Assembly: GCF_004323735.1 (NCBI RefSeq)
Contig: NZ_CP036455.1
Span: 739,101 to 803,100 of the forward strand
From: Streptomonospora litoralis
Lineage (GTDB): Bacteria > Actinomycetota > Actinomycetes > Streptosporangiales > Streptosporangiaceae
DNA: 64,000 bases
Direction of reading: 5' to 3'
Both the position numbers and the translations under genes were made by a program. The notes under the pieces were generated by a model, which worked only from the letters and a program-made list of their open reading frames with translations, did no database searches and had not been told where the DNA came from. Below, one piece after another: positions 1-64,000 of this stretch. Each line of letters starts with the position of its first letter. Position 1 is the first letter of the stretch.

Positions 1-270
1 CGATCATTGCCCGGTGCGCCCTGACGACTGCATAAGCGCAGGGGAGCACGCTGTCGTGGTTCCCGACTGTAGAGCAGCGCAACAGTGCCACCCCGCTGTA
101 CCAACCATTCGTTTGGAGGAATTTACCTCCAGGCCACCTGTGATTTCGCGTTTAACCGCTTTGGTGCCGAATGGCGGATGAATGGTGGAAACGCCCAGGA
201 AGGAGGATTTTCCGGGGTGGTGCCGCGTGGGCGCGGCTCGGGTTCGCCGGGGCGGCCCTGACTCACCCGT
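1..270. other. Intergenic stretch at left edge
   Basis: No convincing gene lies here; the open frames crossing it are arginine-rich shadows. The stretch is less GC-rich than its surroundings, as expected of promoter DNA. A small perfect inverted repeat, TGGAGG-aattta-CCTCCA, lies at 114-131. The glycosyltransferase gene on the minus strand ends at 271, so this is its 3' flank; any gene served by a promoter here would lie left of the window. Confidence 0.5.
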
Positions 271-1983
271 CTACCAGCCGCCGCGCAGGTCCCGGTACGA
301 CTCGATGTACCGGTGCGCCGCGGCCTCCCAGGTCCGGTGGCGGCCGACGCGCTCGCGGGCGGCCCGGCCGTAATCGGAGCGGGTCTCGGGGTCGGCGGCC
401 AGCTTCTCCAGGCAGTCGGCGAGCTCGCCGGGGCACTCCGGCGGTACGACCTCGCCGGTCGTCCCCGGCTCGACGATCTCCCGCAGCGCGTCCAGATCAC
501 CCGCCACCACCGGAAGTCCTCCGGCCATCGCCTCGACCGGCTTCAGCGGTGTCACCAGCCGGCTCACGCGCTCGTCGCGCCGCGGCACGCAGAAGACGTC
601 CAGGGCGGCGTGGTGGCGGCGGACCTCGTCGGCGGGCACGCGCCCGGGGAAGTGTGCCGCCCCTTCCAGGCCGGCCGCGGCGGCGCGTTCGCGCAGGGCG
701 CCGAGTTCCGGGCCGTCGCCCACGATCAGCGCGTGCGCCGCCACCCCGCGGCGGCGCAGCTCGGCGACGGCGTCGACCAGCGTGTCCAGGCCCTCGTAGC
801 TGTAGCAGCTGGTGGTGGTGCCCACGACGAAGTCGTCGGCGCCGATTCCCAGTTCGCGGCGCAGCCCGCCGCCGTCGGGCAGCGGTTCCAGGAAGGACTC
901 GTCCACCGCGTTGGGCACCACGGTCACCTTGGCGGGATCGACGCCGCGGCCGGTGATCTCGGCGCGCATGGTTTCGCCCAGTGTCACCACGAGGTCGGCC
1001 GCGTGCATGCAGGCGGTCTCGCGGGCGCGCTCGGCCCGGTAGTACGCGTCCTCGGTGCTGCGCGAGGGGTCCCGCGAAAGCCACGACTCCTCGAGGAATC
1101 CGCGCACCTCGTAGACGACCGGTGCGCCCAGGCGGCGGCCCAGTTCTAAGGCGAGTTCGGCGTTGCCGTGGTTGCTGGCGGCGTGCAGCACGTCCGGGCG
1201 CAGCCGCTCGGCCAGTGGCAGCGCCAGGCGCAGCCCCGCCCGCAGCTCCGCGGCGTGGTCGGCGGGCGCCAGCCAGGGCAGCAGCCGGTGGTAGCGGATG
1301 CCGTCGACCTCCACGTTGCTCCGGGTGTCGAAGACCCCTTTGCTCAGCGGATAGCCCGCGCGGGTCGCCACGTGCGGCTCCAGGCCCGCTGCGCGCTGTC
1401 CCAGGGCGATGCGGTGGGTCCGCTGGGTGTAGCCGGCGTTGGTGTGCGGCAGTGCGTTGGTGACCAGATGTAGGATCCGCAGGCCGGTATCGGTCGATTC
1501 CTGATCGTTCATCGTGTCGTGGTGTAGCGTTCGCCCCCTCGGCGCTACCGTGAGGGGGTGCCACTGGCCCGGGGGGTCTTCACGGACCGCGCGGCCTGTC
1601 GTCAGTGCCAGCCGATGCGCCAGTCCGGCGCGGATCCGGCCCTCGGGCAGTCTCGCGATCAGTTCCTCGGCCGGCCCGGGCTGCTCGACCGCCAGCGCGA
1701 ACGCCGCGAACCGGGCGACACGACGGTTGGAGGCTCCATGGGCGGCGCCGCGCACGGTGTCGAGCGCCTCCGCCCGGCGGCCCGCGTCCCACAGGGCGTA
1801 GGCGCGGGCGAGGGCGCCGGTGCGGCCGAGCGCCGAACGCGCGCCCTGGCGTGCCGGTCCCGGCAGCAGCCGCAGGCCGAGCAGCGGCAGCCGAGCGGGT
1901 TCGGTCCTCAGGTGCCGGCAGGTCAGGGTCGCGGTGAAGGTGGCCGCTTTCACGAAGTTGCGCACGGTGGGGTATCCAACCAC
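271..1983 (-). CDS. Family 4 glycosyltransferase with helical N-terminal extension
   Basis: Probable cytosolic GT-B glycosyltransferase of 570 residues, acting on an envelope glycan intermediate. Residues ~1-157 form a helix-rich lead-in with a TPR-like stretch (ALARAYALWDAGRRAEAL near 57-74). The GT4 part starts near residue 166 (LRILHLVTNALPHTNAGYTQ), and the family's C-terminal acidic motif is seen at ~479 (PLKPVEAMAGGLPVVAG). The GTG start at 1983 was chosen because the lead-in looks coding and GGTGGA sits upstream; an ATG at 1512 would leave only the GT domain. A longer frame runs to 2301 but would overlap wecB. The gene diverges from wecB across a 70-base gap. Family is clear; donor and acceptor are not. 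Confidence 0.85.
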   Translation of the reverse strand: MVGYPTVRNFVKAATFTATLTCRHLRTEPARLPLLGLRLLPGPARQGARSALGRTGALARAYALWDAGRRAEALDTVRGAAHGASNRRVARFAAFALAVEQPGPAEELIARLPEGRIRAGLAHRLALTTGRAVREDPPGQWHPLTVAPRGRTLHHDTMNDQESTDTGLRILHLVTNALPHTNAGYTQRTHRIALGQRAAGLEPHVATRAGYPLSKGVFDTRSNVEVDGIRYHRLLPWLAPADHAAELRAGLRLALPLAERLRPDVLHAASNHGNAELALELGRRLGAPVVYEVRGFLEESWLSRDPSRSTEDAYYRAERARETACMHAADLVVTLGETMRAEITGRGVDPAKVTVVPNAVDESFLEPLPDGGGLRRELGIGADDFVVGTTTSCYSYEGLDTLVDAVAELRRRGVAAHALIVGDGPELGALRERAAAAGLEGAAHFPGRVPADEVRRHHAALDVFCVPRRDERVSRLVTPLKPVEAMAGGLPVVAGDLDALREIVEPGTTGEVVPPECPGELADCLEKLAADPETRSDYGRAARERVGRHRTWEAAAHRYIESYRDLRGGW

Positions 1984-2011
1984 GTCTGAGTGATCCACCG
2001 GTGACGGTCGG

Positions 2012-2053
2012 GCGTCCAACAGGCGCGGCCCGGAGGATCGAAACGAAGGGAAC
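2012..2053 (+). repeat. Leader repeat, copy A (before wecB)
   Basis: The ~42 bases before the wecB ATG closely match the bases before the GTG of the gene at 5267. The core CCCGGAGGATCG-AAACGAAGGGA differs at two positions from the other copy. It includes the likely ribosome binding site (GAAGGGA) and an upstream GGAGG. A shared promoter-proximal or translational control element is inferred. Confidence 0.7.
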
Positions 2054-3310
2054 ATGATGTCATCAGCACCGGCCCCCCGTTCGAACACCGGCGGAGCCGC
2101 CGATGCCGATGGAGCAGCGACCGGCCGCCTGGAGGGCGCGGGGCCTGACGAGCGCGCCGAGACGGTTTCCCCCGCGTACGGCGCCGCTGCGGGCTCCGGC
2201 GAGGTCGTGCACATCGTCGGCGCGCGGCCCAACTTCGTCAAGGCGGCACCGGTGGTGGCGGCGCTGGACGCCCGCGGGGTGCGCCAGTCCGTCGTGCACA
2301 CCGGCCAGCACTACGACGACCGCATGTCGGCGGTCTTCTTCCGTGAACTGGGGCTCCCCCGCCCCGACGTCGACCTCGGCGTCGGATCCGGTTCGCACGC
2401 CGAGCAGACCGCCGCGCTGATGACCGGCCTGGAGCAAGAGTTCATCGCGCGTTCACCGGAACTCGTCGTCGTATACGGCGACGTGAACTCCACGCTCGCC
2501 GCCGGCGTCGTCGCCGCGAAGCTGCACACCCCCGTCGCCCACGTCGAGGCCGGCCTGCGCTCGTTCGACTGGTCGATGCCCGAGGAGGTCAACCGCCGAC
2601 TCACCGACCAGCTCTCCGATCTGTGCTTCGCCACCAGTCCCGAGGCGGTCGGCCACCTCGCCGCCGAAGGCGTCGCCGTCGACCGGGTGCACCTGGTCGG
2701 CAACCCGATGATCGACACCCTGCTGGGCAACCTCGACCGCTTCGACACCGCGGCCCTGCGCGAGCGCCTGGATCTGCCCGACAGCTACGTCGCCGCCACG
2801 CTGCACCGCCCCGCCAACGTCGACGACCCCGAGGTGGTCGCCCGCCTGGTGGCGCGTCTGCACGAGGTCGCCGACCAGATCGACGTCGTAATGCCGGTGC
2901 ACCCCCGCGGGCGCGCCGCGCTGACGGCCGCGGGCCTGGCCGAGCACCCGCGTATGCACCTGCTGGAGCCCCTCGGCTACATCGACTTCGTGACCCTGGT
3001 GCGCGCCTCGGCCGCCGTGGTCACCGACTCCGGCGGTGTGCAGGAGGAGACCACCATTCTGCGCGTCCCCTGCCTCACCCTCCGCCCCAACACCGAACGG
3101 CCGATCACCATCACCCACGGCAGCAACAGGCTCGTCGTCGACTCCGAGCTCCCCGGACTGGTCTCCAAGATCCTGGCGGGGGAGAGCTTCGGCGCCGGGG
3201 CGATCGCCGACGTCCCCCCGCTGTGGGACGGCCACGCGGGCGAGCGCATCGCCGCCGTCCTGGCCGACTGGCTGAGCGGCGCACCGGCGGGCGCGAACCG
3301 CGGTGCCTGA
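2054..3310 (+). CDS. wecB: UDP-N-acetylglucosamine 2-epimerase (non-hydrolysing)
   Basis: Interconverts UDP-GlcNAc and UDP-ManNAc in the cytosol, supplying ManNAc-type sugars for envelope polymers. The catalytic body begins near residue 51 (HIVGARPNFVKAAPVV), followed by HTGQHYDDRMS, VYGDVNSTLAAG, HVEAGLRSFDWSMPEEVNRR and TLHRPANVDD, which hold the acidic and His residues expected of WecB. VTDSGGVQEE and LRPNTERP close the nucleotide-binding side. At 418 residues it has ~45-50 residues of extra, low-complexity N-terminus compared with the usual ~370. The ATG at 2054 follows GAAGGGA. It is first in a same-strand run of three glycan genes and carries a leader repeated before the gene at 5267. 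Confidence 0.95.
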   Translation: MMSSAPAPRSNTGGAADADGAATGRLEGAGPDERAETVSPAYGAAAGSGEVVHIVGARPNFVKAAPVVAALDARGVRQSVVHTGQHYDDRMSAVFFRELGLPRPDVDLGVGSGSHAEQTAALMTGLEQEFIARSPELVVVYGDVNSTLAAGVVAAKLHTPVAHVEAGLRSFDWSMPEEVNRRLTDQLSDLCFATSPEAVGHLAAEGVAVDRVHLVGNPMIDTLLGNLDRFDTAALRERLDLPDSYVAATLHRPANVDDPEVVARLVARLHEVADQIDVVMPVHPRGRAALTAAGLAEHPRMHLLEPLGYIDFVTLVRASAAVVTDSGGVQEETTILRVPCLTLRPNTERPITITHGSNRLVVDSELPGLVSKILAGESFGAGAIADVPPLWDGHAGERIAAVLADWLSGAPAGANRGA

Positions 3311-3357
3311 GCGCATGCCCCACCGGATCCCTCAACCTCGCAAGGCAGGAAGTACCC

Positions 3358-5124
3358 GTGAAACGGCGTGATCTGAGCCACACCGAACAACTGCGGCAGG
3401 CCCTTTCCGAGCGGGAGGCACAGCTCCAGGAGGCCAAGGCCCGGCTGGCGGCGCTCGAAGGCTCCACATCGCTGCAAGTCGGCCGCGCCCTCACCGCCGC
3501 GGCCAAGCGGCCCGCACGCGGCCTCGTCCGGCTGCCGCGCGACCTCTTCCGCCTCTGGCGCCGGGCCGGCCGCACCCAGCCGCGCACCGGCCGGGGCGCC
3601 AAGACCGAGCCGGTGCGCTCCTTCGACGCCGAGCGCCAGGAGGCGCGGCTGCTCTCCGGCGGCGTGGGCGTGCGCGACAGTCGGCTGGTCGTGGCGGGCG
3701 TCCTCGCAGCCGAGGTGCGGGCGGCGCTGGAGCCCTATGTGCGTGTGGTGCCCCTGCGGCCCCAGGACGCGCAGGCGGCCTTCGAGTCCGTCGACGTCGA
3801 CCTCGTGTGCGTCTCGGCGTCGGCCACCGCACCCGGCTCACTGTGGGCCCACGCGGGCGACCCGGCCGTCTCCGACCGCACCCGGGTGCTCAGCTGGGTG
3901 GTGGAGACCGCCGAGGCACGCGGCGTTCCGACCATCCTCATCGAGGACGCCCCCGCGCCGCCCGGACTCGCCGCGCTCGGCTTCGACCACGTCCACCGCG
4001 GCGACGCCGGCGTCCCCCTGCACCGGTTCAACCCCGTCGCCGCCGAACCCGAGCGCTCCGGCGAACCCGCCCACGTGCCTTCACCGGCGCCGGGCGGCGT
4101 GGTGGTCGACCGGCTGGTCGAGCGGCTCGCCGCGGACGGTCTCCGCCGGCTCCCCGAGGACTGGGAGCAGCTGCCCGATCGCCTGCGCTCGGCATCGGGG
4201 GTCGTCGTCGACGATTCCGCGCTCGCCGACCGCGCCCTGGTGTGCGGTGCGCGCGCCCTGCTGCTGGGCGACCTCAAGCGCGCCGAGACCGACGGGCCCG
4301 GTGCCTCGGCGGTGCGCACCGTCGCCACCGACGCGGCGGCGCTGCGCTCGGGCGCCGCTGCCGACGAACTGGCCCGGATGCGCGAAGTCGGCCCGCTCAC
4401 CTCCGAGGAGTTGCGCCTGGTGCTGCGTTCGGTCTTCCTGACCGACGCCACGCCGGTCCGCCTGGCCGAGATCTTCGCCCGCGTCGGCTTCGCGCCCGGA
4501 TCGGGCAGCCCGTCGCTGCCGCTCAAGGGGCGCGAGACCGCGATCCTGGCGCTGCCCGGCGACGACGCCGCCAGCCTGGCGCTCGCCGGCGACGTCCTCG
4601 GCCAGTCCCACGCGCCCGCCGAGGTCGTGGTGCCCGAGGGCGTGGCCCACCTGGCCGGGGTCGAGCGGCTGCGTTCGCACGGCATCCCGCTGCGCACCGC
4701 CGCGGTCGCCGTGCCGGAGCAGGACGCCCGGCCCGACGACTGGGCCCGGCTCGCCCGGGCCGCCACGGCGCCGTGGACCGCACTGTGGCGCGGACCGCGC
4801 GGCGACGACTACCTGGCCGACCTGCTGTGTGCCGCCGAGTGCTCCGGCGCCGACGCTGTCGGGCCCGCGGTGCCCGCGTGGCGGTCGGCGGAGTCGTTCG
4901 GAGCCGAGCCCGCCGACGCGGTCGACGACGCGGCGGCCGAGCAGGAGTATGTTTTCGTCAGTGCGATCGTGCCCGAGCTGGCCCGCCGGGAACTCGTCGG
5001 CCGCGCGCTGCAGCCGGGCATCTGGAACAGGCACGGAGCGCGGCTGCTGGCCCTCGGGCCGCTGCGCGGCGCCGGCGAGTCGCGATCCTCCGACCGTGCG
5101 CGCACCACGCCCAACACCGGCTGA
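3358..5124 (+). CDS. Orphan glycan-cluster protein: coiled coil plus degenerate GT-A-like region
   Basis: I do not recognise a characterised family for this 588-residue protein. Residues ~5-45 are a charged coiled coil (SEREAQLQEAKARLAALE), followed by SLQVGRALTAAAKRP and a basic segment, an arrangement often seen at the start of envelope glycosyltransferases. The middle has a Rossmann-like domain with VPTILIEDAPAPPGLAALGF and a HRGDAGVPLHRFNP motif. Around residues 395-505 there is a pattern like a family 2 glycosyltransferase (ILALPGDDAASLALAGDVLG then QSHAPAEVVV), but no clear DxD metal site. The GTG at 3358 follows AGGCAGGAAG. It sits between wecB and a two-module transferase. An inactive or atypical transferase or scaffold is inferred. 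Confidence 0.75.
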   Translation: MKRRDLSHTEQLRQALSEREAQLQEAKARLAALEGSTSLQVGRALTAAAKRPARGLVRLPRDLFRLWRRAGRTQPRTGRGAKTEPVRSFDAERQEARLLSGGVGVRDSRLVVAGVLAAEVRAALEPYVRVVPLRPQDAQAAFESVDVDLVCVSASATAPGSLWAHAGDPAVSDRTRVLSWVVETAEARGVPTILIEDAPAPPGLAALGFDHVHRGDAGVPLHRFNPVAAEPERSGEPAHVPSPAPGGVVVDRLVERLAADGLRRLPEDWEQLPDRLRSASGVVVDDSALADRALVCGARALLLGDLKRAETDGPGASAVRTVATDAAALRSGAAADELARMREVGPLTSEELRLVLRSVFLTDATPVRLAEIFARVGFAPGSGSPSLPLKGRETAILALPGDDAASLALAGDVLGQSHAPAEVVVPEGVAHLAGVERLRSHGIPLRTAAVAVPEQDARPDDWARLARAATAPWTALWRGPRGDDYLADLLCAAECSGADAVGPAVPAWRSAESFGAEPADAVDDAAAEQEYVFVSAIVPELARRELVGRALQPGIWNRHGARLLALGPLRGAGESRSSDRARTTPNTG

Positions 5125-5220
5125 TGCCGCATCGAACCGCTAAGCAACAACGCCGTCAAGCGCAATCCGAACAGGTCGGCCGCCGACCGGACTCCGGGTG
5201 GGCCGCGCACATACGGGACG

Positions 5221-5266
5221 GCGTCCACTCGGGCGCGACCCGGAGGATCGGAATGAAGGGAAGCAC
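5221..5266 (+). repeat. Leader repeat, copy B (before the two-module glycosyltransferase)
   Basis: Second copy of the leader found at 2012-2053. Alignment from GCGTCCA to AAGGGA needs one single-base gap and shows only a few substitutions; this copy ends AAGCAC before the GTG at 5267. Two non-homologous proteins sharing a 5' leader suggests common control or a duplicated upstream segment. Confidence 0.7.
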
Positions 5267-7567
5267 GTGACCAACCATCCTCGCGAACGCGAGCGAGCGA
5301 GCGGAGTCGGCGACGCCGGAGGCCCCCAGGCCGACCGCACCGGCGGCGCGGCGAGCGAGCGGCCGAGGAGGCTGCGCGCGCTCGTCTACGGCGACGTCGA
5401 CATGAACATCATCGACGGTTCGGCCGTCTGGGCCCAGTCCATGACCCAGGGACTGGCCGCGGCCGGGTGCGAGGCCACTCTGCTGCTCAAGGCGCCCGTG
5501 ACGACCGACCGGCTGGTGGCGCCGCTGACCTCTGCGGCCGGGGTGACGGTGCGCCGCCCGCACGAGGAGCGCCTGGTTCCGGAAGCGGGCCAGCGCGGCC
5601 TCACGCCCGAGCAGGCCGTCGAGCTGATGGTCCGGCTCGACACCGAGGAGCGCTTCGACGTCGTCGTCGTCCGCGGGCGGCGGCTGGCGATCGCCGCCGC
5701 GCAGGACGAGCAGCTCGCGGGGCGGCTGTGGACCTACCTCACCGACGTCCCTCAGACGGTGGCGGAGATGAACGCGACCGCGGTCTCGGAGATCTCCGAC
5801 ATCGCCGTGGCGTCGCGGCTCCTGCTCTGCCAGACCGAGGAGCTGCGCGGCTTCCTGGAGACCTCGGTGCCGGCGGCCTGCGGCAAAAGCGTCCTTTTCC
5901 CGCCCGTCGTGATCACCCCGGACGACGCGACGGGCGCAGGCACCCCGCAGGAGCCGCTGAAGCTCGTCTACACCGGCAAGTTCGCGCCGCGGTGGAACAC
6001 CCTGGAGATGACCGAACTGCCGGCCGCCCTGGCCGAGCGCGGGGTACCCGCCGAGCTGCACATGATCGGCGACAAGGTGCACCGCGACTCCCCGGAGTGG
6101 GCGCGCAGCATGAGCAAGGCCCTGGAGAACACCGAGGGCCTCGTCTGGCACGGCGGCAAGCCCCGGGCCGAGGCGCTGCAGCTGTCAGCCGGCTGCCACG
6201 TCGGCCTGTCCTGGCGCGCGCCCGAGATGGACGCCAGCCTGGAGCTGTCCACCAAGGTGCTGGAGCTGGGGGCGCTGGGGCTGCCCGTCGTGGTCAACCG
6301 GACCCCCATGCACGAGCGGCTGCTCGGCGCCGACTACCCGCTCTACGCGGGTGAGGACGTCGGCTCGGTCGCCGACACCCTGACACTGGCCGCCGACCCG
6401 GAGATCTACCGCGAAGCCGCCGAGCGCTGCCGCGCCGCAGCCGACGGCTTCAGCCTGGAGCGGGCGGCCGAGCGCCTCAAGGGCTATCTGGAACTCGCCT
6501 GCCCGTCGGCGCCCACCGGCACCGATCCCCAGCGGCCGCTGAAGGTGGTCATCGCGGGCCACGATCTCAAGTTCTTCACCCGGCTGGCGGATTACCTCAC
6601 CTCGCTGCCCGGCCTCGACGTGCGCCTGGACGAGTGGGAGGCGCTGCGCAACCACGACCAGTACCGCAGCAGGGAGCTGGCGGCCTGGGCCGACGTCGTC
6701 ATCTGCGAGTGGTGCGGTCCCAACGCCCTGTTCTACGCCGAGCACAAGCGGCCCGACCAGCGGCTGGTCGTGCGCCTGCACCGCTTTGAGCTCTACGCGG
6801 AGTGGCCGCGCAAGCTCGACATCGACAAGGTCGACGCGGTGGTGTGCGTCAGCCCCTACTACGCCTCGCTGACCCGCGAACTCGCCGGCTGGCCGACGGA
6901 CAAGGTCGTCGTACTGCCCAACTGGGTCGACGTCGACCAGCTCGACCGGCCCAAGCTGCCGGGGGCGCAGTACACCCTCGGCATGGTCGGCATCGCCCCC
7001 TCCCGCAAGCGGCTGGACCGCGGCATCGAGGTCCTGGGCGAGCTGCGCCGGCGCGACCCCCGGTACACGCTGGCGGTCAAGACGAAGCAGCCATGGGACT
7101 ACTGGTGGGTGTGGAACCGGCCCGAGGAGCGCGAGTACTACGAGCGCACCTACCGCACCGTGCAGCGCGACCCGCTGCTGGCCGAGGGCGTGGTGTTCGA
7201 TCCCTTCGGCCCGGATGTGGCCACCTGGCTGCGCCGGGTCGGGTTCATGCTCTCCACCAGCGACGACGAGAGCTTCCACCTCGCTCCGGCCGAGTGCGCG
7301 GCCTCGGGCGGCGTCCCCGCCGTGCTGACCTGGCCGGGAGCCGACACCATCTACTCCGCCCGGTGGTTGCACGACACCCCGGCGGAGATGGCCGAGGGCA
7401 TCCACGCCATCGTCTCCGAGGGCCGCTTCGACGCCGCCCGCAGCGCCGCGAAGGCGGAGATCACGGAGAACTACTCGCTGCGCCGCGTGTGCGACATGTG
7501 GACCGACCTGATCGTGCACGGCAAGGTCCCCGAACCGAACGACCCCGCCGGGGTCGTCACGGCCTGA
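5267..7567 (+). CDS. Two-module GT-B glycosyltransferase
   Basis: A 766-residue protein with two GT-B-like halves, probably adding sugars to an envelope glycan in the cytosol. The first half starts near residue 35 (RALVYGDVDMNIIDGSAVWA) and has a nucleotide-sugar-side segment with KLVYTGKFAPRWNTLEM and STKVLELGALGLPVV. The second half starts near residue 423 (LKVVIAGHDLKFFTRLADYL) and includes VVVLPNWVDVDQLD, LGMVGIAPSRKRLDRG and LSTSDDESFHLAPAECAASG, the usual GT4 carboxylate region. The GTG at 5267 was preferred to an in-frame ATG at 5198 because it follows GAAGGGA and the shared leader. Two activities, or one active and one binding half, are both possible. Confidence 0.85.
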   Translation: MTNHPRERERASGVGDAGGPQADRTGGAASERPRRLRALVYGDVDMNIIDGSAVWAQSMTQGLAAAGCEATLLLKAPVTTDRLVAPLTSAAGVTVRRPHEERLVPEAGQRGLTPEQAVELMVRLDTEERFDVVVVRGRRLAIAAAQDEQLAGRLWTYLTDVPQTVAEMNATAVSEISDIAVASRLLLCQTEELRGFLETSVPAACGKSVLFPPVVITPDDATGAGTPQEPLKLVYTGKFAPRWNTLEMTELPAALAERGVPAELHMIGDKVHRDSPEWARSMSKALENTEGLVWHGGKPRAEALQLSAGCHVGLSWRAPEMDASLELSTKVLELGALGLPVVVNRTPMHERLLGADYPLYAGEDVGSVADTLTLAADPEIYREAAERCRAAADGFSLERAAERLKGYLELACPSAPTGTDPQRPLKVVIAGHDLKFFTRLADYLTSLPGLDVRLDEWEALRNHDQYRSRELAAWADVVICEWCGPNALFYAEHKRPDQRLVVRLHRFELYAEWPRKLDIDKVDAVVCVSPYYASLTRELAGWPTDKVVVLPNWVDVDQLDRPKLPGAQYTLGMVGIAPSRKRLDRGIEVLGELRRRDPRYTLAVKTKQPWDYWWVWNRPEEREYYERTYRTVQRDPLLAEGVVFDPFGPDVATWLRRVGFMLSTSDDESFHLAPAECAASGGVPAVLTWPGADTIYSARWLHDTPAEMAEGIHAIVSEGRFDAARSAAKAEITENYSLRRVCDMWTDLIVHGKVPEPNDPAGVVTA

Positions 7568-7615
7568 GCGCCCGCGGGTCCGACCGGGCCCGCCGCTCCG
7601 CGCCCCACTGCACCG

Positions 7616-7649
7616 ACCGGCCCGCCGCGGACACCCGCGGCGGGCCGGT
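7616..7649 (+). terminator. Strong hairpin downstream of glycosyltransferase gene
   Basis: A 15-bp perfect stem, ACCGGCCCGCCGCGG with loop ACAC and its complement, starts 48 bases after the stop at 7567. There is no T run, as is common for actinobacterial terminators. Confidence 0.7.
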
Positions 7650-7730
7650 GGCATGAGCGGGCGGCGACGGGTGTGGAGGGTGAGGGGTGGAGGTCGGCGC
7701 AGGGTCGGGGCCGCGGTTGTCGGGTCGGGC

Positions 7731-7821
7731 GCGGCTTGGCCCGTCTATCGCGAACTTATGGTCGCAGGTAAGCGTATTCCGCGGCCATAAGTTCGCGATA
7801 CATCGCCGGATGGGCCGGCAT
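7731..7821. repeat. Palindromic mosaic repeat, copy 1
   Basis: A 91-base block differing at one base from 41187-41277. Its centre is a perfect inverted repeat, TATCGCGAACTTATGG (7746-7761) and its complement (7785-7800), around a 23-base loop. In RNA the stem could extend inward through a G-U pair. It is preceded by a GC-rich block also found before copy 3. Confidence 0.85.
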
Positions 7822-8145
7822 AGGGGACATACCGGCGCCCGCACGACCCGAAGGTGCGCCGGATCGGGGCCGGGGGGCGACGACACGTCGCTCGTGGTGT
7901 CCGGGCGCGGCCGACGACTGCCCCACCGTCCGATGGGGTGGGCTTTTGGGGGCCTATCCCCGTTTTGCGGGCGGCCTCGGCGGGCGCGGCGGCGACGAGG
8001 TGCACGAAAAGTCGACGCCGGGGGCGCTTCTCGCGCCATTCGGCGTACCTCGTGCGCCACCGCCGCCGCGGCGCGGCTGCGGGCCCACCGGGGAATCGGG
8101 CATTGGTGGACGAAACACCCCGTGTTGTTCCGTATCGCGGAATCA

Positions 8146-8335
8146 CGGTGCGCGGGTGGCACCTCGGGGCGACACCGAGGCGGATAGCGCCGCACGTACG
8201 TGCATCCCGTGGCCCGAACCGGCCGCATGACCGCCGCCGGGAGCCCCGCATCAGGCCGCGCCGACAACCGAGCGGCGACCCCCGGGCTCGACCACCCGCA
8301 GCCAGGGGCCGGTTGACCGTCGTCGCGACCACCGC
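8146..8335. repeat. Block D repeat, copy 1
   Basis: About 190 bases that align with 25002-25195. A 30-base identical run lies at 8225-8254 (and 25082-25111), and a CCTCGG...CCGAGG stem is kept in both copies although its loop differs. In both loci block D lies downstream of the palindromic repeat. Confidence 0.8.
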
Positions 8336-8451
8336 GGGCTGGGCCATCCGCCGCCGTCGCCGCCGCTTTTCCTTCAGGCAGCCTGATACCCGCCAGGCTT
8401 CAAGACCGCTCGGCAGACCGGGGGCGCCGCACCCCCGAGAGGCGCCGACCC

Positions 8452-8511
8452 CCGGTTGCCACCGGAACCGCACCCCGGTGGCCACCGGCACCGAGTACCG
8501 GTGGCCACCGG
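8452..8511. repeat. Three palindromes at a 23-bp period
   Basis: CCGGTTGCCACCGG (8452-8465), CCGGTGGCCACCGG (8475-8488) and CCGGTGGCCACCGG (8498-8511) start exactly 23 bases apart with unrelated 9-base spacers. The last unit ends 16 bases from the stop of the LCP gene (minus strand). The arrangement would put all sites on one face of the helix, as for a cooperatively bound operator; a compound terminator is the alternative. Confidence 0.75.
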
Positions 8512-8527
8512 GGGCACTATCGTCGTC

Positions 8528-9979
8528 CTACGAGCATTTCTGCTCGGCCTCGGCCGCGGTGGTGCCTTCGACGCCGCCGGCCGAGTCGCCTGAGGAGCCG
8601 CCGCTGCTCCCGGCGGTACTGGTGAAGCCCTCCCAGTCCTGGGCGAGCACGAGCTGAACCGTGTCGCCGAGGTTGGGGCTCTCCTCGATGGTGGCGTTGA
8701 CGGCTTCGTCGGCGAGGGCCTGGGCGTGGGCCTTCTTTCCGGGGCCGTAGTAGATCGTGGTCTGAGAGGGGATCTGGAGCGGATTGCCCGTGCCGGCCAC
8801 CTGGAAGCCTTCGGTGGTCAGCCACTGGCCCACCTGGCTGGCCAGGTCGGGCGTGCCTTCGCCGTTGAGCACCTCCACGGAGATGTCCGCGGGCTTGACC
8901 TGCTCCTTCTCCTGCTCCTTGCCCTTGTCCCCGCCGGAGCCCTCGCCGCCGCCGTCGTCGCCGGTGATGCTCTGGTCCTTGGAGACGGCGTCGAACAGCT
9001 GCGAAGCCTGGGGCTGGGTGAGAGCGAGGCGGTTGGGATCGGACGGGGCCTGGCCGTTGGGCGCGGTGACGAAGTTGATGTTGCCCATGTCGACCTCGCG
9101 CATCGCGATCGCGATGTCGGTCATGACCTCAAGCGTCAGCTGGTCGTCGGTGGTCATGGTCTCGGTGACCGAGCCGAGGAACGAGGTGATGTTGCCTGGG
9201 CGGGTCAGGATCTTGCCGTTCATGATCTGGTTGAGCATCGCGCCGAGGAACTCCTGCTGGCGCTTGATGCGGCTGAGGTCGCTGCCGTCGCCCTGGCCGT
9301 AGCGGGAGCGCATGTAGCCCAGCGACTCCTCGCCGTTGAGGACCTGCTCGCCGGCTTCGAGGTGCAGCTTGGCCTTCTCGTCGTCGATAGGTTCGGGGAT
9401 GCACATGCGCACACCGCCGACCGAGTTGACGATGCCCTTGAACCCGCTGAAGTCGACGCTGACGAAGTGGTCGATGTGGATGCCGGTGACCTGTTCGACG
9501 GCCTTCCACTGGCACTGGATCCCGCCGAACGACATCGGCGAGTTGATCATGCCGCGCTGGGCCGGCATGCCCGGCTTGTCGCCGCTGCCCTTGCATGCTG
9601 GCAGGTCGACGATCAGGTCGCGCGGCAGGTTGATCAGGCTCGCGCGGCCGTTGTTGGGGGAGATGTGCGCGACGATCAGCGAGTCGGGGCGCGCACCCTC
9701 CGCTTCACCGTAGTTCGCGTTTTCACCGGTGCGGATGTCCGAACCGATCACCATGATGTTCAGTGCGCCCTCGACCCTGCTGGGCCGGTCGCCGAACGCG
9801 TCGGTGTTGATGTTCTGCTGCTCGATGTTGCCGTAGATGTCGTAGTAGGCGGCATAGGCCGTGAGACTGGTACCGATCACGGCCGCGGTGGTGAGCACCG
9901 CGAGCCAGCCGCCTATCGACAGGCTCTTCCTCGCCGCGCGGCCCTTCGCGGAACCTCGGGACGAGCGTTTTCCGGGCAT
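8528..9979 (-). CDS. LytR-CpsA-Psr (LCP) family glycopolymer ligase
   Basis: Extracytoplasmic enzyme expected to move lipid-linked glycopolymers onto peptidoglycan. In 483 residues, a basic cytosolic tail is followed by one membrane anchor (~residues 22-46, WLAVLTTAAVIGTSLTAYAA). The LCP domain includes NIMVIGSDIRTG, ARPDSLIVAHI, LINLPRDLIVDLP, VDFSGFKGIVNSVGGV and MRSRYGQGDGSDLSRIKRQQ, with the Asp and Arg residues used for pyrophosphate lipid binding. An acidic linker (GDDGGGEGSGGDKGKEQEKE) leads to a C-terminal LytR_C domain (ISVEVLNGEGTPDLASQV). The ATG at 9979 is used. It lies beside glycan-building genes, which fits an attachment role. Confidence 0.95.
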   Translation of the reverse strand: MPGKRSSRGSAKGRAARKSLSIGGWLAVLTTAAVIGTSLTAYAAYYDIYGNIEQQNINTDAFGDRPSRVEGALNIMVIGSDIRTGENANYGEAEGARPDSLIVAHISPNNGRASLINLPRDLIVDLPACKGSGDKPGMPAQRGMINSPMSFGGIQCQWKAVEQVTGIHIDHFVSVDFSGFKGIVNSVGGVRMCIPEPIDDEKAKLHLEAGEQVLNGEESLGYMRSRYGQGDGSDLSRIKRQQEFLGAMLNQIMNGKILTRPGNITSFLGSVTETMTTDDQLTLEVMTDIAIAMREVDMGNINFVTAPNGQAPSDPNRLALTQPQASQLFDAVSKDQSITGDDGGGEGSGGDKGKEQEKEQVKPADISVEVLNGEGTPDLASQVGQWLTTEGFQVAGTGNPLQIPSQTTIYYGPGKKAHAQALADEAVNATIEESPNLGDTVQLVLAQDWEGFTSTAGSSGGSSGDSAGGVEGTTAAEAEQKCS

Positions 9980-10001
9980 GTGGCACCAATGAGGGGAGGG
10001 G

Positions 10002-10850
10002 TCAGGTCAGCGGCTTGAATGCCTCGGCGAGTGCGGGGGTGCCGGGCCACGCACCGGCGATCGCCGTGGCACGCTCCATTTCCAGCCGCGGTTGCAGGTT
10101 AGCCGAATCGCTACCGGGGAGCAGGAGGAGCGGCAGCGCCCCGGCGACCGGCCCGAGGAGGAGGGCCAGACGGGCACCCAGCGCAGCGGGGGAATTCGGC
10201 GCAGAGGTGATGATAGCCACGCGATCGGCCGGTGTCAGCCCCCACGCGGCCAGCCTGCCGCGGGCGTTTTCGGTCAGCTCGGCTCCCGAGCAGGTCAGCT
10301 CCGAAATTGCGGCACCGGTCAGGTCGGTGCCACCGGACGCGTCCGCGACGACCTCGAACGCCGGAGCCGACGGATCCAGCGGCCCGGGGGAGAAGTGGTC
10401 GCCGTACCCGCGCACCTCGACGCCGTAGTCCGTCGCCGTCGGCGGGCACTCGGGCAGCGGTGCGCCGAGCGGGTGCAGCGACGTCCCCACCACCTCGCGC
10501 GCGCCGGTGCCCAGGGCGGCCTCCAGCCGTTCGGGGTCGGCCACCGCGATGTCGCAGTCGGGGATCGCGCCGGGACCGCCGTCCACCGCGGTCGTGCCGG
10601 TCGCGAAGCACGCGAGCAGCCACACCAGGCTCTGCCAGTGCACCGGCAGCGCCAGGGCGACGCGGTCGCCCGGTTCGGCGCCGAGGCCGTCGACGAGCAG
10701 GTTCGCCGTCTTGGACACCCAGTTGTCGACGGTGGCGAAGGACAACTCCACGCGTCCGCCGCTCGCCTCGTCGTAGGCGGTGACGAACGGGCGCGCGGGG
10801 TCGGCGGCGACAGCCGACCGCCACAGGTCCGCAGGAGTCTCGGTACCCAT
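10002..10850 (-). CDS. TIGR03089 family protein (short acyl-CoA synthetase-like)
   Basis: A 282-residue protein resembling the N-terminal part of AMP-forming acyl-CoA synthetases but about half their length. Visible segments are VELSFATVDNWVSKTANLLV, GDRVALALPVHWQSLVWLLA and a C-terminal LTPADRVAIITSAPNSPAAL. The usual phosphate-binding loop and adenylation core motifs are absent, so catalysis is doubtful. Actinobacteria carry this family (TIGR03089) next to LCP genes, as here, 22 bases upstream of the LCP start. The ATG at 10850 was chosen (MGTETPADLWR); the longer frame to 10949 adds only a basic, low-complexity tail. Function is unknown; a lipid- or CoA-binding role linked to the LCP ligase is a guess. 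Confidence 0.8.
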   Translation of the reverse strand: MGTETPADLWRSAVAADPARPFVTAYDEASGGRVELSFATVDNWVSKTANLLVDGLGAEPGDRVALALPVHWQSLVWLLACFATGTTAVDGGPGAIPDCDIAVADPERLEAALGTGAREVVGTSLHPLGAPLPECPPTATDYGVEVRGYGDHFSPGPLDPSAPAFEVVADASGGTDLTGAAISELTCSGAELTENARGRLAAWGLTPADRVAIITSAPNSPAALGARLALLLGPVAGALPLLLLPGSDSANLQPRLEMERATAIAGAWPGTPALAEAFKPLT

Positions 10851-11136
10851 CCGCCGTCCTCTCCCAGTCGCCTCGGGTGCGTCGCGGTGTTGCGAGCGCC
10901 GCTCGCGGCCGCGGGTATTCCGACCCGCCGCGCGCCACATGTTACTCACGGGGAAAGAGGGTCGTTCACGTCCGCGCGCGGCCCGCGCGGCGGCGGGGGC
11001 GTCCGCGCCCGCCGCCGCGCGGGCCGCCGGTGCCGGGCGGCGAGTGCCCGCGGCGCCGTCAGGCGGGCGCTCCGCTCAGCGGCCTCCCGGCGGCCTCGTG
11101 GCGCACCCGGCGCGGCGAAGCTGAGAAGGTGCATGC

Positions 11137-13182
11137 ATGGGATCGACCTCCGCCCGCCTGTTCGCCCGTGTCACCGCAGCACCGGCCGCCGCCCTGACGG
11201 CGTGGTTGCTCGTCGCATTCCCGCTGCTGCTCGCCGATGTGCTCACCCCGCTCACCGGCGCGCTCCTGGGGATCCCGGCGGTCGCGGTGGTTCTGGTGGC
11301 GGTCTTCCGGCTGGTGCCCGCGCTGCCCGGCGAGGGCGACGCCGGCCGCGGTCTGCCGTGGTGGCCGCTCGCGCTGACCGCGCTGATCGCCGCCGCCTTC
11401 GCCGCCGTGCAGCTGGGCTACCACTCCGAGATTCTGGTCATCCGCCGTGATCCAGCCTCGTATGCGCAGTACACCTCGTGGATCGCCCAGCACGGCTCGC
11501 TCCCCATCCCCCAGCAGCGCGACCTGATCGCCGGGGACCATCCCGCGCTGGTCTACGGCAGCCTGGCCTATTACCAGGTCGGCGACGTCATCTGGCCGCA
11601 GTTCCTCGCGGGCGCCCCGCTCGTCTACACCGTGGGCCACTGGCTGGGCGGGATCACCGGCATGCTGGTGACTCCGCCGGTCGTCGGTGCGCTGGGGGTG
11701 CTCACCTTCGGAGGGCTGACTGCCCGCCTCGTGGGCCCGCGCTGGGCGCCCGCCGGTGCGCTGCTGCTGGCCGTGTGCCAGACGCAGCAGTGGATCAGCC
11801 GCTCCACTTACAGCGAGCCGGTGGCCCAGGTGCTGCTGCTGGGCGCGCTGGCGCTGGCCTTCGACGCGCTCACGAGACGCGTGCGGCTCGGCGGCTGGAG
11901 CAGGTGGCACACCCTCGCGGGCGCCGCCGGACTGGTCTTCGGGATGGGCCTGGTGGTGCGCGTCGACGCGCTGCGCGACCTGCTGCCGGTGGTGGCGTTC
12001 GCGGGCCTGCTGCTGCTCGCCCGGCGCGGCCAGGCGCTGCCGCTGCTGGGCGGTCTCGCGGTGGGCCTGGGCTACGGCGCCGTCGCCGGCTACGGCCTTT
12101 CCCGCCCCTACCTGGAGCACCTCTCGGCGTCGCTGAACCCGCTGCTGGCGATCAGCGCGGCGGTGCTCGTCTGCGTCGCCGCGGGTGTCGCCCTGCTGTG
12201 GCGGCGCGGCGTCCCCCGCGGCGACCGGCCGTCGTGGCTGCCCGCGGCCGCGGCCGTCGCCGTCGTCCTGGTGATGGCGGGGCTGGCGCTGCGCCCGCTG
12301 TTCTACACCGACCTCGGGCACGGCGACGAGGCCACGGCCGCCTACATCGGGCAGGTGCAGGAGATCGAGAACCTGCCGCAGAACCCCGACCGCACCTACT
12401 ACGAGATGAGCCTGTACTGGGTGGGCTGGTACGTGGGCCTGAGCACGGTCCTGCTGGCGACGTTCGGCGCGGCGCTGCTCGTGCGGCGCATCATGCAGCA
12501 CCGGGCGCAGCAGTGGGTGCTGCCCGCGATGGTGCTGTCCTGGACAGTGGTGACGACCCTGCTGCGGCCGGCCATCACCCCCGACCATCCGTGGGCGAGC
12601 CGGCGGCTGATCGTCCTGGTGCTTCCGGCCTTCATCCTGTTCGCGGTGTGGTTCACCGCCTGGCTGGCGCGTCGGGTGAACACCGATTCCGTAGGCGGGC
12701 GGGCCTGGCGGGGCCGGGCGATGTCGGCGACGGCGGCCGCCGTGGGCATCGGTGTGATGCTCGTGCCCACGGCAGTCACCGCCGCCGGGGTGATGACCTA
12801 CCGCTCAGACGTGGGCAGCGTCGCCGCGACGAAGAAGCTGTGCGACGCCATACCTCCGGATGCCAGCGTCCTCATGGTCGACGGGGTCTACGGCGGCTAC
12901 ATGCAGCTGGTCCGCGGCATGTGCGGCGTACCCGTCGCCGGGCTCTCCTCGGCCGAGCCCGAACGCGACGTCGCGCGTATCATCGAGGAGATCGAGCAGC
13001 GCGGCCGCACACCCGTGCTCGCCGCATCGCAGCCGCGCCGCATCATCCCCCACATCTCCCCGGACACGCCCGTGCGCCACCCCTTCGACGTCCACACCAC
13101 GCAGGATCCCAGCACCCTGATGAAGCCGCCCTCGGGCGGATGGATCTTCGACGGCGACGTGTGGATCGCCGTCGTGCCCTGA
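11137..13182 (+). CDS. Large multi-pass membrane protein, GT-C-like
   Basis: A 681-residue integral membrane protein with about a dozen hydrophobic segments starting at residue ~15, and an extracytoplasmic C-terminal domain of ~120 residues after the last helix near residue 545. The first large loop reads IRRDPASYAQYTSWIAQHGS, similar to the acidic first loop of GT-C polyprenyl-phosphate-dependent glycosyltransferases, where an Asp is catalytic. It is followed by a GT2 gene like those that make polyprenyl-phosphate sugars, which fits a donor-synthase plus membrane-transferase pair. The ATG at 11137 is used. Specific sugar and acceptor are unknown. Confidence 0.75.
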   Translation: MGSTSARLFARVTAAPAAALTAWLLVAFPLLLADVLTPLTGALLGIPAVAVVLVAVFRLVPALPGEGDAGRGLPWWPLALTALIAAAFAAVQLGYHSEILVIRRDPASYAQYTSWIAQHGSLPIPQQRDLIAGDHPALVYGSLAYYQVGDVIWPQFLAGAPLVYTVGHWLGGITGMLVTPPVVGALGVLTFGGLTARLVGPRWAPAGALLLAVCQTQQWISRSTYSEPVAQVLLLGALALAFDALTRRVRLGGWSRWHTLAGAAGLVFGMGLVVRVDALRDLLPVVAFAGLLLLARRGQALPLLGGLAVGLGYGAVAGYGLSRPYLEHLSASLNPLLAISAAVLVCVAAGVALLWRRGVPRGDRPSWLPAAAAVAVVLVMAGLALRPLFYTDLGHGDEATAAYIGQVQEIENLPQNPDRTYYEMSLYWVGWYVGLSTVLLATFGAALLVRRIMQHRAQQWVLPAMVLSWTVVTTLLRPAITPDHPWASRRLIVLVLPAFILFAVWFTAWLARRVNTDSVGGRAWRGRAMSATAAAVGIGVMLVPTAVTAAGVMTYRSDVGSVAATKKLCDAIPPDASVLMVDGVYGGYMQLVRGMCGVPVAGLSSAEPERDVARIIEEIEQRGRTPVLAASQPRRIIPHISPDTPVRHPFDVHTTQDPSTLMKPPSGGWIFDGDVWIAVVP

Positions 13183-13220
13183 ACGTCCCATGCGGCGGCA
13201 CAGCTATCCTGAACCCCACC

Positions 13221-14150
13221 GTGAGCGAGATGACCCCGAACGAAGACAGTGCGCCGGAGCGGACGCCCGATGTCACCGTCGTGCTGCCCTGCTTCAACGA
13301 GCAGGACCACGTCATCAAGGAGGTCGAGCGCGTCTGCGCCGCGATGGACGCCTCGAACCACTCCTACGAGGTGCTGACGGTCGACGACGCCTCAACCGAC
13401 GACACCCTCGCGCTGCTGCGCGAGGCCGAGCCGCTCTTCCCGCACCTGCGGGTGATCTCCTTCGGCCACAACGGGGGAGCGGGCACGGTGCGCCGCATCG
13501 GCACCCAGCGCGCCCGCGGGCGCGTCGTCGTGTGGACCGACGCCGACATGACCTACCCCAACGAGCGGATTCCCGAGCTGGTGGACGTACTCGCGGCCAA
13601 CCCCGACATCGACCAGGTCGTCGGGGCCCGCACGCAGGAGTCGGGCAGCCACCGCCTGCTGCGCGTGCCCATGAAGTGGCTGATCCGCAAGCTCGCCGAG
13701 CGCCTGACCAATACCCGCATCCCCGACCTCAACTCGGGCCTGCGCGCCTTCCGCCGCGAGGTGGCGCTGCCCTATCTGCGCCTGCTGCCACCCGGATTCT
13801 CGTGTGTGACGACGATCACTCTGGCGTTCCTGTCCAACCAGCACCTCGTGCACTACATGCCGATCGACTACGCCAAGCGGTCGGGTAAGTCGAAGTTCCA
13901 CTTCGTGCGCGACGCCTACCGGTATCTGCTGCAGGTGCTGCGGATGGTCATGTACTTCAACCCGCTCAAGGTGCTGATGCCGCTCGCGCTGTGGCTCCTG
14001 GGCATCGGCGCGGCCAAGTTCGTCTTCGACCAGGTGCGGGAGCCGCTCTACATCCCCAACAACACCATCATGCTGCTGACCAGCGGACTGATCGTGGCGG
14101 CCATGGCGCTGCTGGCCGACCTGATCGTGCGCTCGCGCGACGGCGCCTGA
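13221..14150 (+). CDS. GT2 glycosyltransferase, polyprenyl-phosphate sugar synthase-like
   Basis: Probably transfers a sugar from a nucleotide donor to polyprenyl phosphate on the inner membrane face. The GT-A domain starts near residue 15 (DVTVVLPCFNEQDHVIKEVE), with LTVDDASTDDTLALL and the metal-binding VWTDADMTYPNERIPELV (DxD-type DAD). FRREVALPYLRLLPPGFSC and KRSGKSKFHFVRDAYRYL are typical of DPM1/GtrB-like enzymes. Two C-terminal membrane helices (~residues 248-300) anchor it. The GTG at 13221 gives 309 residues; an ATG at 13230 is a near-equal choice. It lies 38 bases after the GT-C-like gene and 7 bases before a GT4 gene, so an operon is likely. Confidence 0.9.
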   Translation: MSEMTPNEDSAPERTPDVTVVLPCFNEQDHVIKEVERVCAAMDASNHSYEVLTVDDASTDDTLALLREAEPLFPHLRVISFGHNGGAGTVRRIGTQRARGRVVVWTDADMTYPNERIPELVDVLAANPDIDQVVGARTQESGSHRLLRVPMKWLIRKLAERLTNTRIPDLNSGLRAFRREVALPYLRLLPPGFSCVTTITLAFLSNQHLVHYMPIDYAKRSGKSKFHFVRDAYRYLLQVLRMVMYFNPLKVLMPLALWLLGIGAAKFVFDQVREPLYIPNNTIMLLTSGLIVAAMALLADLIVRSRDGA

Positions 14151-14157
14151 GGCCGGC

Positions 14158-15249
14158 ATGCGCATCAGCCTGGTAGGTCCGGCGCACCCCTACAAGGGCG
14201 GCGGCGCGCGCCACACCACCGAGTTGGCCCGCGAACTGGCGGTGCGCGGGCACACGGTCGCCATCGAGTCGTGGCGGGCGCAGTACCCCGAACGGCTCTA
14301 CCCCGGTCGCCAGACCGTCGACGCCCCGGAGGGCGAGCTTTTCGGCGACACCCGGCGCCACCTCTCGTGGAACCGGCCGCTGGGGTGGTGGCGCACCGGC
14401 CGCCGCGCAGGCGCGGAGGCCGACCTGGTCGTCGTGACCGTGCTGATCCCCGCACAGGCCGTGCCCTACCTGGGCATCCTGGCCGGGGTGGGAGCGCGGG
14501 CACGCACGCTCGCGTTGTGCCACAACGTGCTGCCGCACGAGCGGCGCCCCGGCGACACCGCGCTCATGCGCATGCTGCTGCGGCGCGTCGACGCGGTGCT
14601 GGCGCACTCCCCCGAGCAGGCCCGGCTGGTCCGAGGGCTCGTCGGCGACGGGGCGTCGGCGCGCTGGGCACCGCTGCCGCCGCACCTGCCCCGGGCGCAA
14701 GGCGCGGACGCGCCCCCGGCCGAGGGTGGCACGCGGCGCAACCTGCTGTTCTTCGGCATCGTGCGGCCCTACAAGGGCGTCGACGTACTGCTGCGCGCCT
14801 TCGCCCGGGGAGCCCCGGCCGATGTCGGGCTCACCGTCGCCGGTGAGTTCTGGGGCGGCTCCCAGCGGTTGCGCGACCTCGCCCGCGAGCTCGGTGTGGC
14901 CGACCGCGTCGTTTTCCGGGAGGGCTACGTGCCGGCCGCGCAGCTCCCCGGGCTGTTCGCGGGCGCCGACGCGCTGGTGCTGCCCTACCGGTCCGCAACC
15001 GCCACGCAGAACGTATATCTGGCCCACGAGCACGGCCTCCCGGCGATCGCCACCCGCGCCGGCGGGCTCGCGGACCAGGTGACCGACGGCGTGGACGGCC
15101 TGCTGTGCGAGCCGGGCGACGCCGACGACCTCACCTGTGCCCTGCGCCGGTTCTACACCGGCGACACGGCCGAGCGGCTGCGCGCCGCGGTGCGTCCCGT
15201 CGACCCCGCACCGCATTGGGACGCCTACATCGAGGCGTTGACGGGCTGA
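14158..15249 (+). CDS. Family 4 glycosyltransferase
   Basis: A 363-residue GT-B enzyme, probably extending a lipid-linked glycan in the cytosol. The N-terminal glycine-rich motif is at residues 2-20 (RISLVGPAHPYKGGGARHT). The donor-binding half begins near residue 195 (NLLFFGIVRPYKGVDVLLRA) and ends with DALVLPYRSATATQNVYLAH and GLPAIATRAGGLADQVTDG. The classical E-x7-E region is modified here: the second acidic residue position falls in YLAHEHGLPAIA. The ATG at 14158 lies 7 bases after the preceding GT2 stop, so the two are probably co-transcribed. Substrates cannot be told from sequence. Confidence 0.88.
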   Translation: MRISLVGPAHPYKGGGARHTTELARELAVRGHTVAIESWRAQYPERLYPGRQTVDAPEGELFGDTRRHLSWNRPLGWWRTGRRAGAEADLVVVTVLIPAQAVPYLGILAGVGARARTLALCHNVLPHERRPGDTALMRMLLRRVDAVLAHSPEQARLVRGLVGDGASARWAPLPPHLPRAQGADAPPAEGGTRRNLLFFGIVRPYKGVDVLLRAFARGAPADVGLTVAGEFWGGSQRLRDLARELGVADRVVFREGYVPAAQLPGLFAGADALVLPYRSATATQNVYLAHEHGLPAIATRAGGLADQVTDGVDGLLCEPGDADDLTCALRRFYTGDTAERLRAAVRPVDPAPHWDAYIEALTG

Positions 15250-15312
15250 GCGGCCGCCGTGCCCGAACGCCGCGGCCACCGCGTCGGCGACCACGGCGTT
15301 AGTGTGAGTGCC

Positions 15313-16458
15313 ATGACGTTCGACGGGTTCGAGACACTGGCCATTCACGCAGGCCAGGAGGCCGACACCGAGACCGGCGCGGTCGTGGTGCCCATCTACC
15401 AGACCAGTACCTACGCCCAGGACGGCGTCGGCGGGCTGCGCAGCGGCTACGAGTATTCGCGGACCGCCAACCCCACGCGGGGTGCGCTGGAGGAGTGCCT
15501 GGCGGCACTGGAGTCGGGGATCCGCGGTTTGGCCTTCGCATCGGGGATGGCGGCCGAGGACACGCTGCTGCGCACGGTCGCCAAGCCCGGCGACCACGTG
15601 ATCATCCCCTCCGACGCCTACGGCGGCACGTTCCGGCTCTTCTCCAAGGTGCTGGACCGCTGGGGCGTGCAGTGGGAGGCGGTGCCCCAGTCCGACACCG
15701 AGGCGGTGCGCCGCGCGGTGCGCCCCGAGACGGTGGCGATCTGGGCGGAGACCCCCACCAACCCCCTGCTGACCATCAGCGACATCGAGGCGCTGGCGGG
15801 CGTGGCCCATAACAGCGGGGCGCTGCTGGTCGTCGACAACACCTTCGCCTCGCCCTACCTGCAGCGCCCGCTGACCCTGGGCGCCGACGTGGTGGTGCAT
15901 TCCACCACCAAGTACCTGGGCGGCCACTCCGACGTGGTGGGCGGCGCGCTGGTGGTATCGGACCCCGAACTGGGCGACCGGCTGGCGTTCCACCAGAACA
16001 CGATGGGAGCGGTCGCCGGGCCCTTCGACGCCTGGCTGACACTGCGCGGGATCAAGACGCTGGGCGTGCGGATGGACCGGCACTGCGCCAACGCCGAGCT
16101 CATCGTGGCGGCCCTGCAGCGCCATCCGGCCGTCTCGGAGGTCTACTATCCCGGCCTGGCCGAGCACCCGGGCCACAAGACCGCCGGGCGCCAGATGCGC
16201 GCCTTCGGCGGGATGATCTCCTTCCGGGTCCGCGGCGGCGAGGAGGCGGCGCTGAAGGTGTGCGAGCGGTCGCGCGTGTTCACCCTGGGCGAGTCGCTGG
16301 GCGGCGTGGAATCGCTGATCGAGCACCCCGGGCGGATGACCCACGCCTCGGCCGCGGGCTCGCCGCTGGAGGTTCCCGCCGATCTGGTGCGGCTGTCGGT
16401 CGGTATCGAGTCGGGCGACGACCTGGTGGCCGACCTGGCCGAGGCGCTGGAGCAGTAG
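15313..16458 (+). CDS. metB: Cystathionine gamma-synthase
   Basis: PLP enzyme joining an activated homoserine ester with cysteine to give cystathionine in methionine synthesis. The 381-residue length suits the Cys/Met-metabolism family. Visible motifs are IHAGQEADTETGAVVVPIYQ, YEYSRTANPTRGALEECLA, the PLP-phosphate loop FASGMAAEDTLL, the Asp that pairs with the pyridine nitrogen in VVDNTFASPYLQRPL, and the Schiff-base lysine in VHSTTKYLGGHSDVVGG. SLGGVESLIEHPGRMTHAS marks the C-terminal domain. The ATG at 15313 was chosen; upstream in-frame codons do not look coding. Cystathionine gamma-lyase is the near relative that cannot be excluded. Neighbouring metB is also seen beside greA/mca in mycobacteria. 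Confidence 0.92.
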   Translation: MTFDGFETLAIHAGQEADTETGAVVVPIYQTSTYAQDGVGGLRSGYEYSRTANPTRGALEECLAALESGIRGLAFASGMAAEDTLLRTVAKPGDHVIIPSDAYGGTFRLFSKVLDRWGVQWEAVPQSDTEAVRRAVRPETVAIWAETPTNPLLTISDIEALAGVAHNSGALLVVDNTFASPYLQRPLTLGADVVVHSTTKYLGGHSDVVGGALVVSDPELGDRLAFHQNTMGAVAGPFDAWLTLRGIKTLGVRMDRHCANAELIVAALQRHPAVSEVYYPGLAEHPGHKTAGRQMRAFGGMISFRVRGGEEAALKVCERSRVFTLGESLGGVESLIEHPGRMTHASAAGSPLEVPADLVRLSVGIESGDDLVADLAEALEQ

Positions 16459-16507
16459 TCGGCGCCGGCCCTTCGCCGCGAATGCGCCAGGGGGCCGACA
16501 CGAGGAA

Positions 16508-16531
16508 CGCGCCCGGCCTCGGCCGGGCGCG
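16508..16531 (+). terminator. Terminator hairpin after metB
   Basis: An 11-bp perfect stem (CGCGCCCGGCC, loop TC) lies 50 bases after the metB stop and between convergent genes, so it may serve both strands. Confidence 0.75.
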
Positions 16532-16578
16532 CGGTGCGCCTGCCGCCTCAGCGGCGGCGCGTCGCCTTCATTCGGGCG

Positions 16579-16863
16579 TCACGCTACTGCTTGGGGGTGC
16601 CCGTAGCGTGAGTCGTCCTCTTCGTCCTGCTCTTCCGCGGTGGTCCCGGAGTCCACGGGGACCGAGCCGTTGTCGAGGAACCGCAGTCCGCTGAAGCTGC
16701 GTCCCGCACCGGAGAAAGTGCGGTCGTCGCGCCCGTTGCGGAGGGCGCGGTAGTGGCCGCGGTCGCTGCGCCGGATACCGATGGTGGCGGCGACCAACAT
16801 GCCCAGCAGCGCGCTGAAGAAGACGACGAGGATGACCACGATCGTTCCGATTACCAGGGACAT
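16579..16863 (-). CDS. Small single-pass membrane protein
   Basis: A 94-residue protein of unknown function. One membrane helix occupies residues ~2-28 (LVIGTIVVILVVFFSALLGM), followed by a basic segment and an acidic cytosolic tail (TTAEEQDEEDDSRYGH). The ATG at 16863 follows a strong GAGGAGGGG ribosome binding site 2 bases away in the complement, which fixes the start; a longer frame to 17133 has no such support. It diverges from the first GntR gene across 240 bases containing a palindrome, so it may be a target of that regulator. Confidence 0.7.
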   Translation of the reverse strand: MSLVIGTIVVILVVFFSALLGMLVAATIGIRRSDRGHYRALRNGRDDRTFSGAGRSFSGLRFLDNGSVPVDSGTTAEEQDEEDDSRYGHPQAVA

Positions 16864-16932
16864 TGCCCCTCCTCTCGCTCCGTGCGGGCACCCGTCCGAT
16901 GTCCGCACGCTCCGGCCTGGGCGACCGGAAGA

Positions 16933-16947
16933 GGAATGAATCATTCC
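16933..16947. promoter_or_regulatory. Candidate GntR operator palindrome
   Basis: GGAATGAATCATTCC is a 15-bp palindrome about a central A. An 11-base part of it (GGAATGAATCA) recurs on the opposite strand at 17003-17013. Both lie in the divergent gap between the small membrane gene and the first GntR gene. Autoregulation is inferred from position only. Confidence 0.5.
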
Positions 16948-17103
16948 GCTGGCTCCGTCTGATGGTTGGCTCGGACCTCTTTGTCTCCTGTTTGGCCTTA
17001 TGTGATTCATTCCTATGACTCCACCATGCGGTGTAAGTGGTGCCACGTCAAGGAGTTTCAGTAGACTCATTGGAACGAATCGAAGAAATCGCTGGGAGCA
17101 GCA

Positions 17104-17901
17104 GTGGAACCTCGGCACATCGAGATCGCCCAAAACCTCATGGAGGAGATCGACCAGGGGCGCTACGCGCCCGGCGACTCTCTGCCCACCGAGGACCAGT
17201 TAGTCGACACCTACCGCACTTCGCGCAACACCGTGCGGCGGGCGCTGCAGGAGCTCTCCAGCCGCGGCCGCATCAACACCAAGCAGGGCAGCGGCAGCAC
17301 CGTGCGGGAATACCGCCCTACCGTCCACCTCGCGTCTCCGGTGGGAGGCCAGTCCGACGACGAGCGCTACGCGAGCTACTTCGAGCGCGTGCGCCGCGAG
17401 CAGGGCGTCGAGCCGCGGGAGGAGCTGATGGTGGGGCGCGAGGCGGCCACCGGGGCGCTGGCCCGCCTGCTGAACCTCGATCCGTCCGAGGAGCGGGGAT
17501 TCGTCGTCATCCGCCGCTGCGACCGGTTCGTCGGCCCGCGGCTGTGGGAGCGGCAGGAGTCCTACTACCCGGACTTCATCGCCGCGGGCACCGATCTCGA
17601 CCGCCCGGTCGACATCCCCGAGGGTGCGCAGAAGGTGCTGACCGCACTCGGCTACCCGCAGACCGGCTCGTGGGATGTGGTCGGCGCCAAGATGCCCTCC
17701 CTCAGGCAGTCCTCGCGTTTCGCCCTGGGGCCGGGGGTCCCGCTGCTCGTGCACGAGCGGGTCGCCTATTCCGGCACGACGCCGATCCGTTTCACCCGCA
17801 CGCACATGCCGGCGGACCGCCACCAGTTGCTCTACGCCGAAGGCGAGGTCTCCTCGGAGCTGATCCGGATGGCCACGGACGTCAACGTCTACGACCGCTG
17901 A
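17104..17901 (+). CDS. GntR/HutC-type regulator with UTRA domain (first of three paralogues)
   Basis: DNA-binding transcription factor of 265 residues. The winged helix spans residues ~5-70 (EIDQGRYAPGDSLPTEDQLV, then SRNTVRRALQELSSRGRINT and KQGSGSTV). A UTRA ligand-binding domain follows from ~85 to 260, including CDRFVGPRLWERQESYYPDF, GTDLDRPVDIPEGAQKVL and ADRHQLLYAEGE. The GTG start at 17104 places the helix-turn-helix at the N-terminus as in the family. It begins a row of three related genes. The ligand is unknown; UTRA domains usually bind small metabolites such as sugars or amino-acid derivatives. Confidence 0.92.
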   Translation: MEPRHIEIAQNLMEEIDQGRYAPGDSLPTEDQLVDTYRTSRNTVRRALQELSSRGRINTKQGSGSTVREYRPTVHLASPVGGQSDDERYASYFERVRREQGVEPREELMVGREAATGALARLLNLDPSEERGFVVIRRCDRFVGPRLWERQESYYPDFIAAGTDLDRPVDIPEGAQKVLTALGYPQTGSWDVVGAKMPSLRQSSRFALGPGVPLLVHERVAYSGTTPIRFTRTHMPADRHQLLYAEGEVSSELIRMATDVNVYDR

Positions 17902-17986
17902 CCCGGCCGATCGGAATGGTCGCAGGCCGCCGTGGCGCACTTGATCGGCGGTAACGGAGGATCTAGTCTCCTGGGCAGCATTAGAC

Positions 17987-18073
17987 GAGTCATACCAACG
18001 ACTCCCGTGAACGGCGGGAGTCCGAGGCTTTTCGCGGACCGCTCCCGACCGCCGCAAGCGCGGGAGCGGTTTT
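17987..18073 (+). promoter_or_regulatory. Attenuator-like leader before the second GntR gene
   Basis: Two stems lie in the 191-base gap: GACTCCCG (18000-18007) with CGGGAGTC (18015-18022), and CCGCTCCCG (18039-18047) with CGGGAGCGG (18061-18069) followed by TTTT. The second is an intrinsic terminator ending 19 bases before the next start codon. GAGTC at 17987-17991 can instead pair with the first arm, and CGGGAG of the second arm with CTCCCG of the third, giving mutually exclusive folds. Confidence 0.55.
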
Positions 18074-18092
18074 CCGCAGGGGAGGCGGGACC

Positions 18093-18926
18093 GTGGCACG
18101 GGTGACCCGGCGCAACTACATCGCCGACGATCTGCTGCAGAAGATCAACCACGGCGACTACGGGCCGGGGCAGCGCCTGCCCACCGAGGACGAGCTCGTC
18201 CGCAGCTACGGGGCGTCGCGCAACACCGTCCGCGGGGCCCTCGCCGAGCTCGCCCGGCAGGGACGCATCGTCACCAAGCACGGCAGCGGCAGCTGGGTGC
18301 CCGTCCAGCCGCGCCCCACCGTGCACCTGGCGTCGACGATCGACGGCGCTCCCGACGACGAGCGCTACACCCGCTACGTGCAGCGGATGGCGCAGGAGTC
18401 CCTGGGCGATCCGCACCTGGACTTCGAGTTCGAGTGGAAGATGAGCGGGGACTTCCCGCGCGCCACGCGCCTGCTCGGCCTCGGGGAGGGAGCCTCGGAC
18501 ACGCTCGCCCGGCGCAGGTGCGACCGCTGGTTCGGCACGAAGCTGTGGGAGCGCCAGGACTCCTACTACCCGGGCGAGATCGCCCGGGGCAGCGACCTGA
18601 CCAGCCCGCGGGACATCGAGGAGGGGACGCGGGTCGTGCTGCGGGAGATGGGCTACCCGCAGACGCGTTCCTGGGACGTGGTGCGGGCCAAGATGCCGTC
18701 TCCGCAGGAGTCCACCGACTTCGACCTGGAGCCGGGCGTTCCGCTGCTGGTGCAGGAGCGGCTCGCCTACGCGCGCGACCCCGAGCGTCCCGGCGGCCCC
18801 GACCTGCCGATCCGCTACACCGAGACGCTCATGCCGGCCAACCGCCACCAACTCGTCTACGCAGAGGGCCCCACCACGCAGCAGCAGTTGCAGGACGCGA
18901 TGGAGGCCTTCGCCTACTCCGATTGA
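18093..18926 (+). CDS. GntR/HutC-type regulator with UTRA domain (second paralogue)
   Basis: A 277-residue regulator clearly related to the one before it. The winged helix covers residues ~5-70 (INHGDYGPGQRLPTEDELV, SRNTVRGALAELARQGRIVT, KHGSGSWV). The UTRA domain follows with CDRWFGTKLWERQDSYYPGE, GSDLTSPRDIEEGTRVVLRE, GYPQTRSWDVVRAKMPSPQE and ANRHQLVYAEGP. It carries a short insertion (ARDPERPGGPDLP) missing from the first paralogue. The GTG at 18093 follows GGGGAGGCGGGAC. A terminator with a possible antiterminator fold lies just upstream, so expression may be controlled separately from the first gene. Recent duplication followed by divergence is likely. Confidence 0.92.
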   Translation: MARVTRRNYIADDLLQKINHGDYGPGQRLPTEDELVRSYGASRNTVRGALAELARQGRIVTKHGSGSWVPVQPRPTVHLASTIDGAPDDERYTRYVQRMAQESLGDPHLDFEFEWKMSGDFPRATRLLGLGEGASDTLARRRCDRWFGTKLWERQDSYYPGEIARGSDLTSPRDIEEGTRVVLREMGYPQTRSWDVVRAKMPSPQESTDFDLEPGVPLLVQERLAYARDPERPGGPDLPIRYTETLMPANRHQLVYAEGPTTQQQLQDAMEAFAYSD

Positions 18927-19004
18927 CCCGGTCGTCCGGTGACAGGTGGTTCCCGCACCGGACGGCTCGCCGTCTCCGCATACCTCAGGCGAGGGAGATC
19001 CCAG

Positions 19005-19574
19005 TTGGTTGTTCAGCACGACACCCGTACCTTCTACTACCCGGCGAGCCGCGAGCGCGTCCGCGCCGGCGCCGCCCATGACGCGTTCGACCAGTTCGCC
19101 GTGGACGAGGACATGAGCCCCGCCAAGCAGTTGGAGGTGACGTCCGAGCCCTGGCACACGCCCCGGCCCGTCGTCGAACGGCTCGGCACCGACCGCACCC
19201 TGCTGCGCCGCGCAGTGCGGGCCGTCGACGGCCGGGTGGTGGCGCTGGAGGACTCCTACTACCCCGCCGACCTGGCCGCCGGCACCGACCTGGAGCGGGC
19301 CGCAGACATCCCGGAAGGCACCATCAACACGCTGGCGGCGCTGGGGCACCGCCAGATCGGCTACGAGGACGAGGTCGCCGCGCACCGCGCCACCGCCGAG
19401 GAGGGCGCCTATCTCGGCGTGCCCGAAGGCACCCCGGCCGTTCGGGCGGTGCGCAAGGTCTGGTCGGCGGAGCGCGTGCTGCGCGTCACCGTCACCGTGG
19501 CGCCGCTCGGCGGGGGGATGGTGCTGCGCTACGAGTCGGGCGAGCCGGCACCGGTGTCCGCGCAGGGCCGCTGA
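19005..19574 (+). CDS. UTRA-domain protein lacking the helix-turn-helix (third paralogue)
   Basis: A 189-residue protein made almost only of a UTRA-like ligand-binding domain. ALEDSYYPADLAAGTDLERA, ADIPEGTINTLAALGHRQIG and GTPAVRAVRKVWSAERVLRV align with the UTRA parts of both preceding regulators, but no winged helix is present: the ~80 residues that should hold it are absent. The TTG at 19005 was chosen because GAGGGAGA lies 7 bases upstream; the longer frame from 18939 adds a basic stretch without a helix-turn-helix. It may form heterodimers with its neighbours or act as a ligand sink; a decayed regulator is the alternative, though the frame is intact. Confidence 0.8.
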   Translation: MVVQHDTRTFYYPASRERVRAGAAHDAFDQFAVDEDMSPAKQLEVTSEPWHTPRPVVERLGTDRTLLRRAVRAVDGRVVALEDSYYPADLAAGTDLERAADIPEGTINTLAALGHRQIGYEDEVAAHRATAEEGAYLGVPEGTPAVRAVRKVWSAERVLRVTVTVAPLGGGMVLRYESGEPAPVSAQGR

Positions 19575-19595
19575 GGCGGCGCCCGGGAATGTTCC

Positions 19596-19618
19596 GCCGC
19601 CCGGCGCCGCCGGGCGGC
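19596..19618. terminator. Convergent terminator hairpin
   Basis: A 10-bp perfect stem (GCCGCCCGGC, loop GCC) sits between the UTRA gene and the VWA gene, which converge here. Probably bidirectional. Confidence 0.7.
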
Positions 19619-19622
19619 CGCC

Positions 19623-21578
19623 TCACCCCGCCCGGCGGCGCCGGGAGAGGAAGTCGCGGACGACGTATCCGCCGAGGCGGTCGGCGTCGGGGCGGACGAC
19701 GCGGCCGCCGTTGCGCCGCGCGACCTCGTCGACGAAGCGCTCCAGGCGCGGATCGTCGGCCAGCAGGAACACGTTCAGTCCGGCGCCGCGTCGGGTCATC
19801 CGGTCGACCTCGGCCAGCGTGGCGGCCGTGGTCTCGTCCGACGGCGGCCACGCGAAGGCCGCCGATCCGTCCCGCTCCAGGTGCGAGGTGGGTTCGCCGT
19901 CGGTCACCACCAGCACGATCGGCTCGAAGTCGGAGTGGCGGTCCAGGTGGCGGCCGGCGAGCAGCAGCGCGTGCTGCAGATTGGTGCCCTGGACGGGTTC
20001 CCAGGACAGCTCGGCGAGCCCGTCGGGGGGCAGTTCCCGCGCGTAGTCGCTGAACCCGATGATCTGCACCGCGTCCTGCGGGAACCGGGTCGTCACCAGC
20101 GAGTGCAGGGCCATGGCGGTCTGCTTGGCGGTGCCCCACAGGTCGCGCAGCGCCATCGAATACGACAGGTCCACCAGCAGGCACACCGCCGCGGCGTCGC
20201 GGCGCTCGGCCTCCGCGACCTCGAAGTCCTCCGGCCGCATCCGGACACGGCCTCCGGAGTCCGCGCCGCCCCGACCGATCGCGTTGCGCAGCGTGCGCAC
20301 CACGTCCAGCGCCTCCTCGTCGCCGAACTCCCAGGCGCGGGTCGCGCCGGTGGGCTCGGCGGAATGCCCGGCGGCGTCGGCGGAGTGCCCGCCGGGGCGG
20401 CTGTTCACGGTGTCGGCGAACACCTCGCGCAGCGCGGTCTCGCCGAGTCGGCGCACCGCCTTGGGCGTCAGCCGCAGCCGGTTGCGCGAACCCTCCAGGT
20501 AGCCCTGGTCACGCAGTTCGCGCTCCACCGCACGCAGCCGGTCGAGGTCGTCGACCGCCCGGCGGCCCAGCGCGCGGCGCACGGCCTCCTCGTCGATGTC
20601 GTCCAGCCCGGCCCCGGCATAGCCCTGGTTGAGCGCGGTGTCGAGTTCGGCGAGGTCGGCCAGCTCCTGCACCGCCGTGGTGGCGTCGCCCATGCCCAGG
20701 CCCTGCTCGCCCGCCATCCGCTCGCCGCCGCTCCAGTCGAGGTCGGGCCGGCGGCCGCGCAGCGCCCCGGAGAGCCGCTCCAGGGCTTCGCTCATGCCCG
20801 ACTGCTCGTTCGCGTCGTCCATCAGCCCTTGCAGCTCGGCGCGTTGTTCAGGGGTAAGGGAGTCCATCATGCGCTGGGCGGCCGCGGCGCGCCGCGCCAG
20901 CGAGTCGACCAGCTCCTCCAGGTTCCGCGGCTTGGGCTCCTCGGGGAACATGTCGCCGTAGGCGTCCATGAAGCGGTCGAAGTCGGCCTGGGTGTGCTCC
21001 CCGCGGTCGTCTGCCTCCAGCATCGCGTTGAGCGCGTCGACCATCTCGCGCACCCGCTGCATGTCTTCGGTGCCGCTGTTGGCCAGCGCCTCCTTCATGC
21101 CCTGGAAGTGGGTGTCGAGCACTTCGCGGCGCAGCAGGTCGCGCAGCTCCTCGAAGCTCTGCGCGGCGGCCTGCGAGCGCCACTGGTAGTCGGCGAGCCT
21201 GCGCACGGCCGCGGAGGTGTCCTCGGGCAGGGAGTCCAGCTCGGCCTCGCGCATCCGCGCGTCGTCGGAGGGGTCGGGGAACAGCTCGCCGCGCTCTTGG
21301 CCCAGCGCCCGGTCCAGCAGCGCGCGCGCCTCCTCCAGCGTGCCGTCCAGGCGGCCGCGGGAACGCACCTGATCGCGGCGCCGGCGCACGTCGCGCAACA
21401 GGTCGTCCAGCCCGCGGACGTTCTGGGTACCGCGGCGCAGCAGGTCGCGCAGCGCCCGCAGCGGGTCGGCCCCGGCCATGATGTCGCGGCCCATCTCGTC
21501 GACGGCGCCGCGCACGTCGTAGGGCGGGGCGAGCGGGTCGGGTCCGTCGTCGTACTCGCCGTAGCGGAAGCGGTTCAC
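19623..21578 (-). CDS. VWA-domain protein partnered with AAA ATPase
   Basis: A 651-residue cytosolic protein with a long helical front (residues ~1-390, many Arg/Glu-rich helices) and a C-terminal von Willebrand A domain. The metal-ion-dependent adhesion site is seen as VCLLVDLSYSMALRD (DxSxS with Ser replaced at one position by Tyr-Ser), GTNLQHALLLAG and VTDGEPTSHL. Together with the ATPase 33 bases upstream it resembles MoxR/VWA and chelatase I/D systems, in which the ATPase remodels a target recruited by the VWA partner. Substrate is unknown. The ATG at 21578 opens the frame cleanly. Confidence 0.88.
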   Translation of the reverse strand: MNRFRYGEYDDGPDPLAPPYDVRGAVDEMGRDIMAGADPLRALRDLLRRGTQNVRGLDDLLRDVRRRRDQVRSRGRLDGTLEEARALLDRALGQERGELFPDPSDDARMREAELDSLPEDTSAAVRRLADYQWRSQAAAQSFEELRDLLRREVLDTHFQGMKEALANSGTEDMQRVREMVDALNAMLEADDRGEHTQADFDRFMDAYGDMFPEEPKPRNLEELVDSLARRAAAAQRMMDSLTPEQRAELQGLMDDANEQSGMSEALERLSGALRGRRPDLDWSGGERMAGEQGLGMGDATTAVQELADLAELDTALNQGYAGAGLDDIDEEAVRRALGRRAVDDLDRLRAVERELRDQGYLEGSRNRLRLTPKAVRRLGETALREVFADTVNSRPGGHSADAAGHSAEPTGATRAWEFGDEEALDVVRTLRNAIGRGGADSGGRVRMRPEDFEVAEAERRDAAAVCLLVDLSYSMALRDLWGTAKQTAMALHSLVTTRFPQDAVQIIGFSDYARELPPDGLAELSWEPVQGTNLQHALLLAGRHLDRHSDFEPIVLVVTDGEPTSHLERDGSAAFAWPPSDETTAATLAEVDRMTRRGAGLNVFLLADDPRLERFVDEVARRNGGRVVRPDADRLGGYVVRDFLSRRRRAG

Positions 21579-21611
21579 GGATGTCTCCCCTCCGGCGGCT
21601 CTGCGCCCCGT

Positions 21612-23039
21612 TCAGGTCCGGTAGACGGTGCGGTCGCGCACGCTGTCCTTGGACAGCCGCCGGTTCAAGTACAGCCCCTCCAGCGCGAACTCCACCGCGG
21701 CGGCGGCGAACCCCGGCGTCTCGCCGGTGTCCTCCTCCGGGGAGAGGCGGGTGATCAGGTCGGCCAGTCCGGGCAGCGGGCCGACGCCGCGCAGCAGCTC
21801 GGCGCCGCTGACCAGTTCGCCGGACTCCACGGTGCCGCCCTCGGCGAAGATTTCGGTGAGCGCGGTAAGGTCGGCGCCGCCCAGGGTCCGGCGGAAGGTC
21901 TCGGCGGTGGCGCGGCGCAGCAAGTGCGCCAGCACCTCGGTCTCACGGCCCTCCTCGCCGACCTCGAACTCCACCTTGCCCTGCAGCGTCTCGACGATCG
22001 AGGGGAGGTCGCAGACGCGCGCCACCGGGTCGTCCTCGCCGGTGAGCGCGCCGCGGCGCTGGGCCGAGGCCGCCACGGTCTCCACGCCCGCGACCGCGAA
22101 GCGCGCCGAGACGCCGGAGCGGTCGTCCACCGAGGAGGAGTCGCGCACCAGCCGGGTGAACCGCGAGACGATCTCGACCAGGTGCCGCGGCACCGTCACG
22201 CCGGGCACCGGGTCGGCCTCCTGGCGGACCAGGGCGGCCTCCTCCTCCAGACCGACCGGGTAGTGGGTGCGCACCTCGGCGCCGAAGCGGTCCTTCAGCG
22301 GGGTGATGATGCGCCCGCGGTTGGTGTAGTCCTCGGGGTTGGCGCTGGCGACCAGCAGCACGTCCAGCGGCAGGCGCAGGGCGTAGCCGCGGATCTGGAT
22401 GTCGCGCTCCTCCAGCACGTTCAGCAGCGCCACCTGGATGCGCGCGGCCAGGTCGGGAAGCTCGTTCAGGCAGAACACCCCCCGGTTGGTGCGCGGTACG
22501 AGCCCGTAGTGCACCGTCTCGGGGTCGCCGAGGCTGCGGCCCTCCGCCAGCTTGATCGGGTCGACGTCGCCGATCAGGTCGCCCACGGCGGTATCCGGGG
22601 TGGCCAGCTTCTCGCCGTAGCGGTCCTCGCGGTGCCACCAGTCGACGGGCAGTTCGTCGCCGGTCTCGGCGGCCAGCGCCCGGCAACGGGCGCACACGGG
22701 CTCGTAGGGGTGGTCGTTGACGGGGCAGTCCCGGACGACGGGGGTCCACTCGTCCAGCAACGCGGCGATGGTGCGGATCAGCCGGGTCTTGCCCTGTCCG
22801 CGCTCGCCCAGCAGCACAAGGTCGTGGCCGGCCAGCAGGGCACGCTCGACCCGGGGCAGCACGGTTTCGTCGAAGCCGACGATGCCGGGGAACCGGTCCT
22901 CGCCGGCGCGCATGCGCCGAAGCAGGTTCTCGCGCACCTCGTGCTTGACGGGGCGGTGGATGTGCCCGGAGGCGCGCAGGGCGCCGAGGGTGGCGGGCAG
23001 ATCGTCGGGAGCGGTGTGGCGAGTGATCGCTGCAGACAC
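21612..23039 (-). CDS. AAA+ ATPase of MoxR / magnesium-chelatase I type
   Basis: A 475-residue ATPase expected to act as a chaperone-like motor with the VWA protein encoded just downstream. Walker A is at ~residue 63 (VLLGERGQGKTRLIRT), Walker B in GVFCLNELPDLAARIQVALL, and sensor 1 in VLLVASANPEDYTNRGRI, followed by LKDRFGAEVRTHYPVGLEEE. A Cys pair (CARCRALA, plus an upstream DCPVND) between Walker A and B could bind zinc. The GTG at 23039 was chosen (VSAAITRHTAPDD); the frame runs open to 23663 but enters the divergent FIST gene. The same gene pair occurs widely in actinobacteria; its target is not established. Confidence 0.9.
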   Translation of the reverse strand: MSAAITRHTAPDDLPATLGALRASGHIHRPVKHEVRENLLRRMRAGEDRFPGIVGFDETVLPRVERALLAGHDLVLLGERGQGKTRLIRTIAALLDEWTPVVRDCPVNDHPYEPVCARCRALAAETGDELPVDWWHREDRYGEKLATPDTAVGDLIGDVDPIKLAEGRSLGDPETVHYGLVPRTNRGVFCLNELPDLAARIQVALLNVLEERDIQIRGYALRLPLDVLLVASANPEDYTNRGRIITPLKDRFGAEVRTHYPVGLEEEAALVRQEADPVPGVTVPRHLVEIVSRFTRLVRDSSSVDDRSGVSARFAVAGVETVAASAQRRGALTGEDDPVARVCDLPSIVETLQGKVEFEVGEEGRETEVLAHLLRRATAETFRRTLGGADLTALTEIFAEGGTVESGELVSGAELLRGVGPLPGLADLITRLSPEEDTGETPGFAAAAVEFALEGLYLNRRLSKDSVRDRTVYRT

Positions 23040-23110
23040 AGCGTCGAGTCTATGCACCGGTGCCGATTCCGCCAGTGGCGCGTCCCACACCCCGCAGCCG
23101 ACTCCGACCG

Positions 23111-23136
23111 CGCGGTCCCACACCTCGCGGACCGCG
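23111..23136. promoter_or_regulatory. Inverted repeat in ATPase/FIST divergent gap
   Basis: CGCGGTCC (23111-23118) and GGACCGCG (23129-23136) form a perfect 8-bp dyad with a 10-base spacer in the 190-base gap between divergent genes. It may be an operator for either direction; no regulator is identified. Confidence 0.4.
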
Positions 23137-23229
23137 GAAATACCCTGGATCCTGCGCGGGTTTGATCGCGTGGGACTGGGAGTATGGTCCGGTTGATGGA
23201 GTCGGGTCCGATGAGCGAGGTGGCGGCTG

Positions 23230-24390
23230 ATGGCCAGGTTCGGTGACGCGCTGGCGACAGGCGCCGACCTTGTGAGCGCCGCCGAGCGGGCACTGCGCGA
23301 CGCCACGCGGGGTCTCGACGAGGCGGCCGACTTCGTGTGCTTCTTCATCTGCGGCGCCGACCCCGACGAGGTCACTCTGGCGGGTGAGCGCATCATGGCG
23401 CTGTCGGGCAGCGCGGTCACGGTCGGCTGCAGCTCGACGGGTGTGGTCGGAGCGGGCCGCGGCGTCGAGGAGCAGGGCGCGGTCAGCGTATGGGCGGCGC
23501 GGCTGCCCGACGTCACCCTGACGCCGTTCCGGCTCGACGTCATCCCCGAAGGCGACCACCTGGCCGTGGTGGGCATGCACGAACCCGACGAATCCGATCG
23601 GGCGGCGCTGCTGCTGGTCAACCCGTACGAGTTTCCGGCCCAGTCGTTCGTGGAGCGGTCCACCGACGCACTGGGCGGGCTGCCGATCGTGGGCGGACTG
23701 GCCGACGGGATGCGCGGTCAGGACTCCGTGCGGCTGTTCTGCGACGGCGAGGTCGCCGACGCGGGCGCGGTCGGGCTGCTGCTGGGCGGTGCCGGCATCG
23801 TGGGCACCATGGTCAGCCAGGGTTGCCGGCCCATCGGGCGCCCGATGGCCGTCACCAAGTCCGAGGGCAACCTCATCCTGGAACTGGCCGGCGGATCGGC
23901 TTATGAGCGGCTGGAGTCCCTGGTCAATTCGCTGCCGCCGGAGGAGCAGGAGTTGGCCGCCAACGGCCTGCACATCGGCATCGCGATGGACGAGTACGCC
24001 GACAGCCACGAACACGGCGACTTCCTGGTGCGTTCGGTCGTCGGCGCCGACCCCGAGGCGGGGGCGCTGACCATCGGCGAGATGGTGGAGGTCGGCCAGA
24101 CGGTGCGCTTCCAGGTCCGCGACCACGACAGCGCGGCCGCCGACCTGGTCGAGCGGTTGCGGTCCTTCGGTGAGGAGACCGGCGGCCGCACCGCCGCGGC
24201 GCTACTGTTCTCCTGCAACGGGCGCGGCGCGTCGATGTTCCCCACCGCCGACCACGACGTGCGGCTGGTGCAGCAGAACCTCGGTATCGAGAGCGTGGGC
24301 GGTTTCTTCGCCGCCGGCGAGATCGGCCCGGTGGCCGGGCGCAACCACCTGCACGCGCTGACCGCGTGCATGCTGGCCTTCGAGGTATGA
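23230..24390 (+). CDS. FIST-domain protein
   Basis: A 386-residue protein with FIST N-terminal and C-terminal domains, a sensory fold thought to bind small ligands such as amino acids. The N-terminal part contains ADFVCFFICGADPDE, TVGCSSTGVVGAGRGVEEQG and GGLPIVGGLADGMRGQDSVR. The C-terminal part contains HIGIAMDEYADSHEHGDFLV and LLFSCNGRGASMF, with ESVGGFFAAGEIGPVAGRNH near the end, all hallmark FIST patterns. No attached kinase or cyclase domain is present, so it is a stand-alone FIST protein. The ATG at 23230 follows GAGGTGGCGG. It diverges from the AAA/VWA pair; a functional link is possible but only positional. Confidence 0.92.
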   Translation: MARFGDALATGADLVSAAERALRDATRGLDEAADFVCFFICGADPDEVTLAGERIMALSGSAVTVGCSSTGVVGAGRGVEEQGAVSVWAARLPDVTLTPFRLDVIPEGDHLAVVGMHEPDESDRAALLLVNPYEFPAQSFVERSTDALGGLPIVGGLADGMRGQDSVRLFCDGEVADAGAVGLLLGGAGIVGTMVSQGCRPIGRPMAVTKSEGNLILELAGGSAYERLESLVNSLPPEEQELAANGLHIGIAMDEYADSHEHGDFLVRSVVGADPEAGALTIGEMVEVGQTVRFQVRDHDSAAADLVERLRSFGEETGGRTAAALLFSCNGRGASMFPTADHDVRLVQQNLGIESVGGFFAAGEIGPVAGRNHLHALTACMLAFEV

Positions 24391-24427
24391 CCCGCGTTTA
24401 GGCCGAGGTGGATCCGGGGGCGCCTCG

Positions 24428-24701
24428 GGTCTGCTGTGCGGCCTTGTTGGTCTGCCGGGGTGCGGGTGGTCTTCACTGGAAAGCGGCGCCGAGGGCACCG
24501 CGGGGTGACGCCCGCGCCCAACGGGCCGGGTGCTCGCCGGTGGCGCGTGCGGCGGGGCGGCGGCTGCGGTCTGCTGTGCGGCCTTGTTGGTCTGCCGGGT
24601 GCGGGTGGCCTTCACTGGAAAGCGGCGCCGAGGGCACCGCGGGGTGACGCCCGCGCCCAACGGGCCGGGTGCTCGCCGGTGGCGCGTGCGGCGGGGGCGG
24701 C
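24428..24701. repeat. Tandem duplication of a 140-base unit
   Basis: The unit starting at 24428 restarts at 24568. Over the first ~128 bases the two copies differ by one single-base deletion and one T-to-C change, indicating a recent duplication or homogenisation. Each unit ends in GTGCTCGCCGGTGGCG, a core found again at 41055 and inverted three times in 25235-25465. Confidence 0.9.
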
Positions 24702-24801
24702 GTTCGGGGGCCGCGGGCCGGTCGGCGCATCTAATGCGCGGTTTCCACCGGATTCCGGCCGCTGTCTGGACGGAACCCTGCGTTGGTCGACAGCGGTGCC
24801 A

Positions 24802-24859
24802 TCGAGTCTGTCTGCAGGGACGGATTCGGCGCCGAATCTCACCCTGGAGACAGACTCGA
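24802..24859. repeat. 58-base near-perfect palindrome
   Basis: Arms TCGAGTCTGTCT and its exact complement enclose CAGGG/CCCTG and a central 16-bp perfect palindrome, GATTCGGCGCCGAATC; only one 1x1 and one 3x3 mismatch interrupt it. It ends 7 bases before palindromic repeat copy 2 and is absent from the other two copies. Confidence 0.85.
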
Positions 24860-24860
24860 C

Positions 24861-24938
24861 GCGTCTATCGTGAACTTATGGCCACAGGAAAGCGCATTCC
24901 GCGGCCATAAGTTCACGATCATCGCCGGTATGGCCGGC
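24861..24938. repeat. Palindromic mosaic repeat, copy 2
   Basis: Divergent copy of the 91-base block. The stem is ATCGTGAACTTATGGCC (24867-24883) with its exact complement at 24903-24919, 17 bp. Relative to copy 1, one arm base changes C to T and the facing base changes G to A, so pairing is preserved. Confidence 0.85.
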
Positions 24939-25001
24939 TGAGTGTCGCCGTGTTCCGGCCGGGCCCGCACCGGCCGGAGGCCGCGCGGCGGGGTGGATTG
25001 A

Positions 25002-25195
25002 CGGTGCGGGGGCGGCACCTCGGGGCGGCGCCGAGGCCGATGCCGCCGCACCTACGTGCGACTCGTTGCCCCGACCCGGGTGCATGACCGCCGCCGGGAG
25101 CCCCGCATCAGACCCGCGCCGACAACCGAGCGGCGGCCCCCGGGTCTCGACCATCCGCGGCCAGGGGCCGGTGACCGCCGCCCCGACCACCGCAG
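25002..25195. repeat. Block D repeat, copy 2
   Basis: Counterpart of 8146-8335, with scattered substitutions and identical runs of up to 30 bases. It starts ~80 bases after the palindromic repeat here, against ~350 bases in region R1. Confidence 0.8.
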
Positions 25196-25293
25196 GAACG
25201 GCCCCGCCGGCGTCGCCGCCGCCCCCGCGGACCACCGCCACCGGCGAGCACCCGACCCGGTGACCGCAGGCCCGACCATCCGCCGCCCTCGCC

Positions 25294-25353
25294 GCCGCTT
25301 TCCAGTTAAGACCACCCGCCACCCGGCAGACCAACAAGGCCGCGCAGCAGAGC
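25294..25353. repeat. Inverted copy of the start of the 140-base unit
   Basis: About 60 bases that match the reverse complement of 24428-24487 with a few changes, including the segment GACCAACAAGGCCGC. With the tandem pair it forms large inverted repeats flanking the palindromic element. Confidence 0.8.
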
Positions 25354-25625
25354 CGAGCCGCCGATCCGTCAGACGCGCCACCGGCGAGCACCCGATCCGT
25401 TGGGTGCAGGCGCCACCCCGCGGCCTCGCCGCCCCGTCGGGTGCCCAACCGGCGAGCACCCGACCCGGTGACCGCAGGCCAGCCATCCGCCGCCCTCGCC
25501 GCCGCCTTCCGTCCCGGAACCCCGTCATCCGTCAGATCACAAGGCCGCACAGCGCTCCGCGCCGCTCACCTGCACCGCTGAGTCCGCCGCGCATCACTCC
25601 GCCCCTTCTGCCGGCGCTTTCCCTT

Positions 25626-25649
25626 CCTGTCCCTGTTCCTGTCCCTGTG
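25626..25649. repeat. Short direct repeat upstream of secreted-protein gene
   Basis: CCTGTCCCTGTT (25626-25637) is followed directly by CCTGTCCCTGTG. It lies ~72 bases before the start at 25721, a suitable place for a regulator site, but no partner is known. Confidence 0.35.
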
Positions 25650-25720
25650 CGTCCGGCGCGCCGCCTTTGCCGAGAATGGCACACCCTGCTTACTGAGAGT
25701 GACCCAAGTGAGGGGGCGAC

Positions 25721-27214
25721 ATGCCGGATTCCTGGATGCGCGCGGCGGCCGCCGGATTGTCGGGGGCACTGCTGCTGGCGCCGCTCGCGGTGGAGGGCGC
25801 GGCGGCTCAGGGCATCGGAGTGGGTGGTACAAGCGGTTCGGGCCGCGGCTGGATCGAGGAGGACTTGGGCGAGGCCGCCCGCGTCCGCGCCGAGCTGACC
25901 GGCGACGGCGGTCTCCGGCTGCCGACCGGAACGCCCGGCGGCGCCGGGCGCGCCGCCGACTCGCCAGGTCCACTGGTCACGTTCCCCGGCCATCCTCTGG
26001 AGCAGGCCGCGGACGCCGTCGCCGTCCGGCTCGACCACTCCGGCGGCCCGGGCGGACTGCTGGTGGAAGCCCGGGGCGTCCGTACCGACGGCATGTGGAC
26101 CCAGTGGCGCGGTGCCCGGCCCGAGGCCGACAAGCACGGCGAGCTGCGCGCGACCGTCGGACTGCCCGAGGCGGTCGCCCGCCTGCAAGTGCGTATCGGC
26201 ATCGCGCCCTCCGTCGAGACCGGTGGCACCGCGGCCGACCGACGGGAAGGCCGGTCCTTGGCGGGGGTGCTCTCGGCGGTGCGGTTGCGCCCCCTCGACC
26301 GACCGGAGGACGGCGATACCGCATCCGAGGGCGGAGACGGTCGGCAGGAGCCGGCCACCGAGCGCTCGCGGCCGTTCTCCGCGCGGGTCTTCGCGACCCG
26401 GATCGGCCAGGTCGGACAGCTGACCGCCAACGGGCACCGCATCGGCGAGAGCGACCACTTCGTCGCCCTGCCGTCGCGGCGCGGGCTGTCGCAGCGCCAC
26501 CGCGGCGATTACACGGTCCGTGTGTGCACCGGCGCGAGTGCGGCCGAGGACACCCCGAACCACGACGGCCGCTCGGACGTCGGGGACGCCGCATCGCCGG
26601 ACGGGGAAACCGAAACCGGCTCCGCCGCCGACCGGAGTCGTGGTTCCCGCGGTCCGGAGGCCGGTACCGAGCGGCGGTGCGTCTACGCCCCGGTGTGGGA
26701 CGTGGGGCCGTGGAACATCACCGACGACCACTGGAACGCCGACCGCGAGCGCTGGGACGACCTGACCCGCGGCCTGCCCCAGGCCCAGGCCGCCTACCAG
26801 GACGGCTACAACGGCGGCCGCGACGGGTTCGGCCGGCGGGTCCGCAACCCCGCCGGAATCGACCTCGCCGACGGCACGTTCCGCGAAGGGCTGAAGCTGG
26901 GCACGAACGCCTGGGTGCGTGTCGACTACCTGTGGACGGCGGAATACGCCGACCGCGCCGCCATCTCGTCGGGCGGCAGTGTGGAGACGGTGGCCGTGCG
27001 GTCGGGGCCGGGCACGTCCTACCCCGAGCGGGGGCTGGCCGCGGCCGCCGCGGAGGTGGACGTGACCTGCCGCGTGGCCGGCGAGAAGGTCACCGGACCG
27101 CAGGGTGTCAGCGCGCGGTGGTTCCGGATCGGCCCGGCCGACTACGTCCCCGCGGCCTACGTCCGCGGCGGCAACGGGGCGCCGGAGTGCCCGCGGAACG
27201 GCGCCACGGAGTAG
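25721..27214 (+). CDS. Secreted protein with C-terminal SH3-like domain
   Basis: A 497-residue exported protein. The N-terminus (AAAAGLSGALLLAPLAVEGA, then AAAQ) is a signal peptide with a likely cut near residue 29. Residues ~75-180 form a beta-rich domain seen in bacterial amidase-type exoproteins (VAVRLDHSGG, LLVEARGVRTDGMWTQWRGA, VARLQVRIGI). An acidic, low-complexity linker follows (~285-330), then a region with WNADRERWDDLTRGLP and a C-terminal SH3-like part (ETVAVRSGPGTSYPERG, VAGEKVTGPQGVSARWFRIG). Three Cys pairs could form disulphides. No catalytic His/Glu set for amidase was found, so a wall-binding role is inferred. Confidence 0.75.
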   Translation: MPDSWMRAAAAGLSGALLLAPLAVEGAAAQGIGVGGTSGSGRGWIEEDLGEAARVRAELTGDGGLRLPTGTPGGAGRAADSPGPLVTFPGHPLEQAADAVAVRLDHSGGPGGLLVEARGVRTDGMWTQWRGARPEADKHGELRATVGLPEAVARLQVRIGIAPSVETGGTAADRREGRSLAGVLSAVRLRPLDRPEDGDTASEGGDGRQEPATERSRPFSARVFATRIGQVGQLTANGHRIGESDHFVALPSRRGLSQRHRGDYTVRVCTGASAAEDTPNHDGRSDVGDAASPDGETETGSAADRSRGSRGPEAGTERRCVYAPVWDVGPWNITDDHWNADRERWDDLTRGLPQAQAAYQDGYNGGRDGFGRRVRNPAGIDLADGTFREGLKLGTNAWVRVDYLWTAEYADRAAISSGGSVETVAVRSGPGTSYPERGLAAAAAEVDVTCRVAGEKVTGPQGVSARWFRIGPADYVPAAYVRGGNGAPECPRNGATE

Positions 27215-27257
27215 TCCTCGAAAGCGGTCGCCGCCCCGGCGGGGGCGCTGTGCGGTG

Positions 27258-27794
27258 TCAGCCGCGCACGACCATGGTTCCGCCGGCGCGGTCGTGCAGG
27301 GTGAGTGCCGTCCGAGCGTCGGACAGCGCGGAGAGGCACTCGACGAGGGTGAACAGCTGTCCCAGGCAGGGCATGGTCTGGGGCAGCCCGAACACGGCGG
27401 CGCGTCCGGCGGCCTGTCCCTGCCGCAGCGGGCCGCCGTCCCGGCGGACGACGCGGATACCCAGCATCGCCTTCCCCGGCGTGCGCCCGCGTGCGGCGTT
27501 GAACAGCCAGTCGTGCAGGAACATCGTCGGCCCCGCTCCGAAGAAGAACAGCGTCGCCCACGCGTCGAAGTACGGGTCGGCGATGGCCCGGCCGCCCTCC
27601 AGCGACGCCTCGGCAATCAGCGAGACCAGGATGAACAGCACGAACATGAAGAAGCCGACGAGCGTGTAGTCGATCAGCCGTGCGCCGAGGCGCCGACCGA
27701 AGGAGGCCACTCGCGGGTGCTGCTGCGGCGCGCCGTAGTAGGGCTGCCCCGGGGGAGCGTTGTGCCAGGGGTACCAGGAAGCGGTCACCGGCAT
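27258..27794 (-). CDS. RDD family membrane protein
   Basis: A 178-residue membrane protein with the RDD fold. After a short proline- and tyrosine-rich cytosolic start (WYPWHNAPPGQPYYGAP), the diagnostic segment RRLGARLIDYTLVGFFMFVL holds the conserved Arg and Asp of the first helix. A second pair of helices follows (WATLFFFGAGPTMFLHDWLF), and the loop ARGRTPGKAMLGIRVVRRDG is the family's signature. The ATG at 27794 is favoured over the long upstream frame, which runs through low-complexity sequence. RDD proteins are poorly understood; some act as Na+/H+ antiporters. It converges with the secreted-protein gene. Confidence 0.9.
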   Translation of the reverse strand: MPVTASWYPWHNAPPGQPYYGAPQQHPRVASFGRRLGARLIDYTLVGFFMFVLFILVSLIAEASLEGGRAIADPYFDAWATLFFFGAGPTMFLHDWLFNAARGRTPGKAMLGIRVVRRDGGPLRQGQAAGRAAVFGLPQTMPCLGQLFTLVECLSALSDARTALTLHDRAGGTMVVRG

Positions 27795-27995
27795 ATCGTG
27801 CCACCTCGCGGGCGGTCCGGTCACCGGGAGGCGGCGTCTTACGGGCGAACGCGGGCCGAACCCGGCCGCGGTCGGCTCGGCGCGTGCATCGCGCCCGCGG
27901 CCTCGGGGGCGTGCATGGCGGTCCGGGGGCCGGGGCGGTCGGCAGTGGAATCGGACGCCGGTCGTCGCCCTGAGCGGTGCGTCCCCAAACCCTCC

Positions 27996-28035
27996 AACGC
28001 GGAAGGGGCGGCCCGCGGGCCGCCCCTTCCGCGTT
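27996..28035 (-). terminator. 40-base perfect palindrome downstream of greA
   Basis: AACGCGGAAGGGGCGGCCCG and its exact complement abut with no loop. It starts 13 bases after the greA stop. On the plus strand the right arm runs into GTTTTCC, so it could stop transcription both ways. Confidence 0.85.
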
Positions 28036-28047
28036 TTCCGGCCCCGG

Positions 28048-28554
28048 CTAGGAGCTCTCGGACCCGTAGGGGACGGCGTCGATGATCTCGACGGAGGCGC
28101 TGCGGCCGTTCGGCAGGGTGTAGCTGACCGTCTCGCCGATCTTCTCGCCGTTAATGGCGCTGCCCAGCGGCGACTTCGGCGAGTAGACGTCGATCGGTGC
28201 TCCGCTTTCCTCCCGGGAGGCGAGGAGGAAGGTGACCTCTTCGTCATCGCCTTCGAACTTGATGGTGACGGTCATACCGGGGCCGACCGTGCCGGCCTTG
28301 TGGGGTGCCCCGCCCACCCGCGCGTTGCGCAGGATGTTCTGGATCTGGACGATGCGGGCCTCGATCTTGCCCTGCTCCTCCTTGGCGGCGTGGTAGCCGC
28401 CGTTCTCCTTGAGGTCACCCTCTTCGCGAGCGGCTTCGATCTTGTCGGCGATCTCGATGCGACCCGTGCCCGTCAGGTGCTCCAGCTCCGCATTGAGCCG
28501 GTCATACGCCTCCTGGGTGAGCCAGGTGACGTTGTCATCGCGGGTCTCGGTCAC
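28048..28554 (-). CDS. greA: Transcription elongation factor GreA
   Basis: Binds RNA polymerase and stimulates cleavage of backtracked RNA. The 168-residue length is normal. The N-terminal coiled coil carries the acidic tip (AAREEGDLKENGGYHAAKEE, with Asp and Glu that act in the polymerase channel). The C-terminal FKBP-like domain shows ASREESGAPIDVYSPKSPLG and INGEKIGETVSYTLPNGRS. The GTG at 28554 has AGGGAG 6 bases upstream. It lies upstream of RDD and downstream of DUF4307 on the same strand; the greA, DUF4307, mca order is shared with mycobacteria. Confidence 0.96.
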   Translation of the reverse strand: MTETRDDNVTWLTQEAYDRLNAELEHLTGTGRIEIADKIEAAREEGDLKENGGYHAAKEEQGKIEARIVQIQNILRNARVGGAPHKAGTVGPGMTVTIKFEGDDEEVTFLLASREESGAPIDVYSPKSPLGSAINGEKIGETVSYTLPNGRSASVEIIDAVPYGSESS

Positions 28555-28729
28555 GGGAACTCCCTTGGTGCTACTAGTGACTGCGGCCGCTATCGGCCGA
28601 AGCTGAACTTACGAGATTATCACCGCGACATTCCGACGTCCGGGCGGTAAACGCTGGTCCGCGCGGTGCGAGGCGAGGATCGTGAACGGTCGGGATGCGG
28701 CGGATCCCGTGGGCGGATAGGTCGGCGGA

Positions 28730-29146
28730 TTACCTTGTGGGACTCTGTTCCCTGCAGGAGCCGACTTCTACCGCGGAAGCCTCGCGAATCGTGTCGACAG
28801 TGGCCGTCACGTCGCGGATTCCCGACTCGACCTCGACACTCGTCTGTCCCACGACCACATGCTGCCCGTCGCGCGCCGTGATCACGCATTCCGCGGGCGC
28901 ATCGCTGTTCACCTGGAACGTGACCTCGGCCTCCCGCGCCGACTCGATGTTCCAGGCGATCACCTGCACCGAGGCGCCCTGCGAGCCGCCGTAGCTCATC
29001 AGCGCGTATCCCCATCCGATGGTGAAGACCACCGCCGCGAGCACGCCCACCACGAAGAAGACGGGCGTGTTGCCCAGGCGCCGCCGCGTCCACGACGCGG
29101 CGGACTCGGTGGTGCCGGAAGGGTGGTCGGCCGGGCGGTCGGGCAT
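28730..29146 (-). CDS. DUF4307 membrane protein
   Basis: A 138-residue single-pass membrane protein of unknown function. The N-terminal ~20 residues are cytosolic; the helix covers ~24-47 (NTPVFFVVGVLAAVVFTIGW), and the remainder is an extracytoplasmic beta-rich domain with VQVIAWNIESAREAEVTFQV, CVITARDGQHVVVGQTSVEV and a C-terminal EVGSCREQ. Two Cys residues could pair. The family is actinobacterial and sits beside mca and greA in many genomes, which suggests a role tied to envelope or thiol stress, but this is only association. The ATG at 29146 sets the usual short cytosolic tail. Confidence 0.88.
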   Translation of the reverse strand: MPDRPADHPSGTTESAASWTRRRLGNTPVFFVVGVLAAVVFTIGWGYALMSYGGSQGASVQVIAWNIESAREAEVTFQVNSDAPAECVITARDGQHVVVGQTSVEVESGIRDVTATVDTIREASAVEVGSCREQSPTR

Positions 29147-29321
29147 GCGGGAATCTCCGAACGTGGGGACTACGTTGTCTAAGATAGCCCCGTCCCGGGT
29201 CGCCCTTGATCCACCCCGGCCTCGTATGTCGTGAGGCGGGCGGCGCGGGTCGATCCCGCGGGGCGGATGCCATGCCCGCCCGTACATTCGTCTCACGCGA
29301 CTACCCAAGGGGACCGTTCCG

Positions 29322-30200
29322 TTGTCCGAGCGTTTGCGGCTGATGGCCGTTCATGCCCATCCCGATGACGAGTCCAGCAAAGGCGCGGCCACCATGGTCC
29401 GCTACGTGGACGAGGGCGCCGAGGTCCTCGTCGTCACAATGACCGGCGGCGAGGCCGGCTCCATCCTCAACCCCGCGATGGACCGCCCCGAAATCCGCGA
29501 CAACATCGCCGAGGTCCGCCGCAAGGAGATGGCCGAGGCCCGGGAGATCCTCGGCGTGCACCAGGAGTTCGCCGGCTTCGTCGACTCCGGTCTGCCCGAG
29601 GGCGATCCGCTGCCCCCGCTGCCCGACGGATGCTTCGCGCTGCAACCGCTGGAGGCCGCCTCCGAGCCGCTCGTGCGCTCGGTGCGCTCGTTCCGGCCGC
29701 ATGTGATGGTCACCTACGACGAAAAGGGCGGATATCCCCATCCCGACCACATCATGACGAACAAGGTGTCGGTCGAGGCGTTCGACGCGGCCGGCGACCC
29801 CGGGCGCTACCCCGGAACCGGCGACCCGTGGCAGCCCAGCAAGCTCTACTACCACGTCTCCTTCCCCCGCACCCGCTTCGAGCGCGTAGCCGCCATTCTG
29901 CACGAGCGCGGACTGGAGAACCCCTTCGCCGAGTGGCTGGAGCGCATGAAGGAGCGCCGCTTCCCGGAGTGGGACATCACCACCCAGGTCGAGTGCGACG
30001 CGTTCTTCGAGACCCGCGACCGCGCCCTGATCGCCCACGCCACCCAGATCGACCCCGAAGGGTTCTGGTTCGCGGTGCCCATGGACGTGCAGCGCGAAGC
30101 CTGGCCGTACGAGGACTACCACCTCGCCCGTTCGCTGGTCGACACCGATGTCCCCGAGGACGACCTCTTCGCGGGCGTCCGTGAGGCGGTGAGAGCATGA
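29322..30200 (+). CDS. mca: Mycothiol S-conjugate amidase
   Basis: Zinc amidase that cleaves mycothiol conjugates of toxins and drugs so that the mercapturic acid can be exported. In 292 residues, the zinc ligands are in MAVHAHPDDESSKGAATMVR (His-Pro-Asp-Asp) and GGYPHPDHIMTNKVSVEAF. TMTGGEAGSILNP and DEKGGYPHPDH distinguish the Mca/MshB family; Mca is preferred over MshB by its length and by the adjacent greA/DUF4307 genes. The TTG at 29322 is used, as the catalytic motif begins at residue ~10. Its stop overlaps the start of a small membrane gene by four bases (ATGA), implying translational coupling. Confidence 0.95.
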   Translation: MSERLRLMAVHAHPDDESSKGAATMVRYVDEGAEVLVVTMTGGEAGSILNPAMDRPEIRDNIAEVRRKEMAEAREILGVHQEFAGFVDSGLPEGDPLPPLPDGCFALQPLEAASEPLVRSVRSFRPHVMVTYDEKGGYPHPDHIMTNKVSVEAFDAAGDPGRYPGTGDPWQPSKLYYHVSFPRTRFERVAAILHERGLENPFAEWLERMKERRFPEWDITTQVECDAFFETRDRALIAHATQIDPEGFWFAVPMDVQREAWPYEDYHLARSLVDTDVPEDDLFAGVREAVRA

Positions 30201-30463
30201 ACGGTATGAACGCCCTGCTGACGCTCGCCGACGAGGGACCCGCGGCGGAGACCATCACTCCCGGCGTGCTCGGGTTCATCGCCGTCGCGGGCATCGGACT
30301 GGCCCTGTATTTCCTGATGAAGTCGATGCGCAACCGCTTGGCCGCCATCCAGGTCGAGCCGGACGACTCCCGCCCGTCGTCCGCGTACGCCAAGACGGCC
30401 GACAAGACCGATTCCTCCCAGCCCGGCCCCAACGTGGCCCCGGGGCCGACGTCCGCGTCCTAG
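30197..30463 (+). CDS. Small membrane protein coupled to mca
   Basis: An 88-residue protein with one membrane helix (~residues 22-42, GVLGFIAVAGIGLALYFLMK) followed by a basic stop-transfer segment (KSMRNR) and a polar, disordered tail. Its ATG overlaps the mca stop, so the pair is co-translated. A small membrane protein in this place is conserved in mycobacteria (Rv1083 next to Rv1082, from memory). A role in bringing the amidase to the membrane, or in conjugate export, is conceivable but unproven. Confidence 0.85.
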   Translation: MNGMNALLTLADEGPAAETITPGVLGFIAVAGIGLALYFLMKSMRNRLAAIQVEPDDSRPSSAYAKTADKTDSSQPGPNVAPGPTSAS

Positions 30464-30471
30464 CGCACGCT

Positions 30472-30529
30472 GCGGGGTCGGTCCGGCTTGGCCGACCCCG
30501 CGGGAGCGACCCGCGCCGGCGCGGGTCGC
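30472..30529 (+). terminator. Two successive terminator hairpins
   Basis: A 10-bp stem (GCGGGGTCGG at 30472-30481 with its complement at 30492-30501) is followed by a 24-base perfect palindrome at 30506-30529 (GCGACCCGCGCC and complement). They close the mca operon before the XRE-PIN module. Confidence 0.75.
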
Positions 30530-30628
30530 ACACGACCCGGGACGCCTAGACAGGCCGGTTGTGGACAACCTCTAGACAAGCGGCTGACCAGGGGATGTTC
30601 GGTGAATCTCCGCCGGAGCTCCGTTCGC

Positions 30629-30647
30629 GTGTTCTAGAATCGAACAC
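30629..30647 (+). promoter_or_regulatory. Promoter/operator of the XRE-PIN module, probably leaderless
   Basis: TAGAAT (30635-30640) is a good -10 box ending 7 bases before the ATG at 30648, leaving no room for a ribosome binding site, so a leaderless transcript is likely. It lies inside a dyad, GTGTTC (30629-30634) and GAACAC (30642-30647), which abuts the start codon. Autorepression by the XRE protein is inferred. Confidence 0.6.
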
Positions 30648-31745
30648 ATGACGATCGGCAGGCGTTTAGCGGAGGCCCGCGCCGAGTCGGGGATGACTCA
30701 AGCGCAATTGGCGTCTGCAGTCGGGATGGCCCGGAGCGTAGTCGCCAAGATCGAGAACGAGACACGGCGCATATCGGCGGTGGAATTGGTTTCCGTCGCC
30801 CGTGAACTCGACCGCCGGGTGGAGTGGTTCGTCGTTGCGGGGCCGCAGGCCGTCGTCTCCCACCGGGCCAACCGCACGGAACCGACGACCCGCGCCATCG
30901 ACACCGAACTCGAGCGGATCGTCCGCGACGTCGAGTTCGTCGCCGAACACGCGGTCGGACTGATCGAGCGTCCGCCCGCGACCCAGCGTCGTCCCGCCTC
31001 GCCCTCCGAGTCCGAGACTCTTGCGGCCGACGCCCGGCGCTTCCTCTCGCTTGAGCCGGGTGAACCGGTGCAGGATCTCTCCGTCCTGTTGCCCGGAATC
31101 GGTCTGCTGCCCTTCGCCGTACACCTGGGCCAGGGAGCCGACGCGGGGACCGTATTGCTCCAGCGGGGCGGAGTCTGCCTCGTCAACGGCGATACCGGAG
31201 TAGGGCGGCGCCGTCTCGCACTTGCGCACGAGCTGGGCCACTATCTTGTCGCCGACCCCTACACCACGGACTGGAGAGTCGCCTCGGCGGACGCCGATGC
31301 GCTTGAAGCGCGCCTGGACAGATTCGCACGCGCACTGCTGCTGCCTGAGGCCGCCTTGCGCCAGAGCTGGGCGGAATGGCGCGCGCGCCCCGACGAGTCG
31401 CTGCGTGACTCGGCCGTGCGGGCGGGCAGTCACTACCGGGTCGACATGGCGACCCTCAGTCGGCGACTGGCCGAACTGCGGATCGTCGACGCGTCCGAAG
31501 CGGCGGACATCCGCCGCGTAAAGACGACGCAGGGCGATATCGTCGAAAAGGATCTCGTCGTCCACCGCGAACTGGAGCCGGTGTTCCTGCCGCGTCCTTA
31601 TCAGCAGGCGGTGCTCTCCCTCTACCGAAGCGAGACGGTCACCTCCGACCGGGCACTGGGACTCCTGATGAACACCTTCAGCGAGGACGACCTTCCCGAC
31701 CTCCCGGCTGTACCCGAGGGCGAGATCTGGTCATTCATCTCGTGA
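30648..31745 (+). CDS. XRE-family regulator fused to ImmA/IrrE metallopeptidase
   Basis: A 365-residue protein with a helix-turn-helix at residues ~4-62 (LAEARAESGMTQAQLASAVG, then ARSVVAKIENETRRIS) and a zinc-peptidase domain from ~170 to 290. The zinc motif is H194-E195-L-G-H198 in LALAHELGHYLVADPY. Such fusions (ImmA/IrrE with HTH) cleave repressors in mobile elements or stress circuits and also occur as antitoxin-side genes. The ATG at 30648 directly follows a palindromic promoter. Its stop overlaps the PIN gene's GTG by four bases, so the two form a tight pair. The target protein is unknown. Confidence 0.93.
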   Translation: MTIGRRLAEARAESGMTQAQLASAVGMARSVVAKIENETRRISAVELVSVARELDRRVEWFVVAGPQAVVSHRANRTEPTTRAIDTELERIVRDVEFVAEHAVGLIERPPATQRRPASPSESETLAADARRFLSLEPGEPVQDLSVLLPGIGLLPFAVHLGQGADAGTVLLQRGGVCLVNGDTGVGRRRLALAHELGHYLVADPYTTDWRVASADADALEARLDRFARALLLPEAALRQSWAEWRARPDESLRDSAVRAGSHYRVDMATLSRRLAELRIVDASEAADIRRVKTTQGDIVEKDLVVHRELEPVFLPRPYQQAVLSLYRSETVTSDRALGLLMNTFSEDDLPDLPAVPEGEIWSFIS

Positions 31746-32326
31746 ACGCGGCGACACACTGCTACGTACTCGACACCGGTCCGCTGAGCCACTTCGCACG
31801 CAGCCAGTGGCTCGGAGTGCTCAAGTTGGTGCTGAAGGGCTCCCGCGTCGTGATCCCCGATGTCGTCCGAGACGAGCTGATACGCGGTGGTGCACAGCAT
31901 CCCTATATGCATGCGGTATTCGAGCAATCATGGATCGAGGTCGTCGCCCTCGACACCGACGAGCTCCTGCACGCCTTCGCGCGGTACGAACGGCGCCTCG
32001 TCGGCGCTAACGGAAAGAACGTCGGCGAGTGTGGCGTGCTCGCCCTTGCCGGCTCGCTGCCGCACGCTACCGCTGTAGTCGACGACCGCGTGGCGGGAAA
32101 CGCTGCGAAAGCCGCCAACATCCGAGTACGCCGGACCCTCGGGCTGTTGTGCGAGGGGATCTACCGTGGCGAACTCACTGTGGCGCTCGTCTCCGCCGTG
32201 GCCGACGACCTGATCGCCGACGCTTACCGGTTGCCCTTCGAGCCGGGCGGATTCGCCAAGTGGGCCGAAGCCCAGGGGCTTGCCGGCCCCTCCGCTGATT
32301 CGGGCGAGCCGGACCCGGGAAGGTGA
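31742..32326 (+). CDS. PIN-like nuclease, partner of XRE-ImmA
   Basis: A 194-residue protein with the acidic residues of a PIN RNase: Asp in YVLDTGPLSHFARS (residues ~8-21), Glu in IPDVVRDELIRGG, Glu in VGECGVLALAG and Asp in AVVDDRVAGNAA. The C-terminal ~60 residues are less like known families. The GTG at 31742 overlaps the preceding stop (GTGA), and codon use is slightly less extreme than in neighbouring housekeeping genes. PIN proteins paired with HTH-ImmA proteins resemble toxin-antitoxin or anti-mobile-element modules. RNase activity and toxicity are inferred. Confidence 0.85.
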   Translation: MNAATHCYVLDTGPLSHFARSQWLGVLKLVLKGSRVVIPDVVRDELIRGGAQHPYMHAVFEQSWIEVVALDTDELLHAFARYERRLVGANGKNVGECGVLALAGSLPHATAVVDDRVAGNAAKAANIRVRRTLGLLCEGIYRGELTVALVSAVADDLIADAYRLPFEPGGFAKWAEAQGLAGPSADSGEPDPGR

Positions 32327-32395
32327 CGCGCCGACCGGGAGGGCTCCCTGTGGGCGCGGTGGCATCGACGGCGGCTGTGCGGGCAGAGTGGAGGT

Positions 32396-34390
<1,995 letters not shown>

Positions 34391-34398
34391 CGCACGCA

Positions 34399-34424
34399 GG
34401 CGGGCCGCCGAGCGGCGGCCCGCC
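34399..34424. terminator. Convergent terminator hairpin
   Basis: An 11-bp perfect stem (GGCGGGCCGCC, loop GAGC) begins 9 bases after the DUF255 stop and lies before the kinase gene's stop, so it may serve both directions. Confidence 0.75.
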
Positions 34425-34462
34425 GATCGCTGCGCCGCGCGTCGGCGTCGGCGTGCGGCGGT

Positions 34463-35836
34463 TCAGCGTTCCAACCGGGTGGCGGCGATGATGCGGTCGA
34501 TCACATTCGGGCTGTGCGCGGGTCGGCGGACTTCCAGGTAGAGGGTCGTGCCGTGGTCGCGGGCGGCCAGCAGGGCGACGGCCACCGTGGTCGGCTGCCC
34601 CGGGCAGTCGGACCACTCTCTGATCTCGCCCGACCAGTCGGCTCCGGTGAAGGCGCGCCGTTCCGCCTGCCCGGCACAGGGGGAGCCGGTCAGCATCGCG
34701 TCGAGGTCGCGGCCGGTGCCGGGCAGCAGGGCGGCGAACACCCCCGCCACCGCCGCCTCGGGGTCGTCCCAGCTGTCGAGGTCGGTGGCCACCAGCACCC
34801 CTGAGGCGCGGTCGGACTCGACCGCGCTGGGCACCGCCCGGCCGTTGTGGAACTGCTGGGCCCAGGCGGCCGGGACCGCGAGGTGCAGGTCGTCGCCCGC
34901 GTAACGCACTTCGGTGAGGGCCCCTACGGTGGAGGCCGCCGCGCCTGTGGTGCCGGCGACCAGCGCCGCGGCCGCGACCCCCGCGGCGACCGCACGCTGC
35001 CAGGCCCGGCGGTACCGCACCCACCACGGTAGCTGTGAGCGCAGGTCGGGTGTCATCCGGATGGCGCGGATGCGGTCGGTGAAGGCTTTGGCGTCAGATG
35101 GCCGGGCCGCGCGGTCCTCGGCGAGCGCGGACATGATCACGTCGTCGAGTGCGCGCGGCACTCCGGGGCGCAGCCGCCGCGGCGGCACCCGCACCGGCGG
35201 GGGCGGCGGCCGCCGCCCGGTAATCAGCTCGTAGGCGACGGCGCCGAGAGAGTAGACGTCGGCCCGCACGTCCAGGTCGCCGCCCGGCCCGCGCTGCTCG
35301 GGGGACATGTAGCCGGGCGTGCCCGCGGCCGCGGTGAAGCCCGAGGCGCCGTCGATGGCCTTGGCGAACCCCAGATCGGCGACGAGCACTCGTTGGCCCA
35401 CCGGGGACGACTGCAGAAGCACGTTGGAGGGCTTGATATCCCGGTGGATGGTGCCGTGGCGGTGGAGGACGGTTACGCCTTGGCCGATTTCGGTCAGCAG
35501 CCGCAGGGCCTCGTCCAGTGGAAGGGGGCCCTTGGCGGTGAGGTCGGCGACGCTGCCCTGGTCGGCGTAGGGCATGACGAAGTACGGCCGCTCGTCGGGG
35601 AGCGTGCCGATGTCATGCACCCTGACCAGCCATGCGGAGTCGGCCTGGCGGAGGATCCGGGCCTCTTCCATGAAGCGGTGGTGCACATCCAGTTGGTGCG
35701 ACCAGTTCTCGGCGAGGACTTTGACGGCCACGGGGGTGTCCAGCCGGTCGTCGTGCGCGAGCCATACTGTCGCGAACGAGCCCGAGCCGAGATGCCGAAT
35801 GACGCGGTATCGGCCGAAAGTGTCCGGTTGTGCCAC
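34463..35836 (-). CDS. Serine/threonine protein kinase with extracellular domain
   Basis: A 457-residue membrane kinase. The catalytic domain covers residues ~8-265: glycine loop IRHLGSGSFATVWLA, Lys in VAVKVLAENW, catalytic loop HRDIKPSNVLL, ADLGFAK (DLG in place of DFG) and GTPGYMSPEQR. One membrane helix (~301-322, AVAAGVAAAALVAGTTGAAA) leads to an outer domain of ~135 residues (LHLAVPAAWAQQFHNGRAVP, with two Cys) that is not PASTA. The GTG at 35836 was chosen as it starts ten residues before the glycine loop. It diverges from an ECF sigma gene across 184 bases, suggesting a shared signalling circuit. Confidence 0.93.
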   Translation of the reverse strand: MAQPDTFGRYRVIRHLGSGSFATVWLAHDDRLDTPVAVKVLAENWSHQLDVHHRFMEEARILRQADSAWLVRVHDIGTLPDERPYFVMPYADQGSVADLTAKGPLPLDEALRLLTEIGQGVTVLHRHGTIHRDIKPSNVLLQSSPVGQRVLVADLGFAKAIDGASGFTAAAGTPGYMSPEQRGPGGDLDVRADVYSLGAVAYELITGRRPPPPPVRVPPRRLRPGVPRALDDVIMSALAEDRAARPSDAKAFTDRIRAIRMTPDLRSQLPWWVRYRRAWQRAVAAGVAAAALVAGTTGAAASTVGALTEVRYAGDDLHLAVPAAWAQQFHNGRAVPSAVESDRASGVLVATDLDSWDDPEAAVAGVFAALLPGTGRDLDAMLTGSPCAGQAERRAFTGADWSGEIREWSDCPGQPTTVAVALLAARDHGTTLYLEVRRPAHSPNVIDRIIAATRLER

Positions 35837-36020
35837 AGGTAGTGCCTTACCAGTGCCGCAGGGGCCAAACGTCGGGGAGGATGCTGTGCGCAGGGCGGCG
35901 AACGGGTCCGGGGAGCCGCTTCGGCCCCCTACGCGTCGAAGGGGGATGTGAACCTCATAGTGGGGGACGGGCGTGTAACAGGTGTAGACGACGAAGCGTC
36001 TTTCAGGGGAGCTGGCAGCC

Positions 36021-36608
36021 GTGGACAACAGTGAGAAGGGCTCGGGATCCCGCCGGCCGGCGGCCAGGGTCGACGATTCCCTGGAGGATCTCGCCCGCAG
36101 GGCGCGCGACGGCGACTCCGCGTCGCTGGACGAATTGCTGCGCAGGATCCAGCCGGAGGTACTGCGGCGCTGCGCCCGGTTCCTGCCCTACCGGCAGGAC
36201 GCCGAGGAGGCGTGCCAGGACGCGCTACTGCGCGTCGCCCGCAACATCGGCGGCTTCAAAGGCGATTCGCTCTTCACGACGTGGCTGTATACGGTGGTCT
36301 CGAACTCGGCGCGGCAGACCTACCGGTCGATGAAGCGGCGCTCCGCGGAGCTTCCCACGGAGTCCGACCGCATACCGAACCAGCGCGACCCCCGTACCAC
36401 CAGCGTGATCGCGGGTTCCCGGATCGACCTGCTGGAGGCCCTCGACCAGCTCGAACGCGACCGCCCCAACCTGGTCGCCCCGCTGGTGCTGCGCGACCTC
36501 TGCCAGATGGACTACAAGGAGATCGCGACCGAACTCGACCTCGCGCTGGGCACGGTGAAATCGCGTATCCACGAGGGCCGCAAGCACGTCCGCGCGTCGC
36601 TGCAGTGA
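36021..36608 (+). CDS. ECF-type RNA polymerase sigma factor
   Basis: A 195-residue sigma factor. Region 2 is at ~residues 28-98 (LDELLRRIQPEVLRRCARFL, YRQDAEEACQDALLRVARNI, GDSLFTTWLYTVVSNSARQT), which contacts the -10 element. Region 4 is at ~140-193 (VLRDLCQMDYKEIATELDLA, LGTVKSRIHEGRKHVR), which contacts the -35 element. There is no C-terminal extension. The GTG at 36021 follows AGGGGAGCTGGCAGCC. No anti-sigma gene is adjacent; the divergent kinase is the obvious candidate controller, as known for some actinobacterial ECFs controlled by phosphorylation, but this is inference. Confidence 0.93.
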   Translation: MDNSEKGSGSRRPAARVDDSLEDLARRARDGDSASLDELLRRIQPEVLRRCARFLPYRQDAEEACQDALLRVARNIGGFKGDSLFTTWLYTVVSNSARQTYRSMKRRSAELPTESDRIPNQRDPRTTSVIAGSRIDLLEALDQLERDRPNLVAPLVLRDLCQMDYKEIATELDLALGTVKSRIHEGRKHVRASLQ

Positions 36609-36737
36609 CGGAATCCGGCGAATCGGCCTAGGCTGGACACGTGTAGGCGCGCATTGCTCGGGTCGTTGCGCCGAGTGCGGTGGCATGGACTGGCGCGTCC
36701 GCGCCTGTCCCCCGATCGCGGCGAAAGGTAGCGTCCC

Positions 36738-37499
36738 ATGGGGTTCCGTGACCCCCTGTACTGGCTTTACGAGCGTCGGCTGGAGCGTTCGCTCGGCACG
36801 TTCGAAATTCCCCGGCACGTCGGCGTCGTCCTCGACGGAAACCGCAGATGGGCCAGGATCAGCGGCCTCGCCAACGTCCAGCAGGGCCACCAGGCCGGTG
36901 CCGAGAAGATCTTCGACCTGCTGGGGTGGTGCGACGAGGTCGGCGTCCAGGTGGTCACCCTGTGGCTGCTGTCCACCGACAACCTCGCCCGGCCGCGCGA
37001 GGAGCTGGAACCGCTGTTGAAGATCATCGAGGACACGGTGAGCCGGCTGCGCCGCGAGGGCTGGAACGTCAACCCCATGGGTGCCCTGGACCTGCTGCCC
37101 GATTCCACCGCCCGCGTGATGAAGGAGGCGCACGCGGCCACATCCGGAAACTCCGGCCTGATTGTGAATGTTGCGGTCGGGTATGGAGGTAGACGTGAGA
37201 TCGCGGATGCGGTGCGGTCGCTCCTCCTCGCCGAGGCGGCCAAGGGCACCAGTATCGAGGAGCTCGCCGAGCGCCTCGACCTGGAGCACATCGCCGAGCA
37301 TCTCTACACGCGCGGCCAGCCCGATCCGGATCTCCTCATCCGCACCTCGGGCGAGCAGCGACTCTCCGGGTTCATGCTCTGGCAGAGCGCACAGGCGGAG
37401 TTCTACTTCTGCGAGGTCTTCTGGCCGGCCTTCCGCAAAGTCGACTTCCTGCGTGCGCTGCGTGCCTATGGTGCGCGCAACCGGCGCTTCGGCTCCTGA
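36738..37499 (+). CDS. Cis-isoprenyl diphosphate synthase (UppS-like)
   Basis: Condenses isopentenyl diphosphate with an allylic diphosphate to give a cis-polyprenyl or short Z,E product used for the glycan lipid carrier. In 253 residues the substrate Asp is in VGVVLDGNRRWARISG (residues ~26-41), with TLWLLSTDNLARPREEL and the C-terminal LLIRTSGEQRLSGFMLWQSA. Family length is normal. The mycobacterial homologue at this position in the order makes Z,E-farnesyl diphosphate (Rv1086), but chain length cannot be read here. The ATG at 36738 follows GAAAGGTAGCG. It fits the glycan theme of the window and lies before phoH. Confidence 0.93.
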   Translation: MGFRDPLYWLYERRLERSLGTFEIPRHVGVVLDGNRRWARISGLANVQQGHQAGAEKIFDLLGWCDEVGVQVVTLWLLSTDNLARPREELEPLLKIIEDTVSRLRREGWNVNPMGALDLLPDSTARVMKEAHAATSGNSGLIVNVAVGYGGRREIADAVRSLLLAEAAKGTSIEELAERLDLEHIAEHLYTRGQPDPDLLIRTSGEQRLSGFMLWQSAQAEFYFCEVFWPAFRKVDFLRALRAYGARNRRFGS

Positions 37500-37796
37500 G
37501 CCGCCTCCTTCCCGAACCGGCCGCACCGCCCCGCTGACGAAACGGAGGAAATGCCGCGTAACGGGGTGTTCACATGCCGTGCGACCTGGGGGTCTTGCTC
37601 TTTCCAAGGAGCCGGGTACCGTCGAAAGCAGTGGACGGTGCCCATCCGTTCACTCGGGAGGCCCCGAGCGTTTGAGGTCCTGGCCAGTGAAGGAACTCAT
37701 GGACACGAGGGCCGGTCCCGGCCCTGTCGGGGCTGGTCCCGGTCCTTGGTATCCCGTGAGACCAGGGCGCCCAGCTGCGCCCAAAGGGGAGAACGA

Positions 37797-39143
37797 GTGG
37801 CTAGTTCCTCGACCCACCGCCGTGCCGACGACACTCCCGACCTAGCTGACCAGGGGGGCAAGCGGCGGACCTACGTGCTCGACACCAGCGTCCTGCTGGC
37901 CGATCCGGCATCGATCGGACGGTTCGCCGAGCACGGGGTGGTCCTGCCGATAGTCGTGATCACCGAACTGGAGAGCAAGCGACACCACCCCGAACTCGGG
38001 TATTTCGCGCGCGAGGCGCTGCGCCGGCTGGACGGCCTCCGTGTCGCCAACGGCGGCCTCGACGTCGACATCCCGGTGAACGAGGAAGGCGGCACGCTGC
38101 GGGTTGAGCTCAACCACAGCGACCCGTCGATCCTCCCGGCGGGGTTCCGGCTGGGCGACAACGACACCCGGATCCTGACCGTCGCGCGCAACCTGCAGGC
38201 GGAGGGCGCCGATGTCGTCCTCGTCAGCAAGGATCTCCCAATGCGGATCAAGGCTTCCTCCATCGGGCTCACCGCCGACGAATACCGCGCCGAGCTCCCC
38301 ATCGAGCACGGGTGGACCGGCGTGGCCGAGCTGGAAGTCCCCGCCCACGAGGTCTCGGCACTGTTCGAGGGCGGCGGCACCGCCGATATCGAGGCGGCGC
38401 GCGACTTCCCCTGCCACACCGGGCTGATGCTGGTCTCCGAGCGGGGCAAGGCGCTGGGCAGGGTTCTCCCCGACAAGTCGGTCAAGGTGGTCAAGGGCGA
38501 CCGCGACGTCTTCGGCCTGCACGGCCGCAGCGCCGAGCAGCGGATCGCCCTGGACCTGCTCACCGACCCCGAGGTCGGCATCGTCTCCCTGGGCGGGCGC
38601 GCCGGTACCGGCAAGTCCGCCCTGGCGCTGTGCGCGGGCCTGGAGGCCGTCCTGGAGCGCGGCCAGCACCGCAAGGTCATGGTCTTCCGTCCGCTCTACG
38701 CGGTGGGCGGCCAGGAACTGGGCTACCTCCCCGGTACCGAGAACGAGAAGATGTCGCCCTGGTCCCAGGCGGTCCACGACACCCTCTCGGCGGTCACCAC
38801 CCAGGACGTCATCGACGAGGTGGTCGACCGCGGCATGCTGGAGGTCCTGCCGCTGACCCACATCCGCGGGCGCTCGCTGCACGACGCGTTCGTCATCGTC
38901 GACGAGGCGCAGTCGCTGGAGCGCGGCGTACTGCTGACCGTGCTGTCGCGGCTGGGCGAGAACTCCCGCGTGGTGCTCACCCACGACATCGCCCAGAGCG
39001 ACAACCTGCGGGTCGGGCGCTACGACGGCGTCGTGGCCGTCGTCGAGAAGCTCAAGGGCCACCCGCTGTTCTCCCACATCACGCTCACCCGGTCGGAGCG
39101 GTCGCCCATAGCGGCCCTGGTCACCGAGATGCTGGAGGGCTGA
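37797..39143 (+). CDS. PIN-PhoH fusion ATPase (PhoH2-like)
   Basis: A 448-residue cytosolic protein joining a PIN RNase domain to a PhoH ATPase/helicase. PIN residues lie at ~21-150 ([62 protein letters not shown]). PhoH follows with Walker [15 protein letters not shown] and Walker [16 protein letters not shown], plus [17 protein letters not shown]. PhoH2 proteins are RNA helicase-RNases, and in mycobacteria a small PhoAT partner precedes them; none was seen in the 297 bases upstream. The GTG at 37797 follows AAAGGGGAGAACGA. That gap holds no other recognised gene. Confidence 0.93.
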
Positions 39144-39215
39144 CTCGGTCCGATCGCGCGCAGACGCCGGCCTTTCGTATGCGGGATTGCGACGGAGGTC
39201 CCCCGGGTCCGGGTG

Positions 39216-39241
39216 CCCGTCGCCGGCGAGCCGGCGACGGG
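39216..39241 (+). terminator. Terminator hairpin after phoH-type gene
   Basis: A 12-bp perfect stem (CCCGTCGCCGGC, loop GA) lies 73 bases after the stop at 39143 and upstream of phoD. Confidence 0.65.
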
Positions 39242-39361
39242 GCCGGATACCGGTTCGCGACGTGGATAACCACCGTTAATACGGAATTCGGACGTCCGCG
39301 CGGGCGCGTGCGATAGAACCCTTGGGCGAGCTGCCGTCCGACTCCCGCAGGAGGCCCTCCC

Positions 39362-40984
39362 GTGCCCGCGTTCCCTGATCCCGCCGAGTCCCCCGCGTCT
39401 CCCGCAGAGCCGCCCGAAGGCTCCGTCCCCCTTGCCGCGCCCGCCGGCGCGGCGCAGACTCCGCCCCGGCGCTCGGTGCTGCGCTACGGCGCGGCCGGAC
39501 TGGGCGCCGCCGCCGTCGGCGCGCTGCCGGCCGCTCCCGCCCTGGCCCACGGCCGCAACCGGCCGAGCCTCACCCACGGCCTGCAGTTCGGCGACCCCCG
39601 CCGCGACGGCGCCGTGGTGTGGACCCGCGCCGACCGCCCCGCTCGCATGGTCGTCGAGGTCAGCAACCGCCCCGACTTCAAGCACGCCCGGACCCTGCAC
39701 GGCCCGTGGCTGACTCCCGCCCACGACGGCACCGGCCGCCTCCGCATCCACGGCCTAGAGCCGGGGCGCCAGGCCTATGTCCGGGTGCGCGCCGAGTCCG
39801 GGCGCGCCTCCAGCGAGGTGCTGGAGGGTTCCTTCCGCACCCCCGGCGGCGACGACCCGATCCGGTTCGTGTGGGCCGGCGACGTGGCGGGCCAGGGCTG
39901 GGGCGTCAACCCCGAAATCGGCGGCGGCATGCCGATCTTCACCGCCATGGCCGATCGCGAGCCAGACTTCTTCCTGCACAGCGGCGACGCCTGCTACGCC
40001 GACGGACCGCTGCAGGAGCGCGTGGAGCTGCCCGACGGCCGGGTGTGGCGCAACCTGGTGACCGAGGCGAAGTCCAAGGTGGCCGAGACCCTCGACGAGT
40101 TCCGCGGCCAGTACGCCTACAACCTGCAGGCCGATGCGCTGCGCGGCTTCGCGGCCCGGGTCCCGCAGATCGTGCAGTGGGACGATCACGAGGTCACCAA
40201 CAACTGGTATCCCGGCGAGGTGCTCGAAGACGACCGCTACCGCGTCCGCCGGGTGGACGTCCTCGCCCGCCGTGCGCACCGGGCCTTCCACGAGTGGCAG
40301 CCGATCGTCCGCCGCGAGGCGGTCGACGGGCGGATCTTCCGCAAGATCGGCTACGGGCCGGACCTGGACGTTTTCGTGATCGACATGCGCCACTACCGCG
40401 ACGCCAACTCCGAGGGCACGGACCGCTTCGAGAACGTCCTCGGCTGGCGGCAGGCCGCGTGGCTGATGCGGGAGCTGGCGCAGTCGCGGGCGACCTGGAA
40501 GGTCGTGGCCTCGGACATGCCCATCGGACTCGTCGTGCCCGACGGCGACGTGATCGAGGGCGTGGCCAACGGCGCGGACGGGCGGCCGCGCGGCCGGGAG
40601 TCGGAGCTGGCGTGGGTGCTGCACGGCCTGCACCGCCGTGGTGTGCGCGACGTGGTGTGGCTGACCGCCGACGTGCACTACACAGCGGCACACCACTACT
40701 CGCCCGAGCGGGCCGCGGCACCCGAGTTCACGCCGTTCTGGGAGTTCGTCTCGGGCCCGCTGCACGCGGGCGCGTTCGGTCCCAACGAGCTCGACCCCAC
40801 CTTCGGCCCGGAGGCGGCCTTCGTGCACGCACCGCCGCGGGCCAACATTTCGCCCCTGGAGGGCTTCCAGCACTTCGGCGAGGTCGAGATCGACCCCGCG
40901 AGCAAGGACCTCACGGTGACCCTGCGCGACGGCCAGGGCGACGCCCTCTGGGCGAAGACCCTGACGCCCGAGCGGCGCGGCTAA
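39362..40984 (+). CDS. phoD: PhoD-type alkaline phosphatase, Tat-exported
   Basis: Exported phosphatase/phosphodiesterase of 540 residues that releases phosphate from esters outside the cell. A twin-arginine signal is at residues ~38-66 (PPRRSVLRYGAAGLGAAAVG, then PAAPALAHG). A N-terminal Ig-like domain (LQFGDPRRDGAVVWTRADRP) precedes the metallophosphatase core with metal ligands in FVWAGDVAGQGWG, LHSGDACYADG, QWDDHEVTNNWYPGE, VIDMRHYRDANS and WLTADVHYTAAHHYSP. The GTG at 39362 is used. No Pho box was identified upstream by eye. It lies between phoH and repeat region R3, outside the order seen in mycobacteria. Confidence 0.93.
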   Translation: MPAFPDPAESPASPAEPPEGSVPLAAPAGAAQTPPRRSVLRYGAAGLGAAAVGALPAAPALAHGRNRPSLTHGLQFGDPRRDGAVVWTRADRPARMVVEVSNRPDFKHARTLHGPWLTPAHDGTGRLRIHGLEPGRQAYVRVRAESGRASSEVLEGSFRTPGGDDPIRFVWAGDVAGQGWGVNPEIGGGMPIFTAMADREPDFFLHSGDACYADGPLQERVELPDGRVWRNLVTEAKSKVAETLDEFRGQYAYNLQADALRGFAARVPQIVQWDDHEVTNNWYPGEVLEDDRYRVRRVDVLARRAHRAFHEWQPIVRREAVDGRIFRKIGYGPDLDVFVIDMRHYRDANSEGTDRFENVLGWRQAAWLMRELAQSRATWKVVASDMPIGLVVPDGDVIEGVANGADGRPRGRESELAWVLHGLHRRGVRDVVWLTADVHYTAAHHYSPERAAAPEFTPFWEFVSGPLHAGAFGPNELDPTFGPEAAFVHAPPRANISPLEGFQHFGEVEIDPASKDLTVTLRDGQGDALWAKTLTPERRG

Positions 40985-41054
40985 AGCCGTGTTTGACGGG
41001 GAGCAGCGGGCACCGGGGACGGTGGCAGGTCGGGGACCGCGGTTGTCGGGTCGG

Positions 41055-41186
41055 TGCTCGCCGGTGGCGGTTGCGGCGGGGGGCGGCGTTGGGCCACCGG
41101 GGGCCGGTCGGCGCATCTATTGCGCGGTTTCCACCGGATTGCGGCCGCTGTCTGGTCGAGACCCCGCAATAGGTGGCACCGGTCCC
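41055..41186. repeat. Module present in R3, absent from R1
   Basis: In R1 the GC-rich block and the palindromic repeat are almost adjacent (7728/7731); in R3 they are split by this ~132-base segment. Its first ~100 bases resemble 24670-24775 in R2, including GTTTCCACCGGATT and a small GCGCA...TGCGC stem. It also has CTATTGCG and CGCAATAG facing each other about 50 bases apart. Confidence 0.75.
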
Positions 41187-41277
41187 GCGGCTTGGCCCGT
41201 CTATCGTGAACTTATGGTCGCAGGTAAGCGTATTCCGCGGCCATAAGTTCGCGATACATCGCCGGATGGGCCGGCAT
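41187..41277. repeat. Palindromic mosaic repeat, copy 3
   Basis: Matches 7731-7821 over 91 bases with one difference (T at 41207). That base lies in the left arm (41202-41217) and faces an unchanged G in the right arm (41241-41256): a mismatch in DNA but a G-U pair in RNA. Confidence 0.85.
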
Positions 41278-41381
41278 CCCGCAGGCGGCGGAGCGCGCCC
41301 CGGCGCTAGCGTCGCCGGTACCGGGGTGGACGACTCATCGGCCGTATGGGAAGCTACCCGCGTTTTGCGGAGGGGACGTAG

Positions 41382-41600
41382 ATGGAGACCATGCCGACGC
41401 GGGAATGCTGTGCGCTCACCGACTGCCCGTGGTGCAGCCGCACCGGCCTCGTGTGCCACTACTGCCGGGGCGAGGGCAGTTGGTCGCCCGAGCGTCCCGT
41501 CGCCGACGGCAACGGGATGATCACCTGGGAGCGTGTCGAGGAGCAGTGCCGGATGTGCGCCGGCACCGGCAAGGAGCACCGGCACCTGCCGCTCGACTGA
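41382..41600 (+). CDS. Small CxxC (DnaJ zinc-ribbon-like) protein
   Basis: A 72-residue protein with three Cys pairs: CPWCSRTG (residues ~16-23), CHYCRGEG (~25-32) and CRMCAGTG (~56-63), followed by KEHRHLPLD. The CxxCxGxG-like spacing resembles the zinc-binding repeats of DnaJ, with one of the usual four missing or replaced by CCALTDC near the start. It probably binds zinc; a role as a chaperone-like or adaptor protein is a guess. The ATG at 41382 has GGAGGGGACG just upstream, a strong ribosome binding site, which supports a real gene despite its size. It is directly downstream of repeat region R3. Confidence 0.75.
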   Translation: METMPTRECCALTDCPWCSRTGLVCHYCRGEGSWSPERPVADGNGMITWERVEEQCRMCAGTGKEHRHLPLD

Positions 41601-42035
41601 GGGGCGCAGCGCGCGGAACCGGCCCGGCCCGCGGTGGGACGGTCGTCACCGCCGATTCCCAGGGGTTCGCGGCCTCCCCTCCGGGATGGACGCGCGGGCC
41701 GTCGCGCCGGAAACCACCGTCCTCCTGCGGGAGGCTCTGTCGGTTCGCGGCATTTTGCGCTGACTTTGCGTGATGTGAACTACGCCATATCGGAATCCGT
41801 GTTATCCGGGCGTGATCATGCGGCAGGGTGGTTGCCGTTGCAATAGGAGCCCTTGGGGCGCGCGTTGCGGATCCATGATCCTTCCCCCGATGCCCGCGCG
41901 AACTCCTCCCCCCGGGCGAGGCCGGTCGGCGGCGGTTCGATGCCCGCCTCGCCCCACCCCCTTGAACGCGGAGACCCAGGGCACAAGCGCGATCGCGCAC
42001 GCATCCCGCCGGGTGCGCGACTGGCGAAAGGGCAG
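41601..42035. other. Intergenic region upstream of exported transglycosylase
   Basis: 435 bases with no clear gene. A small hairpin (CCTCC-TGCG-GGAGG) is at 41721-41734. The part from ~41760 to 41850 is AT-richer and probably contains the promoter of the wall-acting gene at 42036. I looked for the c-di-AMP riboswitch that often precedes such genes in actinobacteria and could not find its conserved segments. Confidence 0.5.
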
Positions 42036-42719
42036 TTGTTGCTAATCAACCGGATCTCGCTGCGGGTGGCCTCGGCGGTCGGCTCGGCAGCGGTGGTCGC
42101 AGGTGCGGCGTTCGCCGTCACCGCCTTCGCCGACCAGGGTGTCGACCCGGGCGAAAGCGCCACGGCCGCCGTGATCCCCGACGCGTCCGGCGGCCCGCAG
42201 CAGTTCTTCGCCGGCGCGGAGCAGCTCTCCGACGACCGGCTGAAGGATCAGCGCGACCAGGTCCGCGACCGCCTCGCCGACGTCACGGGCCCCGTGAACG
42301 GCTCGGCCACGACCAAGGAGAAGAAGAAGGAGGAGGAACCCGAGGAGCCGGCGGACACCGGTTCGGACTCCGGCTCTCAAGCCGGATCGGGCGACTCCGG
42401 CGGCGGCTCTGCGGCCACCGGCGACCCCAAGGGCATCGCACGGTCGATGCTGGGGGACTACGGGTGGAGCTCCGACCAGTTCTCCTGCCTGGAACCGCTG
42501 TGGGAGAAGGAGAGCAACTGGGACCACACCGCGCAGAACCCGAGCTCCGGCGCCTACGGCATCCCGCAGTCGCTGCCCGGCAGCAAGATGGCCAGCGCCG
42601 GCTCGGACTGGCGGACCAACCCGGCCACGCAGATCGAATGGGGGCTGGGCTACATCCAGGACCGCTACGGTTCCCCCTGCGAAGCCTGGAACCACTCCCA
42701 GGCCAACGGCTGGTACTGA
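42036..42719 (+). CDS. Exported transglycosylase-like (SLT-fold) protein
   Basis: A 227-residue exported protein expected to act on peptidoglycan. The signal segment is ISLRVASAVGSAAVVAGAAF, with AVTAFAD after it. A charged, Gly/Ser-rich linker (KEKKKEEEPEEPADTG) leads to a ~85-residue lysozyme-like domain: FSCLEPLWEKESNWDHTAQN with the probable catalytic Glu in KESNW, then SSGAYGIPQSLPGSKM and WGLGYIQDRYGSPCEAWNHS. Two Cys may form a disulphide. Start is uncertain: the TTG at 42036 has GAAAGGGCAG upstream and puts the signal at the N-terminus, while the open frame reaches 41853. Growth or spore-germination roles are typical for relatives. Confidence 0.85.
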   Translation: MLLINRISLRVASAVGSAAVVAGAAFAVTAFADQGVDPGESATAAVIPDASGGPQQFFAGAEQLSDDRLKDQRDQVRDRLADVTGPVNGSATTKEKKKEEEPEEPADTGSDSGSQAGSGDSGGGSAATGDPKGIARSMLGDYGWSSDQFSCLEPLWEKESNWDHTAQNPSSGAYGIPQSLPGSKMASAGSDWRTNPATQIEWGLGYIQDRYGSPCEAWNHSQANGWY

Positions 42720-42741
42720 CCGCCCGAGGCGGAACGCGCGA

Positions 42742-42775
42742 ACGGCGGGGGCCGGCCGCGGCCGGCCCCCGCCGT
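42742..42775. terminator. 34-base perfect palindrome between convergent genes
   Basis: ACGGCGGGGGCCGGCCG and its exact complement abut without a loop, between the transglycosylase gene and fumC, which converge. Probably a bidirectional terminator. Confidence 0.85.
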
Positions 42776-42824
42776 CGAAGTATCCGGACGTGCCGCCGCA
42801 TCGGCGGGCCCGTCCTGTGGAGGA

Positions 42825-44213
42825 CTACTGCGAGTTGGTCATCCGAAGCACGTCCAGGGCCTCGTCGAGCTGGGCCTCGGTAAGCTTGCCGTCGCCGATG
42901 TAGCCGCGCTCCAGCACGACCTCGCGGATGGTCTTGCGCTCGGCCAGGGCCTGCTTGGCGACCTTGGCGGCCTCCTCATAGCCGATGTAGCGGTTGAGGG
43001 GCGTCACGATCGACGGCGAGGATTCGGCGTACTCGCGGCAGCGCTCCTCGTTCGCCTCGATGCCGGACACACAGCGGTCGGCGAAGACCCGCGAGACGTT
43101 GGCCAGCAGCCGGACCGACTCCAGCACGTTGCGCGCGATCATCGGCAGCTGCACGTTCAGTTCGAAGTTTCCGGCCGAACCGCCGAAGGACACCGCCGCG
43201 TCGTTGCCCACCACCTGCGAGGACACCTGGAGCATGGCCTCGCACAGCACCGGGTTGACCTTGCCCGGCATGATCGAGGAACCGGGCTGCAGGTCGGGCA
43301 GCAGTATCTCGCTCAGGCCGGTGCGCGGCCCCGAGGCCATCCAGCGGATGTCGTTGGCGACCTTGACGTAGCCCACCGCGATCGTGCGCAGCTGCCCCGA
43401 CAGCTCCACCAAGCCGTCGCGCGCGCCCTGGGCCTCGAAGTGGTCGCGGGCCTCGGTCAGCGGCAGGCCGGTGGCCGCGGCGATCTCGGCGATCACCTGC
43501 GCGGCGAAGCCCTCGGGGGTGTTGACGCCCGTGCCCACCGCGGTACCGCCCAGGGGCAGCTCGGCGACGCGCGGCAGGCTGGCCTCCAGGCGCTCCACTC
43601 CGTTGCGCACCTGGGCGGCGTAGCCGGCGAACTCCTGGCCCAGGGTCACCGGGGTGGCGTCCATCAGGTGGGTGCGGCCGCTCTTGACGACCGCGGCGAA
43701 CTCCTCGGCCTTGGCGGACAGCGCCTGCTCTAGGTGCCGCAGCGCTGGAATCAGGTCGTTGATGACGGCCGACGTGGCGGCGATGTGGATCGAGGACGGG
43801 TAGACGTCGTTGGACGACTGCGACGCGTTGACGTGGTCGTTGGGGTGGATCGCGGCGCCGGAGCGCTGACTCGCCAGGGTCGCGACGACCTCGTTGGTGT
43901 TCATGTTGCTCGACGTGCCCGAGCCGGTCTGGAACACGTCGATGGGGAACTCGCCGTTCCAGCGGCCTTCGGCGACTTCCAGCGCCGCCTCGCGGATGGC
44001 CTTGCCGAACTCCTCGGGGATCACCCCCAAGTCCGCGTTCACCTTGGCCGCGGCGGCCTTGATGTGCCCCAGAGCGGCGATGTTGGCGTGCTCCAGGCCC
44101 TGCCCGGAGATCGGGAAGTTCTCTACGGCACGCTGGGTCTGCGCGCGCCATTTGGCCTCGGCGGGAACCTTGACCTCACCCATCGAGTCGTGCTCGATGC
44201 GGAATTCGCTCAT
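42825..44213 (-). CDS. fumC: Fumarate hydratase, class II
   Basis: Catalyses fumarate to malate in the citric acid cycle; cytosolic homotetramer. The 462-residue length is usual. Signature motifs are [20 protein letters not shown] (substrate Thr/Ser/Asn), [40 protein letters not shown] (His-Asp near the active site) and the family signature [12 protein letters not shown]. The ATG at 44213 was chosen ([20 protein letters not shown]); the frame upstream to 44330 is not conserved in character. It precedes nothing on its strand within 100 bases. The fum-glpX neighbourhood is shared with mycobacteria, with genes inserted between them here. Confidence 0.96.
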
Positions 44214-44342
44214 CGTTGAAAGACACCTCCAGGAAACCTGCACCCAAGAGTGCCAGACGCCCGGCCCCGGCCGGGCGGCAACCCCGCCGCCGCCTGCGCC
44301 TACGTGCCCGGCGCGGACGCGGTGCGCCACGGGGCGCAGCCC

Positions 44343-44939
44343 TCACTCCAGCGCCGTGCGCCGGCCGCGCCCCCGGCGCAGCCGGCCGCGGCGGCGGGCG
44401 GTGCGGATCCGCACCGAGCCGAGCAGGGAGAGCCCCGAGACCTCCAGTACCGGCGCGTCGCCGCCGCGCGGAGCCCGGACCGCCGAGCTGCGCCGCGCCA
44501 GCAGGGAGCGGCCGCGGATGTGCACCCGGACGCCTTCGGGGACGGTCACCTCGATCCGCCCGAAGACGCTGACCGCCGTCAGCTCTACGCGCTCGCGCAT
44601 CAGCAGCGCATCGCTCAGATCGAGTTCCAGCGTGGCGCCGACGGCCAGCGCGGACTCGCGCGGGCGCACCACCCACCGTCCCGAGCGCCGCAGCGGGGAG
44701 AACAGGGCCGCCAACGGGGTCTCGTCCACCCGGATCGGCTGCTGATCGGGCGCCAGCAGATCGGTGAGGACCGGCGGCAGTTCGCCGAGGGTGCGCGCGC
44801 GGTAGACGCGGTCGGCGCGCTCCTCGAACTCGGCCGGGTCCAGCCGCCCGTCCTCCACCGCGGCGCGGAGCGCCGCGGCGACCCGCTCCCGGTCGGAGTC
44901 GGAGGCGCGGATGCGGGCGGGGGAGAGGCCGTTGCTCAC
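44343..44939 (-). CDS. DUF1707 / LiaF-like C-terminal domain protein
   Basis: A 198-residue cytosolic-looking protein. Residues ~6-55 are a DUF1707 module (IRASDSDRERVAAALRAAVE, DGRLDPAEFEERADRVYRAR), a small actinobacterial domain of unknown role. Residues ~95-180 form a beta-rich, LiaF-type domain (ELDLSDALLMRERVELTAVS, FGRIEVTVPEGVRVHIRGRS). A strongly basic tail (RTARRRGRLRRGRGRR) ends the protein. Relatives link to cell-wall stress responses. The GTG at 44939 sets DUF1707 at the N-terminus. It diverges from an ABC exporter gene across 150 bases. Confidence 0.88.
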   Translation of the reverse strand: MSNGLSPARIRASDSDRERVAAALRAAVEDGRLDPAEFEERADRVYRARTLGELPPVLTDLLAPDQQPIRVDETPLAALFSPLRRSGRWVVRPRESALAVGATLELDLSDALLMRERVELTAVSVFGRIEVTVPEGVRVHIRGRSLLARRSSAVRAPRGGDAPVLEVSGLSLLGSVRIRTARRRGRLRRGRGRRTALE

Positions 44940-45089
44940 CCTGCCGACGTTAGCCGCTGTAGAGGGCGCGCGAGCGGCCGGTGGAGCGGACGGCGACCGG
45001 CCCCCGCCCCGCTCATACCGAGGGCAAAGGCCGTCCACAGGCGGGAAAAGGAGTGGATAATCGTCTCTGCCCGCTTCTACGGTTATCCC

Positions 45090-46169
45090 ATGTCACTATC
45101 GGGACATCGCTCTGGAGCCGGCCCGGCCGAACCGTTGGACCCCGACGATCCGGCCGAGCCCGCCGACCCTTCCGATCGCGCCCACCCGGCGCGCCATGCC
45201 GCGTCCGAACCGCGCACAGCCACCGGGCGCGAGCCGGAGCCGACGGACGCAGACGCCTTCGACGCCCCGCCCGCCATCACGCTGCGCGACGTCGTCAAGC
45301 GCTTCGGCACCTTCACCGCCGTCGACGGCCTGAACCTGGAGGTCCCCGCGGGGACCGTCTTCGGGCTGCTCGGGCCCAACGGCGCCGGCAAGTCCACCAC
45401 GATGAAGATGCTCACCGCGCAGAGCCGAGCCGACTCCGGCGAGATCACCGTACTGGGCCACCCGGTGCCGCGCGCCTCCAAGCACGCCCGCGCCGAGATG
45501 GGCGTGGTGCCCCAGCACGACAACATCGACGAAGAGCTGACCGTGCGCGAGAACCTGGAGGTCTTCACCCACCTCTACCGGGTGCCGCGGGCCCGGCGCG
45601 CCGAAGCCGTCGACCGCGCCCTGCACCTGGCACACCTGGAGGACCGGGCCGACACCAGGGCCGACAAGCTGTCGGGCGGTATGCGCCGCCGCCTGCTGAT
45701 CGTGCGCGGGCTGGTGCACAGCCCGCGGCTGGTGCTGCTGGACGAGCCCACCGTCGGCCTCGACCCCCAGGTGCGCCAGGAGTTGTGGGGCCTCATCACC
45801 GCGCTGCGCGCCGAGGGCGTCACGGTACTGATGTCCACCCACTACATCGAGGAGGCGGAACGCCTCGCCGACGTCGTCGCGCTCATGGCCAAGGGCAGGG
45901 TGGTGGCCCGCGGTGTTCCGGCCGACCTCATCGCCCGCCACGCCGGTTCGACCGTAGAGGAGTACGCGCTGGAGCCGGGTGCTGCCGAGGAGACCGAGGA
46001 GCGCGTCGCCGCGGCCGGGCTGTCCACCCGCCGCACCGGAGCGACACTGTCGGTGCTGCGTGCCGACGAACTCCCCGCCACCCTGCGGGACTCGCTGGGC
46101 CGCGGCAGCGCCCGCGCGGGCAACCTGGAGGACGTGTTCGTCACGTTGACGGGGGAGCGTGTGGATTGA
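45090..46169 (+). CDS. ABC transporter ATP-binding protein
   Basis: ATPase subunit of an ABC-2 type exporter, 359 residues. After a ~65-residue Asp/Pro-rich lead-in, the nucleotide-binding domain begins at ITLRDVVKRFGTFTAVDGLN. Walker A is GPNGAGKSTTMKML, signature LSGGMRRRLLIVRG, Walker B VLLDEPTVGLD, and the H-loop is in LMSTHYIEEAERL. The C-terminal ~90 residues are the extra domain common in drug- or polysaccharide-export ATPases. The ATG at 45090 lacks a clear ribosome binding site, so the true start may lie later in the lead-in. The permease follows 133 bases downstream, after a hairpin. Confidence 0.92.
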   Translation: MSLSGHRSGAGPAEPLDPDDPAEPADPSDRAHPARHAASEPRTATGREPEPTDADAFDAPPAITLRDVVKRFGTFTAVDGLNLEVPAGTVFGLLGPNGAGKSTTMKMLTAQSRADSGEITVLGHPVPRASKHARAEMGVVPQHDNIDEELTVRENLEVFTHLYRVPRARRAEAVDRALHLAHLEDRADTRADKLSGGMRRRLLIVRGLVHSPRLVLLDEPTVGLDPQVRQELWGLITALRAEGVTVLMSTHYIEEAERLADVVALMAKGRVVARGVPADLIARHAGSTVEEYALEPGAAEETEERVAAAGLSTRRTGATLSVLRADELPATLRDSLGRGSARAGNLEDVFVTLTGERVD

Positions 46170-46264
46170 GTCCTTCCCACCTCGCGACCAGGGTGCCGGG
46201 GCTCGACCGCGGAGTGCCCTGTTCCACCGTCCAGAGCCCGCGAGCCCGAAGATCCGTGCCGCCT

Positions 46265-46284
46265 CCCCGGCCACGTGGCCGGGG
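46265..46284 (+). terminator. Hairpin between ATPase and permease genes
   Basis: CCCCGGCCAC and its exact complement form a 20-base perfect palindrome in the 133-base gap, ending 18 bases before the permease ATG. It may partially terminate transcription or stabilise the upstream mRNA, setting the ATPase/permease ratio. Confidence 0.5.
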
Positions 46285-46302
46285 TCTTCCCGGAGGTGCC
46301 AG

Positions 46303-47130
46303 ATGAGCAGCCAGACCACCGCCCGGCCGACCGCGGAGGCCCGGCCGGAGCGGCTCGCGCCGCCGGGGAGGTTCGAGTTCGCGCCGATCGCCGCGGTGCT
46401 GGCCCGCGAGTGGGCCCTGTACCGGCGCAGCTGGAAGCCCACGACCTTCGCGGCGGTCGTCGAGCCGGTCATCATGCTGCTGGCGTTCGGCGTGGGGCTA
46501 GGGTCGCTGGTCGGCGCGATCGGCGGCTACGAGTACATCCACTTCCTGGGTACCGGCATCGTGGCCACGTCGGTGCTGTTCACCTCGATGTTCCCGGGGC
46601 TGATCGACACCTATGTGCGCCGCGTCTTCCAGCACACCTACGACGGCATGCTGGCCACCCCGGTCGACGTGCGCGAGCTGGTCACCGGCGAGGCCAGTTG
46701 GATCGCCTGCAAGTCCGGCATCTACGGGTGCGCTCCGCTGCTGGTCGCGATCGCGTTCGGGCTGCCCGCCTCACCCGCGATGCTGCTGGTGCCCGTCATC
46801 GCGTTCGTCACCGGGTTCGGGTTCGCCCTGGCCGGCGTCTGGATGTCGGCCGCCGTGCCCTCCATCAAGACGATGGACTACATCATCTCCGGTGTCATCA
46901 CGCCGCTGTTCCTCATCGCGGGAACGTTCTTCCCGGTCGCGACGCTGCCCGGGTGGGCGCAGGTCGTGGCGAAGATCAACCCGCTGTACCACTGCGTCGA
47001 GCTGGTGCGCGGCACCGCGTTCGGGATGGACCTCGCCACCGCCGCCGGCCACTTCGCCGCACTACTTGCCTTCGTCGCGGTGGTGTGGTGCCTGGCCGTG
47101 TTCCAGATGCGCCGCAAGCTGATCGACTGA
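46303..47130 (+). CDS. ABC-2 type transporter permease
   Basis: Membrane subunit of the exporter with the ATPase upstream; 275 residues and six predicted helices. The first begins near residue 42 (FAAVVEPVIMLLAFGVGLGS), and the last near 245 (FAALLAFVAVVWCLAVFQMR). TYVRRVFQHTYDGMLATPVD is the cytosolic coupling segment typical of NodJ/drug-export ABC-2 permeases, and LFLIAGTFFPVATLPGWAQV is the conserved loop before the last helices. The ATG at 46303 has GGAGGTGCC upstream. The cargo is unknown: lipid-linked saccharides or hydrophobic drugs are the usual choices. Confidence 0.92.
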   Translation: MSSQTTARPTAEARPERLAPPGRFEFAPIAAVLAREWALYRRSWKPTTFAAVVEPVIMLLAFGVGLGSLVGAIGGYEYIHFLGTGIVATSVLFTSMFPGLIDTYVRRVFQHTYDGMLATPVDVRELVTGEASWIACKSGIYGCAPLLVAIAFGLPASPAMLLVPVIAFVTGFGFALAGVWMSAAVPSIKTMDYIISGVITPLFLIAGTFFPVATLPGWAQVVAKINPLYHCVELVRGTAFGMDLATAAGHFAALLAFVAVVWCLAVFQMRRKLID

Positions 47131-47174
47131 GCGGCGGCCGCACGGGGTCACCGCGTGCGGTCCGTGTCTCCACA

Positions 47175-47217
47175 GCGGCGCGCCGCGGCCTCTTTCCGTG
47201 GGGCCGCAGCGCGCCGC
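47175..47217. terminator. Convergent terminator hairpin
   Basis: A 15-bp stem with one mismatch (47175-47190 with 47202-47217, loop TCTTTCCGTGG) lies between the permease and the DUF3352 gene, which converge. Confidence 0.75.
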
Positions 47218-47239
47218 GCGTGTGTGGACGGTTTTCGAC

Positions 47240-48850
47240 TCAGCCCCCGCCGTTGGGCGCCCAGCGGGCCAGCGTCGAGACCGTCGAGGCATCGAAGGTC
47301 ACCGAGGCGCCCAGCGCGCCCCACTGCTCGGGTGCGCTCTCCCCGCCGCTCTCGGCGAACGGCCGCAGATCCAGGTACATCCCCAGGTGGGCGGTCTCGG
47401 TGCCGGCCATCGTCTGCTTGAAGACGGGATCGTCACCCAGGCGTCCGGTACCGGTCGTGCCCGAGGTAGCGACGGTGACGGATCCCTCGGTGCTGACACC
47501 GGGGGGCGAGGTGTAGGAGTTGCGCCACATCTCGGCGATCGCGCTCTCCACCGCGCCGGAGTCGGCGCCCTCGGCCCGGAACTGCATGGACGGCGGTGAC
47601 GCGGCGCCGCCGAAGAACTGGTCGAGGGAACCGCCGAGGTCGGTGATGCCCACCGCGGTGCGCTTGCCCAGCAGGCTGGTCAGCCCGTCGGGCATGGTCA
47701 GGCCCAGGTCGGTCATCAGCCCTTCGAACTCGGCGAAGTCCTCGGGGTTGTCCTGGTAGGCCTGGCCCGCCAGGTCCGCCAGTCCGCTGCCGCTGACGGC
47801 CATCATGGTGTCGTCGGGCAGGTCGCCCATCAGCTGCAGGCCGGGCTCGGGCACCTCGTAGTCGGCGGTGGAGACGCCGTCGACGCTGACGTCGAGGGTG
47901 TCGCCGCGCAGTTCCAGGTACTCGGGCCGGATCCGCAGGCCCAGCGCCATCCTGCCGCTGACCTCGCCGTAACTCTGCAGGGAGTCGAGCGGGTCGGTCT
48001 GGTTCAGCCCGCCGTACTCCTCGAAGCCGCCGTATTCGGAGCCGGAGCCCTCTTGCGCCAGAGCGGCGATCTCGCCCAGGTCCATCCAGGCGGAGGCGAT
48101 GTTGTCGGTGCCGATCGACTCCATGTCCCGGGTGTAGGTGTCCTGCTCGTCGAGGGTGCCGCCGGAGGCGATCTGGGCGTCGAGGTCGCTGAGCACGGCC
48201 GCCTTGTCCGTGACGATCGCGAAATCGTCGCGGACGTCGAACGCCACGTCCTCCGACTGGCTCTGCATCTCACTCAGAGCCTGCTCGGCGGCGTCCTCGT
48301 CCTCGGCCGCGATGGCGATGGCCGCGGCCGTCCCCGAACTGTCGGCCGCCTCCTCGTTCTCGGGCGTCCACACGGCGAATCCGAACCGCTGGCCGAGCCA
48401 GGGCGCGAAATCCTCCTCGTAGGTCATCCCCTCGTAGCCGCTGTTCTCGATCAGGGAGTCGACCAGCTCTTCGGCGGGGTCCGCCTCGGGGTCGATCTCT
48501 TCGCGCATGGTGTCGGGGAGGCGCTGGACGAACTGCGCGTAGTCGGCCAACTGGCCGCCGCTGGGCCGCAGGTCCAGCTTGGCGAAGGCGATCGAGGAGG
48601 CGGGCAGCACCGATTCGGGTTGGGCGCCGACCAAGACGTTCTGGACGACCGAGTTCGACGCCCATACGGTGCCGGCCATCATGACCACACCCAGCCCGGC
48701 GGCGACGGGGATCATCCACCCGCGGTTCGACCGCTGCGGCGCTGTCGGCGCCGGAGCGTAGCCCGGGCCGGGTGGCGGCTGGTACTGGCCGCCACCGGGT
48801 GGGGGCGGAGCTCCCCACGACGGCTGGTTGGGGGGATCGGGGTAGGACAT
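47240..48850 (-). CDS. DUF3352 membrane-anchored protein
   Basis: A 536-residue protein with a Pro/Gly/Tyr-rich cytosolic N-terminus (~residues 1-42), one membrane helix (~43-66, GWMIPVAAGLGVVMMAGTVW) and a large extracytoplasmic DUF3352 region. Inside are SSIAFAKLDLRPSGGQLADY, WLGQRFGFAVWTPENEEAAD, ALGLRIRPEYLELRGDTLDV and LLGKRTAVGITDLGGSLDQF, arranged as repeated beta/alpha units. The function is unknown; the family is common in actinobacteria and resembles surface-exposed, protein-interaction modules. The ATG at 48850 is preceded by GGAGGTTCG, so the start is secure. Confidence 0.88.
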   Translation of the reverse strand: MSYPDPPNQPSWGAPPPPGGGQYQPPPGPGYAPAPTAPQRSNRGWMIPVAAGLGVVMMAGTVWASNSVVQNVLVGAQPESVLPASSIAFAKLDLRPSGGQLADYAQFVQRLPDTMREEIDPEADPAEELVDSLIENSGYEGMTYEEDFAPWLGQRFGFAVWTPENEEAADSSGTAAAIAIAAEDEDAAEQALSEMQSQSEDVAFDVRDDFAIVTDKAAVLSDLDAQIASGGTLDEQDTYTRDMESIGTDNIASAWMDLGEIAALAQEGSGSEYGGFEEYGGLNQTDPLDSLQSYGEVSGRMALGLRIRPEYLELRGDTLDVSVDGVSTADYEVPEPGLQLMGDLPDDTMMAVSGSGLADLAGQAYQDNPEDFAEFEGLMTDLGLTMPDGLTSLLGKRTAVGITDLGGSLDQFFGGAASPPSMQFRAEGADSGAVESAIAEMWRNSYTSPPGVSTEGSVTVATSGTTGTGRLGDDPVFKQTMAGTETAHLGMYLDLRPFAESGGESAPEQWGALGASVTFDASTVSTLARWAPNGGG

Positions 48851-48926
48851 CGAACCTCCGGAACAGTGCGCTTATCCGCTACGAAGGTACCAATGCACTA
48901 ATGCCCGATTGTTGCCGATCGGCAGG

Positions 48927-49958
48927 TCACTCCGGGGTTGCGGGAGACGCGAAGTCCACTCCGCTGTAGGCGGCGAGTTTGGCCAGCCGGTGCTCGCTGC
49001 GCACCTGGCGGACCGTGCCGCTGCGGCCCCGCATGACCAGCGAGTCCGTGGTCGCGCCGCCCGCCTCGTAGCGCACACCGCCCACCAGTTCGCCGTCGGT
49101 GATACCGGTGGCCGCGAAGAACACGTCCTCGGAGGCCACCAGGTCGTCGGTGGTCAGCACCCGGTCCAGGTCGTGGCCGGAGTCACGCGCCTTGCGGCGC
49201 TCGTCGTCGCCGGTTGGCCACAACCGGCCTTGGATGGTGCCGCCCAGGCACTTCATGGCGCAGGCCGAGATGATGCCCTCCGGTGTGCCGCCGATTCCCA
49301 GCAGCAGATCCACACCGGTGTTGGCGCGGGCCGCCATGATGGCGCCGGCCACGTCGCCGTCGGTGATGAACCGGATACGCGCACCCGCCTCGCGCACTTC
49401 GCGCACGATCTCCTGGTGGCGGGGCCGGTCCAGGATCATCACCGTCACGTCCTGCGGGGTGACGCCCTTCGCGCGGGCCACCGCGCGCACGTTGTCCGCG
49501 ATGGGCGCGGTGATGTCCACCGCGGCCGCCGCCTCCGGTCCGGTCGCCAGCTTCTCCATGTAGAACACGGCGGAGGGGTCGAACATCGAGTGGCGCGGGG
49601 CCACGGCGAGTACCGCGATGGCGTTGGGCATGCCCATGGCGGTCAGCCGGGTGCCGTCGATGGGGTCGACCGCGACATCGCAGTCGGGGCCGATGCCGTC
49701 GCCGACCGACTCCCCGTTGAACAGCATGGGCGCGTCGTCCTTCTCGCCCTCGCCGATGACCACCGTGCCGTTCATGGCGACCGTGCTGATCATGTGCCGC
49801 ATGCCGCGCACGGCGACCCCGTCCGCGCCGTTCTTGTCGCCCCGCCCCACCCAGCGCGCAGCCGCGAGCGCCGCGGACTCGGTGACCCGGACCAGCTCCA
49901 GCGCCAGGTTGCGGTCCGGCGCTCCGGACGTCTCCTGGGGTGCCGTGGGAATGCTCAT
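48927..49958 (-). CDS. glpX: Fructose-1,6-bisphosphatase, class II
   Basis: Gluconeogenic enzyme removing the 1-phosphate of fructose 1,6-bisphosphate; metal-dependent. The 343-residue length is normal. Motifs are [37 protein letters not shown] (Glu/Asp metal site), [37 protein letters not shown] and [20 protein letters not shown]. The ATG at 49958 was used. In mycobacteria glpX is the sole class of this enzyme and neighbours fum. Here it diverges from a TetR gene across 137 bases, so that regulator could act on it, though nothing in the sequence proves this. Confidence 0.96.
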
Positions 49959-50095
49959 CGGTCAGCCTTTCAAGCCGGTTCCGCGCCGGCGGCGGGAGGC
50001 GGTCGGTGCTTTTGGGACAAGCGTAAACACCTGACGTAATGTCGACCTAGGCGGGCCGACGGCACGCCGCCACGGAAAGGAACGGTAGTCCGACG

Positions 50096-50722
50096 TTGAC
50101 TGTCGACAAAGCGCACAAACCCGTCCGCGTGTCCCACCGGGGGGCGGCCACGCGCAGCGCCCTGCTCGAAGCCGCGGCGCACGTGTTCCGAACGGTGGGC
50201 TTCGCCCGGGCCGGTGTCAGCGAGGTCGTCGAGCACGCCGGAGCCAGCGTCGGCAGCCTGTACCACCACTTCACGGGCAAGGCCGACCTCTACATGGCGC
50301 TGTACGAGGACTTCCAGCAGCGCCAGCAGGACCGCACGCACCGGGCCGTGTCGCACGCCCGCGATGCGGGCGAAGGCGACCCCACGCGGCTGATGTACAC
50401 CGCGGCGAGCGCCTACCTGGACGGCGCCATCGAGGAGCGCGAGACCACCCTGCTGTTCTTCTGCGGCGACGGGCCGCCCGGGTTCGACTCCCAGCTGCGC
50501 GAACGGCTGCGCGAGTGGACCGACCGCAACGTGGCCCTGTTCCGCAAGGCCGAGGAGCCGGTGGACGAGGCGCTGCTCATGGTGGTCAGCGGAACGATGC
50601 TGGTCGCCGTCACGGAGGTCGTGCGGCGCAGCGACGCCGACGCACGGCGCCTGGCCGACGACATCACGTCCCTGCTTTCACGGCTGGAGCCCAGGGACCG
50701 GCGCGACCAGCGGACGGGCTGA
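50096..50722 (+). CDS. TetR-family transcriptional regulator
   Basis: A repressor-type protein of 208 residues. The N-terminal helix-turn-helix is at ~residues 17-62 (TRSALLEAAAHVFRTVGFAR, AGVSEVVEHAGASVGSLYHH, FTGKADLYMALYED). The C-terminal helical ligand-binding domain includes HRAVSHARDAGEGDPTRLMY and LLMVVSGTMLVAVTEVVRRS. The TTG at 50096 with GAAAGGAACGG upstream is the best start, but a GTG eleven codons later would also keep the domain. It diverges from glpX and converges with ispH. Ligand and targets are unknown; autoregulation of its own promoter is common. Confidence 0.92.
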   Translation: MTVDKAHKPVRVSHRGAATRSALLEAAAHVFRTVGFARAGVSEVVEHAGASVGSLYHHFTGKADLYMALYEDFQQRQQDRTHRAVSHARDAGEGDPTRLMYTAASAYLDGAIEERETTLLFFCGDGPPGFDSQLRERLREWTDRNVALFRKAEEPVDEALLMVVSGTMLVAVTEVVRRSDADARRLADDITSLLSRLEPRDRRDQRTG

Positions 50723-50893
50723 GGTGAAAACCGTTCGGATCGGGCACGCGGAGATCCGGCGCCGAGCGGCGGAACGACCGCCGAGTACCGCGTATCGGCG
50801 TTCTCGCAAATGCGCCGCATGCAGCGCAACGGGCCGAATTCCGGTTTCAGTCGATCCGGAATCGAGGCGCGTGTTCTCGCGGTGTCGGGGCGA

Positions 50894-50916
50894 GAGGCCG
50901 CCGCGGGGGCGGCCTC
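50894..50916. terminator. Convergent terminator hairpin
   Basis: A 9-bp perfect stem (GAGGCCGCC, loop GCGGG) lies 12 bases beyond the ispH stop, between it and the TetR gene. Confidence 0.75.
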
Positions 50917-50928
50917 AGCGTCCCGGTT

Positions 50929-51897
50929 TCAGCCCGCGGCCTCGGCCCGCAGGTCCCGGCGCAGTTCCTTGGGCATCGAGAACGTCAGGCGCTCCGTGGC
51001 GGTCTCGACGTCCTGCACGTCCGCGTAACCGGAGTTCGCCAGGCGCTCCAGCAGGTCCTGGACCAGGATGTCGGGCACCGAGGCGCCGCTGGTGACGCCC
51101 ACGGTCTCGACGCTCTCCAGCCAGGTCTCGTCCATCAGCGAGGCGTTGTCGATGAGATGGGCGTCCGTGGCCCCCGCCTCCAGGGCGACCTCGACCAGGC
51201 GGACCGAGTTCGAGGAGTTGTCGGACCCCACCACGATCACCAGGTCGCACTCGGCCGCCATCTCCTTCACGGCGTCCTGCCGGTTGGAGGTGGCGTAGCA
51301 GATGTCGTCGCTCGGCGGGTCGAGCAGGTTGGGGAACTTCGACCGCAGCGCCTCGACGGTGGTGTTGGTCTCGTCCACCGACAGCGTGGTCTGCGAGAGC
51401 CAGGAGACGTTGTCGGGGTTGCGCACCTCGACCTTGTCGACCTCGTCGGGGCCGTCGACCACCTGGATGTGCTCGGGGGCCTCGCCGCTGGTGCCCTCGA
51501 CCTCCTCGTGGCCGGTGTGGCCGATGAGGATGATGTCGCGGTCCTCCGACGCGAAGCGCTTGGCCTCCTTGTGCACCTTGGTCACCAGGGGGCAGGTGGC
51601 GTCGATGGTCTTCAGCTGCCGCCGCTCGGCCTCCTCGTGCACCTTCGGCGCGACGCCGTGCGCGGAGAACACCACGATGGCGCCTTCGGGGACCTCGTCG
51701 GTCTCCTCGACGAAGACGGCGCCGCGCTTCTCCAGCGTGCTGACGACGTGCGTGTTGTGCACGATCTGCTTGCGCACGTAGATCGGGGCGCCGTACTGCT
51801 CAAGGGCCTTCTCGACCGTGACGACGGCGCGGTCCACACCGGCGCAGTAGCCGCGGGGCTTGGCGAGCAGGACACGGCGGCGGTTCGTCGCAGTCAT
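50929..51897 (-). CDS. ispH: 4-hydroxy-3-methylbut-2-enyl diphosphate reductase
   Basis: Last enzyme of the MEP isoprenoid pathway; an iron-sulphur protein making isopentenyl and dimethylallyl diphosphate. In 322 residues the three cluster cysteines are in [20 protein letters not shown] (residue ~18), [18 protein letters not shown] and [18 protein letters not shown], with the substrate histidines in QIVHNTHVV and [18 protein letters not shown] and the catalytic Glu in [16 protein letters not shown]. The ATG at 51897 is used. Together with the isoprenyl transferase at 36738 it feeds polyprenyl carriers for glycan assembly. Normally it neighbours xseA in actinobacteria; here ~4.7 kb separates them. 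Confidence 0.96.
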
Positions 51898-52320
51898 GCT
51901 TCCATCCTAAGGGCCGATCGCCATGGCGGGTTCGGGGCGGGCGCCTGCGCCGCCGGCGAGGGCGGACCGGCGCGCGGGCGGCGGCGGCCGCGCGCCGGCG
52001 CGCCGCCGTTCGGGCAGGTGGGAGCCGCGGGGTTGCGAACGGGCCGGCGTCGGGTGTTGCGCCCGCCACTGCAGATGACCCCGCGATAACGGTCAGCGCT
52101 CGTTTCCGTCGCGAGGATGCGAAAGCATTCACATTCGGCGCACTTCCGGCGACCCTTACTCACCTATTCTGGTTTGACCTGTGGAACCTGACGGCGCGAA
52201 GGCGGCGTCAGGCGCGCGGGACGGGATAGACGAGAAGTCTGATACGTGTACCGTCCGAGCCGAGACCCGGGGCCGCGCGCAGCCCCGTCCTCCCGACGAG
52301 CATCAGGAGCCCCCAGTCCC
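51898..52320. other. Divergent intergenic region between ispH and the next gene
   Basis: 423 bases with promoters for both directions expected. A 7-bp hairpin (CCTGACG at 52187-52193, CGTCAGG at 52206-52212) lies in the leader of the plus-strand gene, ~110 bases before its ATG. AT-richer DNA at 52120-52180 probably marks the plus-strand promoter. No gene was recognised. Confidence 0.5.
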
Positions 52321-52947
52321 ATGTCGAATCCGTCCATCGCCAGCAAGCTGATGTCCATGGTCAAGGGCATCTTCGGACAGAAGGAAGAGGCCGCCGAGCC
52401 CGCCCCGCAGTCCGCGTCCGCAGAGCAGAAGGCGCCTGCGGGTGCGGCTGAGGGCAACGGCTCCGCTTCGGCCAACGGCACCAAGACCGCCGCCGAGGCG
52501 AAGCAGGCCCCCGCCGAGGAGTCGGAGAAGCCGGCTGACGAGAGCGCCGCAGCGGCCCCGTCCGCCGCCGCGCCCGCCGCGGAGGACAGCGTCAAGGCCG
52601 TCGAGGAGGACGACGCCGCGGAGAAGTCCGCCGCGAGTCCCGACCTCGTCACCCCCGAGGAGCGCGCGGGCGTCGCCGATGAGCTGGCCGCCGCCGAGGC
52701 CACCACCCAGGAGTCCGACGACTCCGTTCTGGAGGACGTCCGCCGCCAGGCCGCTCCCGCCGCCGACGAGCTCGCGGTGCCCGGCTACGACGACCTCACG
52801 CTCCCGTCGATCCGCGCCCGCCTGCGCAAGCTCACCATCGACCAGGTCCGCGACCTGCGCGCCTACGAGGTGGCCCACGGCGAGCGGCCGGAGTTCATCA
52901 AGATGTACGACAACCGCATCGCCAAGCTCCAAGCCGAGGAGTCCTAG
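52321..52947 (+). CDS. Ala/Glu-rich protein with conserved C-terminal module
   Basis: A 208-residue protein of unknown function. Residues 1-20 (MSNPSIASKLMSMVKGIFGQ) form an amphipathic helix that could touch a membrane or lipid surface. Residues ~21-160 are disordered and rich in Ala, Glu and Pro. The last ~48 residues are well conserved in character: PGYDDLTLPSIRARLRKLTI, DQVRDLRAYEVAHGERPEFI, KMYDNRIAKL. This C-terminal module ends several actinobacterial proteins, some annotated as lipid-droplet-associated; whether that applies here is uncertain. The ATG at 52321 follows a GAGCATCAGGAGCCCC leader. Confidence 0.75.
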   Translation: MSNPSIASKLMSMVKGIFGQKEEAAEPAPQSASAEQKAPAGAAEGNGSASANGTKTAAEAKQAPAEESEKPADESAAAAPSAAAPAAEDSVKAVEEDDAAEKSAASPDLVTPEERAGVADELAAAEATTQESDDSVLEDVRRQAAPAADELAVPGYDDLTLPSIRARLRKLTIDQVRDLRAYEVAHGERPEFIKMYDNRIAKLQAEES

Positions 52948-53056
52948 CAGCTGGACGGCGCGGCGTCCGCCCCTCCTGCCTCTCCTCCGGCCGGGCGCAC
53001 ATCGGGCCGCCGCAGCGCGGCTATGCGGTGTCCGCCCCCGGCCGCGGAGCCGGGTG

Positions 53057-53500
53057 TCACGACGTGAGGCGGTCCACCCGCGCGTCGGCTCCGCCGGTCT
53101 GCGCGAGGTCCGGGAAGGCCGGGCCGCCCACCGGGGACCGCCCGTCGCCGCCGACCGCCGACTCGGCGAGGAGCGACTGCAGATCACCCGCCAGGGCGGG
53201 GTTGTCCTCCAGCCACCGGCGCAGCCGTTCACGCCACAGAGCCTCGGCTCCGGCGCGCGCTGCGGGCTTGTCGGTGTCAGGCGCAGCGGCGATGGCGCCG
53301 CAGGATCGCTCCAGTTCACCCGCCGCGCGCCGGCCGCCGTCCCGGTCGCCGCGCCCGAGCAGTTCCGCCAGCCGGTCGCGCAGCGCGTCGAAGCCGTCGG
53401 CCGTCATGGCGTGGACCAGAGCGGTCGATGCCGAGGCGGACAGTGCGGCGATCTGCTCATGCACGGCGGCTCCCAGTTTCGCGGGCGACTCCGCCAGCAC
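53057..53500 (-). CDS. Small helical hypothetical protein
   Basis: A 147-residue, probably all-helical protein I cannot place in a named family. It opens with AAVHEQIAALSASASTALVH and AMTADGFDALRDRLAELLGR, followed by a central GELERSCGAIAAAPDTDKPA and ALWRERLRRWLEDNPALAGD, then a Gly/Pro-rich tail. This pattern (helical front, charged centre, RLRRWLEDNP-type segment) recurs among short, variable actinomycete proteins associated with accessory loci. The ATG at 53500 is used. It begins the accessory stretch that separates ispH from xseA and diverges from the patatin gene. Confidence 0.6.
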   Translation of the reverse strand: MLAESPAKLGAAVHEQIAALSASASTALVHAMTADGFDALRDRLAELLGRGDRDGGRRAAGELERSCGAIAAAPDTDKPAARAGAEALWRERLRRWLEDNPALAGDLQSLLAESAVGGDGRSPVGGPAFPDLAQTGGADARVDRLTS

Positions 53501-53739
53501 ACTAGGCGAGTGTGCTCAGCCCGAAAAGGCCGAGCACACCGGCGATCCCGCGGAGCCGGACCGACGTCTTCGCGTCACTCCCGCGCAACGGGTGGGCCGC
53601 ATCCGCAAACCTCGCTGGCCGCACTCGGCCACCCGGCGCAGACCGCAGCCGACCGGAGCCTGCGGCACACCGCGGCGCCCTGGCGGCGGCGCGTCGGGCC
53701 TGAAAGGGTGTCGGCATCCGATCGCATGAGGAGGACGAC

Positions 53740-54576
53740 GTGGGCCGCGCACTCGTACTCGGCGGCGGTGGCATCACCGGGATCGCCTGGGAACTGGGCA
53801 TGCTGGCGGGACTGCAGGAGTCCGGGACGGACCTCACCGGCGCCGACACCGTCGTCGGCACGTCCGCGGGGTCGATCGTGGGCGCCCAGTTGACGTCGGG
53901 CACTCCGCTGGAGGAGCTCTACACTCGCCAGCTGCGCCCGCCGGAGGACGAGAGCGCGGCGCGGCTGCGCCCCGGCGTGCTCGCGCGCTGGGCCTGGGCG
54001 GTCATGCGCGAGCGCGACCCCGACCGGGCGCGTGCGCGGGTGGGGCGCATGGCCCACGCGAACGCCCGAAGTTCGCTGGTCGAGCGGCGGCGGGTCATCG
54101 CCTCGCGCCTGACCTCGACGGAGTGGCCCGACGCGGACCTGCGGGTCACCGCGGTCGACGCGCGGACCGGCCGCCGCACGGTCTTCCGCTCCGGCGGTGC
54201 AGCCGGCCTCCTCGACGCCGTCACGGCCAGCTGCGCGGTCCCCGGCGTCTGGCCGCCCGCGATCATCGGCGAGCGGCCCTACGTCGACGGCGGCGTCCAC
54301 TCGCCGAGCAACATCGACCTGGCGGAGGGGTTCGAGCGCGTCGTCGTCCTGGCGCCCGTCGCCCGCACCGGCGGCATGTTCACCGATCCCCGCACCGAAC
54401 TGGCGGCCCTGCCCGACGCGACCGCCACCGCCCTGGTCACCCCGGACCCCGGAGCGCTCGCCGCAATGGGCAGCAACAACCTCGACCCCGCCCACCGCCC
54501 CGCGGCCGCCCGAGCAGGCCGCACCCAGGCCGCCGCCGAGGCCGCGCGCATCGCGGAGGTGTGGGGCGGGGATTGA
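53740..54576 (+). CDS. Patatin-like phospholipase
   Basis: Probable lipid acyl hydrolase of 278 residues with a Ser-Asp dyad. The oxyanion glycine run is LVLGGGGITGIAWELG (residues ~6-20), the nucleophile Ser42 lies in VVGTSAGSIVGAQ, and the partner Asp183 in RPYVDGGVHSPSNIDL. VLAPVARTGGMFTDPRTELA follows, as in short bacterial patatins. No signal peptide is seen, so it is probably cytosolic. The GTG at 53740 places the glycine loop at the N-terminus as expected. It sits among hypothetical genes; patatins also occur in anti-phage systems, but no cyclase or sensor gene is near, so a housekeeping lipase is equally likely. Confidence 0.92.
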   Translation: MGRALVLGGGGITGIAWELGMLAGLQESGTDLTGADTVVGTSAGSIVGAQLTSGTPLEELYTRQLRPPEDESAARLRPGVLARWAWAVMRERDPDRARARVGRMAHANARSSLVERRRVIASRLTSTEWPDADLRVTAVDARTGRRTVFRSGGAAGLLDAVTASCAVPGVWPPAIIGERPYVDGGVHSPSNIDLAEGFERVVVLAPVARTGGMFTDPRTELAALPDATATALVTPDPGALAAMGSNNLDPAHRPAAARAGRTQAAAEAARIAEVWGGD

Positions 54577-54633
54577 GCGGAGCCCGGCCTGAGCGCGTGC
54601 TCCGGGAGACGAGACCCGTTCAGATCAGGACCG

Positions 54634-55152
54634 TTAAAACGCGAACCTGCGCCCCCGCAAGCTCGGCACGGAGATGGCGGTCAGGTCACCAGGGCGAACG
54701 CGGCGCCGGTGAGCGCGGTGGCGTGGCGTTCCGTCCTTGGTATCGCGGACAGCGGGGGAACGGTATCGGTCATCGGTCTGCCCATGCAGCGGGACAGCGG
54801 TCGGCGCGAGCCGGTCGGTGCCCGTCCGCGCCCCCGGTGCCGCGTGGGCAGACCTTGCAGGAGCGGTCGGACCGCCGCTGAGAAGCGCGGCGATGTGGCG
54901 CTCCAGCGCGTCAGCGGTGCCCGCCTCGACCAGGTTCAGGTGGCCGGGCAGCACTGCCCACCAGCGGCCGGTGTATGTGCCGTACCAGGCGCACACACCC
55001 GGGAAGAGGCGGGAGAGCCGCCGTGCGGCCGGGTGGATGGCGGCGGGCCGACGGGTCGGGCGGTCTGGGCAAGTGGTCGGTCCGGTCGCTGGGCCGGCCG
55101 AGGTGCGGGTGTGCGGGCTGGTGGCCGGAGGTGCGGCGGTGGCAGCGGTCAT
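54634..55152 (-). CDS. Hypothetical protein, second of a coupled pair
   Basis: A 172-residue protein of unknown function. Its recognisable core (residues ~45-90) reads RLSRLFPGVCAWYGTYTGRW and WAVLPGHLNLVEAGTADALE, a compact domain found in actinomycete proteins encoded near short GntR regulators. The flanks are Thr/Pro-rich and basic and probably disordered. Its ATG overlaps the stop of the gene before it on the same strand by four bases, so the two are co-translated. GC content is slightly lower than the surrounding housekeeping genes. Its expression probably depends on the divergent regulator at 56218. Confidence 0.65.
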   Translation of the reverse strand: MTAATAAPPATSPHTRTSAGPATGPTTCPDRPTRRPAAIHPAARRLSRLFPGVCAWYGTYTGRWWAVLPGHLNLVEAGTADALERHIAALLSGGPTAPARSAHAAPGARTGTDRLAPTAVPLHGQTDDRYRSPAVRDTKDGTPRHRAHRRRVRPGDLTAISVPSLRGRRFAF

Positions 55153-55910
55153 CGGGTCGCCTCCGGGGCGTCGTCGCTCCAGGTGCGGTCGGAGCAGGAA
55201 AGGTGCGGACCTTCATGACCGAATGGGCGCAGGCACGAGGGTCGGGAGGCGGCCGCGAATGGGCGGTACGAGTGCGGCGCGGGTTTGCCGCAGGCGTCGC
55301 CGATGCCGTCGGCGATGCGGGCCAGCATGTCGAGCGCGATCTCGTGGAGAGCGGATGGCCAGCAGGTGCCGTCGCCGGTGCTTTCGGCGAGGTCGTCGGC
55401 CATCTGGTGTAGGGCCCGGCGATCGGCGTGGCGGAGCGGCCGGTCGGTGGGCCGTTCGCCCGTGCGGAAGGAATCGTCTGCGGCTGAGACGGCGTCGGGG
55501 CGAGTGAAGGCGTGATCGAGATAGGGGCGTGAGCGTGGCGGCGGAGCCGATTCGGTAAGTGCGTAGTCGAGCGAGTCCAGGTCGGAGGCGGCGAGGGTGA
55601 GGGCGTCGTCCATGCGACTGTGCGCTCGGTATGGGGCGTTCTCTCCGCGGGAGTAGGTGAGTCGCCAATCTGCGCGGTGCCGGCTGTGGACTTCGCAGAA
55701 GCGCTCGTAGTCGGAGGGGACGGCGGTTGCGGGAGGCGGGATGTAGGGGCGAGGGCGGTCGCTGCTGGGAGTGATTCGGAATGCGGAAGACGATGCGGAG
55801 TCACCGTGCGCAGTGTCTTCCCGAGGGAGCGCAGAGTGTTGCTCAGGCGGCGCCAGGCGGACGAGCAACCACCGCACGAGGACATAGGGGAGTGCGAGCA
55901 ACCGGCTCAC
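55149..55910 (-). CDS. Hypothetical protein, first of a coupled pair
   Basis: A 253-residue protein I cannot assign. The N-terminus has a hydrophobic basic segment (LLALPYVLVRWLLVRLAPPE) that could insert in or lie on the membrane. A polar linker follows, then helical segments SRMDDALTLAASDLDSLDYA and RALHQMADDLAESTGDGTCW, and a Cys/His-containing end (CLRPFGHEGPHLSC) that resembles a small metal site. The GTG at 55910 was chosen because the upstream frame to 56180 crosses the regulatory region. It diverges from the short GntR gene and overlaps the next gene by four bases. Confidence 0.6.
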   Translation of the reverse strand: MSRLLALPYVLVRWLLVRLAPPEQHSALPREDTAHGDSASSSAFRITPSSDRPRPYIPPPATAVPSDYERFCEVHSRHRADWRLTYSRGENAPYRAHSRMDDALTLAASDLDSLDYALTESAPPPRSRPYLDHAFTRPDAVSAADDSFRTGERPTDRPLRHADRRALHQMADDLAESTGDGTCWPSALHEIALDMLARIADGIGDACGKPAPHSYRPFAAASRPSCLRPFGHEGPHLSCSDRTWSDDAPEATR

Positions 55911-56217
55911 CCTGTGGACGGGGAACGGAGAATCCGGCGTCGACTCGACTCCCGGTCGGTGATCCGCGTCTGGTGCCGCGGCTGTGGCGGCCGGTCGAGT
56001 GCGGATGTGTGCCGGATGACAGCAATGAAGGGCAGCGGCTACTGGGCCGGTAACGTGGCTCACGTCAAGCGCTCCGATCGCTTGGCCGGGCCCGGGGAGT
56101 TCGCACCTCCGCCGGGCCGTCCGGTTTCGGGTGAGCTCCATAATAACCATACCAAGGTTACCACGGTAGCCATGGTGCATCTTGGTTGCTCAGGTTGCTT
56201 TGCTTACTGTTCCGCGG
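55911..56217. promoter_or_regulatory. Divergent control region of the short GntR gene
   Basis: 307 bases between divergent genes, markedly AT-richer at 56135-56215 than its surroundings. TAACC and GGTTA face each other across 7 bases at about 56145-56161, and ACC/GGT half-sites continue to ~56180 (CCAAGGTTACC, GGTAGCCATGGT). This is a plausible operator for the GntR protein encoded immediately to the right. Confidence 0.5.
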
Positions 56218-56451
56218 GTGACGTACGAATTCGCTGACGATGAACCGCGATGGAAGCAGGTCGCGGACGTAATCCGCGGCCAGATCGCGAGAGGTGAGCT
56301 GAAGCCCGGGGATCGGGTCCCGTCCGTGCTCCAGATGCAAGCGGAGTACGGCATCAGTACGTCCACCGGCCAGAAGGTCCACCGGGCACTGCGGGCAGAG
56401 GGCCTGATCCGTACCCAGTCGGGGATGGGCTCGTACGTCGCCCGTCGTTGA
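56218..56451 (+). CDS. Short GntR-family regulator (winged helix only)
   Basis: A 77-residue protein consisting only of a GntR winged helix: [60 protein letters not shown] and SYVARR. No ligand-binding domain is attached, so another cue or partner must set its activity. The GTG at 56218 was chosen ([13 protein letters not shown]); a TTG at 56182 in the same frame is the alternative. Such stand-alone regulators are common in streptomycetes and relatives next to small hypothetical genes and integrated elements. It faces the coupled hypothetical pair and its likely operator lies between them. Confidence 0.85.
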
Positions 56452-56618
56452 GTGGGTGGGGGAGGCGTACGCCCGGCGGGTGGCCGACATGGACGGCGCC
56501 GCGACGGTGCTCGCCGAGCCGTGCCGTTGGACAGCGGAGCATTGACCGCCGTCGGAGGCGGCACGGCGTCACTGCGGGTCGGCGTGTTCTGTCGGACCTC
56601 TCATCTAGTCTCGCTGGC

Positions 56619-57902
56619 ATGGGTATGGAGAGCTCGGCCGAATCCCCGCAGCCGGTGCGTGTCGTCATGCAGGCCGTCGGCGGGTGGATCGGGCGGCTGG
56701 GCAAGATCTGGGTCGAGGGCCAGGTCGCCGAGTTGAGCCGGCGCGGCGGCACCGTGTTCATGACCCTGCGCGATCCGGTGGCCAACGTCTCTGCGCGGGT
56801 GGTGTGCCCCGTGCGCGTGCTGGAGGCCGTCGCGCCCGTGCCCGAGGCCGGGGCCCGGGTGGTGGTGCACGCCAAGCCCGACTTCTACGTCGCCCGCGGC
56901 ACCTTCTCGCTGATGGCGCTGGAGGTACGGCACGTCGGGCTGGGCGAGCTGCTGGCCCGGCTGGAGCGGCTGCGGGCCACGCTCGCGTCCGAGGGGATGT
57001 TCGCCGACGACCGCAAGCGCGCGCTGCCGTTCCTGCCCGGCACGGTGGGGCTGATCTGCGGGCGCGAGTCGGCGGCCGAGCGCGACGTCCTGGAGAACGG
57101 CCGCCGCCGCTGGCCCGCCGTGCGCTTCGAGGTGCGCGAGGTCGCCGTGCAGGGCGACCGCGCGGTCGGCGAGGTGCTGAACGCGCTCAAGGAGCTCGAC
57201 GCCCACCCCGAGGTCGATGTGATCATCGTGGCCCGCGGCGGCGGGTCGCTGGAGGACCTGCTGCCGTTCTCCGACGAGGCCCTGGTGCGCGCGGTCGCGG
57301 CCACGCGCACGCCCGTCGTCAGCGCCATCGGACACGAGCAGGACAGCCCTCTGCTCGACCTCGTCGCCGACGACCGCGCCTCCACGCCCACCGACGCCGC
57401 CAAGAAGACCGTTCCCGACGTCGGCGAGCAGCTGCAGCTCATCCGGCAGCTGCGCGACCGCGGTCGGCGCGTTCTGGTCGGCGGTATCGAACGCGAGCGT
57501 TCTTGGCTGGCCGGTATGCGGTCGCGGCCGGTGCTCGCCAGTCCGCTGCGCGAGATCGACCGCCTCACCGAGCACGTCACCGGGCTGCGCGACCGCGCGC
57601 GGCGGTGCGTGACCGTCGCGCTGGACCGCGCCGGCGACGACCTCTCGCACACCCGCGCCCGGCTGCACGCGCTCTCGCCCGCCACCACGCTCGCGCGCGG
57701 CTACGCGATCGTGCAGCGCTCGGACGGCGCGGTGGTGCGCTCGGCGGGCGACGTCGAGCCCGGCGACCCGCTGCGGGTCCGTTTCACCGAGGACAGCATC
57801 ACCGCGACGGTCGAGGGCACCGAGGCACACGACTCCGACGAGGACGCCGCGCAGGACGGCAGCGAGGCCCCGGCGGCGCCGCACGGCGAGGGCCGGACGT
57901 GA
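56619..57902 (+). CDS. xseA: Exodeoxyribonuclease VII large subunit
   Basis: Catalytic subunit of a single-strand-specific exonuclease used in repair. At 427 residues it has an OB-fold at ~20-105 ([40 protein letters not shown]), then the nuclease domain with [60 protein letters not shown] and [21 protein letters not shown] long coiled-coil region and the C-terminal [20 protein letters not shown] follow. The ATG at 56619 gives the usual short lead-in; an ATG at 56625 is also possible. xseB is 69 bases downstream. Confidence 0.96.
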
Positions 57903-57971
57903 GCCCCGCTGCGCCCGGGCGGGCAGCGACAACACCACGACGAGTCGGCGAGGAGCAGGAGGGGCAGCGCA

Positions 57972-58328
57972 ATGGCGGCTAAGAACACCGGAACGACAAC
58001 CGGCAGCGGCACCGACGGCGCCGATGCCGAGGGCGCGAACAGCGCGGACACCGGCGCGAGCGGGCGGGAAACCGAGGTCGGGGGCGACCGGCCCGAGACC
58101 ACCGGACCCGAGATGAGCTACGAGGAGGCCCGCGACGAGCTCGACTCCGTCGTCCGCCGCCTGGAGGCGGGTGGGCTGACCCTGAAGGAGTCGCTGGCCC
58201 TGTGGGAGCGCGGCGAGAGTCTCGCCGCCACCTGCGAGCAGTGGCTGGAGGGAGCCCGCGCCAAGCTCGCCGTCGCGATGGAGGAGCGGGGCCAGGGCGG
58301 CGAGTCCGACCAGGAGGCGCCCTTTTAA
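57972..58328 (+). CDS. xseB: Exodeoxyribonuclease VII small subunit
   Basis: Small subunit that assembles on the XseA coiled coil to give the active exonuclease. In 118 residues the conserved XseB part is the last ~65: SYEEARDELDSVVRRLEAGG, LTLKESLALWERGESLAATC, EQWLEGARAKL. The first ~48 residues are a Gly/Thr/Asp-rich, disordered extension that is longer than in most bacteria. The ATG at 57972 follows GGAGCAGGAGGGGCAGCGCA, a strong ribosome binding site, so the extension is probably translated. Order xseA-xseB is standard. Confidence 0.95.
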   Translation: MAAKNTGTTTGSGTDGADAEGANSADTGASGRETEVGGDRPETTGPEMSYEEARDELDSVVRRLEAGGLTLKESLALWERGESLAATCEQWLEGARAKLAVAMEERGQGGESDQEAPF

Positions 58329-58372
58329 GCCCTCGCGGGCCTGCGCTTCTTGGGATGAACCGGCGGACGGGG

Positions 58373-58918
58373 TTACTTCGGCGGGGTGCGCGGGCGGCGG
58401 CCGTTGACCTCGTCGCTGAAGGTGCGGATGTTGCTCGGCAGGCCGCGGAAGACCGCGATCACCAGGACCAGCGCCGTGCCCAGGAACAGCGACGGTGCGA
58501 CATCGGCGAGCCGGGTGGCCATGGCGATGGTCACTGCGCGGGAGAACCCGGTCTCACCCAGGGTCAGGGCCGTCTCGGCGGCGAGCGCCGCCGTGAAGTA
58601 GGCCAGCGGCGGGCTCACCGTCAGGGACAGCAGGTCGGTGGGGCGAACGAGCAGCGCGGCGACCACGCAGGCCGCGGTGAACGCGGCCCCGCTGATCACC
58701 GGGATGCTCGCCAGGTGTGCGATGAGGGTGGAGAGCAGGCTGACCACGCCGATGAGGAGTATGCCGCCGCGCCCGGTGAGCCGGACACGGCCGTCCGCTC
58801 CGGCGGCGGCCGGCTCGGAGGCGGTGCCGGCGGCGGGGGCGACGGAGCCGCGGGGCGCCCGCTGCACCGAGAACGGTGCTCGGGGGTGGTCCATGCGCTG
58901 CGGCTTCCGCGTCGCCAT
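58373..58918 (-). CDS. DUF6542-type membrane protein
   Basis: A 181-residue membrane protein of unknown function. A ~50-residue polar, Ala/Pro-rich start precedes four hydrophobic segments: GRGGILLIGVVSLLSTLIAH, VISGAAFTAACVVAALLVRP, a third around PPLAYFTAALAAETALTL and a fourth in SLFLGTALVLVIAVFRGLPS. The layout matches actinobacterial DUF6542 proteins found near xseA/xseB. The ATG at 58918 was used. It converges with xseB across a 44-base gap and lies before rmuC on its strand in reverse order. Confidence 0.75.
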   Translation of the reverse strand: MATRKPQRMDHPRAPFSVQRAPRGSVAPAAGTASEPAAAGADGRVRLTGRGGILLIGVVSLLSTLIAHLASIPVISGAAFTAACVVAALLVRPTDLLSLTVSPPLAYFTAALAAETALTLGETGFSRAVTIAMATRLADVAPSLFLGTALVLVIAVFRGLPSNIRTFSDEVNGRRPRTPPK

Positions 58919-58950
58919 TCCGGCATACTCCCTCGTCTGGCTCACGGTGT

Positions 58951-60387
58951 TCAGTATGTCACTCTCGGTGATTCATTCGGACTCCCGGTCCGCGCCGTGT
59001 CACCATTCGAGTATCCGTTCCCCTCCGTGTCTCCGGAAGCACCCGCGGAACCGTCCGCCGCCTCCGCGGAGCCCGCCGCGAACGCCGCGCCGTAGAGATG
59101 GACGCGGGAATCGGCCGCCGCGGTTCCGTTCTCCGCGTCCGTCCCGCCGTCTCCGCCGTCTCCCCGGTCCTCGCCCGTCAGCTCCGACGCAGCCGGCGGC
59201 CGCGCCTGGTCCTGGATGCCGTCGGGGCGGGCGAGATCACCGTCGACCAGTCCCAGCTGCTCGAACCGGCGCGCGGTGACCAGCACCCGGCTCTCCAGCG
59301 AGCCGACCGTCTGGTTGTAGGCGGTGACGGTCCGCGAGAGCGCCTTGCCCAGGCCCTCCACATGGCCACCCAGGGTCGACAGCCGCGCGTGCAGTTGCTT
59401 GCCCAGTTCGAAGACCGCGCGGGCGTTCTCGCTCAGCGCCTCCTGCTGCCAGGCGTACTGGGCGGTGCGCAGCAGCGAGATGAGCGTCGTCGGCGTCGCG
59501 ATGTGCACCCGCCGCCCCATCGCGTGCTCCAGCAGTTGCGGGTCGTGCTCCAAGGCCGGCGCGAGGAACGCCTCGCCGGGCACGAACAGCACCACGAACT
59601 CCGGCGCCGGGCTGAACGCCGCCCAGTAGGACTTGGCCGCGAGCTGATCGACGTGCGCGCGCAGGTGCTTGCTGTGCGCACGCAGGCGCTCGGCGCGCGT
59701 GTCGGAGTCGTCGGTCTCGACCGCCTCCAGATAGGCCGCCAGCGACACCTTGGAGTCCACGACGATGTTCTTGCCGCCTGCCAGCCGCACGACCATGTCC
59801 GGCCGCCGGCGTCCCTCATCGGTGTTCGCGTCGGCCTGCTCCTCGAAGTCGCAGTAGGCGCTCATGCCCGCCAGTTCGGCGACGCGGCGCAGCTGCAGCT
59901 CGCCCCAGCGGCCGCGGGCCTCGGGGCGGCGCAGCGCACTCACCAGCGCCTGGGTCTGGTCGCGCAGCTGATCCGAGCCCTGGCGCACCTGGTCGACCTG
60001 CTGCGCCAGCTCGGCGTGGGCGGCGCGGCGGCCGGCATCGGTCTCGCGCAGCTGGCTCTCGACGCGGGAGAGCGTGTCCTTGAGGGGGGAGACGAGCTGC
60101 TCGACGGCGGCGCGGCGCTGCTCCATGTCCTTGCCCGCCTCCGCGCCGACGGCGCGCAGCCGCCCCTCCGCCAGTTCCAGGAAGCGCTGGTTGGTGGCGT
60201 CCAGCGCCTCGGCCGACAGCGACCGGAACCGCTCGCCGAGATGCTCTTCGACGTAGGTGGCGCGCTCTTCGGCCGCGCGCGCATCGGCGCGCGCCTCGGT
60301 GACGCGGCCGCGCGCCAGCATCCAGCCCAGCGCGACGCCGATCGCCAGTCCCACCAGTAGCACCAGGATCAAGTCAAGGCCGTCCAT
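58951..60387 (-). CDS. rmuC: RmuC family DNA recombination protein
   Basis: Membrane-anchored predicted nuclease-fold protein that limits recombination at inverted repeats. In 478 residues, one helix (~3-25, GLDLILVLLVGLAIGVALGW) is followed by a long coiled coil (~28-165) and the RmuC domain: GRWGELQLRRVAELAGMSAY, RRPDMVVRLAGGKNIVVDSK, VSLAAYLEAVETDDSDTRAE and PEFVVLFVPGEAFLAPALEH, in which the Asp and Lys-containing VDSK form resembles a restriction-type active site. The last ~75 residues are disordered. The ATG at 60387 puts the anchor first. An intrinsic terminator in the sense direction sits ~64 bases upstream of the start. Confidence 0.93.
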   Translation of the reverse strand: MDGLDLILVLLVGLAIGVALGWMLARGRVTEARADARAAEERATYVEEHLGERFRSLSAEALDATNQRFLELAEGRLRAVGAEAGKDMEQRRAAVEQLVSPLKDTLSRVESQLRETDAGRRAAHAELAQQVDQVRQGSDQLRDQTQALVSALRRPEARGRWGELQLRRVAELAGMSAYCDFEEQADANTDEGRRRPDMVVRLAGGKNIVVDSKVSLAAYLEAVETDDSDTRAERLRAHSKHLRAHVDQLAAKSYWAAFSPAPEFVVLFVPGEAFLAPALEHDPQLLEHAMGRRVHIATPTTLISLLRTAQYAWQQEALSENARAVFELGKQLHARLSTLGGHVEGLGKALSRTVTAYNQTVGSLESRVLVTARRFEQLGLVDGDLARPDGIQDQARPPAASELTGEDRGDGGDGGTDAENGTAAADSRVHLYGAAFAAGSAEAADGSAGASGDTEGNGYSNGDTARTGSPNESPRVTY

Positions 60388-60450
60388 AGCCGCCCATCGT
60401 CTCAACCCGGGCACCGGCGGCACCTTCCGCCACGCGCGGGTAAGCACTCG

Positions 60451-60490
60451 TAAAAAGGCGGCCGCCCGGCCAGGCGCCGGCCGGGCGGCC
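60451..60490 (-). terminator. Minus-strand intrinsic terminator upstream of rmuC
   Basis: A 12-bp perfect stem (60460-60471 with 60479-60490, GGCCGCCCGGCC) is followed on the minus strand by GCCTTTTTA. It lies 64-103 bases before the rmuC start, not behind any visible gene, so it is either a leader attenuator of rmuC or the remnant end of a lost minus-strand gene. Confidence 0.65.
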
Positions 60491-60544
60491 GGTGAGCGCG
60501 CAACGGCGCCCCCGTTGGAGCATCCGATCGGATACTCGACTATT

Positions 60545-60560
60545 TACCGAGTGGTCGGTA
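60545..60560. promoter_or_regulatory. Candidate operator upstream of the GH3 gene
   Basis: TACCGA-GTGG-TCGGTA is a perfect 6-bp dyad in an AT-rich patch 57 bases before the ATG at 60617. The form is typical of TetR-type operators, though LacI- or GntR-type control is more usual for beta-glucosidases. No matching regulator gene is adjacent in the window. Confidence 0.5.
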
Positions 60561-60616
60561 GCTTAAATTGCAGTCCTCGGCCGACCACCGCCGACACCCC
60601 CACACCCAGGAGCGAC

Positions 60617-63094
60617 ATGACCACAGCGAACCGGGCCGCACACGCCGCCGACGCAGCACGCGAACCGCAGGTGGAGGCCGCCCTCGCCCGCCTCGACCTC
60701 GACGGCAGAATCCGCCTGCTTTCCGGCGCCACGATGTGGGCCATCGCCCCCAACCCCGACATCGGCCTGGAGCGGCTGGTGATGTCGGACGGCCCCGTCG
60801 GCGTCCGCGGCGAGCACTGGACACCCGACGACCCCGCCCTTCAACTGCCCAGCCCCACCGCCCTGGCCGCCACCTGGGACACCGAGCTGATCCGCACCGT
60901 CGGCCGCACCCTCGCCCAGGAGGCGCGGCGCAAGGGGGTGCACGTGCTGCTCGCCCCCACGGTCAACATCCACCGCTCGCCGCTGGGCGGGCGGCACTTC
61001 GAGTGCTACTCCGAGGACCCCCTGCTCACCGGCCGCATCGGTACCGCCTACGTCGACGGCGTTCAGGACGGCGGCGTCGGCACGACGGTCAAGCACTTCG
61101 TCGCCAACGATTCCGAGACCGACCGCTTCACCGTGGATGTCCGCGTCGACGAGCGCACCCTGCGCGAGATCTACCTGGCCCCGTTCGAGGCCATCGTGGA
61201 CGGCGCCCGGCCCTGGGGAGTCATGGCCGCCTACAACGGCGTCAACGGCACCACCATGACCGAGCACGCCCGGCTCAACGCCGTGCTGCGCGACGAGTGG
61301 GGCTTCGACGGGTTCATCGTCTCCGACTGGACCGCAGCCCGAGACACCGTGGGCTGCGCTCTGGCCGGGATGGACGTCGCGATGCCCGGCCCCTCCACCG
61401 TCTACGGCGAGAACCTGCGCGCGGCCGTGCGCGAGGGCCGGGTGCCCGAGGGGGCCGTCGAGGCCATGGCCCGCCGGGTGCTGCGGCTGGCCGCTCGCGT
61501 GGGCGCTCTCGAAGGCGCCGAGCCGGCCGTGGCGCCCGCGGCTCTGCCGCCCGCGATCGACGGCCGCGCCGTCGCCCGCGAGGCTGCGGCCCGCTCCTTC
61601 ACCCTGCTGCGCAACGAAGGCCGAGCGCTGCCGATCGACCCCGCGCGCGTCGGCAGTGTCGCGCTGATCGGGCTGGCCGCCGACGAGGCACGCACCAGCG
61701 GCGGCGGCTCTGCCACCGTCTTCACCGAGCACACCGTCAGCCCGCGGGAGGGCCTGCGCGCGGCTCTGCCGGAGAGCGTGCGGCTCGACTACGCCGTGGG
61801 CGCCGACCCCCGCGCGAGCCTGCCACCGCTGGCGGGTCCGCTCACCGCGGCCTTCCGCGACGCCGACGGCACCGTGCTGGCCACCGAGCGGCTCGCCGAC
61901 GGTACCGCCCGCTGGATCGGCGAACTGCCCGACGGCGTCACCGCCGAGGGGCTGTCCACCATCGAGGTGTCCGGCACACTGACCCCGGCGTACACCGGCA
62001 CCCACGTCTTCGGCGCGAAGGGCGTCGGGCACTTCCGGCTGGCCGTCGGTGGCCGCGTCGGCTTCGACGGGGTCAACGAGGTCGACGGGGACGACCCGGG
62101 TGCGGGGTTCCTGAACCCGCCGGAGTCCACCGCCGAGTTCGCACTGACCGCCGGGGAGGCCGTCGAGGTGTCCGTCGTGGCCACCGTCCCCGGCGTCTCC
62201 GCCGACTTCGCGTTCATCGGCTTCTCGCTGAACCACAGCGAGCCGCGCGCCGGCGACGACGAGCTCATCGAAGAGGCGGTGCGCACGGCGGCCGGCGCCG
62301 ACGTGGCGATCGTCATCGCCGCCACCACCGAGGAGGTGGAGTCCGAGGGCTTCGACCGGGACTCGCTGGAGCTGCCCGGCCGCCAGGACGAGCTGGTCTC
62401 CCGGGTGGCCGCCGCCAACCCCCGCACAGTCGCGGTCGTCAACACCGGTTCACCGGTGGTGATGCCGTGGCGCGGCGACGTGGCGGCGGTGCTGCTCACC
62501 TGGTTCGGCGGGCAGGAACTGGGCGCCGCACTGGCCGACGTCCTGCTCGGCGCCGAGGAGCCCGGTGGACGGCTGCCCACCACTTGGCCCGCCGAGCAGG
62601 CCGACGTGCCCGTGATCGGCGTGCGGCCCGACGGCGGCGTGCTGGAGTACTCCGAAGGCGTCTTCGTCGGCTACCGCGCCTGGCAGCGCTTGGGTGCCGA
62701 ACCCGCCTACTGGTTCGGCCACGGCCTGGGCTATACCACCTGGGACTACACCGGCGCCGACGCCGCGGTGCGGCTCGACGGCGGCGTCAGCGTCACTGCG
62801 CGCCTGGCCAACACCGGCGCCCGCCGCGGGCGCGAGGTGGTCCAGGTCTACGTGTCGCCGCAGGAGGAGGGCGGCGCGCCGGAGCGGCCGCGGCGCTGGC
62901 TGGCCGGGTTCGCCCCGGTCGTCGCCGAACCGGGCGCGAGTGCGGAGGCGGTGGTCGAGGTGCCGGCCCGCGCCTTCCAGGTGTGGGACAGCGCCGCCCA
63001 CGACTGGCGGACGGTGCCCGGCGGCTACGACGTGCTGGTGGGCCGGTCCGTCGCCGACACACCGGTCTCCGCACGCGTCGAGATCGCCGGCTGA
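60617..63094 (+). CDS. Beta-glucosidase, glycoside hydrolase family 3 with PA14 insert
   Basis: Hydrolyses terminal beta-glucosides, probably in the cytosol since no signal peptide is present. At 825 residues it has the GH3 barrel first (WAIAPNPDIGLERLVMSDGP, KGVHVLLAPTVNIHRSPLGG, TTVKHFVANDSETDRF), with the nucleophile Asp237 in GFIVSDWTAARDT. The second GH3 domain follows (SGGGSATVFTEHTVSPREGL), interrupted by a PA14 domain (~residues 425-535, IEVSGTLTPAYTGTHVFGAK). The C-terminal fibronectin-like domain has NTGARRGREVVQVYVSPQEE. The ATG at 60617 follows CCAGGAGCGAC. A transport gene is not adjacent, so the sugar source is unknown. Confidence 0.95.
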   Translation: MTTANRAAHAADAAREPQVEAALARLDLDGRIRLLSGATMWAIAPNPDIGLERLVMSDGPVGVRGEHWTPDDPALQLPSPTALAATWDTELIRTVGRTLAQEARRKGVHVLLAPTVNIHRSPLGGRHFECYSEDPLLTGRIGTAYVDGVQDGGVGTTVKHFVANDSETDRFTVDVRVDERTLREIYLAPFEAIVDGARPWGVMAAYNGVNGTTMTEHARLNAVLRDEWGFDGFIVSDWTAARDTVGCALAGMDVAMPGPSTVYGENLRAAVREGRVPEGAVEAMARRVLRLAARVGALEGAEPAVAPAALPPAIDGRAVAREAAARSFTLLRNEGRALPIDPARVGSVALIGLAADEARTSGGGSATVFTEHTVSPREGLRAALPESVRLDYAVGADPRASLPPLAGPLTAAFRDADGTVLATERLADGTARWIGELPDGVTAEGLSTIEVSGTLTPAYTGTHVFGAKGVGHFRLAVGGRVGFDGVNEVDGDDPGAGFLNPPESTAEFALTAGEAVEVSVVATVPGVSADFAFIGFSLNHSEPRAGDDELIEEAVRTAAGADVAIVIAATTEEVESEGFDRDSLELPGRQDELVSRVAAANPRTVAVVNTGSPVVMPWRGDVAAVLLTWFGGQELGAALADVLLGAEEPGGRLPTTWPAEQADVPVIGVRPDGGVLEYSEGVFVGYRAWQRLGAEPAYWFGHGLGYTTWDYTGADAAVRLDGGVSVTARLANTGARRGREVVQVYVSPQEEGGAPERPRRWLAGFAPVVAEPGASAEAVVEVPARAFQVWDSAAHDWRTVPGGYDVLVGRSVADTPVSARVEIAG

Positions 63095-63147
63095 ACCGGC
63101 CTTTCACCAGGACAGCCGGTGCCCCGAGCGGGTCGGCGGCCCGCGCA

Positions 63148-63978
63148 TCAGGTGCCGAGCGCCCGGTACCAGTCGCGGGCGGTGCGCCAGACCGGCTCGG
63201 GCACCGGCTCCGGCGCGAACAGCCACATCCGCTGCTCGGGATCGGGGCCGCGGCCCACGATGACCGCCCGCAGCGGGTACGGCGGGTCGCCGCAGAGGTG
63301 GTACCAGCAGTAGCCGAAGGGCTCCAGCAGCGCCATCAGCCGCTCCTCGACACCGTGGTCGGGACGGACCTCGCAGAAGATCCACGGGCGGAAGCGCCGC
63401 AGAACCTCCAGGGAGCCCGCGACGACGTCGGGCTCGGTGCCCTCGGTGTCGATCTTGACGATCGAGGGCACCGCTCCGGCGCGCTCGCGCCAGTGGGAGA
63501 GGGACTCGACGGCGACGGGCACGCGGCTGAACTGCGCGGGCGCCCCGCCCGCGAGCGAATTCGCGGTGTCGGCGACCGTGGACAACCGCAGGGCGGCCGT
63601 TCCGCTGTGGTTGCTCAGCGCGAGCCGCACCACCTCGAAGCCGAGCCCGTTGTCGCGGGCGATGGCCTGGGCGGTGTCGGCGATGCGGGGCGCCGGCTCG
63701 AAGGCGAAGACCCGGCGGCGGCTGCGTGCCGCCGCGAGGGCGGAGTAGAGGCCGATGTTGGCGCCGACGTCCAGCACCGCCCCCGGCCGGGCGTATTCGA
63801 GCGCGGCGAGGAAGCAGGCCAGCGTCTCGGGCTCGTAGGCCGCCAGCCCGCCGGACTCCAGCCGCCGCGGCACCCCGTAGTCGCCGGGGGCCGTGACGGC
63901 CAGCGACGACGGCCCGGCGCCGCTCCACCCGGCGCGGCGGGGCAGCGCGACGTCGAACCGGCGCACTCGCGGAGGCAC
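63148..63978 (-). CDS. FkbM-family methyltransferase (5' end probably beyond window)
   Basis: SAM-dependent O-methyltransferase, 276 residues from the GTG at 63978. The SAM-binding motif is VLDVGANIGLYSALAAARSR (residues ~68-87), followed by VFAFEPAPRIADTAQAIARD, the acidic VPSIVKIDTEGTEPDVVAGS and LRRFRPWIFCEVRPDHGVEE, all hallmarks of FkbM. Such enzymes methylate sugars or polyketides. No ribosome binding site precedes this GTG and the frame stays open through the last 22 bases, so the true start may lie outside the window. It converges with the GH3 gene. A role in methylating an envelope glycan is possible but unproven. Confidence 0.85.
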   Translation of the reverse strand: MPPRVRRFDVALPRRAGWSGAGPSSLAVTAPGDYGVPRRLESGGLAAYEPETLACFLAALEYARPGAVLDVGANIGLYSALAAARSRRRVFAFEPAPRIADTAQAIARDNGLGFEVVRLALSNHSGTAALRLSTVADTANSLAGGAPAQFSRVPVAVESLSHWRERAGAVPSIVKIDTEGTEPDVVAGSLEVLRRFRPWIFCEVRPDHGVEERLMALLEPFGYCWYHLCGDPPYPLRAVIVGRGPDPEQRMWLFAPEPVPEPVWRTARDWYRALGT

Positions 63979-64000
63979 ATGGGCGGGATCGAGGCCGCCC

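Follow-up and report, generated by a model that had tools for sequence, protein, structure and literature searches.

MITEs such as the Correia elements and RUP derive from the IS630/Tc1-mariner family. The gene-free islands described here from Streptomonospora litoralis have in common with them inverted ends, a TA duplication, the lack of genes and many intergenic copies; unlike them, the islands reach 1.8 kb, are GC-rich, consist of inverted tandem arrays and carry two long palindromes, and no parent element with the same ends was found for them. Duplication of TA is typical of the IS630/Tc1-mariner family according to PMC2170065, through which a preference for CTAG is also on record for an IS630-associated transposon (Tenzen and Ohtsubo 1991). 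The BrickBuilt MITE of Porphyromonas gingivalis (PMC4596501) is, like the islands, intergenic and MITE-like, with tandem repeats and small inverted ends. It is built from 23-nt repeats, with 19 copies given there for one strain, whereas in the islands inverted arrays of ~72/145-bp units enclose a palindromic core, and the hairpin is present in at least 92 copies. REP, BIME and REPIN sequences (PMC2817692, PMC3116915) likewise form intergenic palindromes, mosaic islands and many copies; unlike these, the present islands are long, have terminal repeats and TA flanks, and are not tied to a Y1 transposase. Finally, the hairpins attributed to template switching in PMC8794818 and PMC8604942 resemble the islands in arm homogenisation and spacer inversion; they are described there from RNA genes and yeast coding genes, and the present case is a bacterial mobile repeat. 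Among open-licence papers, no account of the element itself was found.

The islands are probably gene-free, non-autonomous, MITE-like DNA transposons (0.2–1.8 kb from one recognisable end to the other) that are mobilised in trans by an IS630-type transposase. The analysis started from a stretch of 64,000 nucleotides (the window) with three islands, the features of which are as follows:

7690..8433, plus strand: island 1, repeat-derived DNA common to other islands
7746..7800, plus strand: hairpin C copy 1, inverted repeat with C-G at the variable pair
7801..7897, plus strand: internally deleted module D of island 1
7920..8229, plus strand: module E of island 1
24415..25577, plus strand: island 2, the most complete of the window, U(-)U(-)-A-B-C-D-E-U(+)U(+)
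24419..24630, minus strand: two U units, left inverted array of island 2
24740..24800, plus strand: module A of island 2
24803..24858, no strand assigned: palindrome B of island 2, 56 bp, 4 mismatches in this copy
24867..24919, plus strand: hairpin C copy 2, T-A at the variable pair
24923..25086, plus strand: modules D and E (parts) of island 2
25290..25565, plus strand: U units, right array of island 2
40985..40999, plus strand: candidate degenerate terminal repeat AGCCGTGTTTGACGG, read from the sequence
40990..41281, plus strand: island 3, shortened, with A, C and a portion of D recognisable
41126..41186, plus strand: module A of island 3
41202..41256, plus strand: hairpin C copy 3, T.G at the variable pair

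In the islands, inverted tandem arrays surround a core that contains two palindromes, hairpin C and the 56-bp palindrome B. The module order is kept (inverted U array, A, palindrome B, hairpin C, D, E, U array), and around many copies the gap is taken up almost as far as the flanking genes by repeat-derived DNA. The islands of copies 1 and 3 are shortened; that of copy 2 shows a nearly full module set. Island 1 is flanked by convergent genes ending at 7567 and 8528. At island 3, AGCCGTGTTTGACGG lies directly behind the TAA stop of the upstream gene and agrees with the consensus end over no more than its first ten bases; at this site, the sister species G107 reads GGCTAG. Short stretches resembling module D were also seen outside the three islands, at 51969-52026 and 57289-57314 of the window. 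Elsewhere, locus L216 (G000:C1:1537743-1539352) holds a 1,610-bp island between terminal repeats, in which a diverged hairpin (GCGATCGTG...CACGATCGC) replaces C.

A first-pass annotation of the window had described hairpin C as a palindromic element in three gene-free copies. Its positions were borne out, the blocks 7731-7821 and 41187-41277 differing by a single base, and so were the facing bases (C-G in copy 1; T-A in copy 2, 24861-24938; T.G in copy 3, 41187-41277) and the location of all three copies in gene-free DNA, as judged by our own gene calls. The palindrome itself stood as well; its stem had been put at 15–17 bp and was found to be longer, with an arm of ~19–20 bp plus a one-base bulge and a short apical stem. 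The element had been recognised as no known family, and an Rfam search of the window likewise returned no family at gathering score. Within the window, GAACTTATGGNCNCAG with at most 3 mismatches gave 10 matches against 1.84 expected from shuffles.

The further copies that had been anticipated were abundant. In the genome of the window (5.81 Mb, two contigs), GAACTTATGGNCNCAG with at most 2 mismatches matched 97 + 94 times against 7 + 9 for the reversed control pattern, counts in which one palindrome may score once per arm. There were 62 occurrences of the exact two-arm pattern in this genome, and a search of 199 further genomes of the family, five congeners included, gave none. By using a sequence-only model, itself built on 27 of the copies, 150 rows were obtained and reduced by hand to at least 92 distinct hairpin C places. 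None of the 92 copies overlapped a called gene; genes were called with a self-trained, home-made caller, with rates taken from the 92 loci with their flanks and from the end sites. The gaps holding hairpin C had a median length of 1,268 bp, and 67 of the 92 were 800 bp or longer, a length reached by 2 of the 218 other gaps lying whole within these loci and by 7/184 of the gaps cut by locus edges, which are not among the 218. Island sequence had no match in the plasmid and phage collections, nor did the first 20 kb of the second contig in the plasmid collection. Hairpin C is read as the palindrome at the centre of a large mobile repeat that lacks genes and has spread through the chromosome, partly by insertion into the stop codons of genes.

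A 15-bp inverted repeat, AGCCGTGTTTAAGAA, terminates many islands; it faces inwards and often lies right behind stop codons. A search with GCCGTGTTNAAGAA (at most 1 mismatch) gave 64 matches in the genome, compared to 2 for a control pattern. At up to 3 mismatches, 76 ends were counted in the loci examined, 69 of them outside genes. The bases preceding these 69 ends were CTA in 40 and TA in 50, with background frequencies of 0.29% (CTA) and 1.0% (TA) of positions; CTAG is rare in this DNA. A stop codon was the location of 23/69 ends, and 19 of these 23 stood in exact register, the stop being completed by the first base of the end. Among the 19 facing pairs of ends, TA was present on both sides in 13, with the arrangement CTA..TAG in 9, and was missing on one or both sides in 6. 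Hairpin C was enclosed by 15 of these pairs, and a called gene was enclosed or overlapped by none; no transposase gene lay inside. The length between the paired ends was 219–1843 bp, reaching beyond the usual MITE size (typically <500 bp according to a review, 50–1000 bp according to another paper). Counted from the hairpins, both ends were recognisable within 2.2 kb in 15/92 and at least one end in 30/92; because the remaining 62/92 show no recognisable end, hairpin and ends are directly linked for about a third of the copies.

One filled site of the window's genome, CAGCTC-TA-[1,085 bp]-TA-GCCGG, was found empty in three of the five congeners: CAGCTGTAGG (G107), CAGATGTAGG (G147) and CAGCGGTAGG (G030), where a TAG stop is present. 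To judge from these sequences, the element entered the TAG stop, TA was duplicated and the stop was restored as TAA. The base before TAG is G in all three empty sites, and the CTAG target is therefore known only from the flanks in the window's own genome. At the corresponding position G128 and G080 have other genes and nothing island-like, which has no bearing on insertion.

The three window sites were compared with the same five genomes of the genus (G107, G147, G030, G128 and G080). At the site of copy 1, the distance between conserved parts was 947 bp in the window, 102 bp in G107 and about 350–380 bp in G147, G030 and G128; G080 was rearranged. The site of copy 2 measured about 1,250 bp in the window compared to about 50–60 bp in G147, G030 and G128, with the downstream gene missing in G107 and G080 not clear. 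At the site of copy 3, about 337 bp in the window corresponded to about 64 bp in G107, about 100 bp in G030 and 167 bp in G147 (G128 and G080 rearranged). The spacer was thus shorter than that of the window in all readable comparisons, which were 10 of the 15. In G107, one island gave 146 matches; among the matches listed, all fell in its U-array part. Fifteen chosen G107 loci (L149-L163) contain U arrays with a period of ~72 bp, inverted around a core of about 1 kb, and hold other palindromes, C-like in 6/15 and B-like in 8/15; an AGCCGTG end was seen in none of these 15 loci. From these comparisons it follows that the islands differ between close species and that their cores turn over fast.

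The genome of the window contains three identical DDE_3 transposase genes of an IS630-type element (G000:C1:1968776-1969213 and two identical copies; L229, L230, L232), the ends of which are GTGTTCTGCGCCTGAAATCCG. One of these copies directly adjoins the end of an island. The three IS630-type elements are flanked by duplicated TA, two of them reading C-TA..TA-G and variants of the third C-TA..TA-A.., and their ends differ from the island ends AGCCGTGTTTAAGAA. Neither an autonomous copy nor a transposase with island ends was found among the end sites examined, DDE_3 had no match in G107 despite its islands of the same layout, and a scan of viral contigs for the end sequence gave six contigs, in which no facing pair was found within 3 mismatches. 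Elements of the IS5 group also use TA-containing targets. This agreement in target would allow the islands to have been moved by an IS5-group rather than an IS630-type transposase, which we consider unlikely: the CTA..TAG arrangement corresponds to a 2-bp TA duplication, and the genome's own DDE_3 elements use the same kind of target.

A partner transposase of REP type had also been envisaged in the first-pass annotation. More than 90 intergenic palindromes set in mosaics are indeed BIME-like, and one intact Y1_Tnp was found in the window's genome. A REP/REPIN-type element moved by a Y1 (RAYT) transposase is nevertheless highly improbable, as Y1_Tnp had no match in G107, with its islands of the same layout, nor in G128, G080 and G147, and as the ends, the TA duplication and the size are unlike those of a short REP.

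Covariation between the arms of hairpin C was counted on 79 distinct rows, in which the proposed structure pairs in 93.7% of cells. Seven pairs were changed on both sides, compared to a shuffled mean of 3.3 (reached in 3/500 shuffles), and 27 cells compared to 12.6 (reached in 0/500); when the 3' partners were slid by 1–3 columns, at most 5 pairs and 12 cells changed on both sides. The covariation score was 0.094 for the real alignment and 0.083, a close value, in one slid version. The compensatory changes proposed in the first-pass annotation thus exceed the controls; its suggestion of selection on a stem, in RNA or DNA, gained no support for RNA beyond that of a neutral mechanism, and 17 of the 27 two-sided cells are a single two-state polymorphism in one pair. 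Arm changes without compensation, which that annotation had named as evidence against its own proposal, are present in some copies. Mismatches over 54 distinct stems (pairs 1–15) comprised 23 G-U and 19 A-C; over 20 pairs in all 92 copies, they comprised 109 G-U and 37 A-C, 66 of the 109 being one inherited T.G pair. The similar G-U and A-C counts do not clearly point to selection on a single RNA strand.

Selection on a functional RNA stem, a bidirectional terminator or 3'-end stabiliser around which the islands grew, would be in keeping with the two-sided changes above controls and with the orientation of the neighbouring genes, which are convergent in 33/92 gaps and divergent in only 8/92. 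A hairpin in Catellatospora with the same 10-bp arm core and 23-base spacing, placed behind stop codons, also speaks for it. We regard this explanation as distinctly doubtful, since hairpin C had no orientation bias relative to co-directional genes (51 gaps; 25 same, 26 opposite), G-U was not in excess over A-C (23 vs 19) once the one fixed pair was set aside, island 1, the sole island scanned, had no terminator-like T-run site, and the gene upstream of copy 1 retains its own GC-rich hairpin at ~7612-7651, ahead of the island. A simple intrinsic terminator was rejected, there being neither a T-run (island 1 scan) nor an orientation to the upstream gene (the 51 co-directional gaps).

The Catellatospora hairpins were found by searching 84,980 species genomes, a collection that may lack records close to the window's genome. 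The exact pattern occurred only in Catellatospora contigs, in 19 stretches with a spacing of always 23 bases. These hairpins (L033-L051) stand alone, 8–27 bases behind a called stop in 18/19 loci, the 19th running off its locus, and as read from the listing have one orientation relative to the preceding gene. The 10-bp arm core, most of the next bases and the 23-base spacing are common to them and hairpin C; the island is absent. By sequence likeness, a common origin is possible; the likeness may also be a chance or convergent match, many thousands of hairpin-rich genomes having been scanned. Long Catellatospora hairpins close behind stops resemble a lineage-specific 3'-end signal, and other long intergenic hairpins of different sequence, with arms of 23–29 bp, were seen at L043 4252-4326 and 6928-7002 and at L050 2602-2672.

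Palindrome B is a stronger case for arm matching than hairpin C. In a search that required the exact 8-base centre and allowed up to 5 mismatches, 23 copies were found in the window's genome, 17 of them perfect over 56 bp and in 7 versions; G107 yielded 3 copies by this search, all perfect and with other arms, and five more B-like palindromes with an imperfect centre were seen there (L149, L150, L155, L158, L159). In hairpin C, spacer and bulge were inverted relative to the flanks clearly in L129, L131 and L137 and likely in L141, with five ties, the orientation being judged from two bases and the side of the bulge. Template switching between arms causes both arm homogenisation and spacer inversion, according to PMC8604942 and PMC8794818. 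The matched base changes can be explained by such copying between arms, with no selected RNA assumed, and template switching is preferred over selection because arm matching and spacer inversion both show signs.

The same palindromes would look much alike if selection acted on B and C as sites in DNA, through a cruciform or the binding of a protein, for instance in chromosome folding or replication, with the islands as carriers. Many copies have remained perfect palindromes while sister species have wholly different arms, which speaks for such sites. This explanation appears quite improbable to us, as template switching gives the same pattern without selection, no strand bias was seen along the chromosome when tested, and many copies have decayed. 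About as remote is the idea that the islands correspond in bacteria to satellite DNA, being gene-free, spread by transposition and homogenised within a species, with the palindrome as the working part; its symmetry would for this reason outlast the sequence turnover between sister species, and DNA structure or a template switch at replication would help the repeat to persist or spread.

For islands moved by an IS630-type transposase, the following course is proposed. The element would insert at TA, mostly inside CTAG, and duplicate TA as IS630/Tc1-mariner transposases do; where an end lies at a stop codon, TA and the first base of the element would make a new stop (TAA or TAG), and the gene would therefore be spared. 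Mobilisation would proceed in trans, presumably by a transposase that has been lost or was not found. A mild effect at the gene end, for instance a block of read-through or shielding of the mRNA 3' end, may make insertions tolerable. The palindromes would be passengers, their arms kept alike mainly by template switching at replication, which may also flip the hairpin spacer.

We class the islands as one family of mobile repeats that are large, non-autonomous and IS630-like and have a palindromic core. With 23 palindrome B copies in one genome, 17 perfect and in 7 versions, they are a natural test bed for whether matched hairpin changes come from selection or from template switching. A third of the recognised ends of this element lie at stop codons, mostly in the stop-restoring register, and stop restoration may let insertions fill an estimated ~2% of a compact genome (92 copies × median gap) with little harm.
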